Positions 1-64,000 of a DNA stretch of 64,000 nt are shown piece by piece (the first letter of the stretch is position 1; every line of letters starts with the position of its first letter). Under the pieces are notes generated by a model. That model did not search any database, was not told the DNA's origin, and worked only from the letters and a program-made list of their open reading frames with translations. The position numbers and the translations under genes are program-made. Origin of the DNA: Leucobacter viscericola (GTDB lineage: Bacteria; Actinomycetota; Actinomycetes; Actinomycetales; Microbacteriaceae); NCBI RefSeq assembly GCF_011299575.1, contig NZ_CP049863.1, positions 3,596,001 to 3,660,000 of the forward strand. Direction: 5' to 3'.

Positions 1-1
1 C

Positions 2-217
2 CACCGCCCTGTTCTCACCGACAGCGAATTGCGGGTGCTCAACGCGCTCGTCGGAAACGACTCAACGAGCGGTATCGCGACGCTCTTTCACGTCTCACCG
101 AACACCATCAAGTCGCAGCTTCGTTCGATCTATCGAAAACTCGGCTGCTCTTCGCGTGGTGAGGCCATCCGCATTGCCACTCGCATGCACCTACTTCTGG
201 CCTCTGAAAGCCATTAG
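2..217 (+). CDS. LuxR-family response regulator, C-terminal fragment
   Basis: This is the 3' end of a gene that begins before the window. The reading frame is open from base 2 and ends in TAG at 215-217. The translated tail (LTDSELRVLNAL, then SPNTIKSQLRSIYRKLG) is a canonical LuxR/FixJ DNA-binding helix-turn-helix, with the usual T-E-x-E-x-x-V-L-like entry, the N-T-I/V-K recognition stretch and the Y-R-K-L-G exit. Family knowledge says such domains sit at the C-terminus of transcription regulators; the receiver or ligand domain cannot be seen here. The stop lies 27 bp upstream of rpe on the same strand. Confidence 0.8.
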   Translation, partial: HRPVLTDSELRVLNALVGNDSTSGIATLFHVSPNTIKSQLRSIYRKLGCSSRGEAIRIATRMHLLLASESH

Positions 218-244
218 AGCGTTCGAGTAACGTAGGCTAGTTTC

Positions 245-907
245 GTGACTGCGCAGCGCATTAACCCGAGCATTCTTTCCGCCGACTTCGTGAACCTCGA
301 ATCTGAGCTGAAAGCCATCAGCTCTGCCGATCTGGTGCACGTTGACGTGATGGATAACCACTTTGTGCCGAACCTCACGATGGGGCCACCGATTGTCGAG
401 CGCATTCAAGCGGTTTCGCCGATCCCGCTCGATGTGCACCTGATGATTTCTGACGCAGACCGCTGGGCGCCCGGGTATGCGGAGCTCGGCGCGTTCTCCG
501 TGACGTTTCACGCCGAGGCAGCGGCCGATCCTGTGGCTCTCGCGCGTAAGATTCGAGAGATTGGTGCTCGCGCTGGCATCGCGCTGAAGCCAGGCACCGA
601 TCCCGAGCCGTACCTCGAATTATTGCCGGAGTTCGATCAGGTGCTTGTGATGACCGTCGAACCAGGGTTTGGTGGCCAGTCGTTCATGGTCGACATGATG
701 CCGAAGCTGCGTCAGTTCGCAGAAGCGAAGTCGAAGCTGGGGCTCGACCTCTGGCTGCAGGTCGACGGTGGTATTACGGTGGATACGATTGGGATCGCGG
801 CCGAGGCCGGAGCAGACACCTTTGTTGCAGGTTCTGCCGTCTACGGTGGTGTTCCCGAAGACCGGATCGCGCAGTTGCGCGCTGCCGCTGGTAGGCATCA
901 GCACTAG
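245..907 (+). CDS. rpe: Ribulose-phosphate 3-epimerase
   Basis: This cytoplasmic enzyme interconverts D-ribulose 5-phosphate and D-xylulose 5-phosphate in the pentose phosphate pathway. The 220-residue protein has the family's full TIM-barrel length and its signature segments: [10 protein letters not shown] at the N-terminus, [23 protein letters not shown], the [10 protein letters not shown] loop, and VDGGI followed by a phosphate-binding [14 protein letters not shown] near the C-terminus. The GTG start at 245 gives the typical first strand. The gene stands just after the LuxR-type gene and about 220 bp before a small coiled-coil gene. Confidence 0.96.
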
Positions 908-1126
908 TTTTTGCGCAAGATGCCTGAAGTGAGAGAGTCTGACGCAGCGGGATTCGCTCACAGACCCTAGCTTCAGAAACCTAAGTGCAAGTTATCCACA
1001 TCCTGTTATTTGCGCCACGTACGTATTGATTCAAACCTAAACTTTACCTCAACTAAACATGTCAAATTCTTAGGCAATGCCTATTAAATGCTTGCCATGT
1101 GACCAACCTGAAGGCAAAATTGAGGT

Positions 1127-1423
1127 GTGTACGTGTCTCCCGATGTTGTTATCGCCATAACGGTCGTTATCGGTGCGGTTGCTGCCGTGTTCGGCGGCAT
1201 GCATCGACTGATCACCCGCTTGGAACATCGGCTCGAAGCGCGGTTCAAGAACATTGATGCTCGCTTTGATCAAGTTGATGCTCGTATTGATCGTGTTGAG
1301 TGCCGTATTGATCGTGTTGAGAGCCGCTTAGAATCCCTTGAAAACGAAATTGTTGAGGTGAAGGTTGCGGTCGCGCGTTTCGAAGGTCCACACCGAAGTT
1401 TAGTCGGCCTCAAAAGGAACTAG
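1127..1423 (+). CDS. Small membrane-anchored coiled-coil protein
   Basis: The product has 98 residues and no function I recognise. Residues about 4-25 form one hydrophobic membrane segment. The rest is a charged coiled coil built from seven-residue units of the type ARIDRVE/CRIDRVE/SRLESLE, as in small XhlA-like or DUF1640-like proteins. The coiled coil is encoded by tandem 21-bp units. The start could be GTG at 1127 or GTG at 1133. The 200 bp upstream are clearly more AT-rich than the neighbouring operons, and no partner gene is obvious. Confidence 0.6.
   Translation: MYVSPDVVIAITVVIGAVAAVFGGMHRLITRLEHRLEARFKNIDARFDQVDARIDRVECRIDRVESRLESLENEIVEVKVAVARFEGPHRSLVGLKRN
1262..1345 (+). repeat. 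Tandem 21-bp coding repeats
   Basis: Four consecutive 21-bp units (1262-1282, 1283-1303, 1304-1324, 1325-1345) lie inside the small coiled-coil gene. The second and third units differ only at one base near their 3' end; the first and fourth are degenerate. Each unit encodes one heptad of the coiled coil. Confidence 0.8.
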
Positions 1424-1480
1424 AGTCGGTCGAATCTCAACGCGAACGAGGCCTTCTTCAGAACGAGATACACTAAACGG

Positions 1481-1744
1481 GTGAAATCCTTCGATGAACT
1501 GTTCGCTGAGCTCGGCGAGAAGGCGGCGACCCGCCCGGAGGGTAGCGACACTGTCGCACGGCTCGACGCCGGTGTGCACACGATCGGTAAGAAGATCGTG
1601 GAGGAAGCAGCCGAGGTCTGGATGGCCGCCGAGTACGAGTCGAAAGACGAGTGCGCCGAAGAAATCAGCCAACTGCTGTACCACCTGCAGGTCATGATGC
1701 TCGCAAAGGGCATCAAGCTCGAAGACGTGTACTCGCATCTCTAG
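1481..1744 (+). CDS. hisE: Phosphoribosyl-ATP pyrophosphatase
   Basis: HisE hydrolyses PR-ATP to PR-AMP, the second step of histidine synthesis. The 87-residue protein has the all-helical MazG-like fold signature: [13 protein letters not shown], then [14 protein letters not shown] with the metal-binding E-E-A-x-E motif, then [17 protein letters not shown]. It starts at GTG 1481 and is the first gene of a block hisE-hisG-hisF-hisI. In this organism the pyrophosphatase and cyclohydrolase (HisI) are separate proteins, as is usual in Actinobacteria. Confidence 0.95.
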
Positions 1745-1840
1745 CGTTGGCGTGACGGTTCCCATCCGCCGCGCCGACGCCAGCCGCTGATTTCCCTACT
1801 CCGGCCGCGACACGGCCACCACGGAAGGATCCACTCGACC

Positions 1841-2683
1841 ATGCTGCGTATTGCCGTTCCCAACAAGGGTTCACTCTCTGAAATTGCCGCCGAAATGCTT
1901 GCCGAGGCTGGCTATTCTGGCCGCCGCGACAGCCGCACACTCGTGCACACCGACGCTCGCAATGACGTTCAGTTCTTCTACCTGCGCCCGCGTGACATCG
2001 CCACCTACGTGGGGTCCGATGCGCTCGACGTTGGCATTACGGGCCGGGATCTGCTGCTCGATTCGGGATCAGACGCCAGCGAGATAGCCGAGCTCGACTT
2101 TGCAGACTCTACGTTCCGCTTTGCCGCGCCCGCGGCTGGCGACATCTCTGAGATCGCTGATCTCAAGGGCCGTCGCGTCGCGACCAGCTACCCGAAGCTC
2201 GTAGACGACTTCCTGCGCTCGCACGGGGTCGAAGCGACGCTCGTGCAGCTTGACGGTGCTGTCGAATCAGCTGTTGAGCTTGGAGTTGCCGATGCGGTCG
2301 CTGATGTTGTGTCAACGGGCGCGACGCTGCGCGCAGCTGGTCTAGAGATCTTCGGCCCGGTGATCCTCGAATCAACCGCGGTGCTGATCCGTGGCGAATA
2401 CGAACACCCCGGCATTGCCCGGCTACTGCGCCGCCTGCGCGGTGTGCTTGTCGCGCGCAAGTATGTGCTCATGGACTACGACCTACCGGTTGAGCAGCTT
2501 GATGCGGCGATCGCGGTCGCTGGCGGTATCGAATCACCCACCGTCTCGCCGCTGCGAGACGAGAAGTGGGTTGCCGTGCGGGTCATGGTGTGCGCCGACG
2601 AGGCAAACGAGGTGATGGATCGCCTCTACGACCTGGGCGCAAAGGCGATCCTCGTAACCGCGATCCACGCTGCACGCCTGTAA
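1841..2683 (+). CDS. hisG: ATP phosphoribosyltransferase (long form)
   Basis: HisG condenses ATP and PRPP in the first, feedback-controlled step of histidine synthesis. The 280-residue length and the C-terminal segment that ends [13 protein letters not shown] indicate the long form, which carries a regulatory ACT-like domain that binds histidine. The N-terminus [19 protein letters not shown], the [10 protein letters not shown] motif and the PRPP loop [14 protein letters not shown] are all visible. The gene begins at ATG 1841, about 100 bp after hisE, and is followed 13 bp later by hisF. Confidence 0.96.
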
Positions 2684-2696
2684 CTAAGGAGCCGAC

Positions 2697-3487
2697 ATGT
2701 CAGTTGCAACACGCGTGATTCCTTGCCTCGACGTTGCGGGTGGCCGCGTCGTAAAGGGCGTCAACTTTTTGAACCTGCGAGACGCGGGAGACCCCGTCGA
2801 GCTCGCTGCCCGCTACGCGGAGCAGGGCGCCGACGAGCTTACCTTTCTTGATGTCACGGCGACCGTTGACGATCGATCAACCACTTACGACGTGGTGCAG
2901 CGCACCGCCGAGCAAGTGTTCATTCCGCTGACTGTTGGCGGCGGTGTGCGTGAAGTTGACGACGTTGCGCGCTTGCTGGCGGTTGGGGCAGATAAGGTCG
3001 GGATCAACAGCGGTGCGATTGCACGACCCGCGGTGATTGGCGAAATCGCGGATCGTTTTGGCGCGCAGGTGCTTGTGCTGTCGCTCGACGTGAAGCGCAG
3101 CGACCGCATGCCCTCGGGCTTCGTCGTGACCACCCACGGCGGCAAGCGTGAGACCGACCTCGACGCGCTTGAGTGGTGTCGCGAGGCAGTGGAGCGCGGC
3201 GCGGGGAGCTACTCGTGAACTCGATGGATGCGGACGGCACACTTGCGGGTTTTGATCTTGAGCTGACCGCAGCGGTGCGCGCGCTCGCGACCGTACCGGT
3301 GATCGCTTCGGGTGGTGCGGGCAAGCTCGAACACTTCGCTCCAGCGGTCGACGCCGGCGCTGACGCGGTGCTTGCAGCGTCGGTATTTCACGACGGCACG
3401 TTTACGGTCGGACAGGTGAAGCAGGCGCTTGCCGATGCTGGTCACACGGTTCGACTCACGGGTGCCGAAGCAGGAGCACGCGCATGA
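2697..3487 (+). pseudogene. hisF: Imidazole glycerol phosphate synthase cyclase subunit, frameshifted
   Basis: HisF is the cyclase half of the HisH-HisF enzyme that makes imidazole glycerol phosphate and AICAR. Residues from ATG 2697 match HisF well ([18 protein letters not shown], then DGGREV-like [15 protein letters not shown]), but the frame ends at a TGA at 3216-3218 after only 173 codons. The rest of the protein ([20 protein letters not shown] onward, ending at TGA 3485-3487) continues in another frame. Adding one G to the GGGG run at 3203-3206 restores the expected ...[16 protein letters not shown] join and a full-length protein of about 262 residues. Because the gene is normally needed for histidine synthesis and everything else is intact, a one-base sequencing error is the likeliest explanation. 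Confidence 0.9.
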
Positions 3488-3849
3488 ACCCCCTCGATCC
3501 GGTTCCCGCAGATCTCGTTTTCGATGCAAACGGATTACTTCCCGCCATCATTCAAGATGATGAGTCCGGTGAGGTTCTGATGCTCGCCTGGATGGATCAC
3601 GAAGCGATCCGTCGCACGCTCACGACCGGTCGAGTGACCTTTTGGTCGCGCTCGCGTGGCGAGTACTGGCGCAAGGGAGACACGTCGGGGCACAGGCAAT
3701 ACGTGCGCAGTGTCGCCGCCGACTGCGACAGTGACACTCTGCTTGTGCGTGTCGTTCAGATCGGTGCAGCCTGTCACACCGGCACTCGCAGCTGCTTCAC
3801 AGATCGCGAGATTCCGGCCCTCGTGGGTGATCCCGACTCACCCGCTTAG
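3484..3849 (+). CDS. hisI: Phosphoribosyl-AMP cyclohydrolase
   Basis: HisI opens the purine ring of PR-AMP in the third step of histidine synthesis. The 121-residue protein carries the typical [14 protein letters not shown] segment, the [17 protein letters not shown] loop, the D-C-D-S-D metal site and the zinc-binding C-H-T-G-x-R-S-C end. Its ATG overlaps the hisF stop by four bases (ATGA), so translation is probably coupled to hisF. trpE follows after 20 bp, linking histidine and tryptophan genes in one probable operon. Confidence 0.96.
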
Positions 3850-3869
3850 GAGTCACAGCGCGATAGGCT

Positions 3870-5456
3870 GTGACGGTGACTCTGACGACAACGCGAGCCG
3901 CTTTTGATGCTGCGCGCGCATCCCACGCCGTTCTTCCCGTGTGCCGCGAGATATTCGCGGACGCTGACACCCCCGTTGGTATTTACCGCAAGGTAGCCGG
4001 TGGTCGTGCGGGAACCTTCCTGCTCGAATCAGCGGAGCAGGGTGGCGTGTGGACCCGTTTCAGTTTTGTCGGCGCGGGCAGTTTTGGTGTGCTCGGTGAG
4101 CGCGACGGGCAGGCCCACTGGGCCGAAAACACGAGCGGACCAACACTCTCCGAAGAGCGGCTATTGCCGGGCGGCGTGAGCGCGCTCGCGCCGGTCGAGG
4201 CACTGCGAGCAGTCTACGAGCGCTGGAGATCGCCGCAGGTCGAGGGCTTGCCCCCGCTTGCGAGCGGATTTGTTGGCTATATGGGCTGGGACACGGTGCG
4301 GCAGTTCGAGCGCATCGAGGGTGGTGCGGCGGCTGCGGGTGCAGGATCCGGGCTACCGTCGCAGGGACTCAGCTTTGTCTCCGAACTCGTGGTCATTGAT
4401 CACCGTGAGGGTTCCGTGGTTCTGCTGGTGAACGCGCTCAACGACGCCGAGGCAGCAACTGCTGACGAGCAATGGGCTGACGCGCAAGGCCGCTTGGACG
4501 CACTGCAAGAGGCGCTCTCGGCACCCACCCCATCACCGCTGGGGGCGCTTGATCCTGACGCGATACCGGATCCCACCCGCCGCACGACCAGCGCTGAGTT
4601 TATGGCGACCGTCGAAACGGCGAAGCGCCACATTGTTGACGGGGATATTTTCCAGGTTGTGCCCTCTCAACGATTCGAGCAGGAGTGCACGGCTGATCCG
4701 CTCGACGTCTACCGGGTGCTTCGACACCTGAACCCGAGCCCATACCTCTATCTCCTGCAGCTTGAAGACAACGCTGGTCACCCGTTTGCTGTTGTCGGCT
4801 CGAGCCCCGAAGCGCTGGTGACGGTGCAAGAAAACGGTCACGCGATTACGCATCCGATCGCTGGCTCGCGGCCTCGCGGTGCGACGATCGAAGAGGATCA
4901 GCAGCACGAGCGAGACCTGCTCGCCGACGAGAAGGAGCGTGCCGAGCACCTCATGCTCGTGGACCTCGCGCGCAACGATCTGCTGCGGGTGTGCCAGCCT
5001 GCCTCGGTTGAGGTCACTGAATTTATGCGCATCGAGCGGTTCAGTCACATCATGCACATCGTGTCGACCGTCGAGGGTCAGGTGAGCGCGGGCAACAACC
5101 CCGTCGATGTTTTCCGTGCGACGTTCCCTGCGGGCACCCTTTCCGGGGCACCAAAACCGCGGGCGCTGCAGATCATCAACGAGCTTGAGCCCGTACCGCG
5201 CGGTGTTTACGGGGGAGTCGTCGGTTACTTCGGCCTCGGTGGCGCAGCTGATCTAGCAATTGCGATCCGCACCGCGACGATTCGCGACGGTGTGGCGGTA
5301 GTGCAAGCGGGAGCCGGAATTGTCGCGGATTCTGTGCCCGAGACCGAAGACGCGGAGTGCCTCAGTAAGGCGGCTGCGCCCCTGCGTGCGGTTGCTGTGG
5401 CCAATACGCTGCGACCGCTGCGTGCGGGATCGTCAACCAAGGCGGAGGCCAACTAA
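3870..5456 (+). CDS. trpE: Anthranilate synthase component I
   Basis: TrpE makes anthranilate from chorismate with ammonia supplied by a TrpG partner. The 528-residue protein has the N-terminal regulatory region (GRAGTFLLESAEQGG, a likely tryptophan-binding LLES motif) and the chorismate-binding half with IFQVVPSQRF, PYLYLLQ, PEALV, ITHPIAGSRPRG, DEKERAEHLMLVDLARND and TFPAGTLSGAPKPRA. No trpG is fused or adjacent, so the glutaminase must be elsewhere. Two GTG codons (3870 and 3876) can start it. Its stop overlaps the next ATG. Confidence 0.96.
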   Translation: MTVTLTTTRAAFDAARASHAVLPVCREIFADADTPVGIYRKVAGGRAGTFLLESAEQGGVWTRFSFVGAGSFGVLGERDGQAHWAENTSGPTLSEERLLPGGVSALAPVEALRAVYERWRSPQVEGLPPLASGFVGYMGWDTVRQFERIEGGAAAAGAGSGLPSQGLSFVSELVVIDHREGSVVLLVNALNDAEAATADEQWADAQGRLDALQEALSAPTPSPLGALDPDAIPDPTRRTTSAEFMATVETAKRHIVDGDIFQVVPSQRFEQECTADPLDVYRVLRHLNPSPYLYLLQLEDNAGHPFAVVGSSPEALVTVQENGHAITHPIAGSRPRGATIEEDQQHERDLLADEKERAEHLMLVDLARNDLLRVCQPASVEVTEFMRIERFSHIMHIVSTVEGQVSAGNNPVDVFRATFPAGTLSGAPKPRALQIINELEPVPRGVYGGVVGYFGLGGAADLAIAIRTATIRDGVAVVQAGAGIVADSVPETEDAECLSKAAAPLRAVAVANTLRPLRAGSSTKAEAN

Positions 5457-6034
5457 TGCGCGCTAAGCCACTGATCCTGCTCGGGATCGCCGCCACCGGA
5501 GCTGCTTCGCTGCTGGCCGGCTCGCAGACCTGGGTGTCGTTTATGCTCGAGGGTGTTCATAAGGTTGAAACGGTACCCGGGCAAGACATCAACCCCGCGC
5601 TCACCCCACTCGCTCTCGCCCTCGTTGCCGCTGCTTTGGCGCTCACGATCGCGGGCACAGTGTTTCGGAGGGTGCTCGGGGTACTTGTGGCTTTGTTGGG
5701 TGCTGGATCGGCGGCGCTCACCTGGAGTGCGCTTGCCTCGCCCCTCAGCGCAATCTCCGGCAAGGTGACGGAACTGACCGGAATCACTGGTAGCGCCTCA
5801 GCGTCGGCCATTGTGTGGTCTGAAGTGTCACCGTGGGGATACGTCACTCTGGTGCTCGGTATTGTGGCGGCACTGTTGGGTATCGCCGTTGTCGTGTGGG
5901 GTGGTCGCTGGGGAACGGCCGGCCGAAAGTATGACGCTGAGCGTAAGCGTCAAGACCCGAAGTCGGAAGGTCCAGATCGTATCTCTGACTGGGATTCGCT
6001 GAGCGAGGGCGACGATCCAACTCAACCGCAGTAA
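5456..6034 (+). CDS. Trp biosynthesis-associated membrane protein
   Basis: The 192-residue protein has about four hydrophobic segments (near residues 5-22, 48-65, 70-88 and 122-145) and a charged tail. Its position directly after trpE, overlapping its stop at TAATG, and its pattern of helices match the actinobacterial family known only as Trp biosynthesis-associated transmembrane protein. The N-terminal W-V-x-F stretch after the first helix is typical. The biochemical role is not known; placement suggests a link with tryptophan or its precursors at the membrane. Confidence 0.8.
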   Translation: MRAKPLILLGIAATGAASLLAGSQTWVSFMLEGVHKVETVPGQDINPALTPLALALVAAALALTIAGTVFRRVLGVLVALLGAGSAALTWSALASPLSAISGKVTELTGITGSASASAIVWSEVSPWGYVTLVLGIVAALLGIAVVVWGGRWGTAGRKYDAERKRQDPKSEGPDRISDWDSLSEGDDPTQPQ

Positions 6035-6138
6035 CTGCGGTGCTTGGCCAACAAACGCAGCTCGCTAACACCACCGGCTCAAGAAGCTGAGAATATCCGG
6101 TAGGCTTGAGTCGTTCACTTCGCATCTAGAGGAGATTC

Positions 6139-6372
6139 ATGAGTACCCAGCACGGAGACCCCGGCCACGGCGATTCACCCGCCGCATGGACAGCAGTTAT
6201 CGTGATGCTTCTTGGCGTCGCAGCTGGCGCCGTCTTCTTCTTCCTGCACATCCCAGTCGGCGTTTACGCGTGTGTTGGTGTTGTGGTTCTGGGTGCACTG
6301 CTCGGTTTTGTGCTCTCGAAGGCCGGATACGGCGTCAACGGGCCTAAGTACTCGCCCAAGACGCACGAGTAA
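6139..6372 (+). CDS. Small membrane protein, DUF6704-like (HGxxG)
   Basis: This 77-residue protein starts with a His/Gly-rich cytoplasmic stretch (HGDPGHGDSPAAWTAV) and continues with two hydrophobic helices. It ends in a short polar tail, YSPKTHE. Proteins of this shape lie between the trp-associated membrane gene and trpC in many Microbacteriaceae. An AGAGGAG ribosome site precedes ATG 6139. Function is unknown; the conserved position argues for co-expression with the trp genes. Confidence 0.75.
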   Translation: MSTQHGDPGHGDSPAAWTAVIVMLLGVAAGAVFFFLHIPVGVYACVGVVVLGALLGFVLSKAGYGVNGPKYSPKTHE

Positions 6373-6373
6373 G

Positions 6374-7144
6374 GTGCTGCAGCAACTCCTCGCCGGCTCG
6401 CTCGAAGATGCGGCCACCAGGAGGCAACAGCGTCCGTTCGCGGAGGTTGAGGCCGAGGCGCTCGCGCGCCCTGTCGCGCTCGATGTGCTCGAAGCGCTCG
6501 CTCCGGCGGAACATATTAAGGTCATCGCCGAGGTAAAGCGAGCAAGCCCTTCGCGGGGCGACCTGGCTGAGATCGCCGAACCACGCACGCTTGCCGCCCA
6601 GTATGAGGCCGGTGGGGCGAGTGTGGTGAGTGTGCTGACCGAGGAACGAAAGTTCAAGGGCTCACTCGCTGATCTCGAAGACGTGCGCAAGGCCGTGAGT
6701 ATTCCGGTACTGCGCAAGGACTTCATTGGTGATGAGTACCAGCTGCTTGAGGCACGTGCCGCGGGCGCTGACCTCGCGCTGCTGATCGTCGCGGCCCTGC
6801 CGCAGGCGACACTTGAGCGACTCTACGCCTTTACGCGAGAACTGGGCATGACACCGCTTGTGGAGACACACTCCGCGAGCGAGGTCGCGCGCGCCGTTGA
6901 TCTTGGTTCGCAGCTCATCGGTGTGAACGCGAGGGACCTTTCCACGTTTGAACTCGATCGTGATCTGTTTGGCCGCGTTGCTGACCAGATCCCCGCGGGT
7001 GTTATTCGTGTGGCCGAGTCTGCGGTGCTTGATGTTGCCGATGTGCAGCACTACCGTGAGGCCGGCGCTGATGTGGTGCTCGTTGGCGAGGCGCTCGTCA
7101 CAAACGACCCCATCGCAACACTCTCTTCTTACTTGAGCGTCTAA
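6374..7144 (+). CDS. trpC: Indole-3-glycerol-phosphate synthase
   Basis: TrpC closes the indole ring from CdRP. The frame is open far upstream, but the protein family begins near GTG 6374, directly after the stop of the small membrane gene, giving 256 residues, the usual length. Visible motifs are [86 protein letters not shown] and [12 protein letters not shown] ending in the phosphate-binding [12 protein letters not shown]. trpB follows after 13 bp. Confidence 0.94.
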
Positions 7145-7157
7145 CCGACAGGCAGAA

Positions 7158-8420
7158 ATGACAGACCAGCAATCCGGTGCAGCAGCGTCGCGAGCATCAG
7201 GCCAAGGCCTTCGGGCTCAGACCGGCCCCTTCTTCGGTGAATTCGGTGGCAGGTACATGCCCGAGTCACTGATTGCGGCTCTTGACGAGGTTCAACGTGC
7301 CTACGAGGCATCGAAACAAGATCCCGAATTCGCCGCTGAGCTCGCAGAACTGCACCGCAGTTACACGGGTCGCCCGTCGATCCTGACCGAGGTGCCTCGT
7401 TTCGCCGAGCACGCGGGTGGCGCGCGCATCATCTTGAAGCGCGAAGACCTCAACCACACCGGCTCCCACAAGATCAACAACGTCTTGGGGCAGGCGCTGC
7501 TCGTGAAGCGGCTCGGCAAGACCCGCCTGATCGCCGAAACCGGGGCTGGCCAGCACGGTGTTGCCACCGCGACGGCCGCAGCGCTCTTCGGCATGGAATG
7601 CACGATCTACATGGGCGAGGTCGACACCGAGCGCCAGGCACTGAACGTCGCTCGTATGCGGCTTCTCGGAGCCGAGGTTATTCCCGTTAAGACCGGGTCC
7701 CGCACGCTCAAAGACGCGATCAACGAGGCGTTCCGCGACTGGGTCGCAAACGTTGAGAATACTCACTACTTGCTCGGCACGGTCGGCGGGCCACACCCGT
7801 TCCCCGAGATGGTGCGCGATTTCCATCGCTTTATCGGCGAGGAAGCCCGCGAGCAGGTTCTCGAGTTGACCGGCAAGCTTCCCGACGCCGTTGCGGCGTG
7901 TGTGGGCGGCGGATCCAATGCGATCGGCATTTTCCATGCGTTCCTTGATGACGCCGATGTTGCACTGTATGGCTTCGAGCCGGGCGGTCACGGCATCGAG
8001 ACCGGTGAGCACGGCGCCACCCTCGGCGAGGGGCGTCCGGGAGTCTTTCACGGCACCAAGACCTACCTGCTGCAGGACGCAGACGGGCAGACCACTGAGT
8101 CCTACTCGATTTCTGCCGGCCTCGACTACCCGGGCGTTGGACCCGAGCACGCTTGGCTCAAAGACCTCGGTCGCGCGACGTACGAGTCCGTGACTGACGA
8201 CGAGGCGATGCAGGCGCTGCGGCTCCTGAGTCGCACCGAGGGCATCATCCCGGCCATCGAGTCGGCGCACGCGCTGGCTGGTGCGATCCGGATCGGCAAG
8301 AAGCTCGGTCCAGACGCAGTGATTCTCGTGAACCTCTCCGGTCGCGGCGACAAAGACATGGTGACGGCCGGGCGATACTTCGGCTTGCTGGATGGCGATC
8401 AGACGGAGGTTATGGGATGA
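7158..8420 (+). CDS. trpB: Tryptophan synthase beta chain
   Basis: TrpB joins indole and serine using pyridoxal phosphate. In the 420-residue protein the PLP lysine lies in [11 protein letters not shown], and the glycine-rich phosphate loop GGGSNAIG and the SGRGDKD end are intact. The opening [16 protein letters not shown] is diagnostic. It starts at ATG 7158, and its stop overlaps the trpA ATG by four bases, consistent with stoichiometric synthesis of the alpha2-beta2 complex. Confidence 0.97.
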
Positions 8421-9211
8421 GCGCGCGTGAGTCCCAGGTTTCCCGGGTCATTCGAGAGGCGAACGACAGCCGCCGCGGCGCGCTGATCGGCTACCTGCCC
8501 ATCGGGTTTCCTGATCTCGACACCAGCGTAGAAGCTGCGATCGCTATGGCTCGCAGCGGCGTTGACGTGATCGAGCTCGGTATTCCGTACTCCGACCCCG
8601 TCATGGACGGTGTTGTGATCCAGGAGGCAACCCTTACCTCGCTCAACGCGGGCTTTCACGTCTCACAGGCGTTTGAGGCCGTGCGACGCGTGCGCGAGGC
8701 CGTCGACACGCCCGTGTTGATCATGACCTACTGGAACCCTGTTCTGCAGTACGGGGTTGATCGTTTCGCTCGCGATCTCGCCGCGGCGGGTGGCGCTGGT
8801 CTCATCACGCCAGACATCACACCTGACTCCGCTGAAGAGTGGATGGCGGTTAGTGAGGCCCACGGTCTTGACCGCGTGTTCCTTGCAGCTCCCACCTCGG
8901 CTGACGACCGGCTCGAGATGATCGCTCGCAGTGCGACGGGCTTCATCTACACCGTCTCGACGATGGGCATCACGGGGGAGCGCGCGCAGCTTGACGCCGC
9001 CGCGCGTCGCCTCACTGAGCGCCTGCGCGAGCACGGTGCAGAGCTCGCGTGTGTTGGGATCGGCATCTCCACGGCAGATCAGGTCGCGGCAGCGCTTGAG
9101 TACGCCGACGGTGCGATCGTTGGCACGGTGTTCGTTCGTGCGCTGCGTGACGGCGGTGTCGAAGGACTCGCCGCCACAGTGCGAGAAATTGCTACAGGAA
9201 CAGTGCGATAG
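8417..9211 (+). CDS. trpA: Tryptophan synthase alpha chain
   Basis: TrpA cleaves indole-3-glycerol phosphate and channels indole to TrpB. The 264-residue protein has the TIM-barrel motifs [30 protein letters not shown] (with the catalytic Glu and Asp) and [16 protein letters not shown]. It also has the phosphate loop [13 protein letters not shown] and [11 protein letters not shown]. The ATG overlaps the trpB stop (ATGA). trpD and trpF are not in this cluster; Actinobacteria usually supply the TrpF activity through PriA. Confidence 0.97.
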
Positions 9212-9302
9212 CGCACGCTAGGATTGATCCGTCCGTCTGAATGACGTGGCGGAACCAGCAAGCAGGATTCAGCGGCGATAGTCGCCAGCGAAAGAGAAGT
9301 GA

Positions 9303-10337
9303 ATGATTCTCCCGTTCAGTATTCCGAGCCCGGATGTGCAGTACATCGACTTCGGCACGTACCAAATATTCGGTTTTACGTTCTCGCCAGTCGTCCACTT
9401 CTACGCACTGTGCATCATCGTCGGCATCATCTTTGCCGGGATCTGGACGGCTCGCCGTCTGGGTCAGCGCGGCGGTGAGCGCGGCGCGGTGTTCGACTTC
9501 ATCGTCTGGTCGCTGGTCATGGGCATCCTCGGTGCGCGCCTCTACCACGTGGTCACCCACTGGGGCGATTTCTTCGGACCCGACAAGAACCCGCTCGACG
9601 TCTTTGCGTTCTGGAAGGGCGGCATCGCAATCTTCGGTGCCCTGCTCGGCGGCGCGATCGGTGTACTCATCGCATCACGACTCACCGGCATTCGTTTCCT
9701 CTCGTTTGCTGACGCGCTTGTTCCCGGTCTACTGCTCGCTCAGGCCATCGGCCGCCTCGGCAACTGGTTCAACCACGAGCTCTTCGGCGGTCCGACCACA
9801 CTGCCGTGGGGCCTGGAGATCGAGTCGAGCAACCCTGCGTTCCCGATTGGGCTTCCCGAGGGCACGCTCTTCCACCCGACATTCCTCTACGAGGCAGTGT
9901 GGAACATTCTTGGCATCGTCGTACTGCTCGCGATTGAGCGGAAGTGGCGCCCGCGCTGGGGCAAGTTCTTTGCCCTGTACCTGATCTGGTACGGCATCGG
10001 ACGCACCTTCACCGAGTCGCTGCGAGTTGATCCCAGCCTGCTGTTCCTCGGCCAGCGCACCAATGTGCTCGCCGCTGCGCTTGCGGCCGTGCTCGGTATC
10101 GTGATCCTCATCGTGCAGCATCGCCGCCACCCGGGTCTGGAGCTCACGCCGTACCTGCCGGGTCGCCAGAATCCAGCCGATGCAGTGCTCAAGCACACCT
10201 CGAACCCCGACGAGTTTTACCACGTGATTGATCGTGGAGAGGGATCAGCCGAGGCCTCGAACGAAGAAGCGCTCGAAGCGGCTTCAGAGAACGAAGCCGC
10301 CGCCGATCCCGCGCTAACCAGCCCGACCAACTCCTAA
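9303..10337 (+). CDS. lgt: Prolipoprotein diacylglyceryl transferase
   Basis: Lgt transfers diacylglycerol to the lipobox cysteine of prelipoproteins in the membrane. The 344-residue protein has about seven hydrophobic segments, the core motif GRLGNWFNHELFG with the essential Arg and Asn, the HPTFLYEAVWN segment and the G-R-x-F-x-E-x-x-R motif (GIGRTFTESLRVD). The C-terminal 50 residues are an acidic, Glu/Ala-rich extension common in Actinobacteria. The gene lies between trpA and pyk, its usual place in this group. Confidence 0.95.
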   Translation: MILPFSIPSPDVQYIDFGTYQIFGFTFSPVVHFYALCIIVGIIFAGIWTARRLGQRGGERGAVFDFIVWSLVMGILGARLYHVVTHWGDFFGPDKNPLDVFAFWKGGIAIFGALLGGAIGVLIASRLTGIRFLSFADALVPGLLLAQAIGRLGNWFNHELFGGPTTLPWGLEIESSNPAFPIGLPEGTLFHPTFLYEAVWNILGIVVLLAIERKWRPRWGKFFALYLIWYGIGRTFTESLRVDPSLLFLGQRTNVLAAALAAVLGIVILIVQHRRHPGLELTPYLPGRQNPADAVLKHTSNPDEFYHVIDRGEGSAEASNEEALEAASENEAAADPALTSPTNS

Positions 10338-10353
10338 GCAGCAGGGAAGTTAC

Positions 10354-11829
10354 ATGCGCCACGCAAAGATCGTTGCAACCTGGGGGCCCGCGGTCTCCAG
10401 CTATGACCACACACTCGAGCTGATCCGTGCGGGCGTGAACGTGGCGCGGCTCAACATGTCCCACGGCACCTACAACGTGCACGAGGGCATCTACCGCAAC
10501 ATTCGGCGCGCTGAGGCCGAGGTTGGTCGCCCTATCGCGGTGCTGGCTGACCTGCAGGGCCCCAAGATTCGCCTTGGCAAGTTTGAGGGTGGACCCTACG
10601 AGCTCGAGGTTGGTGACGAGTTCGCGATCACAACCCGCGACATCGTGGGAACCCGCGAGATCTGCGGCACCACCCACAAGGGGTTGCCCGGCGACGTCAA
10701 CGTTGGGGATCCGCTGCTCGTTGACGACGGCAAGGTTGGGTTGCGCGCCGTTCGCGTGACAGAAGACACCGTCTACACGGTCGTCGAGATTCCCGGTGCG
10801 GTGTCGAACAACAAGGGCATCAACCTGCCCGGTGTTGCAGTAAATGTGCCCGCGCTGTCGGATAAGGACGAAGAAGACCTGCGCTGGGCGATTGCCCTCG
10901 GCGCCGACTACATTGCGCTCTCGTTTGTGCGCGACGCTGCCGACATCGTGCGAGTGCACGAGATCATGGACGAGGAGGGTGTGCGCCTTCCCGTCATCGC
11001 CAAGATCGAGAAGCCGCAGGCCGTTGAACACCTCGAAGAGATCGTTGACGCCTTTGACGGCATCATGGTCGCGCGTGGTGACCTCGGGGTTGAACTGCCG
11101 CTTGAGCAGGTGCCGCTCGTGCAAAACGAGGCAATCAAGCTTGCGCGCCAGAACGCGAAGCCGGTTATCGTTGCGACCCAGGTGCTCGAATCGATGATCG
11201 AGAACCCTCGCCCCACGCGAGCCGAAGCCTCCGACTGCGCCAATGCTGTTCTCGACGGTGCCGACGCGGTCATGCTCTCTGGCGAGACCAGTGTTGGCGC
11301 CTACCCGGTTGAGGCCGTCGCCACGATGGCCCGAATCATCGAGGCAACTGAGGATCATGCGCTCGACCGCATCGAACCCCTCGGCACGCCTCCGCGCACT
11401 CAGGGCGGGATCCTGACCCTCGCTGCCGCAGAGGTTGCAGAGTTTATCGGCGCCAAGTACATCTGCGTGTTCACGGAGTCCGGTGACACCGTGCGCCGCA
11501 TGTCGCGTCTGCGTAAGCCAAAGCCGATTGTTGTGTTCACCCCGGATCCCGAGACCCGGCGCCGCATGGAACTCACCTGGGGTGCCCGCAGCTACCTGGT
11601 GGAACGGGTTGGCAGCACCGACGAGATGTATGTTCAGGTCGATCAGGTGATGCTCGATCACGATCGTCTTGAGGTCGGTGACAAGGTCGTGATTATTGCT
11701 GGATCCCCTCCCGGGGTGGTCGGCACGACAAACACGCTGCGCATTCACCGCGTTGGCGAGGCGACGGGGCAGCTGCCAGAGGCGGGGCCGCGCAAGCACG
11801 TCATTGGCCGAGGCAAGGTGTTTGTCTAG
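10354..11829 (+). CDS. pyk: Pyruvate kinase
   Basis: Pyruvate kinase makes ATP and pyruvate from phosphoenolpyruvate at the end of glycolysis. The 491-residue protein shows MRHAKIVATWGPA, RLNMSHGT, ADLQGPKIRLG, the substrate and metal segment VIAKIEKPQAVEHLEEIVDAFDGIMVARGDLGVELP, and ATQVLESM with PTRAEASDCANAVLDGADAVMLSGETSVG. The C-terminal allosteric domain is complete. The start at ATG 10354 follows an AGGGAAG ribosome site. The final bases overlap the likely start of the SulP gene. Confidence 0.97.
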   Translation: MRHAKIVATWGPAVSSYDHTLELIRAGVNVARLNMSHGTYNVHEGIYRNIRRAEAEVGRPIAVLADLQGPKIRLGKFEGGPYELEVGDEFAITTRDIVGTREICGTTHKGLPGDVNVGDPLLVDDGKVGLRAVRVTEDTVYTVVEIPGAVSNNKGINLPGVAVNVPALSDKDEEDLRWAIALGADYIALSFVRDAADIVRVHEIMDEEGVRLPVIAKIEKPQAVEHLEEIVDAFDGIMVARGDLGVELPLEQVPLVQNEAIKLARQNAKPVIVATQVLESMIENPRPTRAEASDCANAVLDGADAVMLSGETSVGAYPVEAVATMARIIEATEDHALDRIEPLGTPPRTQGGILTLAAAEVAEFIGAKYICVFTESGDTVRRMSRLRKPKPIVVFTPDPETRRRMELTWGARSYLVERVGSTDEMYVQVDQVMLDHDRLEVGDKVVIIAGSPPGVVGTTNTLRIHRVGEATGQLPEAGPRKHVIGRGKVFV

Positions 11830-13330
11830 CCTGGAAGCGACCCGCTATCGCGCGGATCCTTCAGTTCTCGGGGTGCTTCGTTCGCCTCGTCTGTTGACTC
11901 GCGAAGCACTGGCGGGATTGGTTGTCGGCCTTGCGCTGATCCCCGAGGCGATTGCGTTCTCCGTTATCGCGGGAGTCGACCCCAAAGTTGGGTTGTTTTC
12001 GTCGTTCATCATGGCGGTTTCGATCACCTTCTTGGGTGGTCGACCCGCGATGATTACGGCGGCAACCGGCGCGGTTGCCCTCGTTGTTGCGCCCATCGCA
12101 CCGACCTACGGTCTTGACTACCTCATTGCGACGATCATTCTCGCAGGGGTGTTTCAGATCCTGTTTGCGCTGCTGGGCGTCGCGAAACTCATGCGCTTCA
12201 TCCCGCGCAGTGTGATGGTGGGGTTCGTCAACTCACTCGCGATCCTGGTGTTTATCGCGCAGCTGCCGCACCTCATCGGGGTGCCGTGGCTTGTGTATCC
12301 GCTGGTGGCCGCGGGAATTCTCGTGATTATTTGTATGCCGAGGATCACGAAGGCGATCCCGGCCCCGCTCGTTTCTGTCGTCGTGATTACTGCAGCCGCT
12401 GTTGTGTTCTCGCTGAACGTGCCGACCGTCGGCGATCAGGGGGAGTTGCCGCGCAGCTTGCCGGAGCTGTTTATGCCGCAGTTGCCGCTGAACTGGGAGA
12501 CCTTTACGATCATTGCTCCGTTCGCATTTGCGGTGGCGATTGTGGGGCTGCTGGAATCGCTGCTGACTGCGAAGCTGGTCGACGAGATTACCGATACCCA
12601 CTCGAACAAAACGCGCGAGTCGTGGGCGCAGGGTGTTTCGAACATGCTGTCGGGGTTCTTTGGCGGCATGGGTGGGTGCGCCGTTATCGGGCAGACCATG
12701 ATGAACGTGAAAGTGTCTGGTGCGCGCAGCCGGGTCTCGACATTCTTGGCCGGCGTGTTTCTGCTGGTGCTAGTGGTGGTGCTCGGTGATGTGGTGAGCG
12801 TGATCCCGATGGCGGCCCTGGTCGCCGTGATGATTATGGTGTCGGTTGCGGCGTTCGACTGGCACAGCATCGCGCCGAGCACACTCCGGCGCATGCCAAA
12901 GAGCGAAACCTTTGTGATGGTGACGACCGTGCTGGTCGTCGTGCTGACGCACAACCTCGCCATCGGTGTGGTTGTTGGTGTGCTTGTCGCCTCGGTGCTG
13001 TTTGTGCGCCGGGTCGCGCACTTCGTGTCGGTCGAACGCACGGTGACATCGGCCTTTGGCGTCGAGACAGCACACTACTTTGTGACCGGTGAGCTGTTCT
13101 TCGCCTCAAGCAATGACCTCACGACGCTGTTTTCGTACGGCGAGGATCCCGAGCGAATCGTGATCGATATGTCACAGGCACACGTCTGGGACGCGTCGAC
13201 CGTTGCCGCGCTCGACGCGATCACCACGAAGTACTCACATCGCGGCAAACGCGTCGAACTCTTGGGCATGGACGATGCCGCTACGTCGCTTCACAAGCGA
13301 CTCTCGGGTGGTTTTGGGGCCGAGAACTAG
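11822..13330 (+). CDS. SulP-family anion transporter with STAS domain
   Basis: The protein carries the SulP transporter core: a first segment TREALAGLVVGLALIPEAIAFS with the family's proline after a G-L-x-x-G-x-x-x-x-P pattern, some ten further hydrophobic helices, and QGVSNMLSGFFGGMGGCAVIGQT. The last 110 residues form a cytoplasmic STAS domain (VTGELFFASSNDLTTLF, then IVIDMSQAHVWDASTVAALD). Substrates in this family are sulfate, bicarbonate or other anions; the sequence does not decide which. The frame is open upstream, so the start is uncertain. TTG 11822 gives about 502 residues and a short overlap with pyk. Confidence 0.85.
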   Translation: MSSLEATRYRADPSVLGVLRSPRLLTREALAGLVVGLALIPEAIAFSVIAGVDPKVGLFSSFIMAVSITFLGGRPAMITAATGAVALVVAPIAPTYGLDYLIATIILAGVFQILFALLGVAKLMRFIPRSVMVGFVNSLAILVFIAQLPHLIGVPWLVYPLVAAGILVIICMPRITKAIPAPLVSVVVITAAAVVFSLNVPTVGDQGELPRSLPELFMPQLPLNWETFTIIAPFAFAVAIVGLLESLLTAKLVDEITDTHSNKTRESWAQGVSNMLSGFFGGMGGCAVIGQTMMNVKVSGARSRVSTFLAGVFLLVLVVVLGDVVSVIPMAALVAVMIMVSVAAFDWHSIAPSTLRRMPKSETFVMVTTVLVVVLTHNLAIGVVVGVLVASVLFVRRVAHFVSVERTVTSAFGVETAHYFVTGELFFASSNDLTTLFSYGEDPERIVIDMSQAHVWDASTVAALDAITTKYSHRGKRVELLGMDDAATSLHKRLSGGFGAEN

Positions 13331-13336
13331 CGAGTC

Positions 13337-13576
13337 TTACGATTCTTCATTGGGAGTCGGAGTTTCTTCTCCCGTTGAGGTGTGGCGGATCAACTCTGGG
13401 TTATCCATGCCGAATCGCGGATCCACGTCTTCGTCGTAGTGTTCCGTTGACCCGTCAAGAATCGGGTGATTGAGCGATTCACCCCTTGGTGAGTGGTGAA
13501 CGGTTCCGAGCCCATTCGCGGCCTCGGTTGGGCTCTCGCCGTGCGGAGCGTGGGCGTCGTGCATTGGTTGAGACAT
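13337..13576 (-). CDS. Small acidic hypothetical protein
   Basis: The product of 79 residues is hydrophilic and rich in His, Glu, Pro and Thr (MSQPMHDAHAPHGESP... ending TGEETPTPNEES), with no membrane segment and no domain I recognise. A good ribosome site (AAGGAGGGGA on the minus strand) lies just before the ATG at 13576. It converges on the SulP gene, with only six bases between the stops. The low complexity suggests a disordered protein. Confidence 0.6.
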   Translation of the reverse strand: MSQPMHDAHAPHGESPTEAANGLGTVHHSPRGESLNHPILDGSTEHYDEDVDPRFGMDNPELIRHTSTGEETPTPNEES

Positions 13577-13687
13577 CGTTTCCCCTCCTTGGCTAACGTA
13601 CTCCCATGGTAGAGCGCATAGTGCTTTTGCTCTAGGGCTCTGAACGTTCTGCCAGGAGGGGTTGACAGCGAGCTTTTGATTTTCTTG

Positions 13688-13769
13688 TGCCGGATGAGGG
13701 ACTCGAACCCTCACGTCTTTCGACAACGCATTTTGAGTGCGCCGCGTCTGCCAATTCCGCCAATCCGGC
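13688..13769 (-). tRNA. tRNA-Leu (anticodon CAA)
   Basis: Read on the minus strand, the 82-nt sequence folds as a class II tRNA with acceptor stem GCCGGAT/ATCCGGC and discriminator A. The anticodon stem-loop is GCGCA-CTCAAAA-TGCGT with anticodon CAA. A short variable arm and a T arm with GGTTCGAGTCC follow. The CCA end is not encoded. Confidence 0.95.
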
Positions 13770-13913
13770 TTGCTATTCAGTTGTTTGTGGTGCCGATTCG
13801 ATCGGAACACCAGATCTACAATAGCGCAGCTTTTGGGTCGCAGAATCACCCGTCTTTTCAACAGCCGGGAATGTTGCAGCCTCTCACCAGCCTGAGCCGG
13901 TAAGCTGAACGGC

Positions 13914-14522
13914 GTGAATGACCAAAGCACTGCCCCGAGCACCCCGCGCCGCGTTGTCGTTGCGGAGGACGAGTCCCTGATCCGCCTTGACATCGTTGAG
14001 ACCCTTCGCGATAACGGATTCGATGTAGTTGGCGAGGCTGGCGACGGCGAAACCGCTGTGAAGCTGGTTGAAGAGCTGCGCCCCGACGTTGTTGTGATGG
14101 ACGTGAAGATGCCCGTGCTTGACGGCATCTCCGCTGCCGAGCAGATCAACAAGACTCACATGGCCCCCGTGGTGTTGCTCACCGCCTTCAGCCAGCGTGA
14201 ACTGGTTGAGCGCGCCAGCGAGGCGGGTGCACTCGCCTACGTGGTGAAGCCGTTCACCCCCGCAGACCTGATCCCCGCCATCGAAATCGCACTCTCGCGC
14301 TTCCAGCAGATCGTGGCCCTTGAGAGCGAGGTATCCGATCTCGCGGAGCGCTTCGAAACCAGGAAGCTGGTTGACCGCGCCAAGGGGATCCTGAACGACA
14401 AGATGGGCCTCAGTGAGCCCGAGGCGTTCCGCTGGATCCAGAAGGCATCGATGGACCGCCGCCTCACCATGCAGGACGTGGCGAAGACCATCATCGACCA
14501 GCTCGGTGCCAAAAAGGATTAG
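13914..14522 (+). CDS. ANTAR-domain response regulator (PdtaR/AmiR-NasT type)
   Basis: The 202-residue protein has a receiver domain (VVVAEDESLIRLDIVETL, phosphoacceptor Asp in DVVVMDVKMPVLDG, then LLTAFS and YVVKPF) joined by a coiled coil to a C-terminal ANTAR RNA-binding domain (LVDRAKGILNDKMGLSEPEAFRWIQKASMDRRLTMQDVA). ANTAR proteins bind paired RNA hairpins and act by antitermination after phosphorylation by a histidine kinase, as in the mycobacterial PdtaS/PdtaR pair. No kinase is adjacent here. The start is GTG 13914, and a stem-loop terminator follows the stop. Confidence 0.93.
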   Translation: MNDQSTAPSTPRRVVVAEDESLIRLDIVETLRDNGFDVVGEAGDGETAVKLVEELRPDVVVMDVKMPVLDGISAAEQINKTHMAPVVLLTAFSQRELVERASEAGALAYVVKPFTPADLIPAIEIALSRFQQIVALESEVSDLAERFETRKLVDRAKGILNDKMGLSEPEAFRWIQKASMDRRLTMQDVAKTIIDQLGAKKD

Positions 14523-14535
14523 TTGTTAAACACAG

Positions 14536-14568
14536 ATGCCCCGGAAGTCGTGAATGACTTTCGGGCAT
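14536..14568 (+). terminator. Stem-loop terminator after ANTAR regulator
   Basis: Inverted arms at 14536-14549 and 14556-14568 pair as ATGCCC..GGAAGTC with GACTTTCGGGCAT, with one bulge and a small loop, then a T-rich run. The element lies 14 bp after the regulator stop. Confidence 0.75.
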
Positions 14569-14590
14569 TTGTATTTGTATCGCGAAAAGA

Positions 14591-15019
14591 CTAAGCCTTG
14601 AGCTTCTTGTAGTGGTTCGTGATCCTCACAGTCGAGCACCTGCGCCCCCGCTCATCGCTCACCACGATCTCGTGCACCGCGATCGAGCGCCCCGTGTGAA
14701 CCGGCGTGCACACACCCGTCACGAGCCCGGAGGTCGCAGACCCCGTGTGGGTCGCGTTGATGTCGACCCCGACCGCAACGTACCCTTCTGGTGCCACAAG
14801 GTTTGCGTGCATCGAGCCGAGTGACTCGCCCAGCACGACGTAAGCACCCCCGTGCAGCAGCATGATGGGCTGTGTGTTGCCCTCAACCGGCATGGTGGCG
14901 ACGGCGCGTTCAACATTGAACTCAAGAATCTCGATGCCCATTTTGTCGGCGAGTGCGCCGAGGCCACGTTCGCGAACATAGGCGAGCGCATCGGCGGGGG
15001 CAACGGAAGCTTCGGTCAT
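14591..15019 (-). CDS. Hotdog-fold thioesterase (PaaI family)
   Basis: The 142-residue protein has the single hotdog domain of PaaI-type acyl-CoA thioesterases. The central segment MLLHGGAYVVLGESLGSMHANL contains the HGG turn and the catalytic acidic residue position on the long helix, followed by GVDINATHTGSATSGLVTG. Members hydrolyse aryl- or acyl-CoA esters in the cytoplasm; the substrate is not evident. It is divergent from polA, with 58 bp between the starts. Confidence 0.85.
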   Translation of the reverse strand: MTEASVAPADALAYVRERGLGALADKMGIEILEFNVERAVATMPVEGNTQPIMLLHGGAYVVLGESLGSMHANLVAPEGYVAVGVDINATHTGSATSGLVTGVCTPVHTGRSIAVHEIVVSDERGRRCSTVRITNHYKKLKA

Positions 15020-15077
15020 TTCAGCATCTTTCTCTGCGGGGCAACTGTGGTCGCGAGCAGCCCAGGCTTGTAGGCTT

Positions 15078-17731
15078 GTGTGCGTGTCGAATACGCCTCA
15101 GCCTACCCTCATGATCATCGACGGCCACTCGCTGGCCTTCCGGGCCTTTTATGCGCTGCCCGTTGATAGTTTCCAGACGCAGACGGGGCAGCATACGAAC
15201 GCGATTCACGGCTTTATCGCGATGCTGATCAACCTGCTCAGCAACGAAACGCCCGACTCGCTCGCGGTTGCCTTCGATATTTCGCGGCACTCGTTCCGCA
15301 CCGAGGAGTACCCCGAGTACAAGGGCACTCGGGGTGAGACGCCCCCCGAATTTAAGGGCCAGATCCCGCTGTTGCAGGAGGCGCTGCACGCGATGGGGAT
15401 CCGCACCATCGAAAAAGAGAACTTTGAGGCAGACGACATTCTCGCGACACTCTCAACCCGCGGCAGCCAGGCTGGCTACCGTGTGCTGGTGGTGAGTGGG
15501 GATCGCGACACGATTCAACTGGTCGACGATAACGTCACGCTGCTCTACCCCTCGAAGCAGGGCGTGAGCGAGCTCACTCGCTACGACGCAGAAAAGGTCA
15601 TGGAACGCTACGGGATCCGCCCCGAGCAGTACCCCGAGATCGCGGCACTGGTGGGGGAGACAAGCGACAACCTGCCAGGTGTGCCCAAAGTTGGCGAGAA
15701 GACCGCGGTCAAGTGGATCAACCAGTTTGGCTCACTCGAAGAGATTCTGCGCCGCCAAGACGAGATCGGCGGCAAGGTTGGCGAGAGCCTGCGCGAGAAC
15801 GCGCATCTCGCCGTACGCAATCGCCGGCTCAACCGGCTCGTGCGCGACGTTGAACTCGACGTAGAGCTCGACGATTTGAAACGCGGCGAGATGGACATGG
15901 CAGCCGTGCAGCAGGTGTTTGCCCAGCTCGAGTTCCGCACGCTGCTGCAGCGCGTCGCCAAGCTTGCAGGCGCCGAGGTGCCGACTGGCGGTGCGACAGC
16001 CGCGGTATCGCTGGCGCCAGAAAAGCCCGAGGCCAAGAACCTTATCGACGAAGAACTCGGCGACTGGCTCGCCAAGTCAGACACCCCAGCGGTGCTGCTG
16101 CGCGAGGTTGGCTCTGGGATCGAGGTCGGTTTGGCGACCGCCACCACCTCGGTCCTGTTCCAGTGGCAGCTTGGCGGCCGCGACTACACCCAGTTTGAGG
16201 AGTGGCTCGCTTCCGACGCGCCCAAGATGTTCTGGGATTCGAAGCAGCAGATTGGCCTCGCAAAGCGCCTCGGCAAAGAGATCGGTGGTGTCGCGGGCGA
16301 CCTTCTGATCGCGTCCTGGCTGCTGCGCCCCTCGAACGCCGAGAAAGATATTGCCGACGCTGCCTTCCGCTACCTGGGCGAAGAAGTGCCGCAGGGCGAT
16401 CCGAACCAGCTTGTGCCTGATGAGGGCACCGTTTCTGACGCCGCGGCGCTCGCGTGGTACACGGTGCGCACGCACGCGGCCGTGGTCGAACGGTTCCAGT
16501 CGCGCACCGGCGAGATCTACCGCGACATCGAGCTGCCACTCGTGCCCGTGCTCGCCGCGCTTGAGTACCGCGGTGTGCAGATCGACCTGCCTCTGCTCGA
16601 GGCGCACGACGCCGAGCTGCGCGAGCGCGTCGCTGATCTCGAGAAGCAGGCGTTTGCGGCCATCGACCGCGAGGTCAACCTCTCGTCGCCGAAGCAGCTG
16701 CAGGAGGTGCTGTTCGAGCAGCTCGAAATGCCAAAGACCCGCAAGACCAAGAGCGGCTACACAACCGATGCCGCCGCGCTCGCCGATCTGCAGGTCAAGA
16801 ACCCGCACCCCTTCCTCGATGCACTGCTCGCGCACCGCGACGCCAACAAGCTGCGGCAGATGGTCGAAACCCTGATCAAGGCCGTGAAGGAAGACGGCAG
16901 GATCCACACCACCTTCGTGCAGACCGGATCCAGCACGGGCCGCCTCGCCTCAACCGACCCGAACCTGCAGAACATTCCGGTGCGTTCGGAAGAGGGCCGC
17001 CGCATTCGCGAGGGCATCATTCACGCCCCCGAGTTCGACACCCTCATGACAGCCGACTACTCGCAGATCGAAATGCGCATCATGGCGCACCTCTCTGGCG
17101 ACGAGGGCCTCATCGAGGCGTTCAACCAGGGTGAGGATCTCCACCGCTTTGTCGGCTCGCGCATCTTTGGTGTTGAGCCTGATGAGGTCACGAACGAGAT
17201 GCGCTCCAAGGTGAAGGCCATGTCCTACGGTCTCGCCTACGGCCTCTCGGCCTTTGGTCTCTCAAAGCAGCTCGGCATCTCGGCCGCCGAGGCGAAGCAG
17301 CTCATGACGGACTACTTCGAGCGATTCGGCGGCGTGCGCGATTACCTGCGCTCCGTCGTGGATCAGGCGAAGCGCGATACCTTCACCGAGACCATTTTCG
17401 GTCGCCGCAGGCCGTTCCCTGATCTGGCGAGCCCGAACCGCATCCTGCGCGAAAACGCTGAGCGTGCTGCACTGAACGCGCCGATCCAGGGATCCGCTGC
17501 CGACATCATCAAGCGCGCCATGATCGAGGTTGAGCGTCGCATGCGCGAGGCCTCGATGAGCTCGCGCATGCTTCTCCAGATTCACGATGAGCTCATGTTT
17601 GAGGTTGCCGAGGGGAGTGGGATGCCCTTGAGGTGATCGTGCGCGAGGAGATGGCTGGCGCCGCCGACATGTCGGTGCCGCTTGAGGTGCAGCTCGGGCA
17701 CGGCCCGAACTGGAACGCCGCGGCGCACTAA
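15078..17731 (+). pseudogene. polA: DNA polymerase I, 3' end frameshifted
   Basis: PolA fills gaps and removes RNA primers. The frame from GTG 15078 contains the 5'-nuclease domain (MIIDGHSLAFRAFYAL, VVSGDRDTIQLV, GETSDNLPGVPKVGEKTA), a degenerate 3'-exonuclease-like domain, and the polymerase with motif A (MTADYSQIEMRIMAHLSGD), the O helix (MRSKVKAMSYGLAYGLSAFG) and motif C (LLQIHDELMFEVA). Right after motif C the frame runs into TGA at 17634-17636. Inserting one G into the GGGG run at 17612-17615 yields EVAEGEWDALEVIVREEM and the normal end GPNWNAAAH with TAA at 17729-17731, about 884 residues. The lesion has the same form as that in hisF, so a base-calling error is likelier than a truncated enzyme. 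Confidence 0.9.
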
Positions 17732-17867
17732 TACCGTTTGCCAGTTGGCGGGGCAATACGCCCGTTCGCCGTTCGCCTCACTAGCTAGTTTCGATTTATG
17801 CCCTATCGCGAGAAGGCGCTGACTCGCTACTATCAGGGTAGGAATCGGCGTCGATAGGGGCTCAGCG

Positions 17868-19214
17868 ATGGAAACCGTGTTGTTTGTCACTCAGCTGCTT
17901 GTAGTTCTTGGCTGTATCGTCATGGGCACCCGGTCCAGCGGCGTTGGGCTTGGCCTGTGGGGCGGCACCGGCGTCGCGATCCTCGTGTTTGTGTTTGGGC
18001 TGACGCCGGGAGATCCTCCCGTCGATGCCCTGCTCATCGTGCTCGCGGTGGTGCTTGCCTCCTCAATGATGCAGTCCGCCGGTGGCATCGACTGGATGGT
18101 GTCGATCGCGGCCAAGCTCATTGCGAGGAGCCCCAAGCAGATCACCCTCGTGGCCCCGCTCGTGTCGTTCCTGTTCTCGGTTGGGGCAGGCACCTCGAAC
18201 ATTTTGTATCCGCTGCTGCCGGTGATCCAAGACCTGTCATACCGAAACGGGATCCGGCCCTCGCGACCGCTCTCGCTGTCGGTCGTCGCGACCGGTGTTG
18301 CGCTCGCCTGTAGCCCGGTTTCCGCGGCGATGGCGGCAATGGTGACGCTGACCGATACGGCACCCTGGAACTTTGAGCTTGTCGACATCCTGAAGGTGAC
18401 GATCCCGGCGGCAGTGGTCGGCATTATGCTGTCGAGCATTGTGGTCAACAGGCTCGGCAAAGACATCGCCGATGATCCCGAGATCCAGGCCAAGATCGAG
18501 GCCGGAGAGCTCGAAGCTCCACACGCGAATGCGCAGGCCCTGCAGGCGCAGGTGACGGTCACAAAAGCTGGGCGAAACGCAGCGACCATCTTTTTGCTCG
18601 GTGTGGCAGCCATTGTGGTGTTTGGCCTCTTTAAAGATCTGCGGCCGCTCGACGGCAACGGCGATCCTGTCACGATGACACCCATCATTGAGATCGTCAT
18701 GTTTGTGGCAGGCACGCTCATTCTGCTGGTGTCGCGCCCGAAGGTGTCCGAGATCCCAACCATGACGGTGTTCAAAGCCGGTATGGTTTCGGCGATTGCC
18801 CTTTTCGGGTTGGCCTGGTTGACAGATACCTTCCTAGGCGCCCACACCGAATTCATTGCCGACAGCGTCGGTGGGCTCGTAGAAGCCGCACCGTGGATCT
18901 TTGCCCTCGGTGTATTCCTCGTGTGTGTGCTTACGACAAGCCAGTCGACTGCAACAAGAACGATCGTGCCGATCGGTTTAGCAGCGGGCATTCCACTGGG
19001 AGTGCTGTCGGGCATGTGGGCGGGCGCGTTTGCCGGAATCTACCTGCTGCCCACAAACGGTTCGCAGATCGCGGCGGCAAACTTTGATACCTCGGGCAGT
19101 ACCAAACTCGGTACCAAGCTTGTCGACCACTCGTTCTTCGTACCGACGCTTGCGCTCGCGGCCACAACGATTGCCGCGGGTGCGGCGTTCGGTGCGATGT
19201 GGGGCGGTGGATAG
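17868..19214 (+). CDS. Dcu-type C4-dicarboxylate transporter
   Basis: The 448-residue integral membrane protein has about ten hydrophobic helices. The segments VFGLTPGDPPVDALLIVLAVV, MMQSAGGIDWMV and SVGAGTSNILYPLLPVI resemble DcuA/DcuB transporters, which exchange fumarate, malate, aspartate and succinate. A charged cytoplasmic loop lies near residues 200-225. Dcu proteins are best known from fumarate respiration, though an aspartate-uptake role is also possible. The gene stands alone after polA; the ATG at 17868 follows GGGG-containing leader sequence. Confidence 0.65.
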   Translation: METVLFVTQLLVVLGCIVMGTRSSGVGLGLWGGTGVAILVFVFGLTPGDPPVDALLIVLAVVLASSMMQSAGGIDWMVSIAAKLIARSPKQITLVAPLVSFLFSVGAGTSNILYPLLPVIQDLSYRNGIRPSRPLSLSVVATGVALACSPVSAAMAAMVTLTDTAPWNFELVDILKVTIPAAVVGIMLSSIVVNRLGKDIADDPEIQAKIEAGELEAPHANAQALQAQVTVTKAGRNAATIFLLGVAAIVVFGLFKDLRPLDGNGDPVTMTPIIEIVMFVAGTLILLVSRPKVSEIPTMTVFKAGMVSAIALFGLAWLTDTFLGAHTEFIADSVGGLVEAAPWIFALGVFLVCVLTTSQSTATRTIVPIGLAAGIPLGVLSGMWAGAFAGIYLLPTNGSQIAAANFDTSGSTKLGTKLVDHSFFVPTLALAATTIAAGAAFGAMWGGG

Positions 19215-19237
19215 TCGGTCAGGCCCATTGGGAGCCG

Positions 19238-20335
19238 CTAAGACGCGTCACGAAACGCGTCCCACGAGCGTTTGCAGGCGTGGGCGATCGCGTCGATGTG
19301 CTCTGGATCTTCCACGATCCAATCGGTTCCAGGTTCGTGCAGGATCGCGGTCGCAGCAGCGCCGAGCAGAAACTCGCGCAGAAACTCTGCCTGCACGGCT
19401 CCCAGCTGTAGGCCCGCTGCAGCAGCGTCGGCGCTGAGTGCGCGGAACCTGGCACCGTCCGCGCGAATTTCTTGGCTGCCCAGGTAGGGCTTGTTGAGCT
19501 GCACTGAACCGGGATCGTTTACCTCAAATCCCTCGCGGTGCGCCTCAGCGAGGCGCTGAATCGCCGCGGGCTGCATGGTCGGCGGATCCTGCGGGTCCCT
19601 CTCTTCGCCGAGCGCATCACCTCGATTTGAAAGGGCAACCACGCTCGGCAACTGATCCTTGCTCGCCCGGGCAACATTCACGGCGCCCTCGCGTGTAGTC
19701 GTGGTGTTCATCGTGTCGTGGAAGGACAGCCGAGTGAAGGTGCCCCCGTTTGCGAGTCCATGCGCGACGAACTGCTCGGTGAGTGCGTCGCGCGTGCGCT
19801 CGTACACACCAAGGCCCTGCTCGGCCGCCTCCGCGAATGCATCTACGAGGCGCTGCAGGCCGGCATCTGAGGAGGGAATCTGCAGGATCGGAAAGAACGA
19901 GAAGGTGACCGGCCTGATGGCGTCCACCCCGCTCAAATCGACGGGGTTCCAGGCGCCAGCGGCGCGCACCCGCTCGATGGCGGCCTTGAGATCACCTCGA
20001 ACGTCGGCGGGCTTTGGGCGATTTGGATCCCGAACCAGACGAGGGTGAGGATTAACAACCGCCACTATGCGGGGATCAATCTCAGCCCATCGCTTCACGA
20101 TCGCGGCCGTGGCAACATCGGTGAAGTCGTACTGCAGGCGGCGGGTGAGCTCGGGCGAGATGAACTCGGCGAGTTCTTCGGGGATCGCAGCGCCCGAGTG
20201 GGGAGTACTGACCAGCAGGTCGGCCTCGACGATCGCTTGCTCGAGATTGCGTGTATCGGGATCGGCGAAGTGAGTAATTTGTTCGGCCGTGTACACCGTC
20301 CCAGCGGGAATGAAGTCGAGGTCTTTGGCGCTCAT
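19238..20335 (-). CDS. N-formylglutamate amidohydrolase family protein
   Basis: The central region LLVSTPHSGAAIPEEL, the aspartate in QYDFTDVATAAIV and NPHPRLVRDPNR match the N-formylglutamate amidohydrolase (HutG-like) family, which releases formate or other acyl groups from formylglutamate-like substrates by a zinc mechanism. At 365 residues it is longer than typical HutG, with an N-terminal extension of about 30 residues. MSAKDL at 20335 is preferred to the upstream ATG. No histidine-degradation genes are adjacent, so the substrate is open. Confidence 0.75.
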   Translation of the reverse strand: MSAKDLDFIPAGTVYTAEQITHFADPDTRNLEQAIVEADLLVSTPHSGAAIPEELAEFISPELTRRLQYDFTDVATAAIVKRWAEIDPRIVAVVNPHPRLVRDPNRPKPADVRGDLKAAIERVRAAGAWNPVDLSGVDAIRPVTFSFFPILQIPSSDAGLQRLVDAFAEAAEQGLGVYERTRDALTEQFVAHGLANGGTFTRLSFHDTMNTTTTREGAVNVARASKDQLPSVVALSNRGDALGEERDPQDPPTMQPAAIQRLAEAHREGFEVNDPGSVQLNKPYLGSQEIRADGARFRALSADAAAAGLQLGAVQAEFLREFLLGAAATAILHEPGTDWIVEDPEHIDAIAHACKRSWDAFRDAS

Positions 20336-20413
20336 GACCTCAGCATAACCACGAGGTTCCCCGCCCACCAGGGGTGTTTGCGGCGGCGGATCCTTTGGAG
20401 ATGTGTTGTCGCC

Positions 20414-20443
20414 TTGATTTCGGGCGTGTCGGGTGGATAGGAT
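20414..20443 (+). promoter_or_regulatory. Probable rpsA promoter
   Basis: A sigma-70-type promoter with -35 TTGATT (20414-20419), an 18-bp spacer and -10 TAGGAT (20438-20443) lies about 120 bp upstream of the rpsA ATG, leaving a long leader. Confidence 0.6.
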
Positions 20444-20563
20444 GGAGTGTCACATTTGTGGCGACTCAACTATGTCCACGTGTGTGCGACTCGCGAGCTT
20501 TTGCTCGGCCGGATTCCCGGCGCGTACACGCCTGATTCCTTGTCCATTCTGGAGACCAATTAC

Positions 20564-22015
20564 ATGACGAACGCAACGACCGAACGCAAGCAGGTTGCAG
20601 TAAACGACATCGGCTCGGCCGACGACTTCCTTGCAGCGGTCGAACTGACCATCAAGTCCTTCAACGACGGAGACCTCATCGAGGGCACCGTTGTGAAGAT
20701 CGACCGCGACGAGGTTCTCCTCGACGTCGGTTTCAAGACCGAGGGTGTTATCCCCTCGCGTGAGCTGTCCATCAAGCACGATGTGAACCCCGACGAGGTC
20801 GTTGAGGTTGGCGACTCGGTTGAGGCACTCGTTCTCCAGAAAGAGGACAAAGAGGGTCGCCTGATCCTGTCCAAGAAGCGTGCTCAGTACGAGCGTGCCT
20901 GGGGCGATGTCGAGAAGATCAAGGAAACCGAGGGTGTTGTTACCGGCACCGTCATCGAGGTTGTCAAGGGCGGCCTCATCGTTGACATCGGTCTCCGTGG
21001 CTTCCTCCCCGCTTCACTCATCGAGCTGCGCCGCGTGCGCGATCTCACCCCTTACCTGGGCCAGGAGATCGAAGCCAAGATCCTCGAACTCGACAAGAAC
21101 CGCAACAACGTGGTCCTGTCGCGTCGTGCGCTCCTCGAAGAGACGCAGTCGGCAACTCGCTCCTCCTTCCTCGCCGAGCTCAAGCCCGGCCAGGTTCGCA
21201 AGGGTGTCATCTCGTCGATCGTCAACTTCGGTGCGTTCGTTGACCTGGGTGGCGTTGACGGCCTCGTGCACGTCTCCGAGCTCAGCTGGAAGCACATCGA
21301 GCACGCCTCCGACGTTGTCGAGGTTGGCCAGGAAGTCACCGTCGAGGTTCTCTCCGTCGAGCACGATCGCGAGCGCGTGTCGCTCTCACTGAAGGCTACG
21401 CAGGAGGATCCGTGGCAGGTCTTCGCACGCACCCACGCGATCGGTCAGATCGCCCCGGGTGTTGTCACCAAGCTCGTTCCCTTCGGCGCGTTCGTTCGCG
21501 TTGCAGACGGCATCGAGGGCCTCGTGCACATCTCCGAGCTGTCGGGTCAGCACGTTGAACTCGCTGAGCAGGTCGTTTCGGCTGGCCAGGAAGTCTTCGT
21601 CAAGATCATCGACATCGATCTCGAGCGTCGCCGCATCTCGCTCAGCCTCAAGCAGGCCAACGAGGGTGTCGATCCCGAGGGCACCGAGTTCGATCCGGCT
21701 CTCTACGGTATGACCACCGAGTACGACGAGAACGGTGAGTACAAGTACCCCGAGGGCTTCGATCCTGAGACTCAGGACTGGAAGGAAGGCTTCGAGACCC
21801 AGCGCGAGAAGTGGGAGCTCGAGTACGCAGCTGCCCAGGAGCGTTGGGAAGCACACAAGAAGCAGGTCGCTGCTTCTGCCGCTGAGATCGCTGCTGCACC
21901 CGCGTCCGAGGACGCTGCTGCAGGATCGAGCTTCTCGAGCGATTCGGCTTCGGCCGGAGCACTCGCTGATGACGAGGCGCTTGCAGCGCTGAAGGCACAG
22001 CTCGAGGGCAACTAA
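20564..22015 (+). CDS. rpsA: 30S ribosomal protein S1
   Basis: S1 helps the small subunit bind mRNA. The true start is ATG 20564 (MTNATTERKQVAV), preceded by GGAG; the open frame upstream is leader. The 483-residue protein carries four S1 domains, each with a G-x-V-x-x-I/V...GAFVDLGG..GLVHVSELS pattern, then an acidic, Ala/Ser-rich C-terminal tail after about residue 360. Four domains are typical for Actinobacteria. Codon use is strongly biased toward C/G-ending codons, as expected of a highly expressed gene. A perfect terminator hairpin follows. Confidence 0.97.
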   Translation: MTNATTERKQVAVNDIGSADDFLAAVELTIKSFNDGDLIEGTVVKIDRDEVLLDVGFKTEGVIPSRELSIKHDVNPDEVVEVGDSVEALVLQKEDKEGRLILSKKRAQYERAWGDVEKIKETEGVVTGTVIEVVKGGLIVDIGLRGFLPASLIELRRVRDLTPYLGQEIEAKILELDKNRNNVVLSRRALLEETQSATRSSFLAELKPGQVRKGVISSIVNFGAFVDLGGVDGLVHVSELSWKHIEHASDVVEVGQEVTVEVLSVEHDRERVSLSLKATQEDPWQVFARTHAIGQIAPGVVTKLVPFGAFVRVADGIEGLVHISELSGQHVELAEQVVSAGQEVFVKIIDIDLERRRISLSLKQANEGVDPEGTEFDPALYGMTTEYDENGEYKYPEGFDPETQDWKEGFETQREKWELEYAAAQERWEAHKKQVAASAAEIAAAPASEDAAAGSSFSSDSASAGALADDEALAALKAQLEGN

Positions 22016-22024
22016 CCCTTAGTT

Positions 22025-22062
22025 CAAAGGCCCGGTCCCACCTCGGTGGGACCGGGCCTTTG
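22025..22062 (+). terminator. rpsA terminator hairpin
   Basis: Arms 22025-22042 and 22045-22062 are perfectly complementary over 18 bp (AAAGGCCCGGTCCCACC against its complement) around a tight CCTCGG tip. It lies ten bases after the rpsA stop. Confidence 0.9.
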
Positions 22063-22112
22063 GCGTTTAAGGGAGCAATATGGTCCCGCAACCCCAACCC
22101 TGCCACGCACTT

Positions 22113-22177
22113 CAATCGGGTGTAGCCATATTGCGAGTTCACCGAAAGCCAACTAGCAATATGGCTACACCCGATTG
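22113..22177. repeat. 22-bp perfect inverted repeat
   Basis: Arms 22113-22134 and 22156-22177 are exact complements over 22 bp (beginning CAATCGGGTGTAGCC and ending GGCTACACCCGATTG). They are separated by 21 bp. The element lies in the 220-bp space between the convergent rpsA and DUF4126 genes and is not the rpsA terminator. It could be a terminator for the minus-strand gene, a REP-like element, or a small transposon remnant. Confidence 0.85.
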
Positions 22178-22181
22178 GGTG

Positions 22182-22244
22182 AAGGGTGGAGAGTGGAGGG
22201 TGGAGGGTGGGGCGGGGAGAAAAAGGGGACGGGGGCTACATTCC
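22182..22244. other. G-rich tract, quadruplex-capable
   Basis: The plus strand is almost pure purine with repeats of GTGGAGG and runs GGG-TGGA-GGG-T-GGGG-C-GGGG close together, which meets the usual four-run rule for a G-quadruplex. It immediately follows the 22-bp inverted repeat and overlaps the last codons of the DUF4126 gene. Confidence 0.55.
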
Positions 22245-22850
22245 TTGAGGGGCGGCGGCCGCACGCCGAGCACGACGCTCAGCGACGGCGCGGCGGAGTC
22301 TGCGCACAAGCAAGACCACAACTAGTACGAGCAGGATCAGGGCCAGAATCGGCACGATGACCGCGAGGATTGTGAGCACCGCAGCTCCAAGGTCCTCGAA
22401 GAAACTCGAGACTGCGGCACCCGCGCCAGCGGTCAAGACGTTTAGGATCGGGCGCGCCACCGCCTTCAGAATGTGGGGGACCAGAGCGATCCCCACCCCG
22501 AGCAAAAACGGCCAAACCTGCGCAGATGTGAACAGCGCAGAGGGATCCTCGACCGCGAGTGTGTTGCTCGCAGATCCCGCAGCAAAGACCATGCCACCTG
22601 AGGCGGGGCGCACGACCGTCTGCAGTACGTCGTTGACGCTGTCGAGAGCCGGCACCTTGTCCACGATGATCTCGATGACCAGCAGCACGGTGATGATGCC
22701 GAGTGACCAGTCGTTCTCGAGCCACAACCAGCTGGCTGGCAGATCCACAATGTCCGTGAACCGGGAGAGCAGTCCGAGCCCAAGCAGCGGAATATACGCG
22801 TTGAGACCAGCGGCGGCGGCGAGCGTCAACCCTGTGATAACTTCAATCAT
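22236..22850 (-). CDS. DUF4126 membrane protein
   Basis: The 204-residue protein begins MIEVITGLTLAAAAGLNAYIPLLGLGLLSR, the signature of DUF4126 proteins. It has a glycine-rich first helix with the A-G-L-N-A-Y motif, then VIEIIVDKVPALD and three or four further helices. The tail is very basic (RRLRRAVAERRARR). The family's function is unknown. It diverges from coaE, with about 40 bp between starts. Confidence 0.85.
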   Translation of the reverse strand: MIEVITGLTLAAAAGLNAYIPLLGLGLLSRFTDIVDLPASWLWLENDWSLGIITVLLVIEIIVDKVPALDSVNDVLQTVVRPASGGMVFAAGSASNTLAVEDPSALFTSAQVWPFLLGVGIALVPHILKAVARPILNVLTAGAGAAVSSFFEDLGAAVLTILAVIVPILALILLVLVVVLLVRRLRRAVAERRARRAAAAPQGM

Positions 22851-22889
22851 TGCGGATCCTTTCTGGGTCCAGCATATGGCTGTGAAGGA

Positions 22890-23513
22890 GTGGTTCGCTT
22901 GACGCTCATTGCGCTCACCGGGGGTATCGCCTCCGGAAAATCGACCATCGGTGCTCGGCTGGCAGAACTGGGTGCGGTGCGAATTGATGCGGATCAGCTC
23001 GCGCGTGACGCCGTGGCCATCGGGACTCCGGGGCTCTCACGGGTGGCGGATCGCTTTGGTGGCGCTGTGCTCACGAGCGACGGGAGTTTGGATCGTGCGG
23101 CGCTGGGGGGAGTCGTGTTCAACGACCCCGAAGCGCTCGCCGAGCTCAATACGATCGTGCACCCCGAGGTGCAGCGACTGGCTGACGAGCGGATCACTGC
23201 CGCGCGTGCGGTAGACCCTTCGGCGGTGATCGTGTACGAGATCCCCTTGCTGGTGGAGACCCTCGATGAGCGCGCCTCGGCGAATAACTGGGATCTTGTT
23301 GTCGTGGCTGACGCGCCAGCTGAGCAGCGTGTGCAGCGCATGGTCTCGCTGCGGGGCATGACGGAAGAAGATGCAACCAGGCGCATCTCGAATCAGGCGA
23401 GCGACGCAGAGCGCCGTGCAATTGCCGATGTAATCATCGACACCTCAAAAAGCGAGGCGGATACGCTCGCGCAGGTTGATGCGCTGTGGGCGCGGCTCAC
23501 CGGGCCGCACTAG
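22890..23513 (+). CDS. coaE: Dephospho-CoA kinase
   Basis: CoaE phosphorylates dephospho-CoA in the last step of coenzyme A synthesis. The 207-residue protein has the P-loop LTGGIASGKST, the substrate segment IDADQLARDAV and VVFNDPEALAELNTIVHPEV, then VYEIPLLVET and the lid arginines in RMVSLRGMTEEDATRRI. The actinobacterial C-terminal GrpB-like extension is absent. It starts at GTG 22890. Confidence 0.95.
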   Translation: MVRLTLIALTGGIASGKSTIGARLAELGAVRIDADQLARDAVAIGTPGLSRVADRFGGAVLTSDGSLDRAALGGVVFNDPEALAELNTIVHPEVQRLADERITAARAVDPSAVIVYEIPLLVETLDERASANNWDLVVVADAPAEQRVQRMVSLRGMTEEDATRRISNQASDAERRAIADVIIDTSKSEADTLAQVDALWARLTGPH

Positions 23514-23524
23514 ACCCTCGAGAA

Positions 23525-24136
23525 CTAGACCCGTGAGAACTCTGCGAGCCAATCGAGGCGCAGTTGGGCGGTAAAAGCGATTGCGATGTAGCAGATCAGA
23601 ATAATGACCCAGGCCCACGAGAGAAGCTTTTCGAAGAGTCGCTGCGTCGATTGCTTCACCGGGATGTCACCCACTGCGTACGGGCGGAAGAGTGTGACCC
23701 AGAAGAGTGGGATCGTGACCGTCCACACAACCATGCACCACGGGCACAGAGTGCCGAGCGAGAAGATGCTCTGGAACGCGAGCCAGAAAACAAACGAGAT
23801 GCCGCCCAGCATGCCGAGCTGGTAGATGCGCCAGAACCACGGTGCAAATGTTGCTCCGGCGAGCAGGGCAACACCAACAATGATCGGCGCCATGAAGGCG
23901 GCGATCCCGAGCAGAGTGTTCGTGAAGCCGAATGCCGACCCCTGCCATGACTCCATGTTCGGTCCGCAAGACACAATCACGCTGACATTGCAGTTGGGAA
24001 TGTATGAGGGGTCCTTGAGCTTGTGAATGAACTCGGTAAGCAGCTCAAACGAAGCGAACCACCCGATGACGCCCGCGACAATCGAGAAAATTGCGAAACC
24101 GACGGGGCGTGATCCGGTGCGAAGTTCAGAACTCAT
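23525..24136 (-). CDS. Vitamin K epoxide reductase family protein
   Basis: The protein of about 203 residues has four to five membrane helices and the VKOR redox pairs: a loop pair in CNVSVIVSC and the active-site pair in TLCPWCMVVW near residue 140. Bacterial VKOR homologues reoxidise DsbA-like thiol oxidases and so drive disulfide formation in secreted proteins, in the place of DsbB. MSSELRTGSRPVGF at 24136 is the chosen start; an upstream ATG at 24187 is also in frame. No DsbA-like gene is adjacent. Confidence 0.88.
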   Translation of the reverse strand: MSSELRTGSRPVGFAIFSIVAGVIGWFASFELLTEFIHKLKDPSYIPNCNVSVIVSCGPNMESWQGSAFGFTNTLLGIAAFMAPIIVGVALLAGATFAPWFWRIYQLGMLGGISFVFWLAFQSIFSLGTLCPWCMVVWTVTIPLFWVTLFRPYAVGDIPVKQSTQRLFEKLLSWAWVIILICYIAIAFTAQLRLDWLAEFSRV

Positions 24137-24239
24137 AGTTCGATCATAATCTACCCCTTGCTGCGCATTCGGTGATGGCCGTGACATAATGAGTGTTGGT
24201 GTGGCATTCCGAGAAGGTGAGTCGCACGCACAGTCTTTT

Positions 24240-24358
24240 GGCTACCGAGTGGTAGCCACCGGTCGCTGACCGAGCGCGGATGGTTAATCCGCGGAGAACA
24301 GAATTTGCGGAACATCACCGCACGAATAGGTTCCCGGCGAGAACACAGTTCTCCCGGG
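24240..24358 (+). promoter_or_regulatory. Hairpin-rich leader of the RNase E/G gene
   Basis: Four successive inverted repeats occur before the ATG at 24378: 24240-24257 (GGCTACC/GGTAGCC), 24261-24271 (GGTC/GACC), 24275-24293 (CGCGGAT/ATCCGCG) and 24333-24358 (CCCGG-bulge-GAGAAC/GTTCTC-CCGGG). The last is an 11-bp stem ending a few bases before the ribosome site GAGGAG. In E. coli, rne autoregulates through its own leader; the same logic is plausible here but is inference. Confidence 0.6.
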
Positions 24359-24377
24359 TCAGAGGAGCACACCAGGA

Positions 24378-26843
24378 ATGGTGAATAACGAGAACACCGA
24401 AGAGTTGGCGGCAGATGCTGGCCAAGACTCTGTAACGGAAACCCAAGAAACTGTTGATCAGTCAACCGTTGACCAGTCAAACGTAGATGCTGCAGCCGAG
24501 GATGGTTCTGCAGAGGAAACTGCTGCTGAGGGTGTCGACGCGGTTGAAGTGAGTGTTGAGGCGCCTGAGAAGGCAAAGCCGGAGGGTCCAAAGTTGATTC
24601 TCCCGCTTGCGGAGATGACGCCAGAGGAGCGCTTCCGGGCGACGACTCGACTTATCTTCCTGGCGCCGGATGTGCCGCCGATCGAGCCCCGGCCCCGTCG
24701 CGGAGACCTGAGTCGTCTTGACGACATGCTCGACCAGCGTTTTACGCGCGAGGGGGATCGCGAACGCCGCGATGACCGTAACTCGCGCGACGATCGAAAC
24801 AATCGTGATGATCGTGACTCGCGTGATGACCGCGAGGATCGCGATAGCTTCTCGGGTCAGCGCCGCCAGCGTCGCCGTTCGGGCGGTTCAGAGGCAGAAG
24901 ACGATTCCGCTCGTCGCAGCTCGCGGTCCGCAGCGCCCCTTGTGACTGAGCCTCAGCGGGTCAAGGGTTCGACTCGCCTCGAAGCGAAGAAGCAGCGTCG
25001 CCGTGATGGCCGCGATGCAGGTCGCCGCCGCGTTGTTATTACCGAGTCAGAATTTCTCGCCCGCCGCGAGTCCGTCGACCGCCAGATGATTGTGCGCTCG
25101 ACCTCGGATCGCGTGCAGATCGGTGTGCTCGAAGACAACGTGCTCGTTGAGCACTACGTCGCCCGCTCCAGTGAGAACTCGCTCATCGGCAATGTCTACC
25201 TCGGACGCGTGCAGAACGTGCTGCCAAGCATGGAGGCCGCCTTCGTCGATATTGGCCGTGGCCGCAATGCAGTGCTGTACTCCGGTGAGGTTGACTGGTC
25301 TGAGCTTGAGGGTGGCAACACTGCTCGCCGCATCGAAAACGCTCTGAAGCCGGGCGATCAGGTGCTTGTGCAGGTAACCAAAGATCCTGTGGGGCACAAG
25401 GGTGCTCGCCTCACGAGCCAGATCTCGCTGCCGGGCCGCTACCTCGTGTACGTGCCGGGCGGGGCGATGAACGGAATCTCCCGCAAGCTTCCCGACACCG
25501 AGCGTGCTCGCCTCAAGAAGATCCTTAAAGAGGTTCTGCCGAGCGGCGCGGGCGTGATTGTGCGCACCGCTGCCGAGGGTGCGAGCGAAGAGCAGCTCAC
25601 ACACGATGTGCAGCGCCTAACGCGTCAGTGGGAGTCGATTCAGAAGCGCGTCGAGAAGGGTGGCGGCCCCGTGCTGCTGCACTCCGAGCCAGACATGCTC
25701 ATCAAGATTATTCGCGATGTCTTCAACGAAGACTTCCAGCGCCTACTCATCTCGGGTAGCGACACCTACACGGTGATCGAAGATTACCTCTCGCAGGTAG
25801 CCCCAGATCTGCTGCAGCGTGTTGAGCGCTACGAGGGTGAGCGAGACGTCTTCGACGAGTACCGCATCACCGAGCAGATCGCGAAGGCGCTTGATCGTAA
25901 GGTGTGGCTGCCCTCCGGCGGTTCGCTCGTAATCGACCGCACCGAGGCCATGACCGTCGTCGACGTCAACACCGGCAAGTTTGTGGGCACCGGCGGCAAC
26001 CTCGAAGAGACCGTCACCAAGAACAACCTCGAGTCCGCTGAAGAGATCGTTCGCCAGCTCCGGCTGCGCGACATCGGCGGCATCATCGTCATCGACTTCA
26101 TCGACATGGTGCTCGAATCGAACCGCGATTTGGTGCTGCGACGCCTCGTCGAGTGCCTGAGCCGGGATCGCACGAAGCATCAGGTCGCCGAGGTGACCTC
26201 GCTGGGTCTCGTGCAGATGACCCGTAAGAAGCTCGGTCTTGGTCTGCTGGAGTCGTTCAGCGAGCCCTGTGACGTCTGCGCTGGTCGCGGTGTGATTGTG
26301 CATCACGATCCAGTGAACAAGCACCGCAGCGCCGACGGCGGCGCCCGAAACCAGAAGCGCGGCAGAGGATCGAATGCTGCGTCTGGATCGCAGGCGCCCG
26401 CACAAGAGCCCAAGTCGCAGACTCACGCGATCACCGACGGTGCCAAAAACATGCTTGCGCAGGTTGCGGCTTCGACGATCCCCGGTGCTAAGTCTGAGAC
26501 GGATGCCGCGGAATCGCAGGTTTCGCTCCCGATCGTTGAAGCTCCCGCCGAGCCCGTTATTAAGCGGACCGGTCGTGTGCAGTCGCGCCAGAAGCGCGCT
26601 GCAGACGCGGGTGAGAAGACTGAAAGCGCATCCAAGGCTCTCAGCACGGACCTTCTTGGATCGGTGCTTGACGCGCTGCCAGAGGCTCCTGCCGCGGGAA
26701 CTGGTCGGGCACGCAGTCGCCGGGTCTCAACGAGCACGCTCAAGGGTGGTGCGGCCGAGCAGAGCTCGGAAGCAGCGCAGGCGGCTCAGCAGTCACTCCT
26801 CGAAGCTCTCGACGCCACAACCCAGCGGCGCTCGAACTCTTAG
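24378..26843 (+). CDS. rne: Rne/Rng family ribonuclease
   Basis: RNase E/G cleaves single-stranded RNA and drives mRNA decay and rRNA processing. The 821-residue protein has an acidic N-terminal region, a disordered Arg/Asp repeat region (about residues 125-175), and an S1 domain (NVYLGRVQNVLPSMEAAFVDIGRGRNAVLYSGE). The catalytic DNase I-like domain has TVVDVNTGKFVG and GGIIVIDFIDMV with the metal-binding aspartates, and CDVCAGRG is the zinc-link. The C-terminal tail is Ala/Ser-rich and probably disordered. The core lies centrally, as in other actinobacterial RNase E proteins. It is followed by rplU, as is common. Confidence 0.94.
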   Translation: MVNNENTEELAADAGQDSVTETQETVDQSTVDQSNVDAAAEDGSAEETAAEGVDAVEVSVEAPEKAKPEGPKLILPLAEMTPEERFRATTRLIFLAPDVPPIEPRPRRGDLSRLDDMLDQRFTREGDRERRDDRNSRDDRNNRDDRDSRDDREDRDSFSGQRRQRRRSGGSEAEDDSARRSSRSAAPLVTEPQRVKGSTRLEAKKQRRRDGRDAGRRRVVITESEFLARRESVDRQMIVRSTSDRVQIGVLEDNVLVEHYVARSSENSLIGNVYLGRVQNVLPSMEAAFVDIGRGRNAVLYSGEVDWSELEGGNTARRIENALKPGDQVLVQVTKDPVGHKGARLTSQISLPGRYLVYVPGGAMNGISRKLPDTERARLKKILKEVLPSGAGVIVRTAAEGASEEQLTHDVQRLTRQWESIQKRVEKGGGPVLLHSEPDMLIKIIRDVFNEDFQRLLISGSDTYTVIEDYLSQVAPDLLQRVERYEGERDVFDEYRITEQIAKALDRKVWLPSGGSLVIDRTEAMTVVDVNTGKFVGTGGNLEETVTKNNLESAEEIVRQLRLRDIGGIIVIDFIDMVLESNRDLVLRRLVECLSRDRTKHQVAEVTSLGLVQMTRKKLGLGLLESFSEPCDVCAGRGVIVHHDPVNKHRSADGGARNQKRGRGSNAASGSQAPAQEPKSQTHAITDGAKNMLAQVAASTIPGAKSETDAAESQVSLPIVEAPAEPVIKRTGRVQSRQKRAADAGEKTESASKALSTDLLGSVLDALPEAPAAGTGRARSRRVSTSTLKGGAAEQSSEAAQAAQQSLLEALDATTQRRSNS

Positions 26844-26865
26844 GCGTGACACGCGTGACATGTAT

Positions 26866-26895
26866 TTGACCATCAGTGAATGTGTGAGATACGAT
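26866..26895 (+). promoter_or_regulatory. Probable rplU-rpmA promoter
   Basis: A -35 TTGACC (26866-26871), 18-bp spacer and -10 TACGAT (26890-26895) lie about 105 bp before the rplU GTG. Confidence 0.6.
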
Positions 26896-26999
26896 GGAGC
26901 GTTGGTGTCGTCCGTTCGCGGGTGACGAGTAACTCAGACTTCGAATACGGCCAGGCCGCGATTCGACACGTAAGACAATCCTCAGGAAAAGGGTGACAA

Positions 27000-27308
27000 G
27001 TGGTTTACGCAGTAGTGCGCGCAAGCGGCCGGCAGGAAAAGGTTGAGGTTGGCTCAATCATTACCGTCAACCGTGTAGCGGGCGACGCAAAGGGCAAGCT
27101 TCAGCTGCCTGCAGTTTTGCTCGTTGACGGCGACAAGGTAACCACTGATGTTGCCGCGCTCGCAAAGGTGAAGGTAACGGCTGAGGTGCTCGACGACCTC
27201 CGCGGTCCGAAGATCGTTATTCAGCGTTACAAGAACAAGACCGGCTACAAGAGCCGTCAGGGTCACCGTCAGGATCTGACCCGCCTCAAGATCACCGGCA
27301 TCAAGTAA
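27000..27308 (+). CDS. rplU: 50S ribosomal protein L21
   Basis: The 102-residue protein starts at GTG 27000 as [18 protein letters not shown]. It carries the L21 core (LLVDGDKV, then [23 protein letters not shown]), which binds 23S rRNA. It precedes rpmA by 35 bp, and the two are probably transcribed together. Confidence 0.97.
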
Positions 27309-27343
27309 CCGGTAACGGCTAGAGCTTCAAGGAGTTAGAGACA

Positions 27344-27598
27344 ATGGCACATAAGAAGGGCGCAAGCTCAACTCGTAACGGCCGCGACTCAAACGCGCAG
27401 CGCCTCGGCGTTAAGCGCTTCGGCGGACAGGAAGTCAACGCGGGCGAGATCATCGTTCGTCAGCGTGGCACGCACTTCCACCCCGGCGTGAACGTCGGCC
27501 GCGGCAAGGACGACACACTGTTCGCACTTTCAGCTGGCTCGGTAGAGTTCGGTGCAAAGGGCGGCCGCAAGGTTGTCAACATCGTAGCTGCTGCGTAA
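27344..27598 (+). CDS. rpmA: 50S ribosomal protein L27
   Basis: The 84-residue protein opens [24 protein letters not shown], the flexible N-terminus that reaches the peptidyl transferase centre. It continues with [27 protein letters not shown]. The N-terminus lacks the cleavable leader seen in Firmicutes. A terminator hairpin follows. Confidence 0.97.
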
Positions 27599-27609
27599 CG
27601 TAAGCAGTC

Positions 27610-27638
27610 AAAGGCGAGGCGGGCTTCGGCTCGCCTTT
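27610..27638 (+). terminator. Terminator after rpmA
   Basis: Arms AAAGGCGAG (27610-27618) and CTCGCCTTT (27630-27638) form a stem with a CTTCGG-containing loop, followed by T-rich sequence, 12 bp after the rpmA stop. Confidence 0.85.
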
Positions 27639-27686
27639 TGCCGTATCTAGAGAAGAATTCACAGAAGTTCGGCGGGTGGGATCAGC

Positions 27687-29192
27687 ATGGTGACCTTTGT
27701 AGATCAGGTGCAAGTGCATCTGCAGGCCGGTCGCGGCGGAAACGGTTGTGTGTCGATCCGGCGCGAGAAGTTCAAGCCGCTCGCGGGCCCAGACGGCGGC
27801 GCCGGTGGTAACGGTGCCGACGTTGTGCTGATTGCTGATCCGCAGGTCACAACCCTGCTCGAGTACCATCGTCGCCCTCACCGCGAGGCCGATAACGGCG
27901 GCTACGGTGCCGGCGATTATCGCGACGGTGTCAACGGACAAGAACTGTTGCTGCCGGTGCCTATCGGCACGGTAGTGAAGAACGACAAGGGCGAAACCCT
28001 CGCCGACCTCACGGAGGCCGGAACCCGCTACGTTGCCGCTCAGGGCGGCCTTGGCGGGCTGGGTAACAACGCGCTCTCGAGCCTGAAGCGCAAGGCGCCG
28101 GGGTTCGCGCTCCTCGGCACCGCCGGCACGAGCGGCAGCTTCACCCTCGAACTAAAGACAATCGCCGATGTGGCCTTTGTCGGATACCCCTCCGCGGGTA
28201 AGTCGAGCCTGATCGCGGCAATGAGTGCCGCCAAGCCCAAGATCGCAGATTATCCCTTCACGACGCTGAGCCCGAACCTCGGTGTGGTCGAAACCGGAGA
28301 GCACCGCTATACGGTCGCGGATGTGCCCGGCCTAATCGAGGGCGCGAGTGAGGGTAAGGGGCTTGGCCTCGACTTCTTGCGCCACGTCGAACGCTGCAGC
28401 GCACTGCTTCACGTGCTCGATTGCGCAACGCTGGAGCCGGGTCGCGATCCCATTTCAGATCTTGAGGTTATTCTCGCCGAGCTGGGTGCGTACCCCGTTC
28501 CCGAAGGGCAGACGCCGCTCCTGGAACGCCCGCAGCTCATCGCGCTGAACAAAATCGATGTGCCTGAGGCCCGTGATCTCGCTGATTTTGTGCGCCCCGA
28601 ACTCGAATCACGCGGATACCGGGTGTTTGAGATCTCGGCGGCTTCGCACGAGGGCCTTCGTTCACTGAGCTTCGCCCTTGCTGAGCTGGTGGAGAAGGCT
28701 CGCGCCGAGGCGCTTGTTGAGGCTGAGAGCAAGCCTCGTATCGTGTTGAAGCCGAAGGCCGTCAACGACGGTGGCTTCCGCATCGCGACTGAGGGCGGAT
28801 CGTACGGAACGCTGTACCGTGTGCTCGGTATCAAGCCCGAGCGCTGGGTTGAGCAAACTGACTTTACGAACGACGAGGCTGTTGGTTACCTCGCGGATCG
28901 TCTGCAGAAGATTGGCATCGACGACGCGCTTGTGAAGGCGGGTGCCGTTGCCGGATCGACCGTTGTGATCGGTCCTGGATCGGGTGTTGTGTTCGATTGG
29001 GAGCCGACGCTCACCAGCGCTGCCGAGGTGCAGGTGGGAGCTCGCGGCACCGATTCGCGTGTCGATCCAAACGATCGTCGTACAAACAAAGAGCGTCGCG
29101 CGGAGTACACCGCTCGCATGGATGCAAAGGCCGAAGCGCGCGCCGAGCTTGAGCGAGAGCGCAAAGCAGGGATGTGGAAAGAGGAGTCGTGA
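27687..29192 (+). CDS. obgE: GTPase ObgE/CgtA
   Basis: Obg is an essential GTPase that acts in late 50S assembly and stress control. The 501-residue protein shows the glycine-rich Obg domain ([34 protein letters not shown]), the G domain (G1 [10 protein letters not shown]3 [11 protein letters not shown]4 NKID) and the OCT domain after about residue 345. A basic tail rich in Arg, Glu and Ala follows. The last codons overlap the proB GTG. Confidence 0.96.
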
Positions 29193-29965
29193 GCGTAGGC
29201 GAGGAGCTGCTGGCCGCACGTCGTGTGGTCGTCAAGGTTGGATCTTCATCCGTCAGCGGTGAGAATGCATCCCAGATCCCGACCCTGGTGTCTTCGCTCG
29301 CTCGCCTGCACGCTGCCGGCGCTGAGGTGATCCTGGTATCCAGTGGCGCGATCGCTACCGGCGTGCCGTTCCTGCGTCTTGAGGAGCGGCCCGAAGACCT
29401 CGCAACCCAGCAGGCCGCCGCCGCCGTTGGCCAGAACATCCTTGTCAATCGGTATCAGCGGGCCCTGGGCAGCCACGAGATTATCGCAGGTCAGGTGTTG
29501 CTCACCGCACATGACATGGAAAACCCAACGCACCGCGGCAACGCTAGGCGCGCAATCGAGCGCCTGCTGCAGCTCGGGATCCTGCCGATCATTAATGAGA
29601 ACGACACCGTTGCGACCCATGAGATCCGGTTTGGCGACAATGATCGCCTGGCCGCGCTCGTTGCCAGGCTTGTTGAGGCGGACCGGCTGGTGCTGCTCTC
29701 CGACGTTGATGCGCTGTACACCGCTCCGCCGACAGTGGTTGGAGCAACGCGGATCGCGCACGTTCCGTACGGTGACCCTCTCGAGGGCATCGAGATCGGT
29801 GAGACCCAGTCTGGCTGGGGAACCGGGGGAGCTGCGACCAAGGTGCAGGCCGCCAGGCTTGCGGCTGATGCGGGTGTTGCCGTGTTGCTGACAGAGACCC
29901 GTTTGCTCGCACCCGTGCTCGAGGGGGCGGATCACGGGACGCGTTTTGATCCCGTGCCCGCGTGA
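29189..29965 (+). CDS. proB: Glutamate 5-kinase, kinase domain only
   Basis: ProB phosphorylates glutamate in the first step of proline synthesis. GTG 29189 overlaps the obgE stop (GTGA) and gives 258 residues with [43 protein letters not shown] and [15 protein letters not shown]. The C-terminal PUA domain of the longer enzyme is missing, as in other short ProB proteins. proA follows after 23 bp. Confidence 0.94.
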
Positions 29966-29988
29966 TCGTCGAAAGGTAGACTGGCGCT

Positions 29989-31242
29989 ATGTCAACCGTT
30001 GACCCGTTCCTCATCAAACTTGAGCGTGCCCGCGTTGCGGCAAAGTCCCTAGCAACCGTTACTACCGGCCAGAAGAACGCCGCGCTTGAGGCCATTGCCG
30101 TCGCCCTGGAGAACGGGATTGACGCCGTTGTCGAGGCGAACGCTCGTGACCTGGAGCGCGGACGCGCCGATCAGATTGGCGAGGGGCTGCTTGATCGGCT
30201 CATGCTGAACGAGGCGCGCCTGCGGGCGCTGGCTGCGGCCGTGCGTGATGTGATTGCTCTGCCCGACCCGGTTGGTCAGGTGGTGCGTGGCAGCACGCTG
30301 GCGAATGGGATCACGATCAATCAGGTGCGTGTGCCATTTGGTGTTGTTGGCGCCATCTACGAGGCGCGGCCGAACGTGACCGTTGATATCGTGGCCCTCG
30401 CGCTGAAGAGCGGTAACGGCGCGGTTCTTCGTGGCGGCACCGCAGCGGAAAACACAAACGCGGTGCTCGTGAAGCTGATCCAGAACGCGATTTCCAGCGC
30501 TGGACTCGATGGCGACGCCGTCCAAACAATTGACGAGTTTGGGCGTGAAGGCGCCGCGCGGCTGATGAAGGCGCGAGGGTATGTGGACGTGCTGATCCCG
30601 CGCGGAAGTGCAGGCCTGATCGCGACGGTTGTGCAGGAGTCGACCGTGCCGGTCATTGAGACCGGATCAGGGATCGTTCACGTGTTTGTTGATGCGACGG
30701 CCGATGAAGACATGGCCGTGAACATTGTGCGAAACTCAAAGACTCACCGCCCGAGCGTCTGCAACGCTGCTGAGACGCTGCTTGTGCACCGAGAAGCCGC
30801 CGAGCGGCTGCTGCCCCGCCTCGCGGGGGAGCTGATCGCGGCCGACGTGGAACTGAGCGGCGACGAAGTGGTTCGCTCGATCGTCGCCGAAGTTGGCGCT
30901 GCCGATGACTCCACCTGGGCAACCGAACACTTGGCGCTTGAAATGGGCGTGCGTGTGGTCGACTCGATTGACGAGGCGATTGCCCACATCGATCGTTACT
31001 CGACGCGGCACACCGAGGCCATTGTGACCCAGGATTATGCCAATGCGGAGCGGTTCCTCGCGGAGGTCGATTCGGCGGTGGTGATGGTGAACGCTTCGAC
31101 TCGCTTCACTGACGGTGGCGAATTTGGCTTCGGTGCAGAGGTCGGAATTTCGACCCAGAAGCTGCACGCTCGCGGGCCGATGGGCTTGTCTGAGCTGACC
31201 AGTACAAAGTGGCTTGTGCGCGGTGCGGGTCAGGTTCGTTAG
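29989..31242 (+). CDS. proA: Glutamate-5-semialdehyde dehydrogenase
   Basis: ProA reduces glutamyl phosphate to the semialdehyde, using NADPH. The 417-residue protein has VPFGVVGAIYEARPNVTVD, LRGGTAAENTN, LIPRGSAGL and the catalytic cysteine in THRPSVCNAAETLLVH. It ends with the usual GFGAEVGISTQKLHARGPMGL segment. It pairs with the adjacent proB. Confidence 0.96.
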   Translation: MSTVDPFLIKLERARVAAKSLATVTTGQKNAALEAIAVALENGIDAVVEANARDLERGRADQIGEGLLDRLMLNEARLRALAAAVRDVIALPDPVGQVVRGSTLANGITINQVRVPFGVVGAIYEARPNVTVDIVALALKSGNGAVLRGGTAAENTNAVLVKLIQNAISSAGLDGDAVQTIDEFGREGAARLMKARGYVDVLIPRGSAGLIATVVQESTVPVIETGSGIVHVFVDATADEDMAVNIVRNSKTHRPSVCNAAETLLVHREAAERLLPRLAGELIAADVELSGDEVVRSIVAEVGAADDSTWATEHLALEMGVRVVDSIDEAIAHIDRYSTRHTEAIVTQDYANAERFLAEVDSAVVMVNASTRFTDGGEFGFGAEVGISTQKLHARGPMGLSELTSTKWLVRGAGQVR

Positions 31243-31300
31243 CCGAAACCGCTAGACTATTAGATGACCATCCAATTTGTAATGAATACAGGGGTTTCCC

Positions 31301-31510
31301 ATGTCGCTTCTCGCAACGATCGCCGCCGCTGAAGAAGGCTCCCACGTCGTCAACGAACTGTGGTTTCCAGCACCCATCTTTGGCATCGCCATCTTCGTTG
31401 TGCTCTCCGCTCTCGCGATTGTGACCTTCACGTTCCGCGATGTCGCAAACCGCCACTCCGATAAGGCCGAGGCCTACGCTCGCGAGCACGGCGCGAGCCA
31501 GCAGCACTAG
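31301..31510 (+). CDS. Small single-pass membrane protein
   Basis: The 69-residue protein has one hydrophobic helix (about residues 24-43, PIFGIAIFVVLSALAIVTF) followed by a charged, His-containing tail. Small proteins like this lie between proA and nadD in related actinobacteria, but I know no function. The ATG 31301 begins 58 bp after proA, and nadD starts 15 bp after its stop. Confidence 0.65.
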   Translation: MSLLATIAAAEEGSHVVNELWFPAPIFGIAIFVVLSALAIVTFTFRDVANRHSDKAEAYAREHGASQQH

Positions 31511-31525
31511 TCAGACGATCGGGCG

Positions 31526-32125
31526 GTGCGAAACCAACGTCGTGTCGGGGTGATGGGTGGAACCTTCGACCCCATTCATCACGGTCACCTGGTCGCGGCA
31601 AGTGAAGTCGCCCAGCGATTCGACCTCGACGAGGTAGTGTTTGTTCCCACGGGGCAGCCCTGGCAGAAAGCCCAGGTCACCCCGAGTGAACACCGCTATC
31701 TCATGACCGTTATTGCGACGGCGTCAAACCCGCGTTTTACGGTGAGTCGCGTTGATGTCGATCGTGATGGAATGACGTACACCGTAGACACGCTGCGTGA
31801 TTTGCGAGAGCAAATGCCCGATGCGGAGTTGTTCTTCATCTCCGGGGCAGACGCGGTTGAGCAGATCCTCAGTTGGAAAGATGTAGATAAACTCTGGGAG
31901 CTTGCCCACTTTATTGCGGTGTCAAGGCCTGGACACGAGCTTTCCCTTTCGGGATTATCTGGTGAACACGTAAGCTTATTAGAAGTTCCTGCACTGGCAA
32001 TCTCGTCAACGGACTGCCGGAAGCGGGTATCTAGGGGAGACCCGGTCTGGTACCTCGTACCAGACGGGGTTGTGCAGTACATAGCAAAACATGAGCTGTA
32101 CAGCGAGGAAGTGATGAAGAGATGA
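31526..32125 (+). CDS. nadD: Nicotinate-nucleotide adenylyltransferase
   Basis: NadD adenylates nicotinate mononucleotide on the way to NAD. The 199-residue protein has the nucleotidyltransferase motif [36 protein letters not shown] and the C-terminal [10 protein letters not shown] (ISST-x-x-R type). It starts at GTG 31526. Its stop overlaps the ATG of the next gene. Confidence 0.96.
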
Positions 32126-33867
32126 CTGAGCACGATGAACAGCAACCGCTGACGCGGCGCGAGCGCCGCCTGCGGGAAATGAGTGAAACCGGGGCTCTGG
32201 ATATCTCAGAGGCAACGGTAGAGCAGGTTGAGGTTGTTCAGCCCGCTGCAGAGCCTGCTGCTCCTGTGATCCCTGCCGCCGCAGTTGCTGGCGACGAAGA
32301 CATTGAGATTTCTCCCGTTAACCCGGACGGAACACCACGAAGCCGGCGCGAGATGCGGCAGCTGCGCGAAGAGGCGCTGGCTGCACGAGCTCAGGCTGAG
32401 CCGGCCGTTGAGCCAGTCGTTGAGGTTGTTGAAGCTGCCGAGCCAGCCGTTGAGGCTGTGTCGGAACCCGTTGTGGCGCCCGAGCCGATTGTGGCACCTG
32501 AGCCCGTTGCTGTGCCCGAGCCCGTCGCTGCGGCACCTCAGCCGGTCGTGCCGGAGCCCATTGTGGCGCCGCCGGTTGTCGCGGCTGAGCCTGTTGTTGA
32601 GCCCGAGCCTGTTGTTGAGACCGAGCCAGTTGTTGAGCCCGAGCCTGTTGTTGCGGAACCCGTTGTTGCGCCCGAGCCCATTGTGGCTGCTGAGCCGGAA
32701 ACGGCTGAAGACCTGCCGGTGGCCTTTTCTCAGCCCGTCATTACGGAGTCTCTGTCGGCCGAACCTGCGCCCGCAATAGATTTTGATTCGCTCATCTCTC
32801 CGCCGACCGAGGCGTTCACCGTTGAAGAGCTGCAAGAGGCTCAGACGGCGGCACGTGCCGAAGCGCTCGACGAGGTGCCTGTCGAGGCTCCTGACGTGTT
32901 CGAGGAAGCTTCTGTGGCAGCTGAAGAGTTGCCGGTTGCTGAAGAAGAAGCAAAGCCAAAACGTCGCTTTTGGAAGCGCGGCAAAGACACGGAAGAGCCT
33001 GCCGCGCCCGCGCCTGAAGCATCCGTTGAGGCTGTCGAGGTTGCTCCTCCTGTCGAGGTTGCGCCCACCGTCGAGGCTGAGGTCGTTGAGGCCGAGATCG
33101 TTGAGCCGATCGCTGAAGAACCCGTGGCTGCAGAGCCTGTGGTGGTCGAGCCCGTGCTTCCCGAGCCTGAGGCAGCCGAGCCGGTAGTAGCCGAGCCTGT
33201 TGCGTTTGTGCCACCCGTTGCTGCGGCTCCCGTCGCCGCTGAGCCTGTTGTTGCTCCCGAGGTTTCGGATCCTGAGCCAACTGCTGACACCAAGTCGACG
33301 GCCGCGTACTCGTTCCCAGACATTCAGCCGCCCGAAGAGTGGCGCTCAGTCTTTGACGATCCGAATTCTCGAACAACTCCGGTTCCGGGTAAGCGGAATG
33401 AGGGGCCCGGCGACTTTGATGATCTCATCTCGCGCGCGGTTGCTCAGGAGGGGGCTGCGGGCTCCTCGAATACTTCTGCGCTGATTCTCCCGGCAATGCC
33501 CGATGACACTGGTGGGCTCAAGGGTCCTCTTGGTGGCACCGGCGAGCTGTACCTCACCGGGTCAATCGAGTTGCCGAAGTCGCTTGGCGAGACCGGCGGA
33601 CACTCGGCGTTGCACGATTCCATCGAGATGGATCCGATTATTGGGGCTGAGGTTCCGGAATCGCAGATCACCGCGGATCAGGGCCCGGCACCCGTGGCTG
33701 CTCGCCACGCGGTCAGCGCGCGTGTTGCCTCGGGCGCTCCCGTTGTTGCAAAGCCGACCAAGGAACACAGCAAGTTGCCGCTTGTGCTGGCGCTTACGGG
33801 TGGTGGACTGCTTGTCGTCGTCGTGGGCTTTGGTGTTTGGGGCGCAACCAACGGGATGTTCGGCTAG
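32122..33867 (+). CDS. Pro/Glu/Val-repeat membrane-anchored protein
   Basis: The 581-residue protein starts with [17 protein letters not shown] and a second R-R-E-M-R motif, both frequent in actinobacterial proteins that flank nadD. Residues about 95-225 and 300-395 are low complexity, with many tandem EPVV(A)PEPIV-type units. One membrane helix near the C-terminus ([23 protein letters not shown]) ends almost at the last residue. It is probably a tail-anchored protein with a long, extended, acidic cytoplasmic region. I recognise no enzyme. It overlaps nadD by four bases. Confidence 0.7.
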
Positions 33868-33942
33868 TCTGACTCATGCTTCCGGTGTGAGAACGCACGG
33901 ATCCCGAACCAAGCTTTTATCAAAGGACATGAACTGAATACC

Positions 33943-34353
33943 ATGGCAAATCAGCCGAACGACGTGCTTGAAAGCCTGAGAATTGCGGTGCAGGCTGCTG
34001 ACGGCAAGGGGGCAACCGCTCCCGTTGCGTTGGATGTAGCAGAGCACTTTGCGCTGGCCGATTACTTTCTGGTGCTGAGCGGCTCTGTCGAGCGGAACGT
34101 GCAGGCGATCTCGGACGAGGTTGAAGATGCGCTGAACCTCTCGGGTGTACGCACGATTCGTCGTGAGGGGCGCGAGGGTGGCCGCTGGGTTCTGCTGGAC
34201 TTTGGTGACCTGATCGTGCACGTCTTCCACAGCGAAGAGCGCGACTTCTACCAGCTTGAGCGCCTGTGGCAGGACTGCCCGGTCGTAGACGTGAGCGGCA
34301 TGCTGAAGGATGCTGCCGATTTGCGCGCGACCCCGGGTGATGGTCTAAACTAG
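33943..34353 (+). CDS. rsfS: Ribosomal silencing factor
   Basis: RsfS binds L14 and blocks subunit joining when nutrients are low. The 136-residue protein has the family core: ALDVAEHFALADYFLVLSGSVERNVQAISDEV, then REGREGGRWVLLDFGDLIVHVFHSEERDFYQLERLW. It starts at ATG 33943 and lies upstream of tRNA-Ala. Confidence 0.95.
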   Translation: MANQPNDVLESLRIAVQAADGKGATAPVALDVAEHFALADYFLVLSGSVERNVQAISDEVEDALNLSGVRTIRREGREGGRWVLLDFGDLIVHVFHSEERDFYQLERLWQDCPVVDVSGMLKDAADLRATPGDGLN

Positions 34354-34387
34354 AGAAGTTGTCGGGTGAGCATTCGCCCGACTTCCC

Positions 34388-34460
34388 GGGTCTGTGGCGC
34401 AGTTGGTAGCGCACCTGCATGGCATGCAGGGGGTCAGGGGTTCGAATCCCCTCAGATCCA
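34388..34460 (+). tRNA. tRNA-Ala (anticodon GGC), attachment site of the element
   Basis: The 73-nt cloverleaf has acceptor stem GGGTCTG/CAGATCC with discriminator A, anticodon stem-loop CCTGC-ATGGCAT-GCAGG (anticodon GGC) and T arm GGGGTTCGAATCCCC. CCA is not encoded. An integrase gene begins 88 bp downstream, so the 3' half of this tRNA is the probable left attachment site. Confidence 0.95.
34436..34460 (+). other. Candidate attL core (tRNA-Ala 3' end)
   Basis: Tyrosine integrases of actinobacterial phages commonly recombine within the T arm and acceptor stem of tRNA genes and leave the tRNA intact. The T-arm/acceptor segment of this tRNA-Ala, followed at once by an integrase gene, is the natural candidate. 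I did not see a second copy in the window; the right copy should lie beyond 64000. Confidence 0.55.
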
Positions 34461-34473
34461 CTCTTAAAAAGTT

Positions 34474-34488
34474 ACTCCGATCAGGAGT
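34474..34488 (+). terminator. Terminator after tRNA-Ala
   Basis: Stem ACTCC/GGAGT (34474-34478, 34484-34488) with a five-base loop is followed by TTTT. It lies between the tRNA and the integrase gene. Confidence 0.6.
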
Positions 34489-34548
34489 TTTCTAGGCCGT
34501 AAGCGCCGTTCCAGAATACCGTGCCAACAGGCACGCCAACATTGGACG

Positions 34549-35703
34549 GTGAGCCACATGGCCTCTATTCAGCCTCGCACCAACAAAGACGGGACAATCT
34601 CCTTCCGCGTGATGTTCCGCATTGACGGAAGACAGGCGCAAGAATCATTCTTGACAGCCGAAACTGCGGAGCAATTCTGTGGTGTCATTGACCGCATCGG
34701 AGGGCGTGCTGCCCGCGAGCTCCGCATGGCACAGGAAATGGGCAGTGAGCAAGCGCCACTCCTTTCGGAATGGGTGCGCGAATACCTGGACCCTGAGAGC
34801 GGGCTACTAAGCGGCGTGACGGCCGGGACTCGTGATAACTATCGAATGATCGCGGAACGATCGTTCTTGCCCCGCCTGGGTGACTTTCCCGTGGATCTCG
34901 TTGACGAGGATGCTGTGCGGGCCTGGCTTAACTGGCAGATTGAGCAGCCGACCGTAAAGTACCCGGATCGCACTATCTCGGCCAAATCGGTCAAGAACTA
35001 TCACGCACTCCTGTCTGGCGCACTCGGGGCTGCGGCCAAGAGGGGAATCGTCGCCCGCAACGTGGCGTATGGGCTCACTCTTCCGAAGGGCTTTCGTCCA
35101 CCCATCTGCTTCTTGACCGAAGGCGAGTTCGCTTGTGTCTACCGCGCAACCCTTGAGTGGTACAAGCCACTCATGCTCACCCTCGCCTCGACGGGCCTAC
35201 GCTTCGGAGAGGCAACCGCCCTTACCTGGGCCGACCTGGTTATGGTCAATGGGGAGTGGTGCTTCGACGTAAACAAGGCGTGGAAGCAGGGCGAGCGAGG
35301 GCAACGACGTGTATTAGGGCCACCAAAGTCTGGCGCTGGTGTGCGGCTGGTGTCCGTCTCGGTCGAGGTTGTTCAGGCGCTCGGAACGCCTGGCAAGTCT
35401 CACGAGCTGATCTTCAAAACGCGGGAAGGAGCCGTGGTCAGTGCTGGCACATTCGCGAAATATGGTCTCAAGCGTGCGGTGCGGATCTCTGGGATAAGCA
35501 AGGACCCCCGAAACCATGATCTTCGTCACTCGCACGCCTCCTGGCTTATTGCCAAGGGCGTGCCGCTGCCATATATTCAGCGTCGCCTCGGGCACGAGAA
35601 TATTGATACGACGGTTCGCGTCTACGGGCACTTGATGCCAGATGCCCTCAATGCCACGCGAGAAGCTGCAGCGGATGCAATCAAGCTGGCGCTATTGGGC
35701 TAG
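34549..35703 (+). CDS. Tyrosine-type integrase
   Basis: The 384-residue recombinase would insert and excise the element at tRNA-Ala. It has an N-terminal arm-binding region, a SAM-like core-binding domain (about residues 70-175) and the catalytic domain. The active-site set is complete: Arg218 in STGLRFGEA, Lys260, His323 and Arg326 in HDLRHSHAS, His349 in RRLGHENIDTT and nucleophile Tyr359 in VYGHLMP. GTG 34549 or ATG 34558 can start it. Its TAG stop shares the bases CTAG with the stop of the gene on the other strand. Confidence 0.93.
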   Translation: MSHMASIQPRTNKDGTISFRVMFRIDGRQAQESFLTAETAEQFCGVIDRIGGRAARELRMAQEMGSEQAPLLSEWVREYLDPESGLLSGVTAGTRDNYRMIAERSFLPRLGDFPVDLVDEDAVRAWLNWQIEQPTVKYPDRTISAKSVKNYHALLSGALGAAAKRGIVARNVAYGLTLPKGFRPPICFLTEGEFACVYRATLEWYKPLMLTLASTGLRFGEATALTWADLVMVNGEWCFDVNKAWKQGERGQRRVLGPPKSGAGVRLVSVSVEVVQALGTPGKSHELIFKTREGAVVSAGTFAKYGLKRAVRISGISKDPRNHDLRHSHASWLIAKGVPLPYIQRRLGHENIDTTVRVYGHLMPDALNATREAAADAIKLALLG

Positions 35704-36119
35704 GGAAAGGTTGGGCGGGCGGGGTCTGTGAAGTCGGTGCCGGGAAATCTGACGATCTCCAGGAAATCGTCCGAGGCGAGTTCGTCAGCTGCATCGGCCT
35801 CGCCTCTCCACCAATCAGCCAGGGCGCGCAGCTCCCCGGCGCGCCGCTCGGTGGAGTGCCCCAGGTCATTTGTCTTGATCGTGGCGCCCGTGGCGGCCGC
35901 AATGGCCGCGAGCTTCGCATATGCGCGCGCGGTTGCCCGAAGCACATTCTCATCCGCGCCAGCAAGGAGCACTTCAAGCTCGTCATCCGAGAAGTTTGCG
36001 TAGTTGACGACACTAGTCTCTACCGGCTCGAGTTCCGTGAAGTTGGTGTCACCAATGCTTAGTCGAACTTGGCCGACAAGGGAATCCTTGTCGATGGGGC
36101 GTGCGCCGAGATTTATCAT
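35700..36119 (-). CDS. Phage protein, possible head-tail connector
   Basis: The 139-residue acidic protein (LSIGDTNFTELEPVETSVVNY, then FSDDELEVLLAGADENVLRATARAYAKLA) sits immediately downstream of the capsid gene on the same strand. Head-tail adaptor proteins often occupy this slot and have this helical pattern. I cannot confirm the family by motif. Two hairpins separate it from the capsid gene. It ends tail-to-tail with the integrase gene. Confidence 0.55.
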   Translation of the reverse strand: MINLGARPIDKDSLVGQVRLSIGDTNFTELEPVETSVVNYANFSDDELEVLLAGADENVLRATARAYAKLAAIAAATGATIKTNDLGHSTERRAGELRALADWWRGEADAADELASDDFLEIVRFPGTDFTDPARPTFP

Positions 36120-36139
36120 TTCAGCTCCAGAGGAATTGG

Positions 36140-36180
36140 CCTGCCCCGCCGTTGGCTGGGAAACGATTTGGCGGGGCAGG
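36140..36180 (-). repeat. 11-bp inverted repeat in the leader of the 139-residue gene
   Basis: Arms CCTGCCCCGCC (36140-36150) and GGCGGGGCAGG (36170-36180) are perfect complements around a 19-base loop, just before the ATG at 36119. It could be an RNA regulatory hairpin or an extra terminator. Confidence 0.7.
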
Positions 36181-36240
36181 GTGTGATTGGAGGATCACGG
36201 TTACATTCTACCGGAACTTCATAGTAAACCCACAGAACGC

Positions 36241-36272
36241 AAATAACCCCCAGCCGAAGCCAGGGGTTATTT
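36241..36272 (-). terminator. Terminator after the capsid gene
   Basis: AAATAACCCC (36241-36250) pairs with GGGGTTATTT (36263-36272). The hairpin lies about 17 bp after the capsid stop and ends the head operon. Confidence 0.8.
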
Positions 36273-36288
36273 AGCCAGCAAATCCGGC

Positions 36289-37395
36289 TTAGGTGTTCGT
36301 GCCGTTCGAGAACACGATGCCCTCAGTCCACAGGAGGTCGGAGCCGTAGACGTGGCGCACCTTCGTCGAGATGGAGTCCGAGTCGAAGTCGCCATCCATG
36401 AACGGCACAGCGCCGCCAGAGAAGTTGACTGAGTTGGAGGACTTGACCCAGAACGATGGACGCTCAGCACCGGCGAGGTAGTTGCGCGTCAGTACTGGGC
36501 GGGGGCCACCGATCGGGATGAGGATGAAGCCACGCCCGAAGTTCGGGTTGATGGCAGTCAGCCAGCGGTTCTCGAGCACGGTGATTTCCGCGCCGAGGTC
36601 GATCGTCTGCTCGAAGGCGACGGTGTCGATGGTCGAACCACCGGTGCCCTTCGTCTTCTTGATGATGCGGCCGGAGAGAGCCTGCTGTACGCGACCCTTC
36701 TGGCCGGGAGCCACCAGCATGACGAACTTCGAGAAATGGACCGGCGTGCCGTCGATCTTGAAGGACTGGGCCTTCTCGAGCGCAGCCTGGATCGCCACGA
36801 TGTCCTCGAGCGACGGGTTGCCAGCAAGGGCACCTGCCGTGCCGAGCTTCGCAGTGTTGAAGCCGGTGGCCGTGACGAGGTTCTTCACCGGCTTGGAGTC
36901 CTCGAGCTGACGCGCGTGGATGCCGAACTCAGTGACCGAGTCGCGAACCAGATCGACGCGGGCGCCGCGCGAGTTCACGATGGTCTGCCAGTCGATTCCG
37001 AAAGCCTCACCGTACTGGTAGGCGGCCTTCTTCTTGTCGGTGGCCTGGAGCCCGAGCTGGGGGTAGCTCTGGCGGTTCCCGATGCGAGGCAGGGTGCCGG
37101 GCAGGAACGTCTCGCCGTGGTTCAGGTCGGCGATGTTGTCCTGGTTGAAGCCGTAGACCTTGACGGCCTCCTCTTCACCGATCGTCTGCACGGTCTCCTT
37201 GGAGGTGTACGACTCGAAGGTGGTCTCCACCTGGTCGTATTCCTTCTGGAGGATCGTGTTGATAACCGGACGGAGCTGCGTCGGCAAGTCAGTGTGGGAA
37301 ATCGACTCGGCGAAGCGGAGCTGCGCGTTGACGTCACCACTCTCGGCGGCCTTGAAGAGGGTTGCTGCCTTCTTCTGGGATTCAGTGAGTCGCAT
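36289..37395 (-). CDS. Major capsid protein
   Basis: The 368-residue protein follows the protease and decoration genes, the standard place for the HK97-fold shell protein. Its N-terminus is helical (TESQKKAATLFKAAESGDVNAQLRF), and later segments QAALEKAQSFKIDGTPVHFSKFVMLVAPGQ, ALSGRIIKKTKG and GAEITVLENRWLTAINPNFGRGFILIPIGG resemble capsid P- and A-domain strands in actinophages. The assignment rests mainly on position, size and these strands. Confidence 0.8.
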   Translation of the reverse strand: MRLTESQKKAATLFKAAESGDVNAQLRFAESISHTDLPTQLRPVINTILQKEYDQVETTFESYTSKETVQTIGEEEAVKVYGFNQDNIADLNHGETFLPGTLPRIGNRQSYPQLGLQATDKKKAAYQYGEAFGIDWQTIVNSRGARVDLVRDSVTEFGIHARQLEDSKPVKNLVTATGFNTAKLGTAGALAGNPSLEDIVAIQAALEKAQSFKIDGTPVHFSKFVMLVAPGQKGRVQQALSGRIIKKTKGTGGSTIDTVAFEQTIDLGAEITVLENRWLTAINPNFGRGFILIPIGGPRPVLTRNYLAGAERPSFWVKSSNSVNFSGGAVPFMDGDFDSDSISTKVRHVYGSDLLWTEGIVFSNGTNT

Positions 37396-37403
37396 GGTTC
37401 TCC

Positions 37404-37763
37404 TTATGCGGCCTGGGGGATGAGCTGGACGAAAAGCTTGCCCGCTGCTGCGGCCTTCGCTCGGGTGGCGACGCCGATGAGGACGTGGTCGGCCGTTGCG
37501 GCCTTCACGAACGCGGAGCCGTCAGTCTTGCGGTACACGCTGTCGCCAATGGCGAATGCGCCAGCAACGGCGTCGAAGCGAACCTCGGCAGCGGTGTCGA
37601 CGGTGGTGTAATACTTGCCGTCCTCGGCGAGGCGACCGTCGTAGCCAGCGAGGCCGCGAATTGCGCCCTTGCCAACCCAGTCGTCACCCTTGACGGTGCT
37701 CGCGACGTCGACCTCCTGGACGAAGATCGGCAGGTGCGAGTCCTTGACGATGTGCTGTGCCAT
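37404..37763 (-). CDS. DUF2190-like capsid decoration protein
   Basis: From ATG 37763 (MAQHIVKDSHLPIFVQ) the protein has 119 residues rich in beta strands: VGKGAIRGLAGYDGRLAEDGKYYTTV, GAFAIGDSVYRKTDG, LIGVATRAKAAAAGKLFVQL. This pattern is seen in DUF2190-type head decoration proteins. The ATG overlaps the protease stop (TAATG), and the capsid gene follows after 8 bp. Confidence 0.75.
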   Translation of the reverse strand: MAQHIVKDSHLPIFVQEVDVASTVKGDDWVGKGAIRGLAGYDGRLAEDGKYYTTVDTAAEVRFDAVAGAFAIGDSVYRKTDGSAFVKAATADHVLIGVATRAKAAAAGKLFVQLIPQAA

Positions 37764-38179
37764 TACGCACCTTCCGTTCCGTAGCCAGCCGCCTCGGCGA
37801 GCCACTTGCTGTCGTCGGGAGCGCCAGGGGTGTCGCCCTCGAGCACGAAGCCGTCGCCGTCGTTCGCGGGAGCGAATGTGGACTTGGCCTCTTCCGCGAT
37901 AGTCTTGGCGTCTTCGAGCGCCTTGGTGATGTCGTCACCCTTGCGAGCAGACTCCGTGAGCGCGACCCGCTGCGACGCGAGGAGATTCTTCTCGGCCGCG
38001 ATGGCCGTGATCTTCTCGTCGTAGCTGGTCAGCGCCTCCGTCACCGCTTCGGCAGTAGCTTCGGCGGTAGCCTCGGCGGTAGCCTTCTCGGTGGCGGCGG
38101 TCTTGAGCTCGGCAACAGTGGCGACGAGGGGAGCGAGCGCCTCGGCAATAGCCGCAGCAACCTCTTCCTTGGTCAGCAT
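37763..38179 (-). CDS. Nested in-frame scaffold protein (candidate)
   Basis: ATG 38179 (MLTKEEVAAAIAEALAPL) lies in frame inside the protease gene and is preceded on the minus strand by AGAAGGAAAC, a good ribosome site. Translation from here would give a 138-residue, mostly coiled-coil protein without the protease. Lambda C/Nu3 and similar phages use this arrangement. This is inference from the site; a second product is not proved. Confidence 0.45.
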   Translation of the reverse strand: MLTKEEVAAAIAEALAPLVATVAELKTAATEKATAEATAEATAEAVTEALTSYDEKITAIAAEKNLLASQRVALTESARKGDDITKALEDAKTIAEEAKSTFAPANDGDGFVLEGDTPGAPDDSKWLAEAAGYGTEGA

Positions 38180-38764
38180 GTTTCCTTCTTTCTCCAGCGC
38201 CGAGGCTTCGGCGTCAGGCTTGTTTCCAGCTCGGGGGGTCCCGAGAGAAGATTCGATTGCGCGGGCCGATTCGGCCGCCGCGTCAAAGCGTCCACCGCGC
38301 CCAGCGGCAACAACAATGTCAACGCTCTTGTATGGGTCCTCGGCGTTGAAGTGCTTGACCTCGTACACGTCGCGCTCTTCGTTGTGAACACCAAATGCTT
38401 CAATGAAAATGGAGATCCCAAGCAAGTCGAAAAACTCCTCAACGAACTCGGCATATTCTGCTCGCGGTTTCCAGTTGGCACGAACCGCCACCTGGTCATC
38501 GGCCAGCTCCTCGACCCACGTTTCACCGACGATTCGCCCACCAATCTTGAGCACGGAACGCTCGTGCGGGGCGAAAGAATACTCGGGATGGTCCATGAAG
38601 CTTACGGAATTGTCGAATGCCGCGTGCTCTGATCGAAGGAGTTCGGCCGAGTATTCGCCACTTGAACCACGTCCCGAGGTGATAACCGTAATCGGGTATG
38701 TGCCCTTAGTGCCCTTCTTCTCAAGCGCACCGGACTCCCGGATGCGTAGCGCCGTTTTGGTCAT
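37763..38764 (-). CDS. Capsid maturation protease with C-terminal scaffold
   Basis: The 333-residue protein begins with a protease-like domain: PITVITSGRGSSGEY, FMDHPEYSFAPHERSVLKIGGRIV containing the likely catalytic His, and GISIFIEAFGV. From about residue 190 it turns into an Ala/Glu-rich helical region (TEKATAEATAEATAEAV) typical of scaffolding cores. An internal ATG at 38179 with its own ribosome site would produce the scaffold part alone. It lies between portal and decoration genes, as expected for head morphogenesis. Confidence 0.8.
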   Translation of the reverse strand: MTKTALRIRESGALEKKGTKGTYPITVITSGRGSSGEYSAELLRSEHAAFDNSVSFMDHPEYSFAPHERSVLKIGGRIVGETWVEELADDQVAVRANWKPRAEYAEFVEEFFDLLGISIFIEAFGVHNEERDVYEVKHFNAEDPYKSVDIVVAAGRGGRFDAAAESARAIESSLGTPRAGNKPDAEASALEKEGNMLTKEEVAAAIAEALAPLVATVAELKTAATEKATAEATAEATAEAVTEALTSYDEKITAIAAEKNLLASQRVALTESARKGDDITKALEDAKTIAEEAKSTFAPANDGDGFVLEGDTPGAPDDSKWLAEAAGYGTEGA

Positions 38765-38818
38765 GCGATCAGTTTACAGTAAATACATAGACGAATCACA
38801 GGTTGCGAATGTCGCCCT

Positions 38819-40333
38819 TTAATTTGCGGCATTATCGCTCACATTGTCGTCGCGCGTGTCCCGACTCTTGGGCCCCTTGCCTGCGCCAGTGCTTTGGCCC
38901 TGGCCAGCTCCGCCAGCCTGGTCGCCACTGTCGTCGCTCTGGCCCCCCTGACTCGATGCACTCTTTGTTGCCAGTACCGTTTTCCCGTTATTTGGTGTGA
39001 GTACGTCAGAAGGAACGGCGCCCGGCTCCACAATGCCCAGGATGTCGGCAATTCGATCCTGAAGTGGTGTGCCCTCAAACAGGCCGGTGTCCCAGGCGAG
39101 CTTAATGGCCTGTATCTCTCGATACACGTCAGTTGCGCTAATTAGTGGGTTAAATTCGGCGGTGGGGTTCTTGGCGCCCATCCAGCGAAGCACTCGAAGA
39201 TCGAGCTCTGCGTTCCAGTTCCGCTCCGATTCCACGGAGAGACGCGTCGGGAGGTCGAGCGTCTGGGCTGATCCATATGAGCTGCCCGCAGTGCCAGGGT
39301 CGGATGTGAGGTGGATGACGGAGACGCCGATAGCGGTGGCCACGACGGAGGCAAGTGCTCGGCCGGAGTCAAAGTCATACCCCTTGCCAGCGGTCGCTAG
39401 CGGTGCGAGGTCATTTGGGCCAACAACGGTTTGGCCTGATCCACGCGCAGATGCGAACTTTAGGCTCGTGTTTTCTGTGCCCTTCTTCGTCTTTGTTGTG
39501 ACTTGGAAGGCAAACTGTGCCATCGCGTCTGACATGATCTTGCCGTTCACGAGGAAGTCTCGGTAGAGGCGCGCCCAGGCGAGAGCGTTGAGTGCGTGTG
39601 GCGCCCCAAAGGTCCAACCGATCTGGGTGTTCACGAAGGCGTCAAAGATCACCTTGTCCCGAGCGACTCGAACCGGCTTGCCGTCGTAATTGATGGTCTT
39701 GCGGTTGCCACGCTTTTCCTCAAACACATCGGTGAATACCCACTCACGTCGAAGTCTTGGATTCTGAACCCCGCCAGAGTAGTCCTGCCACTCGCGCAGG
39801 TACGCCCAGACCTCAGAGCGATTTTGAGAGTTGCGGTAGGCGTCAACGATCTCGCCAAGGGGGATAGCCGCTTCGATCTGGCGAGTCTTGTTGTCGCCGA
39901 GGTAGAAAACGCCGCCATCGGTGTAGCAGGCGCGGTAGCGCTCCTGGCGGGCGGTTGGTCCAAAGTATCGCCGACGCTGAATGTCGGATTCAATGGCCGT
40001 GCGAATTTTCTTCGTGATGTCGCCATAACGAACTCCGCCCTCGTTGATGTAGTCGGAACGCAGGTTCGCGCCACGTTCGATGTGCGGATTGCCAACGAGA
40101 GCCTCGCGGAGCTGGCCAGACCATTGCTTAAGGTCTTGCAGGGAGAGGCCGTCACTCTGATTGCCGTCGAGACTGAGCCAATCACTGTCCTCTTCCTTCC
40201 ACATTTGCATGACTCCGCTAAGTTGCTCGGCAACTCGCGGATCGAGGTGTTCAAATGCTTCCTCGAGGAGCTCTGCACTTCGGCCTCGGCGGGCCTCGAT
40301 CCACTGCTCGATACTGGGCTGATTAGTCATCAT
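38819..40333 (-). CDS. Phage portal protein
   Basis: The 504-residue protein would form the 12-fold DNA gateway at one capsid vertex. It follows the large terminase gene at once and precedes the protease. Features include an acidic N-terminal region, a long mixed region with RDKVIFDAFVNTQIGWTFGAPHALNALAWARLYRDFLVNGKIM, then SVIHLTSDPGTAGSS, and a disordered Gly/Gln/Ser-rich tail (GGAGQGQSTGAGKGP). Size and gene order fit portals of siphophage-like actinophages. Two adjacent ATGs (40333, 40330) follow GGAGAAC. Confidence 0.82.
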   Translation of the reverse strand: MMTNQPSIEQWIEARRGRSAELLEEAFEHLDPRVAEQLSGVMQMWKEEDSDWLSLDGNQSDGLSLQDLKQWSGQLREALVGNPHIERGANLRSDYINEGGVRYGDITKKIRTAIESDIQRRRYFGPTARQERYRACYTDGGVFYLGDNKTRQIEAAIPLGEIVDAYRNSQNRSEVWAYLREWQDYSGGVQNPRLRREWVFTDVFEEKRGNRKTINYDGKPVRVARDKVIFDAFVNTQIGWTFGAPHALNALAWARLYRDFLVNGKIMSDAMAQFAFQVTTKTKKGTENTSLKFASARGSGQTVVGPNDLAPLATAGKGYDFDSGRALASVVATAIGVSVIHLTSDPGTAGSSYGSAQTLDLPTRLSVESERNWNAELDLRVLRWMGAKNPTAEFNPLISATDVYREIQAIKLAWDTGLFEGTPLQDRIADILGIVEPGAVPSDVLTPNNGKTVLATKSASSQGGQSDDSGDQAGGAGQGQSTGAGKGPKSRDTRDDNVSDNAAN

Positions 40334-40339
40334 GTTCTC

Positions 40340-42022
40340 CTAGATGGGCATTCCTGCGCCCATGCGGGCAACGTTGAGTAGTTCAAAGGGGTCGACGCGC
40401 ACAACGTCACCAACCTCGACTTCGCCGAGGGGTGGCGCAGTGAGCGCCGACGTGTCGATAACGGCATAGATCAGTGCGTCAAGGCGGTCCGGTGAGCCGT
40501 GCATCTCAGAGCGCATGAGCTTTTTCGGTGTAATCTTCAGGGCGCCATGATTGTCTGAGTCTTGGGTGACGGCAAGCATTTGATCTTTGAGGATCTTGTC
40601 GGTGGGGTCGAGGTCAATCTCCTTCATGCGAAGCTTGAGTCGAAGGTCGTCGTGATTCTCGTCGCGTGCGCGCACCCATTTCGCTTTGTCTGTCGATGAA
40701 GCCGAGCCAATGACCCGAATTACGACATACTCCGCCTCGGCGAACTCCTCGAGACGCATGAGCATGGTTGCGACGCCGCCGCCGAGGCCCGCAGCATCGA
40801 GACGAACTTCCGTTGCGCCGATGTGATTCGCGATCGCGTGGATGCGTCGGGCGCTCGAGACCTCATCCTCCTTGGACCACACTCCAGATGTGGTGCGCCG
40901 GATCTCTTGACCATCCTCGTCAACGCCGTCGACGTAAGTGATTTCCTCGTCAAATATGCGAGCGATTCCGCCGCGATTGACATACACGACACTCTCATCG
41001 TCACCCATTGCCGCAAGGTCGACGCCCATGATCGGTGGCTCACCGCTTGCAGGTAGCTCACGCTCTTGCGCGGCCACAATGTCATCCTCAGAGAAGAAAG
41101 CGTTGTCGGTCTCGCCGGGGAATTGCCCTTCAACTTTTGCGAGAAAGCGAGCCTCTTTCTTGCCGTTACGAATCCACACACGTTGCTTGTGCTCGATCCA
41201 CTTCCTTGAGGTCAAACCGCGCATCATGCGCTCGTTTTTTTCGAGATCCTCGGGGTAAACGATCTCGCCAGTCATTGTAGGCAAGTCGTATGCCGAAATA
41301 GTGTGTAGATCGTACTCTGAGGCAAGAACTGGGTCGTTGAATCCGTCGTAGAACGGTGTGGCTCGGCGGTCCGGGTTGCCAATGCCTCCCATGCGGGCCT
41401 CGCCCGAAGTCATGAGCGCCTCGATCGCGGTGAAAATGTCTGCCGATACACCACCGGCCTCGTCCAGGAGAATGAGGTTTCGGCCGCTTTCTTTGCGGAG
41501 ACCCTGGAACGTAGAAACGGCATCGGCGGCGCCTGGGACACTGGCGAGCGCAAGGGTTTCAGAGCCGCCCGCGCTCGGGATGTGCTTCCACTCGTTCTGC
41601 TCGCTGATCCAGCCAGGCCACGGCATCGGCTCGTTGCGCTGCATCGCAGAAGCCTTCACAGCGCCATAGCTGTTCTTGATGTAGGAAAACACGCCCTTCT
41701 CAACCTGACGGAGAGTCGGGGCGGTGGCAATTACCAGGGATTCGCGCGGATCAAAGGCAGTAATCCACCACATCGCCCAACGCGCGGCCTGGAAGGTTTT
41801 TGCGGTGCCGTTCGCGCTCTTTACTAGCGCGCGCATCTTGGGTGTCGTGAGGACGGACTGACTGATCTCCGCCATTTTGGCGTAGGTTCGCTCGCCGAGG
41901 ATGTCGTACTGCCATGCGGCAAAGTCGCGCTGGTAGAGGCGATTCTTGGCCTTGCGGCGCATCTCCGCGAGCGCGCCGTCATAGACGGCGGGGTGCAGGG
42001 AAAGCTGCGTCGAGTTGGTCAC
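40340..42022 (-). CDS. Terminase large subunit
   Basis: TerL pumps DNA into the prohead and cuts it. The 560-residue protein has an ATPase domain with a Walker A-like KSANGTAKT (68-76) and Walker B NLILLDEAGG (182-191). The RNase H-type nuclease domain has acidic residues in IMGVDLAAMGDD (Asp335), RLDAAGLGGG (Asp409) and DRLDALIYAV (Asp512, Asp515). The start overlaps the small-subunit gene by four bases. The portal gene begins seven bases after its stop. Confidence 0.92.
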   Translation of the reverse strand: MTNSTQLSLHPAVYDGALAEMRRKAKNRLYQRDFAAWQYDILGERTYAKMAEISQSVLTTPKMRALVKSANGTAKTFQAARWAMWWITAFDPRESLVIATAPTLRQVEKGVFSYIKNSYGAVKASAMQRNEPMPWPGWISEQNEWKHIPSAGGSETLALASVPGAADAVSTFQGLRKESGRNLILLDEAGGVSADIFTAIEALMTSGEARMGGIGNPDRRATPFYDGFNDPVLASEYDLHTISAYDLPTMTGEIVYPEDLEKNERMMRGLTSRKWIEHKQRVWIRNGKKEARFLAKVEGQFPGETDNAFFSEDDIVAAQERELPASGEPPIMGVDLAAMGDDESVVYVNRGGIARIFDEEITYVDGVDEDGQEIRRTTSGVWSKEDEVSSARRIHAIANHIGATEVRLDAAGLGGGVATMLMRLEEFAEAEYVVIRVIGSASSTDKAKWVRARDENHDDLRLKLRMKEIDLDPTDKILKDQMLAVTQDSDNHGALKITPKKLMRSEMHGSPDRLDALIYAVIDTSALTAPPLGEVEVGDVVRVDPFELLNVARMGAGMPI

Positions 42023-42522
42023 TCTTCTATCGCCTCGTGCTTGGCGATCTCGTCGCGCGCGTGACTGAGAGCTTCGATCATGAGTTCATCCCACAGCTCG
42101 GCAGGAACGCGCTCACGGAGTGCTCCGCGCATGTAGCCGAATGCGCCATCGACAACCTGGGCCATAATTCGCCCCTGGTTACCGTAAAGCTTGTTGAGGT
42201 CCTCCTCGGTGGCCGCTCCGAGCCTCTCGGCCTGCGCGGAGAGCTGCTTTACGGTGGCGAGAATGACCTTCGCCTTATCGAGGTCAAAGTAGCCATCTTG
42301 GAGCGTGGCGAGCAATGCGGAGAGCGTTAAGTAGAGGCGTCGTTGCTCCTGTTGCTGCGTGAGCCAATTCTTTGACTTAAGAAGCTCCTGTGTCCTACTC
42401 GCAATGCGCTCCGGGGTAATGAGGCCGCCGAGCATGAATGAAATCTCTTCAGGCGACCGCGAGCCAGCGAGCTGGAGGATCTTGTCATCCATCGCATTCG
42501 CTGGCCGAGTCGCAATATTCAT
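42019..42522 (-). CDS. Probable small terminase subunit
   Basis: The 167-residue, mostly helical protein lies directly before and overlaps the large terminase. The N-terminal SRSPEEISFMLGGLITPERIASRTQELL could be the DNA-recognition helix-turn-helix, and the following helices (TLSALLATLQDG, KVILATVKQLSAQAERLG) the oligomerisation part. The call rests on position and helical character rather than a conserved motif. Confidence 0.65.
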   Translation of the reverse strand: MNIATRPANAMDDKILQLAGSRSPEEISFMLGGLITPERIASRTQELLKSKNWLTQQQEQRRLYLTLSALLATLQDGYFDLDKAKVILATVKQLSAQAERLGAATEEDLNKLYGNQGRIMAQVVDGAFGYMRGALRERVPAELWDELMIEALSHARDEIAKHEAIEE

Positions 42523-42620
42523 AGCTCATAGTTTACACTTAGCCAAGTCATAGATAGAATGTTTCTGAAACCGACTCTCACCTGTCAGTTTCAGCCTCCA
42601 CTCGCACGCTGTGTGCAAAA

Positions 42621-42665
42621 CGAAACCCCCTGGAATGCGCCACGTCAATGGCCCAGGGGGTTTCG
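42621..42665 (-). terminator. Terminator after the DGQHR gene
   Basis: CGAAACCCCCTGG (42621-42633) and its complement (42653-42665) form a 13-bp stem. It separates the DGQHR gene (stop at 42681) from the terminase operon (start at 42522), so the two are separate transcription units. Confidence 0.8.
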
Positions 42666-42680
42666 CTCTTGAGGAGGGTG

Positions 42681-44042
42681 TTAGGACTTCGGGATCTCGA
42701 ACCCGAGATCGGTGTATCCAGTTCCGTACTCGGGATGATCTTCCTCGCGCTCGGGGTCGGCTGGGCGAGGTGCGGGTGGAGAATCTAGGAACCCAACACG
42801 GTCCAGGGCCCAGTCCACAAGGGTGTCATGAACTGCCACTAGATCCTGCCTCTTTCCCGACGGGCCGAGAGCTCCAGCGGGGAATAACCCCTCCGCCATG
42901 TGGTCCATCCAAATCGAGCCGGGATAGACGGGGGAGCCGTCGCTGGAAACATGCGGTGCGAGCTTCCTGAAGTAGTCGACCACCTGTTCGCGGCGCCAGC
43001 CATGCACGTCAGGGAGAAGGAGCTGGTAGTAGACCCCGGCAAGAATTCGAAGGAACCCCGCAGACCCAAGCAGGCTTGTCTTGCGCAATTCTCGGGGCTG
43101 CAGCTGTCCCAACTGCACTGAGCGCAGCGGGGGGAAGGCTTCAGTCAGGTCGTCAAAGAACGCTTTGGCGCGATCGGCAACATGACGCTCCTCAAGCTCC
43201 TGATCCTGACGGCGACTCACGCGGCCATTGAGGCCAACAGTGACGTTCTTGATAATCTCCGCAACATTCTTTGCCGACAGGAAGTTCTCCGACTTCCTAT
43301 TGATGCGGTCGAGCTCCATCTCAATTCGGCTTGCAAGGAGTGGGGACTCGAGCACCATTGGCAGCGCGCGGTTGACGACCTTTCGAGAGTCAAAGCGACT
43401 TCGAACTGACGCCGTAATCCCGAGTGCGTTGTCGGATATGTCAAAGAACATCTGACGATATGCGACCGGATCTTCTTCGATGTAAATCTGAATCGCTGCA
43501 CGCTCTGAATCCAGGCGAGCGTACTGCTCCTCAAGGAGCGCAATGTCGTCACGAATGTATCGACTCGCGGCCCCGCCTGGATCGTTTCGCTCAGCCTTCT
43601 GCAGGGCCTCTCGTGACTTGTCGAGGTCGGCGACGATGTCGGCTGCTGCAATAAAGAAGCCGAGGATGCGGTGTTGCCCGTCGAGGATGTTAACGTCTCT
43701 AGCTGCCGATCGCGCGATTTCAAGTACGCCAAACTTTGACCCAGCAACCTCGTGTAGTACCTCAAATTTGAAAGGTGCTGGAGCTCGCAAGATGAGGCTG
43801 GGGATCACCCATCTGGTTTGGGTTCGAAAATAGTCAGCAAAATCCTTTGCGTGCTTTGCTCGAATGGCGCGGTTACTCTCCACCGGACGCTCAGGATCAG
43901 GGCGCACGATCAAGCTGGTGATCTGCAAAAGCGAGAGATCGAGGTTGTAGACCACGCGACCGCCCTGCTTAAACCGGCTCGCAAAGTAGGTGTCGGTCGT
44001 AGAGTACCCGCTTGGTACTTGTGCTGGCATAGTGGTAGCCAC
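42681..44042 (-). CDS. DGQHR-domain protein (DndB-like)
   Basis: The protein contains the invariant box DILDGQHR-like NILDGQHRILGFF (DGQHR at about residues 121-125). Before it lies a conserved lead-in (NRAIRAKHAKDFADYFR...WVIPSLILRAP), and after it IQIYIEEDPVAYRQMFFDISDNALGITASVRSRFDSR. This is the architecture of DGQHR proteins such as DndB and related 7-deazaguanine-system proteins, a branch of the ParB-like fold. DndB represses the DNA phosphorothioation operon. GTG 44042 is chosen because GGAGGAT lies six bases before it; an upstream GTG at 44078 lacks one. No dndCDE or dpdA gene is in view. Confidence 0.78.
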   Translation of the reverse strand: MATTMPAQVPSGYSTTDTYFASRFKQGGRVVYNLDLSLLQITSLIVRPDPERPVESNRAIRAKHAKDFADYFRTQTRWVIPSLILRAPAPFKFEVLHEVAGSKFGVLEIARSAARDVNILDGQHRILGFFIAAADIVADLDKSREALQKAERNDPGGAASRYIRDDIALLEEQYARLDSERAAIQIYIEEDPVAYRQMFFDISDNALGITASVRSRFDSRKVVNRALPMVLESPLLASRIEMELDRINRKSENFLSAKNVAEIIKNVTVGLNGRVSRRQDQELEERHVADRAKAFFDDLTEAFPPLRSVQLGQLQPRELRKTSLLGSAGFLRILAGVYYQLLLPDVHGWRREQVVDYFRKLAPHVSSDGSPVYPGSIWMDHMAEGLFPAGALGPSGKRQDLVAVHDTLVDWALDRVGFLDSPPAPRPADPEREEDHPEYGTGYTDLGFEIPKS

Positions 44043-44116
44043 TGTCGATCCTCCAATCTGAGATGCCCGGTTTGGCACCCCTACAGCGGAGGTTCAGTCT
44101 AGCGACAGTGGCTACC
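44034..44116 (-). promoter_or_regulatory. 14-bp inverted repeat across the DGQHR gene start
   Basis: GGTAGCCACTGTCG at 44034-44047 is the exact complement of CGACAGTGGCTACC at 44103-44116. The inner arm covers the GTG start and the end of the ribosome site, so in RNA the two arms could hide the start; as DNA they could bind a dimeric regulator. Confidence 0.7.
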
Positions 44117-44140
44117 GATGCGCAATTATTTAGCCGACAA

Positions 44141-44356
44141 TTATGGCCGGTGCGCTTCCAGGGCTGCGAAAGGGACGGAGTAGCGAATGTTGCGGCCAAA
44201 GTCCACAAGCGCAGTCTCGACTATCGGATAGACCTTCTCGACGCGAGCAAGGAGCTGGTTGAGATAAACCACTTCATCTCCAGTCCTAAAGCTCTTTCGG
44301 GGACGATCCTGCGTGAATGGTGGCGTGACCCGGGTTGCAGTGCTATTGCGTGACAT
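44141..44356 (-). CDS. Small basic phage protein, SH3-like candidate
   Basis: From ATG 44356 the product has 71 residues: a basic N-terminus, then SFRTGDEVVYLNQLLARVEKVYPIVETALVDFGRNIRYSVPFAAL, a short beta-rich segment like small SH3-type domains. Function is unknown. It is the last of four coupled small genes upstream of the DGQHR gene. Confidence 0.55.
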   Translation of the reverse strand: MSRNSTATRVTPPFTQDRPRKSFRTGDEVVYLNQLLARVEKVYPIVETALVDFGRNIRYSVPFAALEAHRP

Positions 44357-44573
44357 TCGTTTTCCCCTTTTCTTGTGCGAGCGCGTCCTTCCGGTGAATA
44401 ACGTGCTCGTTGGTGGTGTGCATTGCTCGGTCAGACATTCCCGACGTGAGCGTGAGTTTCTGGATTCCATATCGGCCGTCATGCGTTGATCGAGAGACTT
44501 CCCAGTCCACCTTGCCGCCCTTACTAAAGCGAACAAGGTCGCCTGCTTTGAATTGCTCGAGGCGATTACTCAT
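44343..44573 (-). CDS. Small phage protein, SH3/KOW-like
   Basis: From ATG 44573 (MSNRLEQFKAGDLVRFSKGG) the product has 76 residues. The opening GDLVRFSKGGKVDWEV looks like a small SH3-like or KOW-like barrel. Its start overlaps the stop of the upstream gene, and its end overlaps the next gene, so the set is translationally linked. No function is known. Confidence 0.55.
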   Translation of the reverse strand: MSNRLEQFKAGDLVRFSKGGKVDWEVSRSTHDGRYGIQKLTLTSGMSDRAMHTTNEHVIHRKDALAQEKGKTNVTQ

Positions 44574-44763
44574 GTTCGGATACTCGCTTTCTCGTGGGCT
44601 TGCCTGTAGGGGTGAGGAGTATGCGTCCGTCGCGGTCAACTGCCACGCTGTATGAGCCGCCTCTGGCTGCTGGCACCACCGAGCCGATGCTGATGCGACC
44701 GCGATCGTCGGCGTTGAGCGTTCGAAGCGCAGTTGAGAAGGAGCTGGCTACGTCGGCGCTCAT
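44566..44763 (-). CDS. Small phage protein, prevent-like fold unknown
   Basis: The 65-residue protein starts at ATG 44763 (MSADVASSFSTALRTLNADDRGRI), overlapping the previous stop at ATGA. The central VPAARGGSYSVAVDRDGRILLTPTGKP resembles beta-hairpin tails in small regulators but is not diagnostic. Function is unknown. Confidence 0.55.
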   Translation of the reverse strand: MSADVASSFSTALRTLNADDRGRISIGSVVPAARGGSYSVAVDRDGRILLTPTGKPTRKRVSEHE

Positions 44764-45026
44764 GCGGCGCCATCCACAATTCTCAAGCAAGTGCCCGTCA
44801 GTTCGCCCTCTTCTGGGTCTCCCGCGTCAGGGGTGGTGTACGTCGCTGGTTCAAAGACCCATTTGTAGTCCTCGGACTCGCGAAGATGGCCGAGGATCAC
44901 TAGGCCATCCTCGTCCTTCACAGGGATGGGCCCGAGGAGGATTGATTGGGTGCGATCTGACAAGCGAGCAAGCATGGGGATCGCGGTACTGATGTCACTT
45001 GCTGCCTCAGCGGTTATCTCTACCAT
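44760..45026 (-). CDS. Phage protein of unknown function, first gene after the SOS box
   Basis: The 88-residue protein (MVEITAEAASDISTAIPMLARLSDRTQSILLGPIPV...) is acidic and soluble. AGAAAGGAAAT precedes ATG 45026, and an almost ideal actinobacterial SOS box lies 20 bp further upstream. It therefore heads a likely DNA-damage-induced operon of four small genes and the DGQHR gene. No family is recognised. Confidence 0.6.
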   Translation of the reverse strand: MVEITAEAASDISTAIPMLARLSDRTQSILLGPIPVKDEDGLVILGHLRESEDYKWVFEPATYTTPDAGDPEEGELTGTCLRIVDGAA

Positions 45027-45045
45027 GAGATTTCCTTTCTAGTTA

Positions 45046-45063
45046 TTCGAACATATGTTCGAA
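45046..45063 (-). promoter_or_regulatory. SOS (LexA) box
   Basis: TTCGAACATATGTTCGAA is an 18-bp perfect palindrome that contains TCGAAC-N4-GTTCGA, the LexA site known from mycobacteria and relatives. It lies 20-37 bp upstream of the start at 45026, a position where LexA would block transcription. Confidence 0.85.
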
Positions 45064-45076
45064 CGGGGGTTGGTTA

Positions 45077-45094
45077 GAGGGTAACAAACCCCTC
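45077..45094 (-). terminator. Weak hairpin upstream of the SOS box
   Basis: GAGGG (45077-45081) pairs with CCCTC (45090-45094). It lies just after the stop of the 140-residue coiled-coil gene and could end that transcript before the SOS-box promoter. Confidence 0.4.
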
Positions 45095-45105
45095 CGACAA
45101 ATGCG

Positions 45106-45528
45106 CTACTTCGACTTAACTTCGATGGGATTGCAAGTGCTTCCCTTGGGCGTGCCTGCTGGACCCTTGGGGGGTCGCTGATGCTCGTCTGGGGTGTCGC
45201 GGTTCCGCTCAGTGCACTCGTGTTCTAGGCGCTTGATCTCGAGCCGCAAATCGGCGTTTTCATGGGCGAGCTGGTCAACCTTGGCAAGGTATGCCAGCTT
45301 GAGTGCGCTGTCAACGTCCCGCTCCAACTCAAGCTCAGCTAGGCGAGTGCTCCTCGCGCCATCCACCGCAATTCTGGCCTCTAGGGTCGCGACGCGGCTC
45401 TGGAGAAAATTGAGTGCATTTGTAATGTTCCTGCGTGCCTGGTTACTCTCGCTGGAGTCGTAGCTCTTAACGCCATTGAGGTCGCTTTCGAGCTGGCCAG
45501 TAGCGTAGATTTGTGTGCTCACACTCAC
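45106..45528 (-). CDS. Coiled-coil phage protein
   Basis: The 140-residue protein has a long central coiled coil (NALNFLQSRVATLEARIAV, then VDQLAHENADLRLEIKRLEHECTERN) and a disordered Pro/Gly tail. No enzyme motif is visible. It overlaps the MazG-like gene by four bases. A structural or assembly role is possible. Confidence 0.6.
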   Translation of the reverse strand: MSVSTQIYATGQLESDLNGVKSYDSSESNQARRNITNALNFLQSRVATLEARIAVDGARSTRLAELELERDVDSALKLAYLAKVDQLAHENADLRLEIKRLEHECTERNRDTPDEHQRPPKGPAGTPKGSTCNPIEVKSK

Positions 45529-46007
45529 ACCGCCTTGCCGCCGTGCATATGGCCCCTGGTCGCGTTGAAGGCGAGCTTTTCCAGGATGACCTCGGCGAGG
45601 GAGAATCCCGCCTCATCGGCGAAGTCGAAGGCGCGAATCACGATGTCAGCCAGCTCGGATGGGACCCCCTCCGGCTTCGCGGTGCCGCAACTTTTCTCGA
45701 CCAGTGACTTAACGTCGCTCGAGACAGCCCCGCCCAAGCGGCTGTCGGTGCCGGAGTAGTAGCGCTCTGTGGCAGTGTGGCCGTTCCGCAGCTCCTCGAT
45801 CGCTTCGGTGACCTCGGTTCCAATGAGCGCGAGCTTGGTGATGTAGTAATTGCGAAGCGCAGCGTCGCCACCTTCTCGCGTGCCACTCATTTCCCGGAAG
45901 AAGTCGCCTTGGGTGCGAAAGCCGCGCTTGGCGTTGCCTTCGCCGATGACATCCTGGAGCGCATCCAAGGTTGAGTGGGGCTCGATGGTTGAGATGGAAC
46001 CCCGCAT
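45525..46007 (-). CDS. MazG-like NTP pyrophosphohydrolase
   Basis: The 160-residue protein has the helical MazG pattern: ALIGTEVTEAIEELRNG (E-x-x-E-x), then PSELADIVIRAFDFADEAG (E-x-x-D), with a final AFNATRGHMHGGKAV. Phage MazG-like enzymes hydrolyse nucleotides such as dNTPs or (p)ppGpp precursors. It sits beside a glutaredoxin gene, suggesting nucleotide metabolism. Confidence 0.8.
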   Translation of the reverse strand: MRGSISTIEPHSTLDALQDVIGEGNAKRGFRTQGDFFREMSGTREGGDAALRNYYITKLALIGTEVTEAIEELRNGHTATERYYSGTDSRLGGAVSSDVKSLVEKSCGTAKPEGVPSELADIVIRAFDFADEAGFSLAEVILEKLAFNATRGHMHGGKAV

Positions 46008-46411
46008 TACGCGGCCTCGTATTCAGCTTCGGCGTCCAATTCGGGCTCGTCGGCGTCGATCTGCAGCTCGGGGGTTGGCGCCAGTTCGTCAACATCTGAT
46101 GTCGAGATTGTGCGCGTCTTGGGGTAGCGATCGGCGGGGAAAAGACTCTCCAGGACGTCGACGCGGAAATCGGAGAATACGATCTCCGAACTCTCGGCGG
46201 TAATGGGGCTCGGCTCTGCGATCACCATAGGCGCCGACTTGATGGCGAAAGCGGCGGCCGTTTCGCGATTCTCGGGAGCTTCGATGTTTTCGACACTGAA
46301 ATCAATCTCTCGCTCAAGGAGCCAGCGCTTCGTGATGGTGCAGGCCATGCAACCTCGCTGTTTCGAGTAGACAGTGATCGAGTGTTCCTGGGGGATGGTG
46401 ACTGTTGGCAT
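46007..46411 (-). CDS. Glutaredoxin-like (NrdH-type) protein
   Basis: The first 80 residues form a thioredoxin fold with the redox pair Cys21-Met-Ala-Cys24 (YSKQRGCMACTITKRWL) and the cis-Pro region KSAPMVIAE. An acidic tail of about 45 residues follows. NrdH-like glutaredoxins reduce ribonucleotide reductase. Its stop overlaps the MazG-like start. A copy of the recurrent palindrome lies 32 bp before its ATG. Confidence 0.8.
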   Translation of the reverse strand: MPTVTIPQEHSITVYSKQRGCMACTITKRWLLEREIDFSVENIEAPENRETAAAFAIKSAPMVIAEPSPITAESSEIVFSDFRVDVLESLFPADRYPKTRTISTSDVDELAPTPELQIDADEPELDAEAEYEAA

Positions 46412-46442
46412 GTGAGTCCTCTCTGGTGAGTGCGGTTCGAAT

Positions 46443-46454
46443 TAGCTGGCTAAA
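46443..46454. promoter_or_regulatory. Recurrent 12-bp palindrome, copy 1
   Basis: TTAGCTGGCTAA fits TTAGYYRRCTAA exactly. It lies between the 102-residue gene and the glutaredoxin gene. Confidence 0.65.
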
Positions 46455-46475
46455 TGTGACTGGAAGGAGAGGGGG

Positions 46476-46784
46476 TTAAACCTCTTCGACAAATCCGAGG
46501 GCCTTGTCCTCGGGAATGAAGCCAGAGCGAATAGTTGAAGGGGCGGCGTGTGATTGGGCGGCGTGTTTCGGCGCGCTTGTGAGGTTACTGCCCGCATCCG
46601 AGAAGTCGCCCTCCATTGCCACGGGGATCCCCGCCCAGTTCTGGTAGGTCACTTCGCGAACGACGCCGTTCTCGAGGCGCTCCGTAAAGCGGAGCCGCGA
46701 CTGGTCGACTGACATGGACTGGAGCTGGGAAGGGGTGATGTCGAACTGGGAAAGGAAGGGTGTAAGTAGTTCAAAAGGCTTCAT
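46476..46784 (-). CDS. Phage protein of unknown function
   Basis: The 102-residue protein (MKPFELLTPFLSQFDITPSQLQ) has an N-terminal helical part, a beta part (LRFTERLENGVVREVTYQNWAGIPVAME) and a polar C-terminus. No family is recognised. It lies between two copies of the palindrome, at 46443 and 46815. Confidence 0.55.
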   Translation of the reverse strand: MKPFELLTPFLSQFDITPSQLQSMSVDQSRLRFTERLENGVVREVTYQNWAGIPVAMEGDFSDAGSNLTSAPKHAAQSHAAPSTIRSGFIPEDKALGFVEEV

Positions 46785-46814
46785 GAAAGTCAGCCTAACA
46801 CCAATATGGGGAAT

Positions 46815-46826
46815 TTAGTGGGCTAA
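46815..46826. promoter_or_regulatory. Recurrent 12-bp palindrome, variant copy
   Basis: TTAGTGGGCTAA has one mismatch to TTAGYYRRCTAA. It is preceded at 46797 by ACACCAATATG, the first part of the 27-bp element, but with two extra bases in the spacing. Confidence 0.5.
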
Positions 46827-46876
46827 ATGTGGGAATCTAAACCACCGGGAGGGCTGGGGGTCGAGAAGTTACTCAG

Positions 46877-47221
46877 TTAGCGGCACTCCGCGTCAAATGC
46901 TGCGGTGGCCTCAACAAAACTGCTCGAAAACTTCGCAATTCCAGCCTCGTCACCTACCTTCAGAGCATCGGCATACTGTCCAGCAACGGTGGATAGCGAG
47001 GCAAACTTTGGAGAGGGGAGCAGCTCCTCGAGGTTCTTCATGACGCTAAACATTGCGGCGTTGTCTGAAGCATCCGCCTGCGCGATGCGATGAGCGGCCT
47101 CGTCCATGATCCGAGTGTAGGTTTGGCAATCCGTGGAGGTAGTCGTGCAGCCAGTGAGCCCGATCGAGGTGAGCAAAACGACTGCGGAAGTGAGGCCGAG
47201 GTTACCTGCTTTGGAGGGCAT
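46877..47221 (-). CDS. Phage-encoded lipoprotein
   Basis: From ATG 47221 (MPSKAGNLGLTSAVVLLTSI) the protein has 114 residues with a signal sequence and lipobox GLTGC (Cys25). The mature part is helical (AAHRIAQADASDNAAMF, SFVEATAAFDAECR). It is the first minus-strand gene next to the early region, where temperate actinophages often carry lipoproteins that block superinfection. That role is inference. Confidence 0.7.
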   Translation of the reverse strand: MPSKAGNLGLTSAVVLLTSIGLTGCTTTSTDCQTYTRIMDEAAHRIAQADASDNAAMFSVMKNLEELLPSPKFASLSTVAGQYADALKVGDEAGIAKFSSSFVEATAAFDAECR

Positions 47222-47559
47222 GATTTTCAGAATAGCGTAGAAAAAAAATTGGGGCCAGTGTGGGGCAAAAAATGGGGGAACAATGAATAGTGTGCGCGGG
47301 GGCGGCCCAACCACCACGTCCCCCCTCTACGCGCCACAAATCGCGACCTTTCCTTCGTCTCGCCTTGCGCCACGTTGTCTCTTTGTGTCTCTTGCTGTGC
47401 GCTGTGTGCCCGGGGTGTCTCGCGGTCGCGTTGACTGCGTGTTGCTTGTCGTGCATGTGTGCATGAAAGTGGGCCTTGCTTCCCGCGATGGGTTGGAATT
47501 GATTGCATATTTTATGCTGAATTAGTTGACTATCCTACGCATTAGTGTAAACTGGAGTC
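47222..47559. promoter_or_regulatory. Divergent control region, no convincing gene
   Basis: This 338-bp space separates the leftward genes (from 47221) and rightward genes (from 47560). It contains a GT-rich stretch (47380-47470) and, at 47522-47548 on the minus strand, one full 27-bp promoter-operator element. Two open frames of about 80 codons exist on opposite strands, but neither resembles a known protein. Confidence 0.6.
47522..47548 (-). promoter_or_regulatory. 27-bp promoter-operator element (leftward)
   Basis: On the minus strand the parts are ACACTAATGCG, hexamer TAGGAT and AGTCAACTAA, in the fixed order and spacing seen at three other sites. It would drive transcription toward the lipoprotein gene. 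Confidence 0.65.
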
Positions 47560-47886
47560 ATGGGAAACGACAGGAATGAACTTACCGCCCCGGCCTCCGC
47601 GCGTCACGCGGGAGCTGTCGAGCCGTGGATCACGGCACGCGCCTACGTCAACCGTTACGGCTCACACCGTGGCAAACATGGCGTAACTCATGGCAACCCA
47701 ACACGCACTGAGCGCCGCACTGTAGCGCGCGTTCGCACCGCGTACCGCCTGCTTGTCTCGCGCCCTCGTCATGGCCGACACGGCACTACCGCGCCACTGT
47801 CACGCGGCTGCGAGCACTGGGAATGCCAACTACTTGATGTGTTCTGCACGTTCACCACAGCCAAGCTCGCACCCGCATTTAGCTAG
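47560..47886 (+). CDS. Basic phage protein, first early gene
   Basis: The 108-residue protein is strongly basic and His/Arg-rich (RYGSHRGKHGVTHGNPTRTERRTVARVRTAYR) and could bind nucleic acid. CTGGAG lies before ATG 47560. Its stop TAG falls inside a copy of the palindrome. No family is recognised. Confidence 0.55.
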   Translation: MGNDRNELTAPASARHAGAVEPWITARAYVNRYGSHRGKHGVTHGNPTRTERRTVARVRTAYRLLVSRPRHGRHGTTAPLSRGCEHWECQLLDVFCTFTTAKLAPAFS

Positions 47887-47890
47887 CTAA
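47879..47890. promoter_or_regulatory. Recurrent 12-bp palindrome, copy 3
   Basis: TTAGCTAGCTAA is a perfect palindrome that overlaps the stop codon of the preceding gene and lies 28 bp before the next ATG. Confidence 0.65.
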
Positions 47891-47917
47891 TTGACTCTCA
47901 CGTATAGGACTAGACCA

Positions 47918-48307
47918 ATGACTGAAACAGATGACCGCACGCTAGCCGCCCAGCATGCCGATAGCCTGATCGCTGACATTCGCAACCGCACTGAGCAGGG
48001 CGCGCCATTCGGGTGGCTTGACCCTGAGTCGGGCGAACCTCTTGATGAATGGCAAGAGGATTGCGTGAGTGTTGCCGCGATTGATTATCTGGGTGACGCG
48101 CTCGACATTCGCTATATCGTCAACAATGATCGGAGTTACCGCGCGGCTCAAGTGTGCATCTCACTCGGCGGCCCTAATGTGTGGATTGACACCGATGACA
48201 AAGAGCTCCAGGTGTACTGGGACGGCCGCTCTATTCGTTCGCTACCTAGCGCCTTCGTTGAGGCGATAGATGAGGCGTTGTCTGAACTATGGGAGATGGG
48301 CGCATGA
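47918..48307 (+). CDS. Acidic phage protein of unknown function
   Basis: From ATG 47918 (MTETDDRTLAAQHADSLIAD) the 129-residue protein is acidic and ends in a helical segment (PSAFVEAIDEALSELWEMGA). WLDPESGEPLDEWQEDCVSVAAIDYLGDALDIRY looks like a small alpha-beta domain. The stop overlaps the next small gene. Confidence 0.55.
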   Translation: MTETDDRTLAAQHADSLIADIRNRTEQGAPFGWLDPESGEPLDEWQEDCVSVAAIDYLGDALDIRYIVNNDRSYRAAQVCISLGGPNVWIDTDDKELQVYWDGRSIRSLPSAFVEAIDEALSELWEMGA

Positions 48308-48438
48308 GTACCCCAACCCTCGCGCCGGTAACGGCCAAGCCCGGCTGTCAGCCGCCGTGCAAGATTTGCTGTGCAGGTTGCGCCGATCCCGAAAACCACC
48401 CACACGCGTTCGACTGTGAAGAATGGAACAGATTATGA
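48304..48438 (+). CDS. Tiny Cys-rich protein
   Basis: A 44-residue frame starts at ATG 48304 (ATGA overlap) and ends with TGA overlapping the next ATG. It contains C-x3-C-x2-CC-x2-C and a later H/C pair (CQPPCKICCAGC, HAFDC), so it may be a small zinc-binding knuckle. The overlaps at both ends support it as a gene. Confidence 0.5.
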   Translation: MSTPTLAPVTAKPGCQPPCKICCAGCADPENHPHAFDCEEWNRL

Positions 48439-48842
48439 ATAGCTCAGTTGTTGTTGAGTTCCGCGCCCGTATCCGAGAGGTTGACGGGGTGAAGTACGTG
48501 AGTGTTCCAAAACTCACACAGAGCCACGTTATCCAGGGTGACAAGGCCACCTATACGCCTACAAGCCTCGTTCTCGCCGCTGCGTTGCTGCGACTCTCGC
48601 AGGGCGCGCGCCGCGTCGATTCTCCGATGCTTGAACATGTGAGCGGTGACTTTATCGGCACCTTTCGTGTTCGCCTCGGTACGTGGGGCGTAGTTCGCGC
48701 GGCACAAGCTGCGAGGCGCGAGGCGATGGGCGCGGGCTGGGATAGTCAACGCGAGCGCCTGGGGGAATATGAGGACCGCTGTTATCGTGCCGCTCTCGCC
48801 GTCTTTCAGCGCGCTGCACACCCGGCGGCATTAGTCCACTAA
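48435..48842 (+). CDS. Phage protein of unknown function
   Basis: From ATG 48435 (MNSSVVVEFRARIREVDGVKY) the product has 135 residues with a beta-rich N-terminal half and helical, Arg-rich C-terminal half. Its TAA stop lies in a palindrome copy. No function is recognised. Confidence 0.55.
   Translation: MNSSVVVEFRARIREVDGVKYVSVPKLTQSHVIQGDKATYTPTSLVLAAALLRLSQGARRVDSPMLEHVSGDFIGTFRVRLGTWGVVRAAQAARREAMGAGWDSQRERLGEYEDRCYRAALAVFQRAAHPAALVH
48831..48842. promoter_or_regulatory. Recurrent palindrome, variant copy
   Basis: TTAGTCCACTAA has one mismatch to TTAGYYRRCTAA and ends with the stop codon of the preceding gene. Confidence 0.5.
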
Positions 48843-48886
48843 ATCAGTAAGGAATCGGCGCTACCGCGCCGGGGAGGATCGAAGCA

Positions 48887-49231
48887 ATGAACACGCTAGC
48901 CGAGGCAGTTACTCGAACTATTGAGAGCGCGAACGCCGCTGCAACGAATCACTGGGCAATGATCGAATGGACTATTCGATATGACTTTACTGACGCAGAG
49001 TCACAGCGCTATCACTTGCGCGCGAGCCGCAGCGGCGCGGGAACTTGGGTATTGCGTGAGCTAGACGCACCTGGCTGCGACGGTGGGGACACGTTGAGTC
49101 TGGTCTGGATTGATCCCAGCGTCATCTCACGCATTCACTCAACCCCCGGATCATTCGACCTCATGGGCGCGCCGGTTATCAAGCCTTGGCTCACCGGTCT
49201 TTACAAAGATAGCGAACTCGTGTTCGCCTAG
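48887..49231 (+). CDS. Phage protein of unknown function
   Basis: The 114-residue protein (MNTLAEAVTRTIESANAAATN) follows GGGGAGGATCGAAGCA, a strong ribosome site. MIEWTIRYDFTDAESQRYHLRASRSGAGTWVLREL suggests a small beta domain. Nothing diagnostic is present. Confidence 0.55.
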   Translation: MNTLAEAVTRTIESANAAATNHWAMIEWTIRYDFTDAESQRYHLRASRSGAGTWVLRELDAPGCDGGDTLSLVWIDPSVISRIHSTPGSFDLMGAPVIKPWLTGLYKDSELVFA

Positions 49232-49273
49232 CCGGCCTCAGAACTACCTCACGACACGGAACGGATCAAAGCA

Positions 49274-49372
49274 ATGTCGAACTACGCAACTCATAAGGCA
49301 ACCGCACGCGGCAAGGCTCAGACGCTCGCACGCAAAGCGCACCGACGCGCGAAGTATGGGAGCGCACGATGA
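49274..49372 (+). CDS. Tiny basic protein
   Basis: A 32-residue frame (MSNYATHKATARGKAQTLAR...) lies between two supported genes and overlaps the next ATG by four bases. It is very basic. The coupling supports translation; the function is unknown. Confidence 0.4.
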   Translation: MSNYATHKATARGKAQTLARKAHRRAKYGSAR

Positions 49373-49515
49373 ACCCGACCGAGTGGCGTGAAGTGTGCCG
49401 CCTCGAAGATGCTGAAGAGCGGCGCGAAGCCCGCGAGGCTCAGAAACGGTTGCATGACAAAGCCGTGGAGCGTCGACGTAAAGCCAAGAAGCAGAGGAAG
49501 CGGGCTGGACGATGA
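49369..49515 (+). CDS. Tiny charged coiled-coil protein
   Basis: A 48-residue frame (MNPTEWREVCRLEDAEERRE...) is almost all Arg, Lys, Glu and Ala and should be one long helix with a very basic end. It overlaps genes on both sides by four bases. Confidence 0.45.
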   Translation: MNPTEWREVCRLEDAEERREAREAQKRLHDKAVERRRKAKKQRKRAGR

Positions 49516-49679
49516 TCGCCGAACTGTGGCGGTTGCTCTCAGAAACCGGCTTCGGATCTTCGCTGATTTTGTTCGGGGGACTGGTGGCAATTTGCTACAC
49601 AGCATTCGGCAAATCGGACGATTCGGCAAGTTCAAGCGCTGAGGACTTGAACTCAGTCCAAGAAGTCGATTTACACTAA
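49512..49679 (+). CDS. Small single-pass membrane protein
   Basis: A 55-residue frame has one membrane helix (SSLILFGGLVAICYTAF, about residues 16-32) and an acidic Ser-rich tail. It overlaps the previous stop and ends where the AT-rich control region begins. Confidence 0.5.
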   Translation: MIAELWRLLSETGFGSSLILFGGLVAICYTAFGKSDDSASSSAEDLNSVQEVDLH

Positions 49680-49786
49680 TATGACGAACGAATTTCGACT
49701 CTTTCCAATCTCAATATACGAACATATGTACATATAGCAATATAGCTAGATGTATTTAGATGATATTTCTCTCGTCATATTAGTGT
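49673..49786. promoter_or_regulatory. 15-bp inverted repeat around an AT-rich core (candidate origin or hub)
   Basis: ACACTAATATGACGA at 49673-49687 recurs as its exact complement at 49772-49786. The 84 bp between are strongly AT-rich in an otherwise GC-rich element, and contain a degenerate SOS-like palindrome and several TATA/ATAT steps. The first 11 bases of each arm match the first part of the 27-bp promoter-operator element. Confidence 0.65.
49718..49733. promoter_or_regulatory. Degenerate SOS-like box
   Basis: ACGAACATATGTACAT keeps CGAAC-ATAT-GT of the perfect box at 45046 but loses the right half. It lies in the AT-rich core between the inverted repeats. Confidence 0.4.
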
Positions 49787-49852
49787 TACGTCAGACAACT
49801 GACCTCTAATCTCCAAATACCCAACCACACGCTACGATCTGGAGGGATCGCA

Positions 49853-49957
49853 ATGTTTAAGCCAATTTCACCCCGCACCGCTGCGAGGATCAATTACCGC
49901 CCGCACTCGCCGCTTGTGGAGCCTTTCACGCTCCAATTCAAGCCCATCACGCCATAG
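49853..49957 (+). CDS. Tiny basic protein
   Basis: A 34-residue frame (MFKPISPRTAARINYRPHSP...) follows GGAGGGATCGCA, one of the best ribosome sites in the region. It is the first frame after the AT-rich core. The function is unknown. Confidence 0.45.
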   Translation: MFKPISPRTAARINYRPHSPLVEPFTLQFKPITP

Positions 49958-50123
49958 TAGGAACAACAATGTTGATTCATGGCAACATGAATATGTAAAT
50001 AATTTGCAGGTTCATGGCGCAATGAAAACAACATTGTTGCACCTACCATGCAGTAATGGTCAATGTCTGACCATCAAGTTACACTCGAAACCAAGACACA
50101 AGCCCAGCTCTGGAGGAACCGAA
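49958..50123 (+). promoter_or_regulatory. Structured leader before the 88-residue gene
   Basis: This segment holds the stem ATTCATG-GCAA-CATGAAT (49975-49992) and two near-palindromes CAACAATGTTG (49965-49975) and CAACATTGTTG (50029-50039). A 9-codon frame starts within the first. It may be an untranslated regulatory leader; no longer gene is convincing. Confidence 0.4.
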
Positions 50124-50390
50124 ATGGCACGCAAATTCATACCGAAAGACCCAGCTGTAGTTTTTTCTGCGCAAGGGAAACTTGACGTGTTCCAGGTTGA
50201 GAAGGTGAGTGACTTCAGGTCGGATGGGTACTACGTGACCAGTGTCGAGAGTGGTCTCGTTCTTCATAAATTCGACACATACGAAGAGGCTGAGCAAGAG
50301 GCGAAAATGCACGCGAACCCGCCTACCGAGCCAGAGGCGGCTAAGGCGTGGTATCGAGCACACCACGGACCAGACCTCGTAAGCGCGTAG
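50124..50390 (+). CDS. Phage protein of unknown function
   Basis: GGAGGAACCGAA precedes ATG 50124 (MARKFIPKDPAVVFSAQGKL), giving 88 residues; the open frame upstream is probably leader. The sequence DVFQVEKVSDFRSDGYYVTSVESGLVLHKFDTYEEAEQEA suggests a small beta domain with a helix. No family is recognised. Confidence 0.55.
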   Translation: MARKFIPKDPAVVFSAQGKLDVFQVEKVSDFRSDGYYVTSVESGLVLHKFDTYEEAEQEAKMHANPPTEPEAAKAWYRAHHGPDLVSA

Positions 50391-50430
50391 TTTCGCAAGC
50401 TGTGGGCCAAGTTTTGAGTCGCGCTCATAA

Positions 50431-50457
50431 ACACTAATATGTAAAATAGCCAACTAA
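50431..50457 (+). promoter_or_regulatory. 27-bp promoter-operator element (rightward)
   Basis: ACACTAATATG, hexamer TAAAAT and AGCCAACTAA follow one another without gaps, 20 bp before ATG 50477. No good -35 is placed 17-18 bp upstream. Confidence 0.65.
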
Positions 50458-50476
50458 AACCCGAAGGATCTTAGCA

Positions 50477-50803
50477 ATGAGTACCAGGACAGTCGATGAG
50501 AAAAACCGCACGATCACGGAGACATTCGAGACCGAACGCGAAGGGATCGTGCTGGCAATCGTAACCACGCATTTGCCAGGCCGAATCTTGACCAGGGCTC
50601 GACGGCGTGAAGTAACCCCGCTGGGGTTTCGTGAGAAGTTCACTTCTGTGGCCTCGAACCACGCACCAGTGCCGCGCAAGAGCGCGCAGTGCAACCGCTA
50701 TAGCCTCAAGCGCCTAGAGGCTGAGCACGCGGCCTACATGGCTGAGCACGTTTCAACCCCCGAGCAAATCGAAGCGCTCACGACATGGGCGGAGCGGTTC
50801 TGA
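50477..50803 (+). CDS. Phage protein of unknown function
   Basis: The 108-residue protein (MSTRTVDEKNRTITETFETER) follows a 27-bp control element and a GAAGGATC ribosome site. It has a beta-rich N-terminus and a helical C-terminus. It opens a long coupled gene set. No family is recognised. Confidence 0.55.
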   Translation: MSTRTVDEKNRTITETFETEREGIVLAIVTTHLPGRILTRARRREVTPLGFREKFTSVASNHAPVPRKSAQCNRYSLKRLEAEHAAYMAEHVSTPEQIEALTTWAERF

Positions 50804-51198
50804 TGGGTGCCGCAAGTGAACGGGATCAAGCTGTCACGCTGAACCTGGCGGATGCGGTCACCAAAGAGCTGTTTGAGGCAATCTTGGAGAAGTTCGACCT
50901 CGACCACGGGAACGCCGAGTTTGGCGAGGGTGATTATGTCACGGTGGAAGCGCCGAACCACGCTACGTGCATGGTCGACATCGCTCACTGCAAGAGCGTT
51001 CGTGATCTCGTGGAGGCGATGGCGGGTGAAATCGTTGATTTTGATTCCGATGAGGAATTTACGAATTGCTGGAGCGCGGAGTTCGCAGAGCACAACGGCT
51101 TCACGCCGCTCTCGTTCATTCGCGGCTTGGAAGAGGATGCACGGCACTTCCGCCGAGCATCTCGCGAAATGAAGAAGCTGCTGAAGTGGGGGATCTGA
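50803..51198 (+). CDS. Acidic phage protein of unknown function
   Basis: From ATG 50803 (TGATG junction) the 131-residue protein is acidic (FDLDHGNAEFGEGDYVTVEAP, then VDFDSDEEFTNCWSAEF) with a basic C-terminal helix (RRASREMKKLLKWGI). No motif is decisive. Confidence 0.55.
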   Translation: MGAASERDQAVTLNLADAVTKELFEAILEKFDLDHGNAEFGEGDYVTVEAPNHATCMVDIAHCKSVRDLVEAMAGEIVDFDSDEEFTNCWSAEFAEHNGFTPLSFIRGLEEDARHFRRASREMKKLLKWGI

Positions 51199-51200
51199 AA

Positions 51201-51548
51201 ATGAATACGAACACCGAAATTAGCCAGCTAAATCGTGACGAGCTTGCGCACGACGCAGCGCAAGAGCTCATTGAAGCTCTGTTCCACGACAGCGAGACGG
51301 TTTGGAAGCTCGCGCCGATGTTCAGCTGCGCGCAATCCGACGCGATGCAGCGTTTGATCGAGCTAGTCGGCCCAGTTCCCAACGAGAGCCGAACTCGTGC
51401 GGCTGAGTGGCGCGAGTCCCACATTCTGAACAAGATCAATGGCCACCACAACGGACCCAAGGGGTCGCCTGATGCTGTCCACTACAACGAAAAGCTGGAT
51501 CACGAATTGTCTCTTGTAGTTCGCCTCGCGAGCGGAGAAGTGAAATGA
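51201..51548 (+). CDS. Helical phage protein of unknown function
   Basis: ATG 51201 gives 115 residues (MNTNTEISQLNRDELAHDAAQELIEALFHDSE). A copy of the palindrome at 51220-51231 lies in its seventh to tenth codons. The stop overlaps the next ATG by four bases. Confidence 0.55.
   Translation: MNTNTEISQLNRDELAHDAAQELIEALFHDSETVWKLAPMFSCAQSDAMQRLIELVGPVPNESRTRAAEWRESHILNKINGHHNGPKGSPDAVHYNEKLDHELSLVVRLASGEVK
51220..51231. promoter_or_regulatory. Recurrent 12-bp palindrome, copy inside a gene start
   Basis: TTAGCCAGCTAA fits exactly. It begins 19 bp after the start codon of the 115-residue gene, where a bound protein would block elongating RNA polymerase. Confidence 0.6.
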
Positions 51549-51748
51549 GCGCTAAGCCAGAAATCGAGTTCAAAACGGTGTCACCCAATGCACCGGACCC
51601 CATTCGTCAGCTCATCGACTACACCTCAGATTTGGTGCGCGAGCTGTCAGAAAACCCGATCGTTGTTGAAGTGTTCGGCTTCGGTGATGACCTCAACCGC
51701 TTCACCGAAATTCGCGAAGCCCTCGCCCGGAAAGGAATCTACGCATGA
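51545..51748 (+). CDS. Small phage protein
   Basis: The 67-residue protein (MSAKPEIEFKTVSPNAPDPI) has a helix (LIDYTSDLVRELS) followed by VVEVFGFGDDLNRFTEIREALARKGI. It overlaps its neighbours on both sides. No function is known. Confidence 0.5.
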   Translation: MSAKPEIEFKTVSPNAPDPIRQLIDYTSDLVRELSENPIVVEVFGFGDDLNRFTEIREALARKGIYA

Positions 51749-52197
51749 ACGCCAAATCAGACAAGAACCAGAGTAGGACGGTGCACGGCATGTTTGCACG
51801 AGTTAATGGAGTAGTGGCCGCGTTTGCGCTGATCGGCGCGGTGGGATTGACGGTGACGTTGAGCGCCGCGTCACTCCCCGAGGTAGATCCTGTGAAGGTT
51901 GAAGCGGTGGAAATCGCAGAAACTCCCGAGGCGCCGCAAATTGATGTCCCGGAGGTTGACCAGGCCGAGGCCGAGCAAGTCGCGGCACCGGCCCTTCCAG
52001 TGCCAGCGGTGGTCACCGAGGCTGAGTCGACTGAGGTAAACGACACCTCCGGCTTGCCGAGTGAAGGAACGCTCTCATTACCGCCGTGCGCCACTGAGGA
52101 CGCGGCAAATTGCTACTGGAATGCGTCGGTTGCGGGCAATGGTCTCGGGCGTTCGTTTATCGACGTCGGTGGCGTGACCTACTATGCCGAGAACTAG
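51745..52197 (+). CDS. Membrane-anchored secreted phage protein
   Basis: The 150-residue protein has a basic N-terminus, one membrane helix (residues about 24-44, VNGVVAAFALIGAVGLTVTLSA) and a long acidic, Pro/Ala/Val-rich outer part. It ends in a small Cys-containing region (PPCATEDAANCYW) and YYAEN. It probably faces outside the cell, where it could alter phage adsorption. Confidence 0.6.
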   Translation: MNAKSDKNQSRTVHGMFARVNGVVAAFALIGAVGLTVTLSAASLPEVDPVKVEAVEIAETPEAPQIDVPEVDQAEAEQVAAPALPVPAVVTEAESTEVNDTSGLPSEGTLSLPPCATEDAANCYWNASVAGNGLGRSFIDVGGVTYYAEN

Positions 52198-52209
52198 GGG
52201 AGACGCGAA

Positions 52210-52494
52210 GTGAGTATCAAAACACCCGAGCAAATCGCGGATGAAATATTCAACACAGACATAAGCATTGGCCAGGATGACAAACCCATCATCATTGCTG
52301 CAATCGAGCGCGACCGAGCGCAGCGCGACATTTACGAGCTGATCGCGGAAGCACTCGATGAGCGAGCACATTCCTGGGGTGAGGAAATGCCTAAGGATGC
52401 AGCTGAGGCAATCCGCTCAGGAAATCACGATGACATATGGAGCCGGTTCATTGAGCCGATGCTCAACAAGATGACGGAGGAATTAGGGGCATGA
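52210..52494 (+). CDS. Helical phage protein
   Basis: The 94-residue protein from GTG 52210 (MSIKTPEQIADEIFNTDISIGQDDKPIIIAAIERDR) begins like many actinophage small proteins with a short helix-turn pattern (TPEQIADEI). It overlaps the next gene by four bases. Confidence 0.5.
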   Translation: MSIKTPEQIADEIFNTDISIGQDDKPIIIAAIERDRAQRDIYELIAEALDERAHSWGEEMPKDAAEAIRSGNHDDIWSRFIEPMLNKMTEELGA

Positions 52495-52859
52495 GTAACA
52501 ACACGTACTGGGGCACGGTCCCCGATCAGGTAGAGATTATCGAGCCGGGTGAGTTCGAGGACAATAACGGCACAACCAACGATCAGCCCGCAATCTGGAT
52601 GGGTGAAGCGCTGATCGAGGGGGATCTCGAAGTCTGGAAATCGTTTGCCTACGACCTCATCGAGAAGATCAACACGATTGAGAACCGGCTGCATTTCGGC
52701 AGGGACGTTGCGCCCGGCGAGCGCGCTGAGCTCAACGAGCTTTACCGCAAAATGGAGGCTGCGCGCGAGGGTGACCCTGATGACGGCAATGATGATGAGC
52801 TGCAATCAAAGGATGACTTCATTGAGGCCCTGATGCGCTACGCGGGAATCGAGGATTGA
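52491..52859 (+). CDS. Phage protein of unknown function
   Basis: The 122-residue protein (MSNNTYWGTVPDQVEIIEPGEFEDN) has a coiled middle part (LIEKINTIENRLHFGRDVAPGERAELNELYRKMEAA) and an acidic end. The family is unknown. Confidence 0.5.
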   Translation: MSNNTYWGTVPDQVEIIEPGEFEDNNGTTNDQPAIWMGEALIEGDLEVWKSFAYDLIEKINTIENRLHFGRDVAPGERAELNELYRKMEAAREGDPDDGNDDELQSKDDFIEALMRYAGIED

Positions 52860-52861
52860 TC

Positions 52862-53170
52862 GTGGCAACAATGATGATTCACTACGAAAGCCCCGCGAGC
52901 GATCCATTCAAGGTGCCTCGCCCGCATCGTGTTCAGATTGAGGGAACGAAAGTCGGGAAGCCTGAGGGTGGAGAGATAGGGACGGTGACAACACTGTTGG
53001 GTTTCTGCCCTGCTGTCACGCCGGACCCGGATAACTGGCAGGTTGCCGATGCCCTCGAAGTTGCAAAGTATCCCGAGCACTACGTTGGCTGGTTCGCTCA
53101 GTTCATCGACGACGAAGGCAAGATGTTCGGCTACGACAATCCGATCAGCAGAGTCGAGGTAACGGCATGA
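52862..53170 (+). CDS. Phage protein of unknown function
   Basis: GTG 52862 gives 102 residues (VATMMIHYESPASDPFKVPRP); ATGs at 52871 and 52874 are alternatives. VADALEVAKYPEHYVGWFAQFIDDEGKMFGYDNP is a compact alpha-beta segment. It overlaps the next gene. Confidence 0.5.
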   Translation: MATMMIHYESPASDPFKVPRPHRVQIEGTKVGKPEGGEIGTVTTLLGFCPAVTPDPDNWQVADALEVAKYPEHYVGWFAQFIDDEGKMFGYDNPISRVEVTA

Positions 53171-53562
53171 CGATATTCAATAGCCAAGCAGTCAATAACG
53201 ACCCCCTCCCTGTCATGAACTACACAACTGGCAAAAGGGATACGGACGACGCATACATGTCGCTTGTCGGTGACGTTATCAGGCTGGAGCCGCGCGCAGA
53301 GTTCGTTGTCAATGACCCCAACCCGATTCTGCTTGCATTCCGGGACTATATGGGAGACGGCTACACGCTGAGACAGCTGAGGGAGCACGCCCATGACTGG
53401 GGACTCTTCACGCAAGGGTTTCAGTTATCAATGTCCCGTAGAGAAGCCACTCGGATTTACCAGGAAGTTGTACGCGACAAGGCGCGCCCGAGCCATGAGC
53501 GACATGCCAGCAAAGTGTTCGCCCGCCTCGCAAATCTCACCCCAGCTACCGAAGGAGCCTAA
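53167..53562 (+). CDS. Phage protein of unknown function
   Basis: The 131-residue protein (MTIFNSQAVNNDPLPVMNYT) contains LAFRDYMGDGYTLRQLREHAHDWGLFTQG and RREATRIYQEVVRDKARPSHERHASKVFARLA, the latter basic and helical. DNA binding is possible but unproved. Confidence 0.5.
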   Translation: MTIFNSQAVNNDPLPVMNYTTGKRDTDDAYMSLVGDVIRLEPRAEFVVNDPNPILLAFRDYMGDGYTLRQLREHAHDWGLFTQGFQLSMSRREATRIYQEVVRDKARPSHERHASKVFARLANLTPATEGA

Positions 53563-53565
53563 ATC

Positions 53566-54159
53566 ATGGCAGGAAAACCAAAGGTGCTCACCGACGTGCA
53601 GCAGGCGCACTTCGAGACCGTGCAGCGCGCATACGCGGCCTATGTTGAGGTGCGCGACACGGCACTCGCGCGCGCGAAGATCGCCGCTGAGGCTGAAGTC
53701 TCTGTCATGAAGCTCACTCTCTCAAAGGCAATGCGTGAAGCGCGCGCGAGCGGTGTACCGATGCGTCGAATGGGCGCAGAAATCATGGGCACCAAGGACT
53801 ACTACACCGTGCAGCGCCTCGTGCAACTGGCCGACCATATCGGCCAAGTCGAAGAATCGGTGAAGCCAGCGGTCGAGGATCTCGCTGTCTTAATCCGAGA
53901 GGCCGGCACGGAAGCGGAGCGCATAATTATCACCCTCTCTGGCGAGGAACTCCTTCGGGCCAAGGACCGGGCCGACTGGGCGCAGCCCATCCCAGGTGAG
54001 TTCGTCTACGCCGAGTTCGTGCAGCATGAGAGCGGTAAGTTCATCCCGCTTACCGAAGGCTTTATCGAGTCGCTGGGAGAGCAGCATCCCGTCGTGGCCT
54101 GGGCTGACCTTCCGTCGAGCCAAGAAAAGCTCGCGAAGGCCGTGGAGGCGGTGCGCTGA
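53566..54159 (+). CDS. Possible DNA-binding phage protein
   Basis: The 197-residue protein has a long N-terminal helical region (QQAHFETVQRAYAAYVEVRDTALARAKIAAEAEV) and a helix-turn-helix-like stretch (SGVPMRRMGAEIMGTKDYYTVQRLVQLADHIG). The C-terminal half is alpha-beta. Among the early genes it is one of the few that could be a regulator. The call is tentative. Confidence 0.45.
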   Translation: MAGKPKVLTDVQQAHFETVQRAYAAYVEVRDTALARAKIAAEAEVSVMKLTLSKAMREARASGVPMRRMGAEIMGTKDYYTVQRLVQLADHIGQVEESVKPAVEDLAVLIREAGTEAERIIITLSGEELLRAKDRADWAQPIPGEFVYAEFVQHESGKFIPLTEGFIESLGEQHPVVAWADLPSSQEKLAKAVEAVR

Positions 54160-54605
54160 TGAGTGCTGAGAGGAAGGCAAAGCTCGCGCTCTGGGTGAAG
54201 CGCGCGTCGTGGTGGGCTGGGATGATCGTCGGCACCGCAATGCTGACCTCCCCAAACGAAATGTGGCACTCGCTTGGCGGCGTAGTGCTTGGAATTGCAA
54301 CGGCGGCCGCAGCATTCCAACTGTGGCCCGAAGAAAAGGAGAGCTGGAGTTTGAGCGAAACGACTTCAACGCGCAGCGTCGAGATAGAACTACGTGTAAC
54401 CGACAAGGGGCAGGTCGAAGCGTATGTATGCGACGCACAGGTTTCCCAGTGGGAAGAGGGCATGGGGCTACTTTCGAACTTAGATCGCGAGGAGTTCGCT
54501 GAGGAGCTAGAGAGCCTGATTAGCCTCAACGCTCAGGAATTGGCCGAATCGCTCGTGAAGGACCTGTTTGAGCGGGTCATGCCCAAAATGGAAGGGAAGA
54601 AGTGA
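54159..54605 (+). CDS. Small two-helix membrane protein with soluble tail
   Basis: The 148-residue protein has two adjacent hydrophobic segments (WWAGMIVGTAMLTS and LGGVVLGIATAAAAFQLW, residues about 17-58) and a C-terminal acidic soluble domain. The function is unknown; small membrane proteins of early operons sometimes affect host membranes or superinfection. Confidence 0.5.
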   Translation: MSAERKAKLALWVKRASWWAGMIVGTAMLTSPNEMWHSLGGVVLGIATAAAAFQLWPEEKESWSLSETTSTRSVEIELRVTDKGQVEAYVCDAQVSQWEEGMGLLSNLDREEFAEELESLISLNAQELAESLVKDLFERVMPKMEGKK

Positions 54606-54883
54606 TGTCCACATTAATGTTGCGAGGGCTGGAATTCGAGTTGGAAAAACTCGATATTGACATCGTGGTTACGCCGAAATTCATCTCCGTGACGGTGAGC
54701 GCCATCGAAGCTGGGGATGAGGGCGCACACAATCGCCTATTTGCTCACACTCACCTGACCGACCTCGACCTTGAATCGCCACCAGAGGGCGTTGGCGATG
54801 CGCTATCGGATGCAATCGCCGCATTCAAGGAAGCGTTGTCTGAGCAGGGCGGTTGGATTATGGAAGAGGAAGGGGTCGAGTGA
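54605..54883 (+). CDS. Small acidic phage protein
   Basis: ATG 54605 (TGATG junction) gives 92 acidic residues (MSTLMLRGLEFELEKLDIDIVV), probably a small alpha-beta domain with a long helix (GVGDALSDAIAAFKEALSEQGG). The function is unknown. Confidence 0.5.
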   Translation: MSTLMLRGLEFELEKLDIDIVVTPKFISVTVSAIEAGDEGAHNRLFAHTHLTDLDLESPPEGVGDALSDAIAAFKEALSEQGGWIMEEEGVE

Positions 54884-55494
54884 TGGAAAAGTTCACAGCA
54901 AGTAACGGGGTCGAGCTCAAGACTGAAAACAATTCGACGTTTGCTCGGCTTATGTGTCGAAAGGCAGATGAAATTATTGGAGATCGGAAGTGGCATCCGG
55001 TCGGCGAGGCTGTGACCAAAGGCGGTCGAAACGGATTCTCGCTAGAGTCTGCGATGGCTAAAGCGTTGCGTGAGTTCTTCCAGCATGAGCGTGACACCGA
55101 GCTAGGCCGGTGGCGGTGGCCGGAATACCCGGAGTACGTGGTGCGGAAGTTGCCTGACTCTAACCCCGAAACGGTGATCGTAATAAATGAGTCCTACGGG
55201 CCGAGCTATACATTTACCCGCACTGAGTCACTGCCTGGCGGCAACGTGCATAGCTCGGCGGCGCGCGCTTACTTTGAAGCTCATCCCGAGCCGAAGCCGT
55301 GGCATGACGCGAAGCCAGGCGAAGTGTGGGCGGTGGACATCAAAGAAGGCAATGTGCTCAGGAACCGAACCGGGTTTGTTGTAAAAGTCCTTCGTGAGGT
55401 CAATATCATCGTCTTTCAGGATGGTAGTCAGGAGCATCTGGACGTCAAAAGCATCACTGCCGGTCGTCGTATCTGGCCGGAGGTGGGCGCGTGA
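54883..55494 (+). CDS. Phage protein of unknown function
   Basis: The 203-residue protein begins at ATG 54883 (MEKFTASNGVELKTENNSTF), again a TGATG junction. The C-terminal 70 residues (KPGEVWAVDIKEGNVLRNRTGFVVKVLREVNIIVFQDGSQEHLDVKSIT) look like an SH3-type barrel. No enzyme motif is seen. Confidence 0.5.
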   Translation: MEKFTASNGVELKTENNSTFARLMCRKADEIIGDRKWHPVGEAVTKGGRNGFSLESAMAKALREFFQHERDTELGRWRWPEYPEYVVRKLPDSNPETVIVINESYGPSYTFTRTESLPGGNVHSSAARAYFEAHPEPKPWHDAKPGEVWAVDIKEGNVLRNRTGFVVKVLREVNIIVFQDGSQEHLDVKSITAGRRIWPEVGA

Positions 55495-55715
55495 AAATTA
55501 CACGGACCCTCGACAAGTGGTGGACGTTTGGCCGCACCACAATTCACCTTGAAGTGAGATCCAAAAAGAGTCACATGGGCCGCTTTGGTGGCGGCTGGAA
55601 CTACAAAATAGGTGCGCAGTGGTCAAGTCGGTACTGCGTCATCATCAATCTGCTCATCGGCTCGGTACGAATTGACACCAAGAGAAAGGCCCCAAAATGC
55701 TCTACCTCCGAGTAA
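55491..55715 (+). CDS. Small basic phage protein
   Basis: The 74-residue protein from GTG 55491 (GTGA overlap) is basic and beta-rich (WWTFGRTTIHLEVRSKKSHMGRFGGGWNYKIGAQWSSRYCVI). It ends inside the next gene. Confidence 0.45.
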   Translation: MKITRTLDKWWTFGRTTIHLEVRSKKSHMGRFGGGWNYKIGAQWSSRYCVIINLLIGSVRIDTKRKAPKCSTSE

Positions 55716-55879
55716 ACAATCACTGGCGCCGAGCGCTGTACACCATCGACCACCCGAGCGGCGATCGTTACGCGCTCCTGCCCGTCTACGGTCAACCCGA
55801 CACCGTGCTCAAGAGCGTCATGGAGCAGCAACCTTGGCTGCGAGACATTCGCACCCCAGAACCAAAACTAGCCAGCTAA
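55697..55879 (+). CDS. Small phage protein
   Basis: The 60-residue protein (MLYLRVNNHWRRALYTIDHP) overlaps the end of the previous gene by 19 bp. Its TAA stop ends a variant copy of the palindrome at 55868-55879. Confidence 0.45.
   Translation: MLYLRVNNHWRRALYTIDHPSGDRYALLPVYGQPDTVLKSVMEQQPWLRDIRTPEPKLAS
55868..55879. promoter_or_regulatory. Recurrent palindrome, variant copy
   Basis: CTAGCCAGCTAA differs from the consensus at the first base and coincides with the stop codon of the 60-residue gene. Confidence 0.5.
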
Positions 55880-55906
55880 AACGCACGACAAGATAAAGGA
55901 GAAATC

Positions 55907-56254
55907 ATGACAACAGCATTTCAGAACACCTCCAAGGGTGAGGGTGCGGGGGTAAAAAGCTCCGCGCTGGTGGCCGTAAGTGAGGCCAAGGAGCGCCTCA
56001 TCGCAGACCTGCGCAAAGTTCGCCCCTTCCCCGACGGGACGCTTATCCGATGGAAGATGCTGGGCTCAAATCAGGTCACCTACACTTTCGCGGCAATGTT
56101 CGTGGCGGGATCCTGGTACTCGACGGCACAGGGCAATAACCCGATGGTGAATCCGAAGATGAGCCACCAGACCTTCCTTAATCTGATCGCATCCAACCCG
56201 CTTGGCATCTTCGATCTTGAGATCGCCAGCGACTTTGAAAAGATCGACCTCTAA
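55907..56254 (+). CDS. Phage protein of unknown function
   Basis: The 115-residue protein (MTTAFQNTSKGEGAGVKSS) follows AAAGGAGAAATC. VSEAKERLIADLRKVRPFPDGTLIRWKMLGSNQVTYTFAAMFVAGSWY is alpha-beta. It precedes the helicase gene by 12 bp and may work with it. Confidence 0.55.
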   Translation: MTTAFQNTSKGEGAGVKSSALVAVSEAKERLIADLRKVRPFPDGTLIRWKMLGSNQVTYTFAAMFVAGSWYSTAQGNNPMVNPKMSHQTFLNLIASNPLGIFDLEIASDFEKIDL

Positions 56255-56266
56255 AGGAGCCTGACC

Positions 56267-57910
56267 TTGAAGATTCACCCCCACGATCCCAACGCCACCG
56301 ACGATCTGCCGCGCTTTACCGATGGGCAGAACGAGATCATCGAAGGCGTGCTCGAGGAGCCAACGTGTGCGTTCCTCAACGGCTCAGATATGGGCCAGGG
56401 CAAGACCGGCGTGACTGCAGAAATCGTACACCGCGCCAAATGGGGGCGTGTGTTGATCGTGGGGGTGAAAGATACAGCTGGACAATGGGCCGAGGCGCTG
56501 CAAGATCAGAGTGACGGGGCGCTCAATCTGCGTACAGTGAACTCGACCAAGGCAGGGAAGTCAAACCTTGCCGCAATGCTCGCGGGGGAGCCAGGAATCT
56601 TCTTCTCAGGTTCCCAGTACCTCACAGCCCAGGACTGGGACCACCGAAACAAGCTCGACGCCGAGGGCAAACCCATTCCCGAGCTCGATCGCGATGGCGC
56701 GCCGGTAATCAAATACACGAAACTGCCAACTGCGCCGGAGTTGCCAATGCCGGTTTGGCAGCTTGGCTTTCACGGGCCCGAGTTTGCTGAGCCCGCGTAT
56801 GTGCGCGAGCGTGTTCACCTCCACACCTACAAGAAAATGAAGGTGCCGTTTGATGCGCTGATCGTTGACGAGGTTCATATCCTCGCGGCAAACCGAAAGA
56901 ACGTCGGCCGCCGCACTCTACTCTCCATCCCGACGAAATGGAAGGGCGCGCTGAGCGGTACGTTCTACGGCAACAAATTCGAGAATGCCTGGAGCATCAC
57001 GGGTTGGCTTTGGCCAAAGTTGATTGACACATCCTTCCACCGCTGGAAAGACGAATGGTGCGCACTCGGCGAGCCTGTCTTTGTGAAGCGCAATGGCAAG
57101 CTTGTGGAAATTGAGCAGATTGCTGGCGAGAAGGAGCCGGGAGAGTTCGTGAAATCGTTGCCGAGTTACTTCCGCATCGAGGCCGAAGAGAAGGTGCCTG
57201 ATCCTAAGCTGGTTTACATCGACCTCTCTCCAGTTCAGCGTATGCAGTATGACCAGATGGAGCGAGACATGCTCGCGTGGCTCAAGGAACGCCACCCGCT
57301 TTCATCTGAGCAGACTCTCGCGCCGCTTGTCGCCGAGGTACCCATTGCGCAGCGACAGAGGCTCCGCACTGCAACCTTGGGAGAGATGTCGTTTGACGAG
57401 AATGGTGAAGTGACATTTGCCGACGATTGCGTGAGCACAACTCTTGATGCTGTTGGTGGGATTCTCAATCACTACGGTCGCCAAAAGGTCGTGATCTACA
57501 CCGATTCGAAGCGCTTTGCGAAGGTCACCGTGCGGCGAATGCTTCGGGCCGGGCTTTCCGTTGCTGAGTGGTCTGGGGACGTAAATAGTGTGGGACGTGA
57601 CGCAATCAAGGCTGCGTTTCTTACGCCGCTTGACGAGGGCGGGTTGCAATACATTGTGGCTGTCACAAAGGCGTTTGGAACTGGCCTCGATGGATTTCAG
57701 AAGGTCTGCTCGAAGGTAATCGAAATGTCCGAAGTTGAGGGTGATGCGGTAACGGAGAATCAGGCTGTTCATCGCATCTGGCGCCGAGGTGTTGATAAAG
57801 AGAACTTCGAGCACGTCAAGATCGTGGCGCGCAACACGTATGACGAGGGCGTGCTTGCAGTCCTGCGGGGTCGATCGGCCTCTATGGCGGTCACAATGAA
57901 GGCCGCATGA
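56267..57910 (+). CDS. SNF2/DEAD-type helicase
   Basis: The 547-residue protein has superfamily 2 motifs: Walker A NGSDMGQGKTGV (about 38-49), Ia-like VLIVGVKDTAGQW, Walker B ALIVDEVHILAA (DEVH 201-204), motif III LSGTFYG (229-235). A second RecA domain has VVIYTDSKRFAKVTVRRML, WSGDVNSVGRD and VTKAFGTGLDGFQ, and motif VI lies near TENQAVHRIWRRGVD. It likely remodels or unwinds DNA in phage replication or recombination. The start is TTG 56267 after AAAGGAG. Confidence 0.85.
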   Translation: MKIHPHDPNATDDLPRFTDGQNEIIEGVLEEPTCAFLNGSDMGQGKTGVTAEIVHRAKWGRVLIVGVKDTAGQWAEALQDQSDGALNLRTVNSTKAGKSNLAAMLAGEPGIFFSGSQYLTAQDWDHRNKLDAEGKPIPELDRDGAPVIKYTKLPTAPELPMPVWQLGFHGPEFAEPAYVRERVHLHTYKKMKVPFDALIVDEVHILAANRKNVGRRTLLSIPTKWKGALSGTFYGNKFENAWSITGWLWPKLIDTSFHRWKDEWCALGEPVFVKRNGKLVEIEQIAGEKEPGEFVKSLPSYFRIEAEEKVPDPKLVYIDLSPVQRMQYDQMERDMLAWLKERHPLSSEQTLAPLVAEVPIAQRQRLRTATLGEMSFDENGEVTFADDCVSTTLDAVGGILNHYGRQKVVIYTDSKRFAKVTVRRMLRAGLSVAEWSGDVNSVGRDAIKAAFLTPLDEGGLQYIVAVTKAFGTGLDGFQKVCSKVIEMSEVEGDAVTENQAVHRIWRRGVDKENFEHVKIVARNTYDEGVLAVLRGRSASMAVTMKAA

Positions 57911-57920
57911 ACTGTTGTGT

Positions 57921-57932
57921 TTAGTCAGCTAA
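57921..57932. promoter_or_regulatory. Recurrent 12-bp palindrome with adjacent ACACTAATATG
   Basis: TTAGTCAGCTAA (exact match) is followed at 57939-57949 by ACACTAATATG, whose last three bases are the start codon of the next gene. Here the two parts are in reverse order relative to the 27-bp element. Confidence 0.6.
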
Positions 57933-57946
57933 TTTGAAACACTAAT

Positions 57947-58210
57947 ATGAGTGATTGGAGAGATGCGATGAATGCTCGCAAAATACGCTTTTCGTTTGAG
58001 GCCCACGGGTCCGAGGAGATGCGAGAGATGATTGATCGCTATGAGGATGCCGAGCTCGAGGTGGAAACTTACCGCGATCGCTCGCACAGTTGCGATTATC
58101 TGCAGTCATTTGTGGTGCCCGAAATCTCTCTCGAGGTTGTCAATGTTGACCTCGCCGATGAGTGTGATGGCTGCGCGCGTGAGCTGAATATCTCCAAGCT
58201 CGCCGCGTGA
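57947..58210 (+). CDS. Phage protein with Cys pair
   Basis: The 87-residue protein (MSDWRDAMNARKIRFSFEAHGSEEM) ends with DECDGCARELNIS, a single C-x2-C. The function is unknown. It begins in the ACACTAATATG motif, so its leader is extremely short or absent if that site is a -10. Confidence 0.5.
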   Translation: MSDWRDAMNARKIRFSFEAHGSEEMREMIDRYEDAELEVETYRDRSHSCDYLQSFVVPEISLEVVNVDLADECDGCARELNISKLAA

Positions 58211-58211
58211 A

Positions 58212-58223
58212 TTAGTCGACTAA
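58212..58223. promoter_or_regulatory. Recurrent 12-bp palindrome, copy
   Basis: TTAGTCGACTAA is a perfect palindrome two bases after the previous stop. Confidence 0.65.
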
Positions 58224-58274
58224 ATTTCACGCAAGACTTACCGTGCGGGTTCTCGCGCAGATAGGACAAACGAA

Positions 58275-58586
58275 ATGACGATGACGCAAGTAGGGGGAGT
58301 CGCTATGGAACTTCCGATCAATTATTCAACTTCATCATGGCAGGAGCGGCGTGAAGCGCGTGAGGAGTATGCCCGGAGGCAGAAGGGGATGTGCTTCTAC
58401 TGCAGATCGCAACTCGACAAAGAGCCGCCGAGCGCAATAACCAAGAAGCCGGTCAACTGGAAGCTTTTTCCGCCCCAGTTTCTCAAGTACCCAGTCCACC
58501 TTCAACACAACCACGACACTGACATGACGGAAGGGGCTGTCCACGCTTACTGCAACGCTGTGATGTGGCAGTACGAAGGACGATGA
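58275..58586 (+). CDS. HNH endonuclease
   Basis: The 103-residue protein has a treble-clef HNH core: GMCFYCRSQL (Cys40, Cys43), then VHLQHNHDTDMTEG and VHAYCNAVMW (His90, Cys93, Asn94). The arrangement resembles endonuclease VII-like HNH proteins of phages. Standalone HNH proteins near terminases aid packaging, but here it sits in the early region. ATG 58275 or the better-served ATG 58305 (GGGGGAG upstream) can start it. Confidence 0.75.
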   Translation: MTMTQVGGVAMELPINYSTSSWQERREAREEYARRQKGMCFYCRSQLDKEPPSAITKKPVNWKLFPPQFLKYPVHLQHNHDTDMTEGAVHAYCNAVMWQYEGR

Positions 58587-58590
58587 CACC

Positions 58591-59091
58591 ATGACACCAG
58601 AACAGAAACGCGCACAGATCGACAAGTTGCGAGAGCTGGCAGACCCGCAGTTCAACCTCTCGATTCCCGACGGGGCGAAGCGGGCAATCACTCTCGTTGC
58701 TGACGCCTTGGAAGCGACACCAAACACACCAGACCGTGGCGAGCTCGCAAAGCTGCTGGCCGAGAAATCGGTGGACGCGTGTCTTACTGGGCTGCTCGAT
58801 GAGGAAGCCGTGGGGTTGGCTGACGCGATCCTTGCTGCGTATCCCGCGGTTTCTCGTGCTGCTGTACCCGAAGCGACAGAACCGGAATGGGAGTACAGCG
58901 TTGGGCACCGCAATTCGAAAGGTGGCTACTCGGCTGATGCCGACATGGACGAGGACGAGTTGTGCACCAGCCTTATCGAGGTACAAGAGCGGGTAGTCGA
59001 AGCAGTCGAAAGTGGCACTTACGCCAATGCTCTGCCTTTGCGTCGCCGCCAACGAGTGTGGTTGCCGGTACCGGAGAGGGGCGAGGAATGA
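58591..59091 (+). CDS. Phage protein of unknown function
   Basis: The 166-residue protein (MTPEQKRAQIDKLRELADPQ) has a helical N-terminal region and an alpha-beta part (EWEYSVGHRNSKGGYSADADMDEDE) similar to short repeats seen in actinophage early proteins. It overlaps the next gene. Confidence 0.5.
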   Translation: MTPEQKRAQIDKLRELADPQFNLSIPDGAKRAITLVADALEATPNTPDRGELAKLLAEKSVDACLTGLLDEEAVGLADAILAAYPAVSRAAVPEATEPEWEYSVGHRNSKGGYSADADMDEDELCTSLIEVQERVVEAVESGTYANALPLRRRQRVWLPVPERGEE

Positions 59092-59309
59092 AGCGCAGCG
59101 AGATGAAATGCCTGGCATATGAGAGGCCGGGACGCACCCCGTTCGAGGTGCGCGAAATAAAGGGCGGGTTCACGACGATGTTGGGCGATACGCCGGTTAG
59201 TGCGTCAACGCCTCTCGGGTTGGACTCTGCACTGACCACGTTGGGAGCGCCGACGCCCCGTGATCTTTACCTGATTGACGATAAGGACGGAGAGAGCGGT
59301 GAAGCGTGA
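59088..59309 (+). CDS. Small phage protein
   Basis: ATG 59088 (ATGA overlap) gives 73 residues (MKRSEMKCLAYERPGRTPFEVRE). It is a small alpha-beta protein with no motif. Confidence 0.5.
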   Translation: MKRSEMKCLAYERPGRTPFEVREIKGGFTTMLGDTPVSASTPLGLDSALTTLGAPTPRDLYLIDDKDGESGEA

Positions 59310-59634
59310 CACTCGGAGCGCGTTTCGGTCTCGTGCGCGCGCGATGGATCAGATCGTGGCTGGCGCGGTAGCTGAGCGTAAGCAAGAACTTGACGAACGA
59401 TCGAGGGGTGCGGCAGAGGCTTCTGCGCGCGTCTCGGCGATGGTGCGTGACCGGCAGAAAGCAGCGCATGAAGAGGCCGACCTAAAGGCGCAGTTTGAGG
59501 GTTGCACTGAAGCGCAATGGGCACTCAATGGCCGGTGGTATCCGGTCGTCAGATGGAACAAGAAAACCGTGAGCGTGGACATGCCTACGAAGCGCACCAC
59601 GATCCCGCATAACGAACTTGGAGGGGCGCGATGA
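59299..59634 (+). CDS. Coiled-coil phage protein
   Basis: GTG 59299 gives 111 residues with a long helix (AGAVAERKQELDERSRGAAEASARVSAMVRDRQKAAHEEADLKAQF). A short beta part follows (WYPVVRWNKKTVSVDMPTKRTTIPHNEL). GGAGAGAG precedes it. The function is unknown. Confidence 0.5.
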   Translation: MKRDTRSAFRSRARAMDQIVAGAVAERKQELDERSRGAAEASARVSAMVRDRQKAAHEEADLKAQFEGCTEAQWALNGRWYPVVRWNKKTVSVDMPTKRTTIPHNELGGAR

Positions 59635-60716
59635 CTGAGACAGAACGCAAGACAGCGGTCGAAAAGGCCGCACGGGTGATCTGGGAGCAAAGGCGAACAC
59701 TTGATCGCTCACTTGGTGACTCGTGGGAGCTTGAACTGAGCATCAACCGCGATCCGATTTTCGAGGAAGCTGAAGCTCTCGCCGCTGCTGGTTTGTTGGT
59801 GGGTGAGCCGAGCGAAGAACAGCGGGAGCGGGCCAAGAAAGTTGCTAGCGGGGTATTCATCGACGGAAACCCATTCTCAAACGTTGAGGATGCGTGGATA
59901 GACGGTTTTACTGAGGGCTCCGCTCTCTCTGCTGCTGGTGTCGTCCCGGTTACTGGTAGCACCTCTGACGGTCATCACACTTTTGACGAGCTGTACGACT
60001 ATCGAATGCTGTACAACGCTCACGCGGCGACTGGGTGGCTTACTGCTGGTATTCCAGTGGTGAAATCTTGGAAGCACTCGGACGGTGAACCGTGCTTTGG
60101 CGTAGGCTGGTTTATCGTGACCGCGACGCTTCCGACTGGCCAGGTGTCGAACCATTATCGCGCGGAGCATTGGGACCTATTCGCTGTTCCCGAGGCGGAA
60201 CTGCCGCCTGAATATGACGGGCATACGCCTCAGGATGCCGCCGAGCGTTTACGCATCGCTGCTGGTGTCACCCCACCCGCACCAACATGCCAAACCTGCA
60301 ATGAAATTGGGCTTGTGGGTAGCAACCACATGAACTCTGGGGAGTGCCCGGATTGTGTGACTGCCCCGAGAGTTGAACGCGAGAAGCTGATCGAGCAGGT
60401 ACACGCCAAGGCGTTCGTTATGCTCTCCCAAGCGTCACCCTTGCAGCAGACACCATGGATCACGAGACTCGTCGGAGATGTCGTGGATATGGCTGCGGGT
60501 GCCCTGGCCTCTCCGGTAGAGCCGGTAACGGCAGACGAAGCGAAATTGGCCGAGGCTCGTGCTGAGGCCGTTCGTGAAACCGCCGACTATTTGGAAAGGA
60601 TTGCGCCAAAAGGTCTGATTGACCGTGCAGACGTTCTGGCAGACATGGAGATCGCTGCTGACAGGTTCTCTCGCGGTATTCACGCAAATGGAAGGGAGCG
60701 AGGTGGTGGGCAATGA
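59631..60716 (+). CDS. Phage protein with Tyr-Arg-Met-Leu-Tyr and YDGHTP motifs
   Basis: The 361-residue protein contains a segment often seen in actinophage early proteins: FDELYDYRMLYNAHAATGWL, VKSWKHSDGEPCFGVGWFIVTATLPTGQVSNHY, WDLFAVPEAELPPEYDGHTPQDAAERL. After it comes a possible zinc knuckle (CQTCNEIGLVGSN...GECPDC). The role is not known. It overlaps the previous gene by four bases. Confidence 0.55.
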   Translation: MTETERKTAVEKAARVIWEQRRTLDRSLGDSWELELSINRDPIFEEAEALAAAGLLVGEPSEEQRERAKKVASGVFIDGNPFSNVEDAWIDGFTEGSALSAAGVVPVTGSTSDGHHTFDELYDYRMLYNAHAATGWLTAGIPVVKSWKHSDGEPCFGVGWFIVTATLPTGQVSNHYRAEHWDLFAVPEAELPPEYDGHTPQDAAERLRIAAGVTPPAPTCQTCNEIGLVGSNHMNSGECPDCVTAPRVEREKLIEQVHAKAFVMLSQASPLQQTPWITRLVGDVVDMAAGALASPVEPVTADEAKLAEARAEAVRETADYLERIAPKGLIDRADVLADMEIAADRFSRGIHANGRERGGGQ

Positions 60717-60853
60717 GCGTCACAACGATCACGTTCAAGGTCCATACCCATCTAGACCCAGAGTGCCGCTTCCATGCCGGAGTTCGAGCCCTGTGGGGTT
60801 TCCGGTGGCTCTACAAGTGCGACGAGTGCAGGCGGGGTGATCGTAGTGAGTGA
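60713..60853 (+). CDS. Small Cys/His protein
   Basis: A 46-residue frame from ATG 60713 (ATGA overlap) has C-x2-H (CRFHAG) and C-x2-C (CDECRRG), a likely zinc-binding pair. The overlap supports it as a gene. Confidence 0.45.
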   Translation: MSVTTITFKVHTHLDPECRFHAGVRALWGFRWLYKCDECRRGDRSE

Positions 60854-61136
60854 GGGATACACGCCAACCACGGACGAGATATTCAACCTCACAATAAGCG
60901 TGACGGCTACTGAGGAGTTCAAAGCCCAGAGACGGCAGGAGTTTGGGCGCATGCTTGCTGAGGTTGAGCGTGCCGCCGCCGAGAAAGCGTGGGACGATCT
61001 TGCCCGGATTGCATACCCGCTGTACGAGGCGGCCGAGGCGGTCTATGTGGGGCACAAGGAACCGTCAACGCTACTCGCGCCACTCGGGAAGCTTGCCGCG
61101 CAGACAAACCCGTATCAACGAGAGGAAGAGAAATGA
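60846..61136 (+). CDS. Helical phage protein
   Basis: GTG 60846 gives 96 residues (VSEGYTPTTDEIFNLTISVT), mostly helical (RRQEFGRMLAEVERAAAEKAWDDLARIAYPL). GTG 60837 is an alternative. It overlaps both neighbours. Confidence 0.5.
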   Translation: MSEGYTPTTDEIFNLTISVTATEEFKAQRRQEFGRMLAEVERAAAEKAWDDLARIAYPLYEAAEAVYVGHKEPSTLLAPLGKLAAQTNPYQREEEK

Positions 61137-61327
61137 GCGTAACCGTGGCGCTAATGCTGTCCGCGCTCCCGTTTGCGATCGTCGCTTTTGGCGGCTTAGT
61201 AAATGCCGGTGTTGAGAGCGGGATTGATGATCGGAAGGCAACGACATCCGCGCGTGTAGCAGTGTGGTGCGGGTCGGTTGCCGTGACCCTGTTTATAGCT
61301 GGACTTTGGGCGGGAGTGGAATGGTGA
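61133..61327 (+). CDS. Two-helix small membrane protein
   Basis: From ATG 61133 the 64-residue protein has two membrane helices (TVALMLSALPFAIVAFGGLV and ARVAVWCGSVAVTLFIAGLW) joined by a charged loop. This size and shape are typical of holins, but it lies among early genes with no lysin nearby, so the role is open. Confidence 0.5.
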   Translation: MSVTVALMLSALPFAIVAFGGLVNAGVESGIDDRKATTSARVAVWCGSVAVTLFIAGLWAGVEW

Positions 61328-61668
61328 GCGGAAAGCTTGATCTTGACGAGTTAGAACGCATGCCGGTGGCGAAGCATAGCCCACATGTGCGGGCCCTGAT
61401 CGCTGAGCTACGAGAAGCACGCGCAGCAGTTAAGAAGCATGAAGTGGACCTTAAAGAGTGGGAAGAAGTAGGTGCTCCACGTTGGATCGAGGCCCGAGAG
61501 GAACTCGTGGACTCCGTGCGTGCCGAGCGTGACGCGGCATTGGCGGCAATCGCTCGTGTCCATGCAGCAGTCGAGTCAGCGAAGCACTGGAATGAAGGGT
61601 GCGGATGGGATGTGCCGTCCATTAAGGTGCTCCAAGCACTCGCGTCAGACGGGGGTGATGATGGCTGA
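61321..61668 (+). CDS. Coiled-coil phage protein
   Basis: The 115-residue protein (MVSGKLDLDELERMPVAKHSPHVRALIAEL) is helical through its middle (REARAAVKKHEVDLKEWEEV...RAERDAALAAIARVHAAVESA). It is similar in form to helper proteins of phage early operons. The function is unknown. Confidence 0.5.
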   Translation: MVSGKLDLDELERMPVAKHSPHVRALIAELREARAAVKKHEVDLKEWEEVGAPRWIEAREELVDSVRAERDAALAAIARVHAAVESAKHWNEGCGWDVPSIKVLQALASDGGDDG

Positions 61669-61834
61669 TTTGTCACTCTGGGCTTCTGTCGTTGCACTCG
61701 TTGTGTCCCTGTGTGCTTGTTGGTTTGGCTGGCACTGCAGGCAAAGTATGGACCCCAGCTCACGCACCCATCGAAGGCAAGCGCGAAGGCTGCAGCGCAA
61801 ATACTCAAAGAGCGCAGCGAAAGGAACCGAATGA
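61661..61834 (+). CDS. Small single-pass membrane protein
   Basis: The 57-residue frame from ATG 61661 has one membrane helix (LWASVVALVVSLCACWFGW) and a very basic tail. It overlaps the previous and next genes. Confidence 0.45.
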   Translation: MADLSLWASVVALVVSLCACWFGWHCRQSMDPSSRTHRRQARRLQRKYSKSAAKGTE

Positions 61835-61989
61835 CTATCGACCAAATCATTGAGGCAATAGCCGACTATCGCGACTGGATTGAGCGTCAACTGTTTGGTG
61901 CCCCGATCGACGTCGAGACGTATCGAGAGCACCTAGAGATCGAAGAACTACGAGAGAAAGCGGAGCCCCTTGGCGAAAAGGAATCCTGA
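61831..61989 (+). CDS. Small acidic phage protein
   Basis: A 52-residue frame from ATG 61831 (MTIDQIIEAIADYRDWIERQ) is helical and acidic. It overlaps the WhiB-like gene by about 20 bp. Confidence 0.45.
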   Translation: MTIDQIIEAIADYRDWIERQLFGAPIDVETYREHLEIEELREKAEPLGEKES

Positions 61990-62230
61990 GGCTGAATTGC
62001 GGCACGCCATTCAGAAGGAGTGGAAGAAGCCGAAATGTCTCGGTGGTGAGTCGCTCTATGTTGACTACGAGAAGCCGCCTACTCGGGTCGAGGCGCGCGC
62101 CTTGTGTCGAGGTTGCCCACTCCTTGAGCTCTGTGATGAGGCGGCCCAAACTCGACGCCCCGCATGGGGGGTGTGGGGTGGTCGGGTATACGGTTCAGGA
62201 AATTTCAGAAAACCGCTTGACAGGAATTAA
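61970..62230 (+). CDS. WhiB-like iron-sulfur regulator
   Basis: The 86-residue protein has the four cysteines of WhiB proteins (Cys23, Cys46, Cys49, Cys55 in ALCRGCPLLELC) and the G-V-W-G-G turn (PAWGVWGGRVYG). WhiB-like proteins bind a [4Fe-4S] cluster and the main sigma factor and alter promoter choice; phage versions can modify host transcription. It starts at TTG 61970. Its stop precedes a TTGACA-type promoter. Confidence 0.82.
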   Translation: MAKRNPEAELRHAIQKEWKKPKCLGGESLYVDYEKPPTRVEARALCRGCPLLELCDEAAQTRRPAWGVWGGRVYGSGNFRKPLDRN

Positions 62231-62256
62231 CACTAATGTGTAGATTAGTCAGCAAT
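62217..62256 (+). promoter_or_regulatory. Strong promoter with 27-bp operator element
   Basis: A consensus -35 TTGACA (62217-62222), 18-bp spacer and -10 TAGATT (62241-62246) contain the element ACACTAATGTG (62230-62240), TAGATT and AGTCAGCAAT. This is the clearest promoter of the set and shows that the element's hexamer is a -10. Confidence 0.75.
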
Positions 62257-62291
62257 GGGAAACGCAAACAAAAACAGATTGGAGGATCATC

Positions 62292-63224
62292 GTGGCACTT
62301 ACGGATGATGAGGTTCGTCGCCTAGCGGTTGACATTCTCAAGGCACCGACTGCGCGAGATATGCAGCAGAAGATCGGCGCTTCGAATCTCGCCAATGGCT
62401 GCAATTACTGCCTTGCCTGCAACCTTATGGGCGACATGCGGGAAACGCCGATGCTCGACCGGGCGTACCTTGGCCGCGTTTGGGGAACTGCAATTCATGC
62501 CCTCAAGGAAATGCGGCAGAAAGCCTGGCTCGCAGAGCAGCGGAAGGCTGATCGTGAAGAATGGGATGACATCAAGCGCCAGCGCATTGCGCCGTTTGCT
62601 CGCAGATTCCCTGACGCGCAGGTTGAGAAGCGATTCTCTCTCGGGCTTATCCCTGGATATGGTCGCGTCGGCTCCACCGCAGACCTCTTTCTTCCCAGTG
62701 AGGGGCATCTGTTTGACTGGAAGGGTTCGAAGCGCAAAGACATTCTGTTGCTGATTGACTTCCTGCACATGCAAAAGGGGCACCCTGAAGGGATCTTCGG
62801 TCGACGGCACCAGGACGTCAAGCTCAGCGAAGCGCAGTACGCCGAGCAGATGGTCAAGATGGAGTACAAGGTAACGGGCTACTTTGCCCAGCTTCAGAGT
62901 TACGGACGAGGCAAGGCGCTGCAGGGTTACGACGTCAAGCGAATGAGTATCGTGCTCATTGCGCGCGACGGCACTGGCTGGTTTGATAACCCTGGCCTTG
63001 ACGGTTGGGAAGACGAGCACAAGAAGCACGATCTTTACGTACTGAGTTTCGACTACAACCCCGAATACGCCAACTTTGTCTGGCAGCGCGGCCTCGACAT
63101 CTGGGCCGAGCTCCAGTCGGGCAAGCCTCTCGAGGGGTTTGAGCGCAACGTGAATTGCTTCCCCTGCTCCCTTGAAGTGAAGAACGCGCAGGAGCAAGCA
63201 GTTGTCACGCCAATTGCTGCATAG
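62292..63224 (+). CDS. Cas4/RecB-like PD-(D/E)XK nuclease with Fe-S cysteines
   Basis: The 310-residue protein has catalytic residues in GSTADLFLP (Asp131) and LFDWKGSKR (Asp142, Lys144) of a PD-(D/E)XK nuclease. The Cys set CNYCLAC (37, 40, 43) near the N-terminus and CFPC (289, 292) near the C-terminus resembles Cas4/AddB iron-sulfur nucleases. It pairs with the following Sak4-like ATPase as a recombination module. GTG 62292 follows GGAGGAT. Confidence 0.8.
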   Translation: MALTDDEVRRLAVDILKAPTARDMQQKIGASNLANGCNYCLACNLMGDMRETPMLDRAYLGRVWGTAIHALKEMRQKAWLAEQRKADREEWDDIKRQRIAPFARRFPDAQVEKRFSLGLIPGYGRVGSTADLFLPSEGHLFDWKGSKRKDILLLIDFLHMQKGHPEGIFGRRHQDVKLSEAQYAEQMVKMEYKVTGYFAQLQSYGRGKALQGYDVKRMSIVLIARDGTGWFDNPGLDGWEDEHKKHDLYVLSFDYNPEYANFVWQRGLDIWAELQSGKPLEGFERNVNCFPCSLEVKNAQEQAVVTPIAA

Positions 63225-63252
63225 AACACCAATGCGTGAAGTAGTCAGCTAA
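63214..63252 (+). promoter_or_regulatory. Promoter with 27-bp operator element
   Basis: -35-like TTGCTG (63214-63219), 17-bp spacer, then ACACCAATGCG (63226-63236), hexamer TGAAGT and AGTCAGCTAA lie before ATG 63276. The spacing inside the element is the same as in the other three copies. Confidence 0.65.
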
Positions 63253-63275
63253 AATCACAAACTAGGAGGATCATT

Positions 63276-64000
63276 ATGTCCAACGTCACAACTCTCCCAA
63301 CTCCGACATTCGCGGCGTTCATTCAACCGCCCGAGGAAGTTGGTCGACCGAAGAGCATTCTGCTCTACGGCACGCACGGCACTCGCAAGACCAGTATCGC
63401 CGGTTCGATCATTAAGGCGCCAGGCTTCAAAAAGGTGCTCTTCATTGATATTGACAATGGTGCTGAAGTGTTGATGAACGATCCCGTAATCAAGGAAGCC
63501 ATTGTCGAAGGTCGTTTGCAAATCCTTCAGGTTTCGTCGCTCGATGGCGATGCGTTCGTAAAGATCAATGCCGTTGTTGACGAGATCACCAAAACCGATT
63601 TCGGCTACGATGCGGTGATTCTCGACACACTTGACGTCGCTCAAGATGTGGCGGAAAAGGTCATTAAGAAGAAATACGAAGGCTCCAAGAACACCTTCGG
63701 TGTGTTCGGTGATCTCGGAATCTGGACCGATGAGATCGTGCGCAAGCTGCACGAATCGAAGCACTTTATGTCGATCGTTACCTGCCACTCCAAGGAGCAG
63801 ACCCTCGAGTCAGGCGCTCACCGAATCCTGCCAAGGCTCTCCGGCTCAAGCAAAGACGCAATCGGTGGCATTCCGTCGATCGTTGCATACCTCGAGTACC
63901 AGGCAGATCCCGAAAGTGGCAATACGCACCTCGTTGCTCGTGTCGCCGAGAGTGAAGTAGTGATCTCCAAGAATCGCTACTCATTGCCGCCATTCATCAT
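63276..64000 (+). CDS. Sak4-like RecA-fold ATPase (partial)
   Basis: The frame from ATG 63276 stays open to the window end. It carries Walker A GTHGTRKT (residues 32-39), LFIDIDNGAEVL, and Walker B AVILDTLD (113-120). This is the form of Sak4 single-strand annealing-associated ATPases of phages, which work with an annealing protein or SSB. GGAGGATCATT precedes the ATG. The C-terminus is not in the window. Confidence 0.8.
   Translation, partial: MSNVTTLPTPTFAAFIQPPEEVGRPKSILLYGTHGTRKTSIAGSIIKAPGFKKVLFIDIDNGAEVLMNDPVIKEAIVEGRLQILQVSSLDGDAFVKINAVVDEITKTDFGYDAVILDTLDVAQDVAEKVIKKKYEGSKNTFGVFGDLGIWTDEIVRKLHESKHFMSIVTCHSKEQTLESGAHRILPRLSGSSKDAIGGIPSIVAYLEYQADPESGNTHLVARVAESEVVISKNRYSLPPFI

What the first reader, a model, noticed from the sequence alone, without database searches (positions are those of the whole stretch)
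45046..63252. Recurrent TTAGYYRRCTAA palindrome at gene boundaries: a stoperator-like regulon
A 12-bp palindrome recurs at 46443, 47879, 51220, 57921 and 58212 as exact matches. One- or two-base variants occur at 46815, 47522, 48831, 50446, 55868, 62245 and 63241. Most lie between genes; 47879, 48831 and 55868 include the stop codon of the upstream gene. Mycobacteriophage L5-type stoperators are asymmetric repressor sites scattered through a genome to silence it; this one is palindromic and of different sequence. No site list I know matches it.
Basis: partly seen in the sequence, partly recalled or inferred. Interest (0 to 1): 0.85.

Follow-up and report, generated by a model that had tools for sequence, protein, structure and literature searches.

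The report
Phage-wide palindromic operator set
A virus lying dormant in this bacterium carries one short mirror-image DNA sign in front of many of its genes, a number of distant relatives carry the same sign with small changes, and it looks like the docking site of a single master switch whose identity is still a guess.

Summary
The region is the early arm of a 49-kb temperate prophage, present as a tandem dimer at a tRNA-Ala gene. TTAG-N4-CTAA occurs 12 times in one copy (0.15 expected) and 3 times outside the prophages in the 3.7-Mb genome. Nine of the 12 lie 19-51 nt before a start codon (random mean 1.1). Of 27 prophage or phage loci that share a DndB-family gene (g10), 12 carry two or more such palindromes, with spacing 4, 3 or 2 by locus, some at the same gene boundaries; five related isolate phages without g10 have none. 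Best reading: operators of one phage-encoded dimeric regulator, probably a repressor. g10 is the leading but unproven candidate: DndB is an autoregulating repressor elsewhere, site type fits the g10 tree with the fewest possible changes, and Pfam scans of 65 frames found no classical repressor. Against it, six g10-bearing loci lack clear sites. 'Stoperator-like' is partly supported: the layout matches, the symmetry does not, and an elongation block is untested. Nearest sequence match found: the KorB/KorA operators of plasmid RK2.

The parts
34435..34461 (+). 27-bp att core at the 3' end of tRNA-Ala(ggc): left end of prophage copy 1
   Evidence: Identical 27-mers at the left end, the junction of the two copies and the right end; tRNA at 34388-34461
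34558..35703 (+). tyrosine integrase (g02)
   Evidence: PF00589 6.1e-22; phrog_1 integrase 1.7e-61
36271..36282. variant site TTAGCCAGCAAA after the capsid gene, next to a terminator-like hairpin (by eye)
   Evidence: 1 mismatch; a site lies in or at the edge of the same gap in G229, L037, L038, L040, L041 and L043
42681..44078 (-). g10, DndB-family (DGQHR) protein: leading candidate for the site-binding regulator (inferred)
   Evidence: PF14072 3e-28, 99.3 bits over cut-off 29.1; lies beside the terminase genes here and in the first ten viral loci
44130..44141 (.). weak site TTAGCCGACAAT about 50 nt before the g10 start
   Evidence: 2 mismatches; not significant alone
45046..45063 (.). LexA-type (SOS) box TTCGAACATATGTTCGAA, 19 nt before the g13 start (45026)
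   Evidence: exact CGAACN4GTTCG; LexA identity recalled
46442..46453 (.). operator-like palindrome TTAGCTGGCTAA, 30 nt before the 46411 start (g16)
46815..46826 (.). operator-like palindrome TTAGTGGGCTAA, 30 nt before the 46784 start (g17)
47522..47533 (.). variant TTAGTTGACTAT in the divergent gap, beside a second-motif copy
47879..47890 (.). palindrome TTAGCTAGCTAA, 27 nt before the 47918 start (g19)
48831..48842 (.). palindrome TTAGTCCACTAA overlapping the g20 stop, 44 nt before the 48887 start (g21)
50446..50457 (.). variant ATAGCCAACTAA, 19 nt before the 50477 start (g23)
51220..51231 (.). palindrome TTAGCCAGCTAA, 19 nt inside g25 (start 51201)
55868..55879 (.). variant CTAGCCAGCTAA at the g37 stop, 27 nt before the 55907 start (g38)
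57921..57932 (.). palindrome TTAGTCAGCTAA after helicase-like g39, 35 nt before the 57968 start (g40); position shared with G229
58212..58223 (.). palindrome TTAGTCGACTAA, 51 nt before the 58275 start
62245..62256 (.). weak variant TTAGTCAGCAAT before g48 (start 62292)
   Evidence: 2 mismatches; preceded by a second-motif copy
63241..63252 (.). variant GTAGTCAGCTAA, 23 nt before the 63276 start (g49)
63226..63236 (+). second motif ACACYAATNYG, example of 8 in the window (others 46798, 47538-47548 -, 49673, 49776-49786 -, 50431, 57939, 62230)
   Evidence: 8 found, 0.32 expected, 0 of 100 shuffles reached 8
61970..62230 (+). WhiB-like protein (alternative candidate regulator)
   Evidence: PF02467 6.2e-08

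Best explanation
The palindromes are operators. SHOWN: a palindrome (about AWTTAGYNNRCTAAWT here), concentrated in the prophage and recurring in relatives, sits before many operons, early and late, mostly 19-51 nt from the start codon. INFERRED: one phage-encoded dimeric DNA-binding protein binds them; bound there it would overlie the transcription start or leader of each operon and keep the prophage silent at many points at once (repressor). MOST LIKELY BINDER (about 0.4): g10, the DndB-family protein beside the terminase genes, acting like DndB of the dnd operon, which binds inverted repeats and represses its own operon. Chances I give: phage-encoded operator set 0.85; net repression 0.6; g10 as the binder 0.4. 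The confidence below is for the operator-plus-phage-repressor reading without insisting on g10.
For: Enrichment 12 vs 0.15 in the prophage; 3 sites elsewhere in the genome, reversed control 32 genome-wide. Gene-start placement 9 of 12 vs mean 1.1, 0 of 5000 draws. The 80-kb stretch of G229 has TAGCN2GCTA 12 times vs 0.33; its prophage matches 23 of our 70 called genes at 24-45% identity and has sites at some of the same gene boundaries. Of 27 g10-bearing loci, 12 have 2-12 strict sites of one spacing with at most 0.15 expected each, the spacing taken per locus after looking; 0 of 5 related isolate phages lacking g10 have a strict site of spacing 3 or 4. Blind test: a paired-site scan made without g10 gave L124, whose 59-kb record has 18 strict sites (reversed control 0) and a DndB gene; 22 other records chosen from that scan had none. 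Site type on the g10 tree needs 9 changes for 10 classes, the minimum; terminase, portal and g09 need 11. A site lies within 150 nt 5' of g10 in 6 of 26 loci vs 0.94 expected. Pfam on 65 reading frames found no XRE/cI, MarR, GntR or LexA-type repressor. S. enterica DndB represses and autoregulates through palindromic sites (PMC4507180, passages).
Confidence: 0.58

Rival explanations
1. Same operator set, but the binder is another phage protein: g52 (HTH protein next to the primase), g70 (HTH_17/MerR-like, first gene of the tail operon, two sites before it) or the WhiB-like protein.
For: g70 has two sites 24 and 44 nt before its start and PF12728 1.7e-05, below the cut-off; g52 has weak HTH hits, best PF13384 0.0042. 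WhiB PF02467 6.2e-08. g52 relatives occur in 5 of 8 related virus records; by eye G229 has a two-HTH protein, f66, in the same place after its primase.
Against: g52 was not detected in three virus records (G505, G506, G510), two of them site-bearing, nor in G229 by that search. tblastn found no g70 in the G229 region. MerR- and WhiB-type proteins are not known to me as global phage repressors on 12-bp palindromes (recalled).
Confidence: 0.25
2. True stoperator mode: the bound protein blocks elongating RNA polymerase at gene ends rather than initiation.
For: By eye, sites adjoin a terminator-like hairpin after the capsid gene here and in L038, L040 and L041; one lies at convergent gene end 69359, and two over stop codons (48831, 55868).
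Against: 9 of 12 strict sites precede a start codon by 19-51 nt, as promoter operators would; the palindrome gives no orientation bias.
Confidence: 0.2
3. Sites are activator or phage-promoter elements that switch operons on, with the ACACYAATNYG box as partner.
For: ACACYAATNYG starts 15-16 nt before the start of five sites (47522, 50446, 62245, 63241, 83309), read on one strand.
Against: Many sites lie only 19-30 nt from start codons, leaving little room for a promoter downstream; most of the 12 strict sites lack the second box.
Confidence: 0.15
4. A host regulator is borrowed, for instance a MarR/SlyA-type protein, whose recalled box is TTAGCAAGCTAA.
For: Box similarity (recalled; one search lists 5 papers with that string, none read).
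Against: Only 3 strict sites, 1 of them an exact match, outside the prophages; phage loci differ in variant and spacing, as expected if the regulator travels with the phage.
Confidence: 0.05

Closest known systems
L5-type stoperators of Cluster A mycobacteriophages
   Same: Many copies of a short repressor site scattered over a temperate actinophage; related phages have similar, not identical, sites.
   Different: Those are 13-bp, asymmetric and mostly in one orientation (PMC6550527, passages); these are 12-bp palindromes of another sequence, and no elongation block is shown.
KorB/OB and KorA/OA of plasmid RK2
   Same: Half-site TTTAGC/GCTAAA (PMC2680271, passages); control of many plasmid genes by a plasmid-encoded repressor (PMC11790492, passages); L222 holds two exact KorB operators.
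   Different: Our prophage uses spacing 4 and has no exact OB or OA; the g10 profile matches no PDB chain by sequence, which is inconclusive about KorB kinship.
DndB of the dnd phosphorothioation operon (Salmonella)
   Same: g10 belongs to Pfam DndB; DndB binds inverted repeats and represses dndCDE and itself (PMC4507180, passages).
   Different: No DndC found in the host genome; box TACGN10CGTA is absent from the prophage; here there would be many sites across a phage.
Start-associated sequences of Cluster K mycobacteriophages
   Same: Repeated short motif near start codons, with no exact copy in the host M. smegmatis.
   Different: SAS is asymmetric, typically 3-7 bp from the start and in the RBS position (PMC3203893, passages); these sites are palindromic and further upstream.

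Membership tests
L5-type stoperator system | asymmetric 13-bp site | tested here: not met
   12-bp palindrome; symmetrised base counts extend it to about AWTTAGYNNRCTAAWT
L5-type stoperator system | many sites spread over the phage genome at gene boundaries | tested here: met
   12 strict sites in 49 kb, 9 near gene starts
L5-type stoperator system | Cluster A repressor homologue | tested here: inconclusive
   no classical repressor among 65 frames by Pfam; no direct comparison with L5 Rep
L5-type stoperator system | bound repressor stops elongation | not testable with these tools
   needs reporter assays
KorB/OB regulon | operator TTTAGCSGCTAAA (spacing 3) | tested here: not met
   0 in our prophage; 2 in relative L222
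KorB/OB regulon | KorB homologue | tested here: inconclusive
   g10 profile has no PDB sequence match at E 1 or better; the VIA-align list is headed by SspE/BrxU
DndB family (g10) | PF14072 match over the curated cut-off | tested here: met
   99.3 bits vs 29.1
DndB family (g10) | dnd modification genes in the genome | tested here: not met
   TIGR03183 (DndC) 0 matches in G000; other dnd genes not searched
DndB family (g10) | binding to TACGN10CGTA | tested here: not met
   0 such boxes in the prophage; binding itself not testable
Cluster K start-associated sequences | asymmetric 13-mer a few bases before the start codon | tested here: not met
   palindrome, 19-51 nt before start codons for 9 of 12
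MarR/SlyA operator | MarR-family protein encoded by the element | tested here: inconclusive
   none among 65 frames by Pfam; g49 and several tail genes were not scanned

The most novel reading that the evidence does not exclude
A DndB-family (DGQHR) protein, so far known as the regulator of a DNA-modification defence operon, serves in an uncultured lineage of temperate actinophages as the phage-wide repressor, binding 10-20 co-evolving palindromes (half-site TTAG, spacing 2, 3 or 4 by clade). It would be a new class of phage immunity repressor.
Probability: 0.35. Interest if true: 0.8.

Novelty: new variant of a known kind. Interest (0 to 1): 0.62.

Why it matters
It would add a symmetric design to the few phage systems I know that are silenced at many sites at once, and it gives a ready set of naturally diverged site variants. 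If g10 is the binder, it would tie a family known from DNA-modification defence to phage immunity and explain how this prophage, with no repressor recognised by Pfam, could keep lysogeny. No relative of g10 was found in 50,697 isolate phage records by tblastn at E 1e-5, so this lineage seems to be missing from culture collections.

Tried and rejected
Chance: rejected by shuffles and by the host count. Coding or composition artefact: rejected by gene-start placement and by recurrence in relatives. The compound pattern second-motif-plus-site gave one viral contig, L026, where site and second motif are no commoner than in shuffles: taken as chance; in the genus (54 genomes) only our own genome had it. 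The terminase and Cas4-like proteins as bait gave no viral relatives. The 23 records then searched whole for DndB were chosen by me for site excess or high G+C. HTH_3 repressors: of 8 records searched only G229 (listed hits outside its prophage) and G509 matched; by eye G229 also has a small XRE-like protein f35 behind two sites, which I did not follow. Fold searches of g10 gave only weak SspE/BrxU matches; KorB or ParB did not appear in the rows shown, which excludes nothing. A print search for six exact site strings gave 4 papers, none on phages by title; two searches listed no paper on such a palindrome by title or by the abstract start shown. Rows dropped before the 27-locus count: repeat or overlapping loci L042, L044, L189, L190, L206, L207, L213-L215, L217, L220; remote L191; short genome loci of G201 and G377. 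L209, L212 and L227 (too short) and L225 (unclear) were left unclassed. An earlier script for sites upstream of g10 failed to find the g10 start in 12 of 23 loci and was replaced.
Full report
OBSERVATION. The five exact TTAGYYRRCTAA matches and the seven variants exist as described, one start being off by a base. None of 100 dinucleotide shuffles of the window gave an exact match. The window belongs to a 3,697,133-base single-contig genome.

THE ELEMENT. Comparing the region with itself shows a tandem pair of prophages. Copy 1 runs from window 34435 to about 83499 (49,065 bases); copy 2 follows directly and runs across the contig end. A 27-base core at the 3' end of tRNA-Ala is repeated at the left end, the middle and the right end. 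The copies differ by 9 mismatches and 128 gap positions in 49,120 columns, mostly single bases missing from copy 2 in the part around the contig break, so probably consensus errors. The prophage has an integrase, a capsid gene, an amidase and a Prim-Pol primase by Pfam, a helicase-like protein (Helicase_C below its cut-off) and a relative of Cas4-type phage exonucleases. Portal, terminase and tail names rest on kinship with annotated phages, order and length.

ENRICHMENT. A blind scan of gapped 4-base dyads (gaps 0-12) in the prophage ranks TTAG-N4-CTAA first: 12 found, 0.15 expected. Whole-genome count: 12 in copy 1, 11 in copy 2 and 3 elsewhere; the reversed pattern occurs 32 times genome-wide. 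Symmetrised base counts of the 12 sites extend the palindrome: the next base outward is A or T in 24 of 24 half-sites and the one after is A in 17 of 24.

PLACEMENT. By my own gene calls, 9 of 12 strict sites are mostly non-coding and 9 of 12 have a start codon within 60 nt downstream, at 19-51 nt; random means 1.51 and 1.10, and 0 of 5000 random draws reached either. The exceptions are 51220 (just inside a gene), 69359 (convergent gene end) and 78368 (inside the tape-measure-like gene). Sites precede early genes and the tail operon alike; the latter has two sites whose starts are 20 bases apart before its first gene.

RELATIVES. In G229, tblastn matches 23 of our 70 called genes at 24-45% identity. 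The 80-kb stretch has TAGCN2GCTA 12 times, 0.33 expected. Several sites lie at the same gene boundaries in both prophages: after the capsid gene, after the helicase-like gene, at the g63/g62 boundary, before the first tail-operon gene, and before g10; three of ours in this list (36271, 79460, 44130) are one- or two-mismatch versions. A site is also in or at the edge of the capsid-g03 gap in 5 of 7 further loci where the gap could be mapped; the two without it, L039 and L045, have no strict site in their loci.

THE DndB-FAMILY GENE. g10 (42681-44078) matches Pfam DndB with 99.3 bits against a cut-off of 29.1. Relatives were found in viral contigs, in four actinobacterial records besides our own plus one remote match, and in G377 and weakly G201, but in no isolate phage record. 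Of 27 distinct loci, 8 have at least two TTAG-N4-CTAA, 3 have spacing 3 (L037, L221, L222) and 1 has spacing 2 (L211); the spacing was taken after looking at gaps 0-7. Others have single or relaxed sites or are short, and L039, L045, L046, L218, L224 and L226 have no strict and at most one relaxed site of spacing 3 or 4. The whole record of L039 has 2 strict sites in 69 kb. Five related isolate phages without g10 (CN1A, and 50 kb each of CMP1, Amigo, Cassita and Nonagon) have no strict site of spacing 3 or 4.

BLIND TEST. A scan of viral contigs for two sites close together, made without g10, gave L124 among the 80 loci listed. L124 has a primase like ours; its record has 18 strict sites with 0 reversed controls and a DndB gene. 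The 22 other records that I chose from that scan had no DndB gene, while 3 known records used as controls did.

CO-EVOLUTION. I classed loci by site type and counted the fewest changes on quick gene trees. On g10 the ten classes need 9 changes, the minimum possible; terminase, portal and g09 each need 11, and g03 needs 9 for nine classes. For coarse spacing classes on the shared 20 loci, g10 and portal both need 5, g09 6 and terminase 7, so the portal is as good there. The classes were defined after seeing the sites, five of ten have a single member, L187 entered the spacing-3 class on one relaxed site, and support for the spacing-3 group on the g10 tree is low. This is support, not proof. Sites within 150 nt before g10 occur in 6 of 26 loci, 0.94 expected.

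CANDIDATES. Pfam scans of 65 reading frames found no cI/XRE, MarR, GntR or LexA-type repressor; the DNA-binding candidates are g10, g52 (weak HTH), g70 (HTH_17, below cut-off) and a WhiB-like protein. g44, g49 and several tail genes were not scanned. DndB of Salmonella binds two palindromic motifs and represses dndCDE and its own gene (PMC4507180, passages), which makes g10 the best guess. Against it stand six g10-bearing loci without clear sites, spacing 3 in L037 despite a similar g10, no good site before our own g10, and a model resembling SspE/BrxU only weakly. No DndC was found in the genome.

MECHANISM. Most likely a dimer of one phage protein covers each palindrome at the transcription start or leader of the operon and represses it. 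The start-codon distance is shown; transcription starts, binding and repression are inferred. An SOS-type box at 45046-45063, 19 nt before g13, suggests how induction could enter, but how it would lift repression is unknown.

COMPARISON. It works like a multi-site phage repressor system (L5 stoperators) or the KorB/KorA network of plasmid RK2, whose operators share the half-site (PMC2680271, PMC11790492, PMC6550527: passages). It is not shown to be a member of either. I call it a new variant of a known kind.

Noticed in passing
34435-64000 and genome C1:3630435-3697133 plus 1 to about 31360: Tandem dimer of a 49-kb prophage at tRNA-Ala; the contig break lies inside copy 2, and copy 2 differs mostly by single-base gaps.
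   Followed up: partly
46798, 47538, 49673, 49776, 50431, 57939, 62230, 63226 (and two beyond the window): A second repeated motif ACACYAATNYG, often beside the palindromes; two copies at 49673 and 49776 face each other in a 0.9-kb gap without called genes.
   Followed up: partly
45046-45063: Perfect LexA-type SOS box before a small gene operon; boxes with at most one mismatch lie within 1.3 kb upstream of g10 in 6 of 25 other loci.
   Followed up: partly
L100 (IMGVR_UViG_3300028591_002900): 21 TTAG-N4-CTAA sites (19 TTAGCCGGCTAA, 2 TTAGCTGGCTAA) in 13 kb of an apparently unrelated phage, several inside genes as in-frame repeats.
   Followed up: no
L058, L065, L074, L107, L112, L127, L130: TTAG-N4-CTAA sites in two pairs about 1.4-4.7 kb apart, like classical left and right operators of a repressor.
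   Followed up: no
L211: g10-bearing contig with three TTAG-N2-CTAA sites, a possible third spacing class.
   Followed up: no
L038 and L041, before g10: A shared stretch TCGAACAMAAATACGA 11-12 nt before the g10 start, possibly an SOS-like or alternative operator.
   Followed up: no
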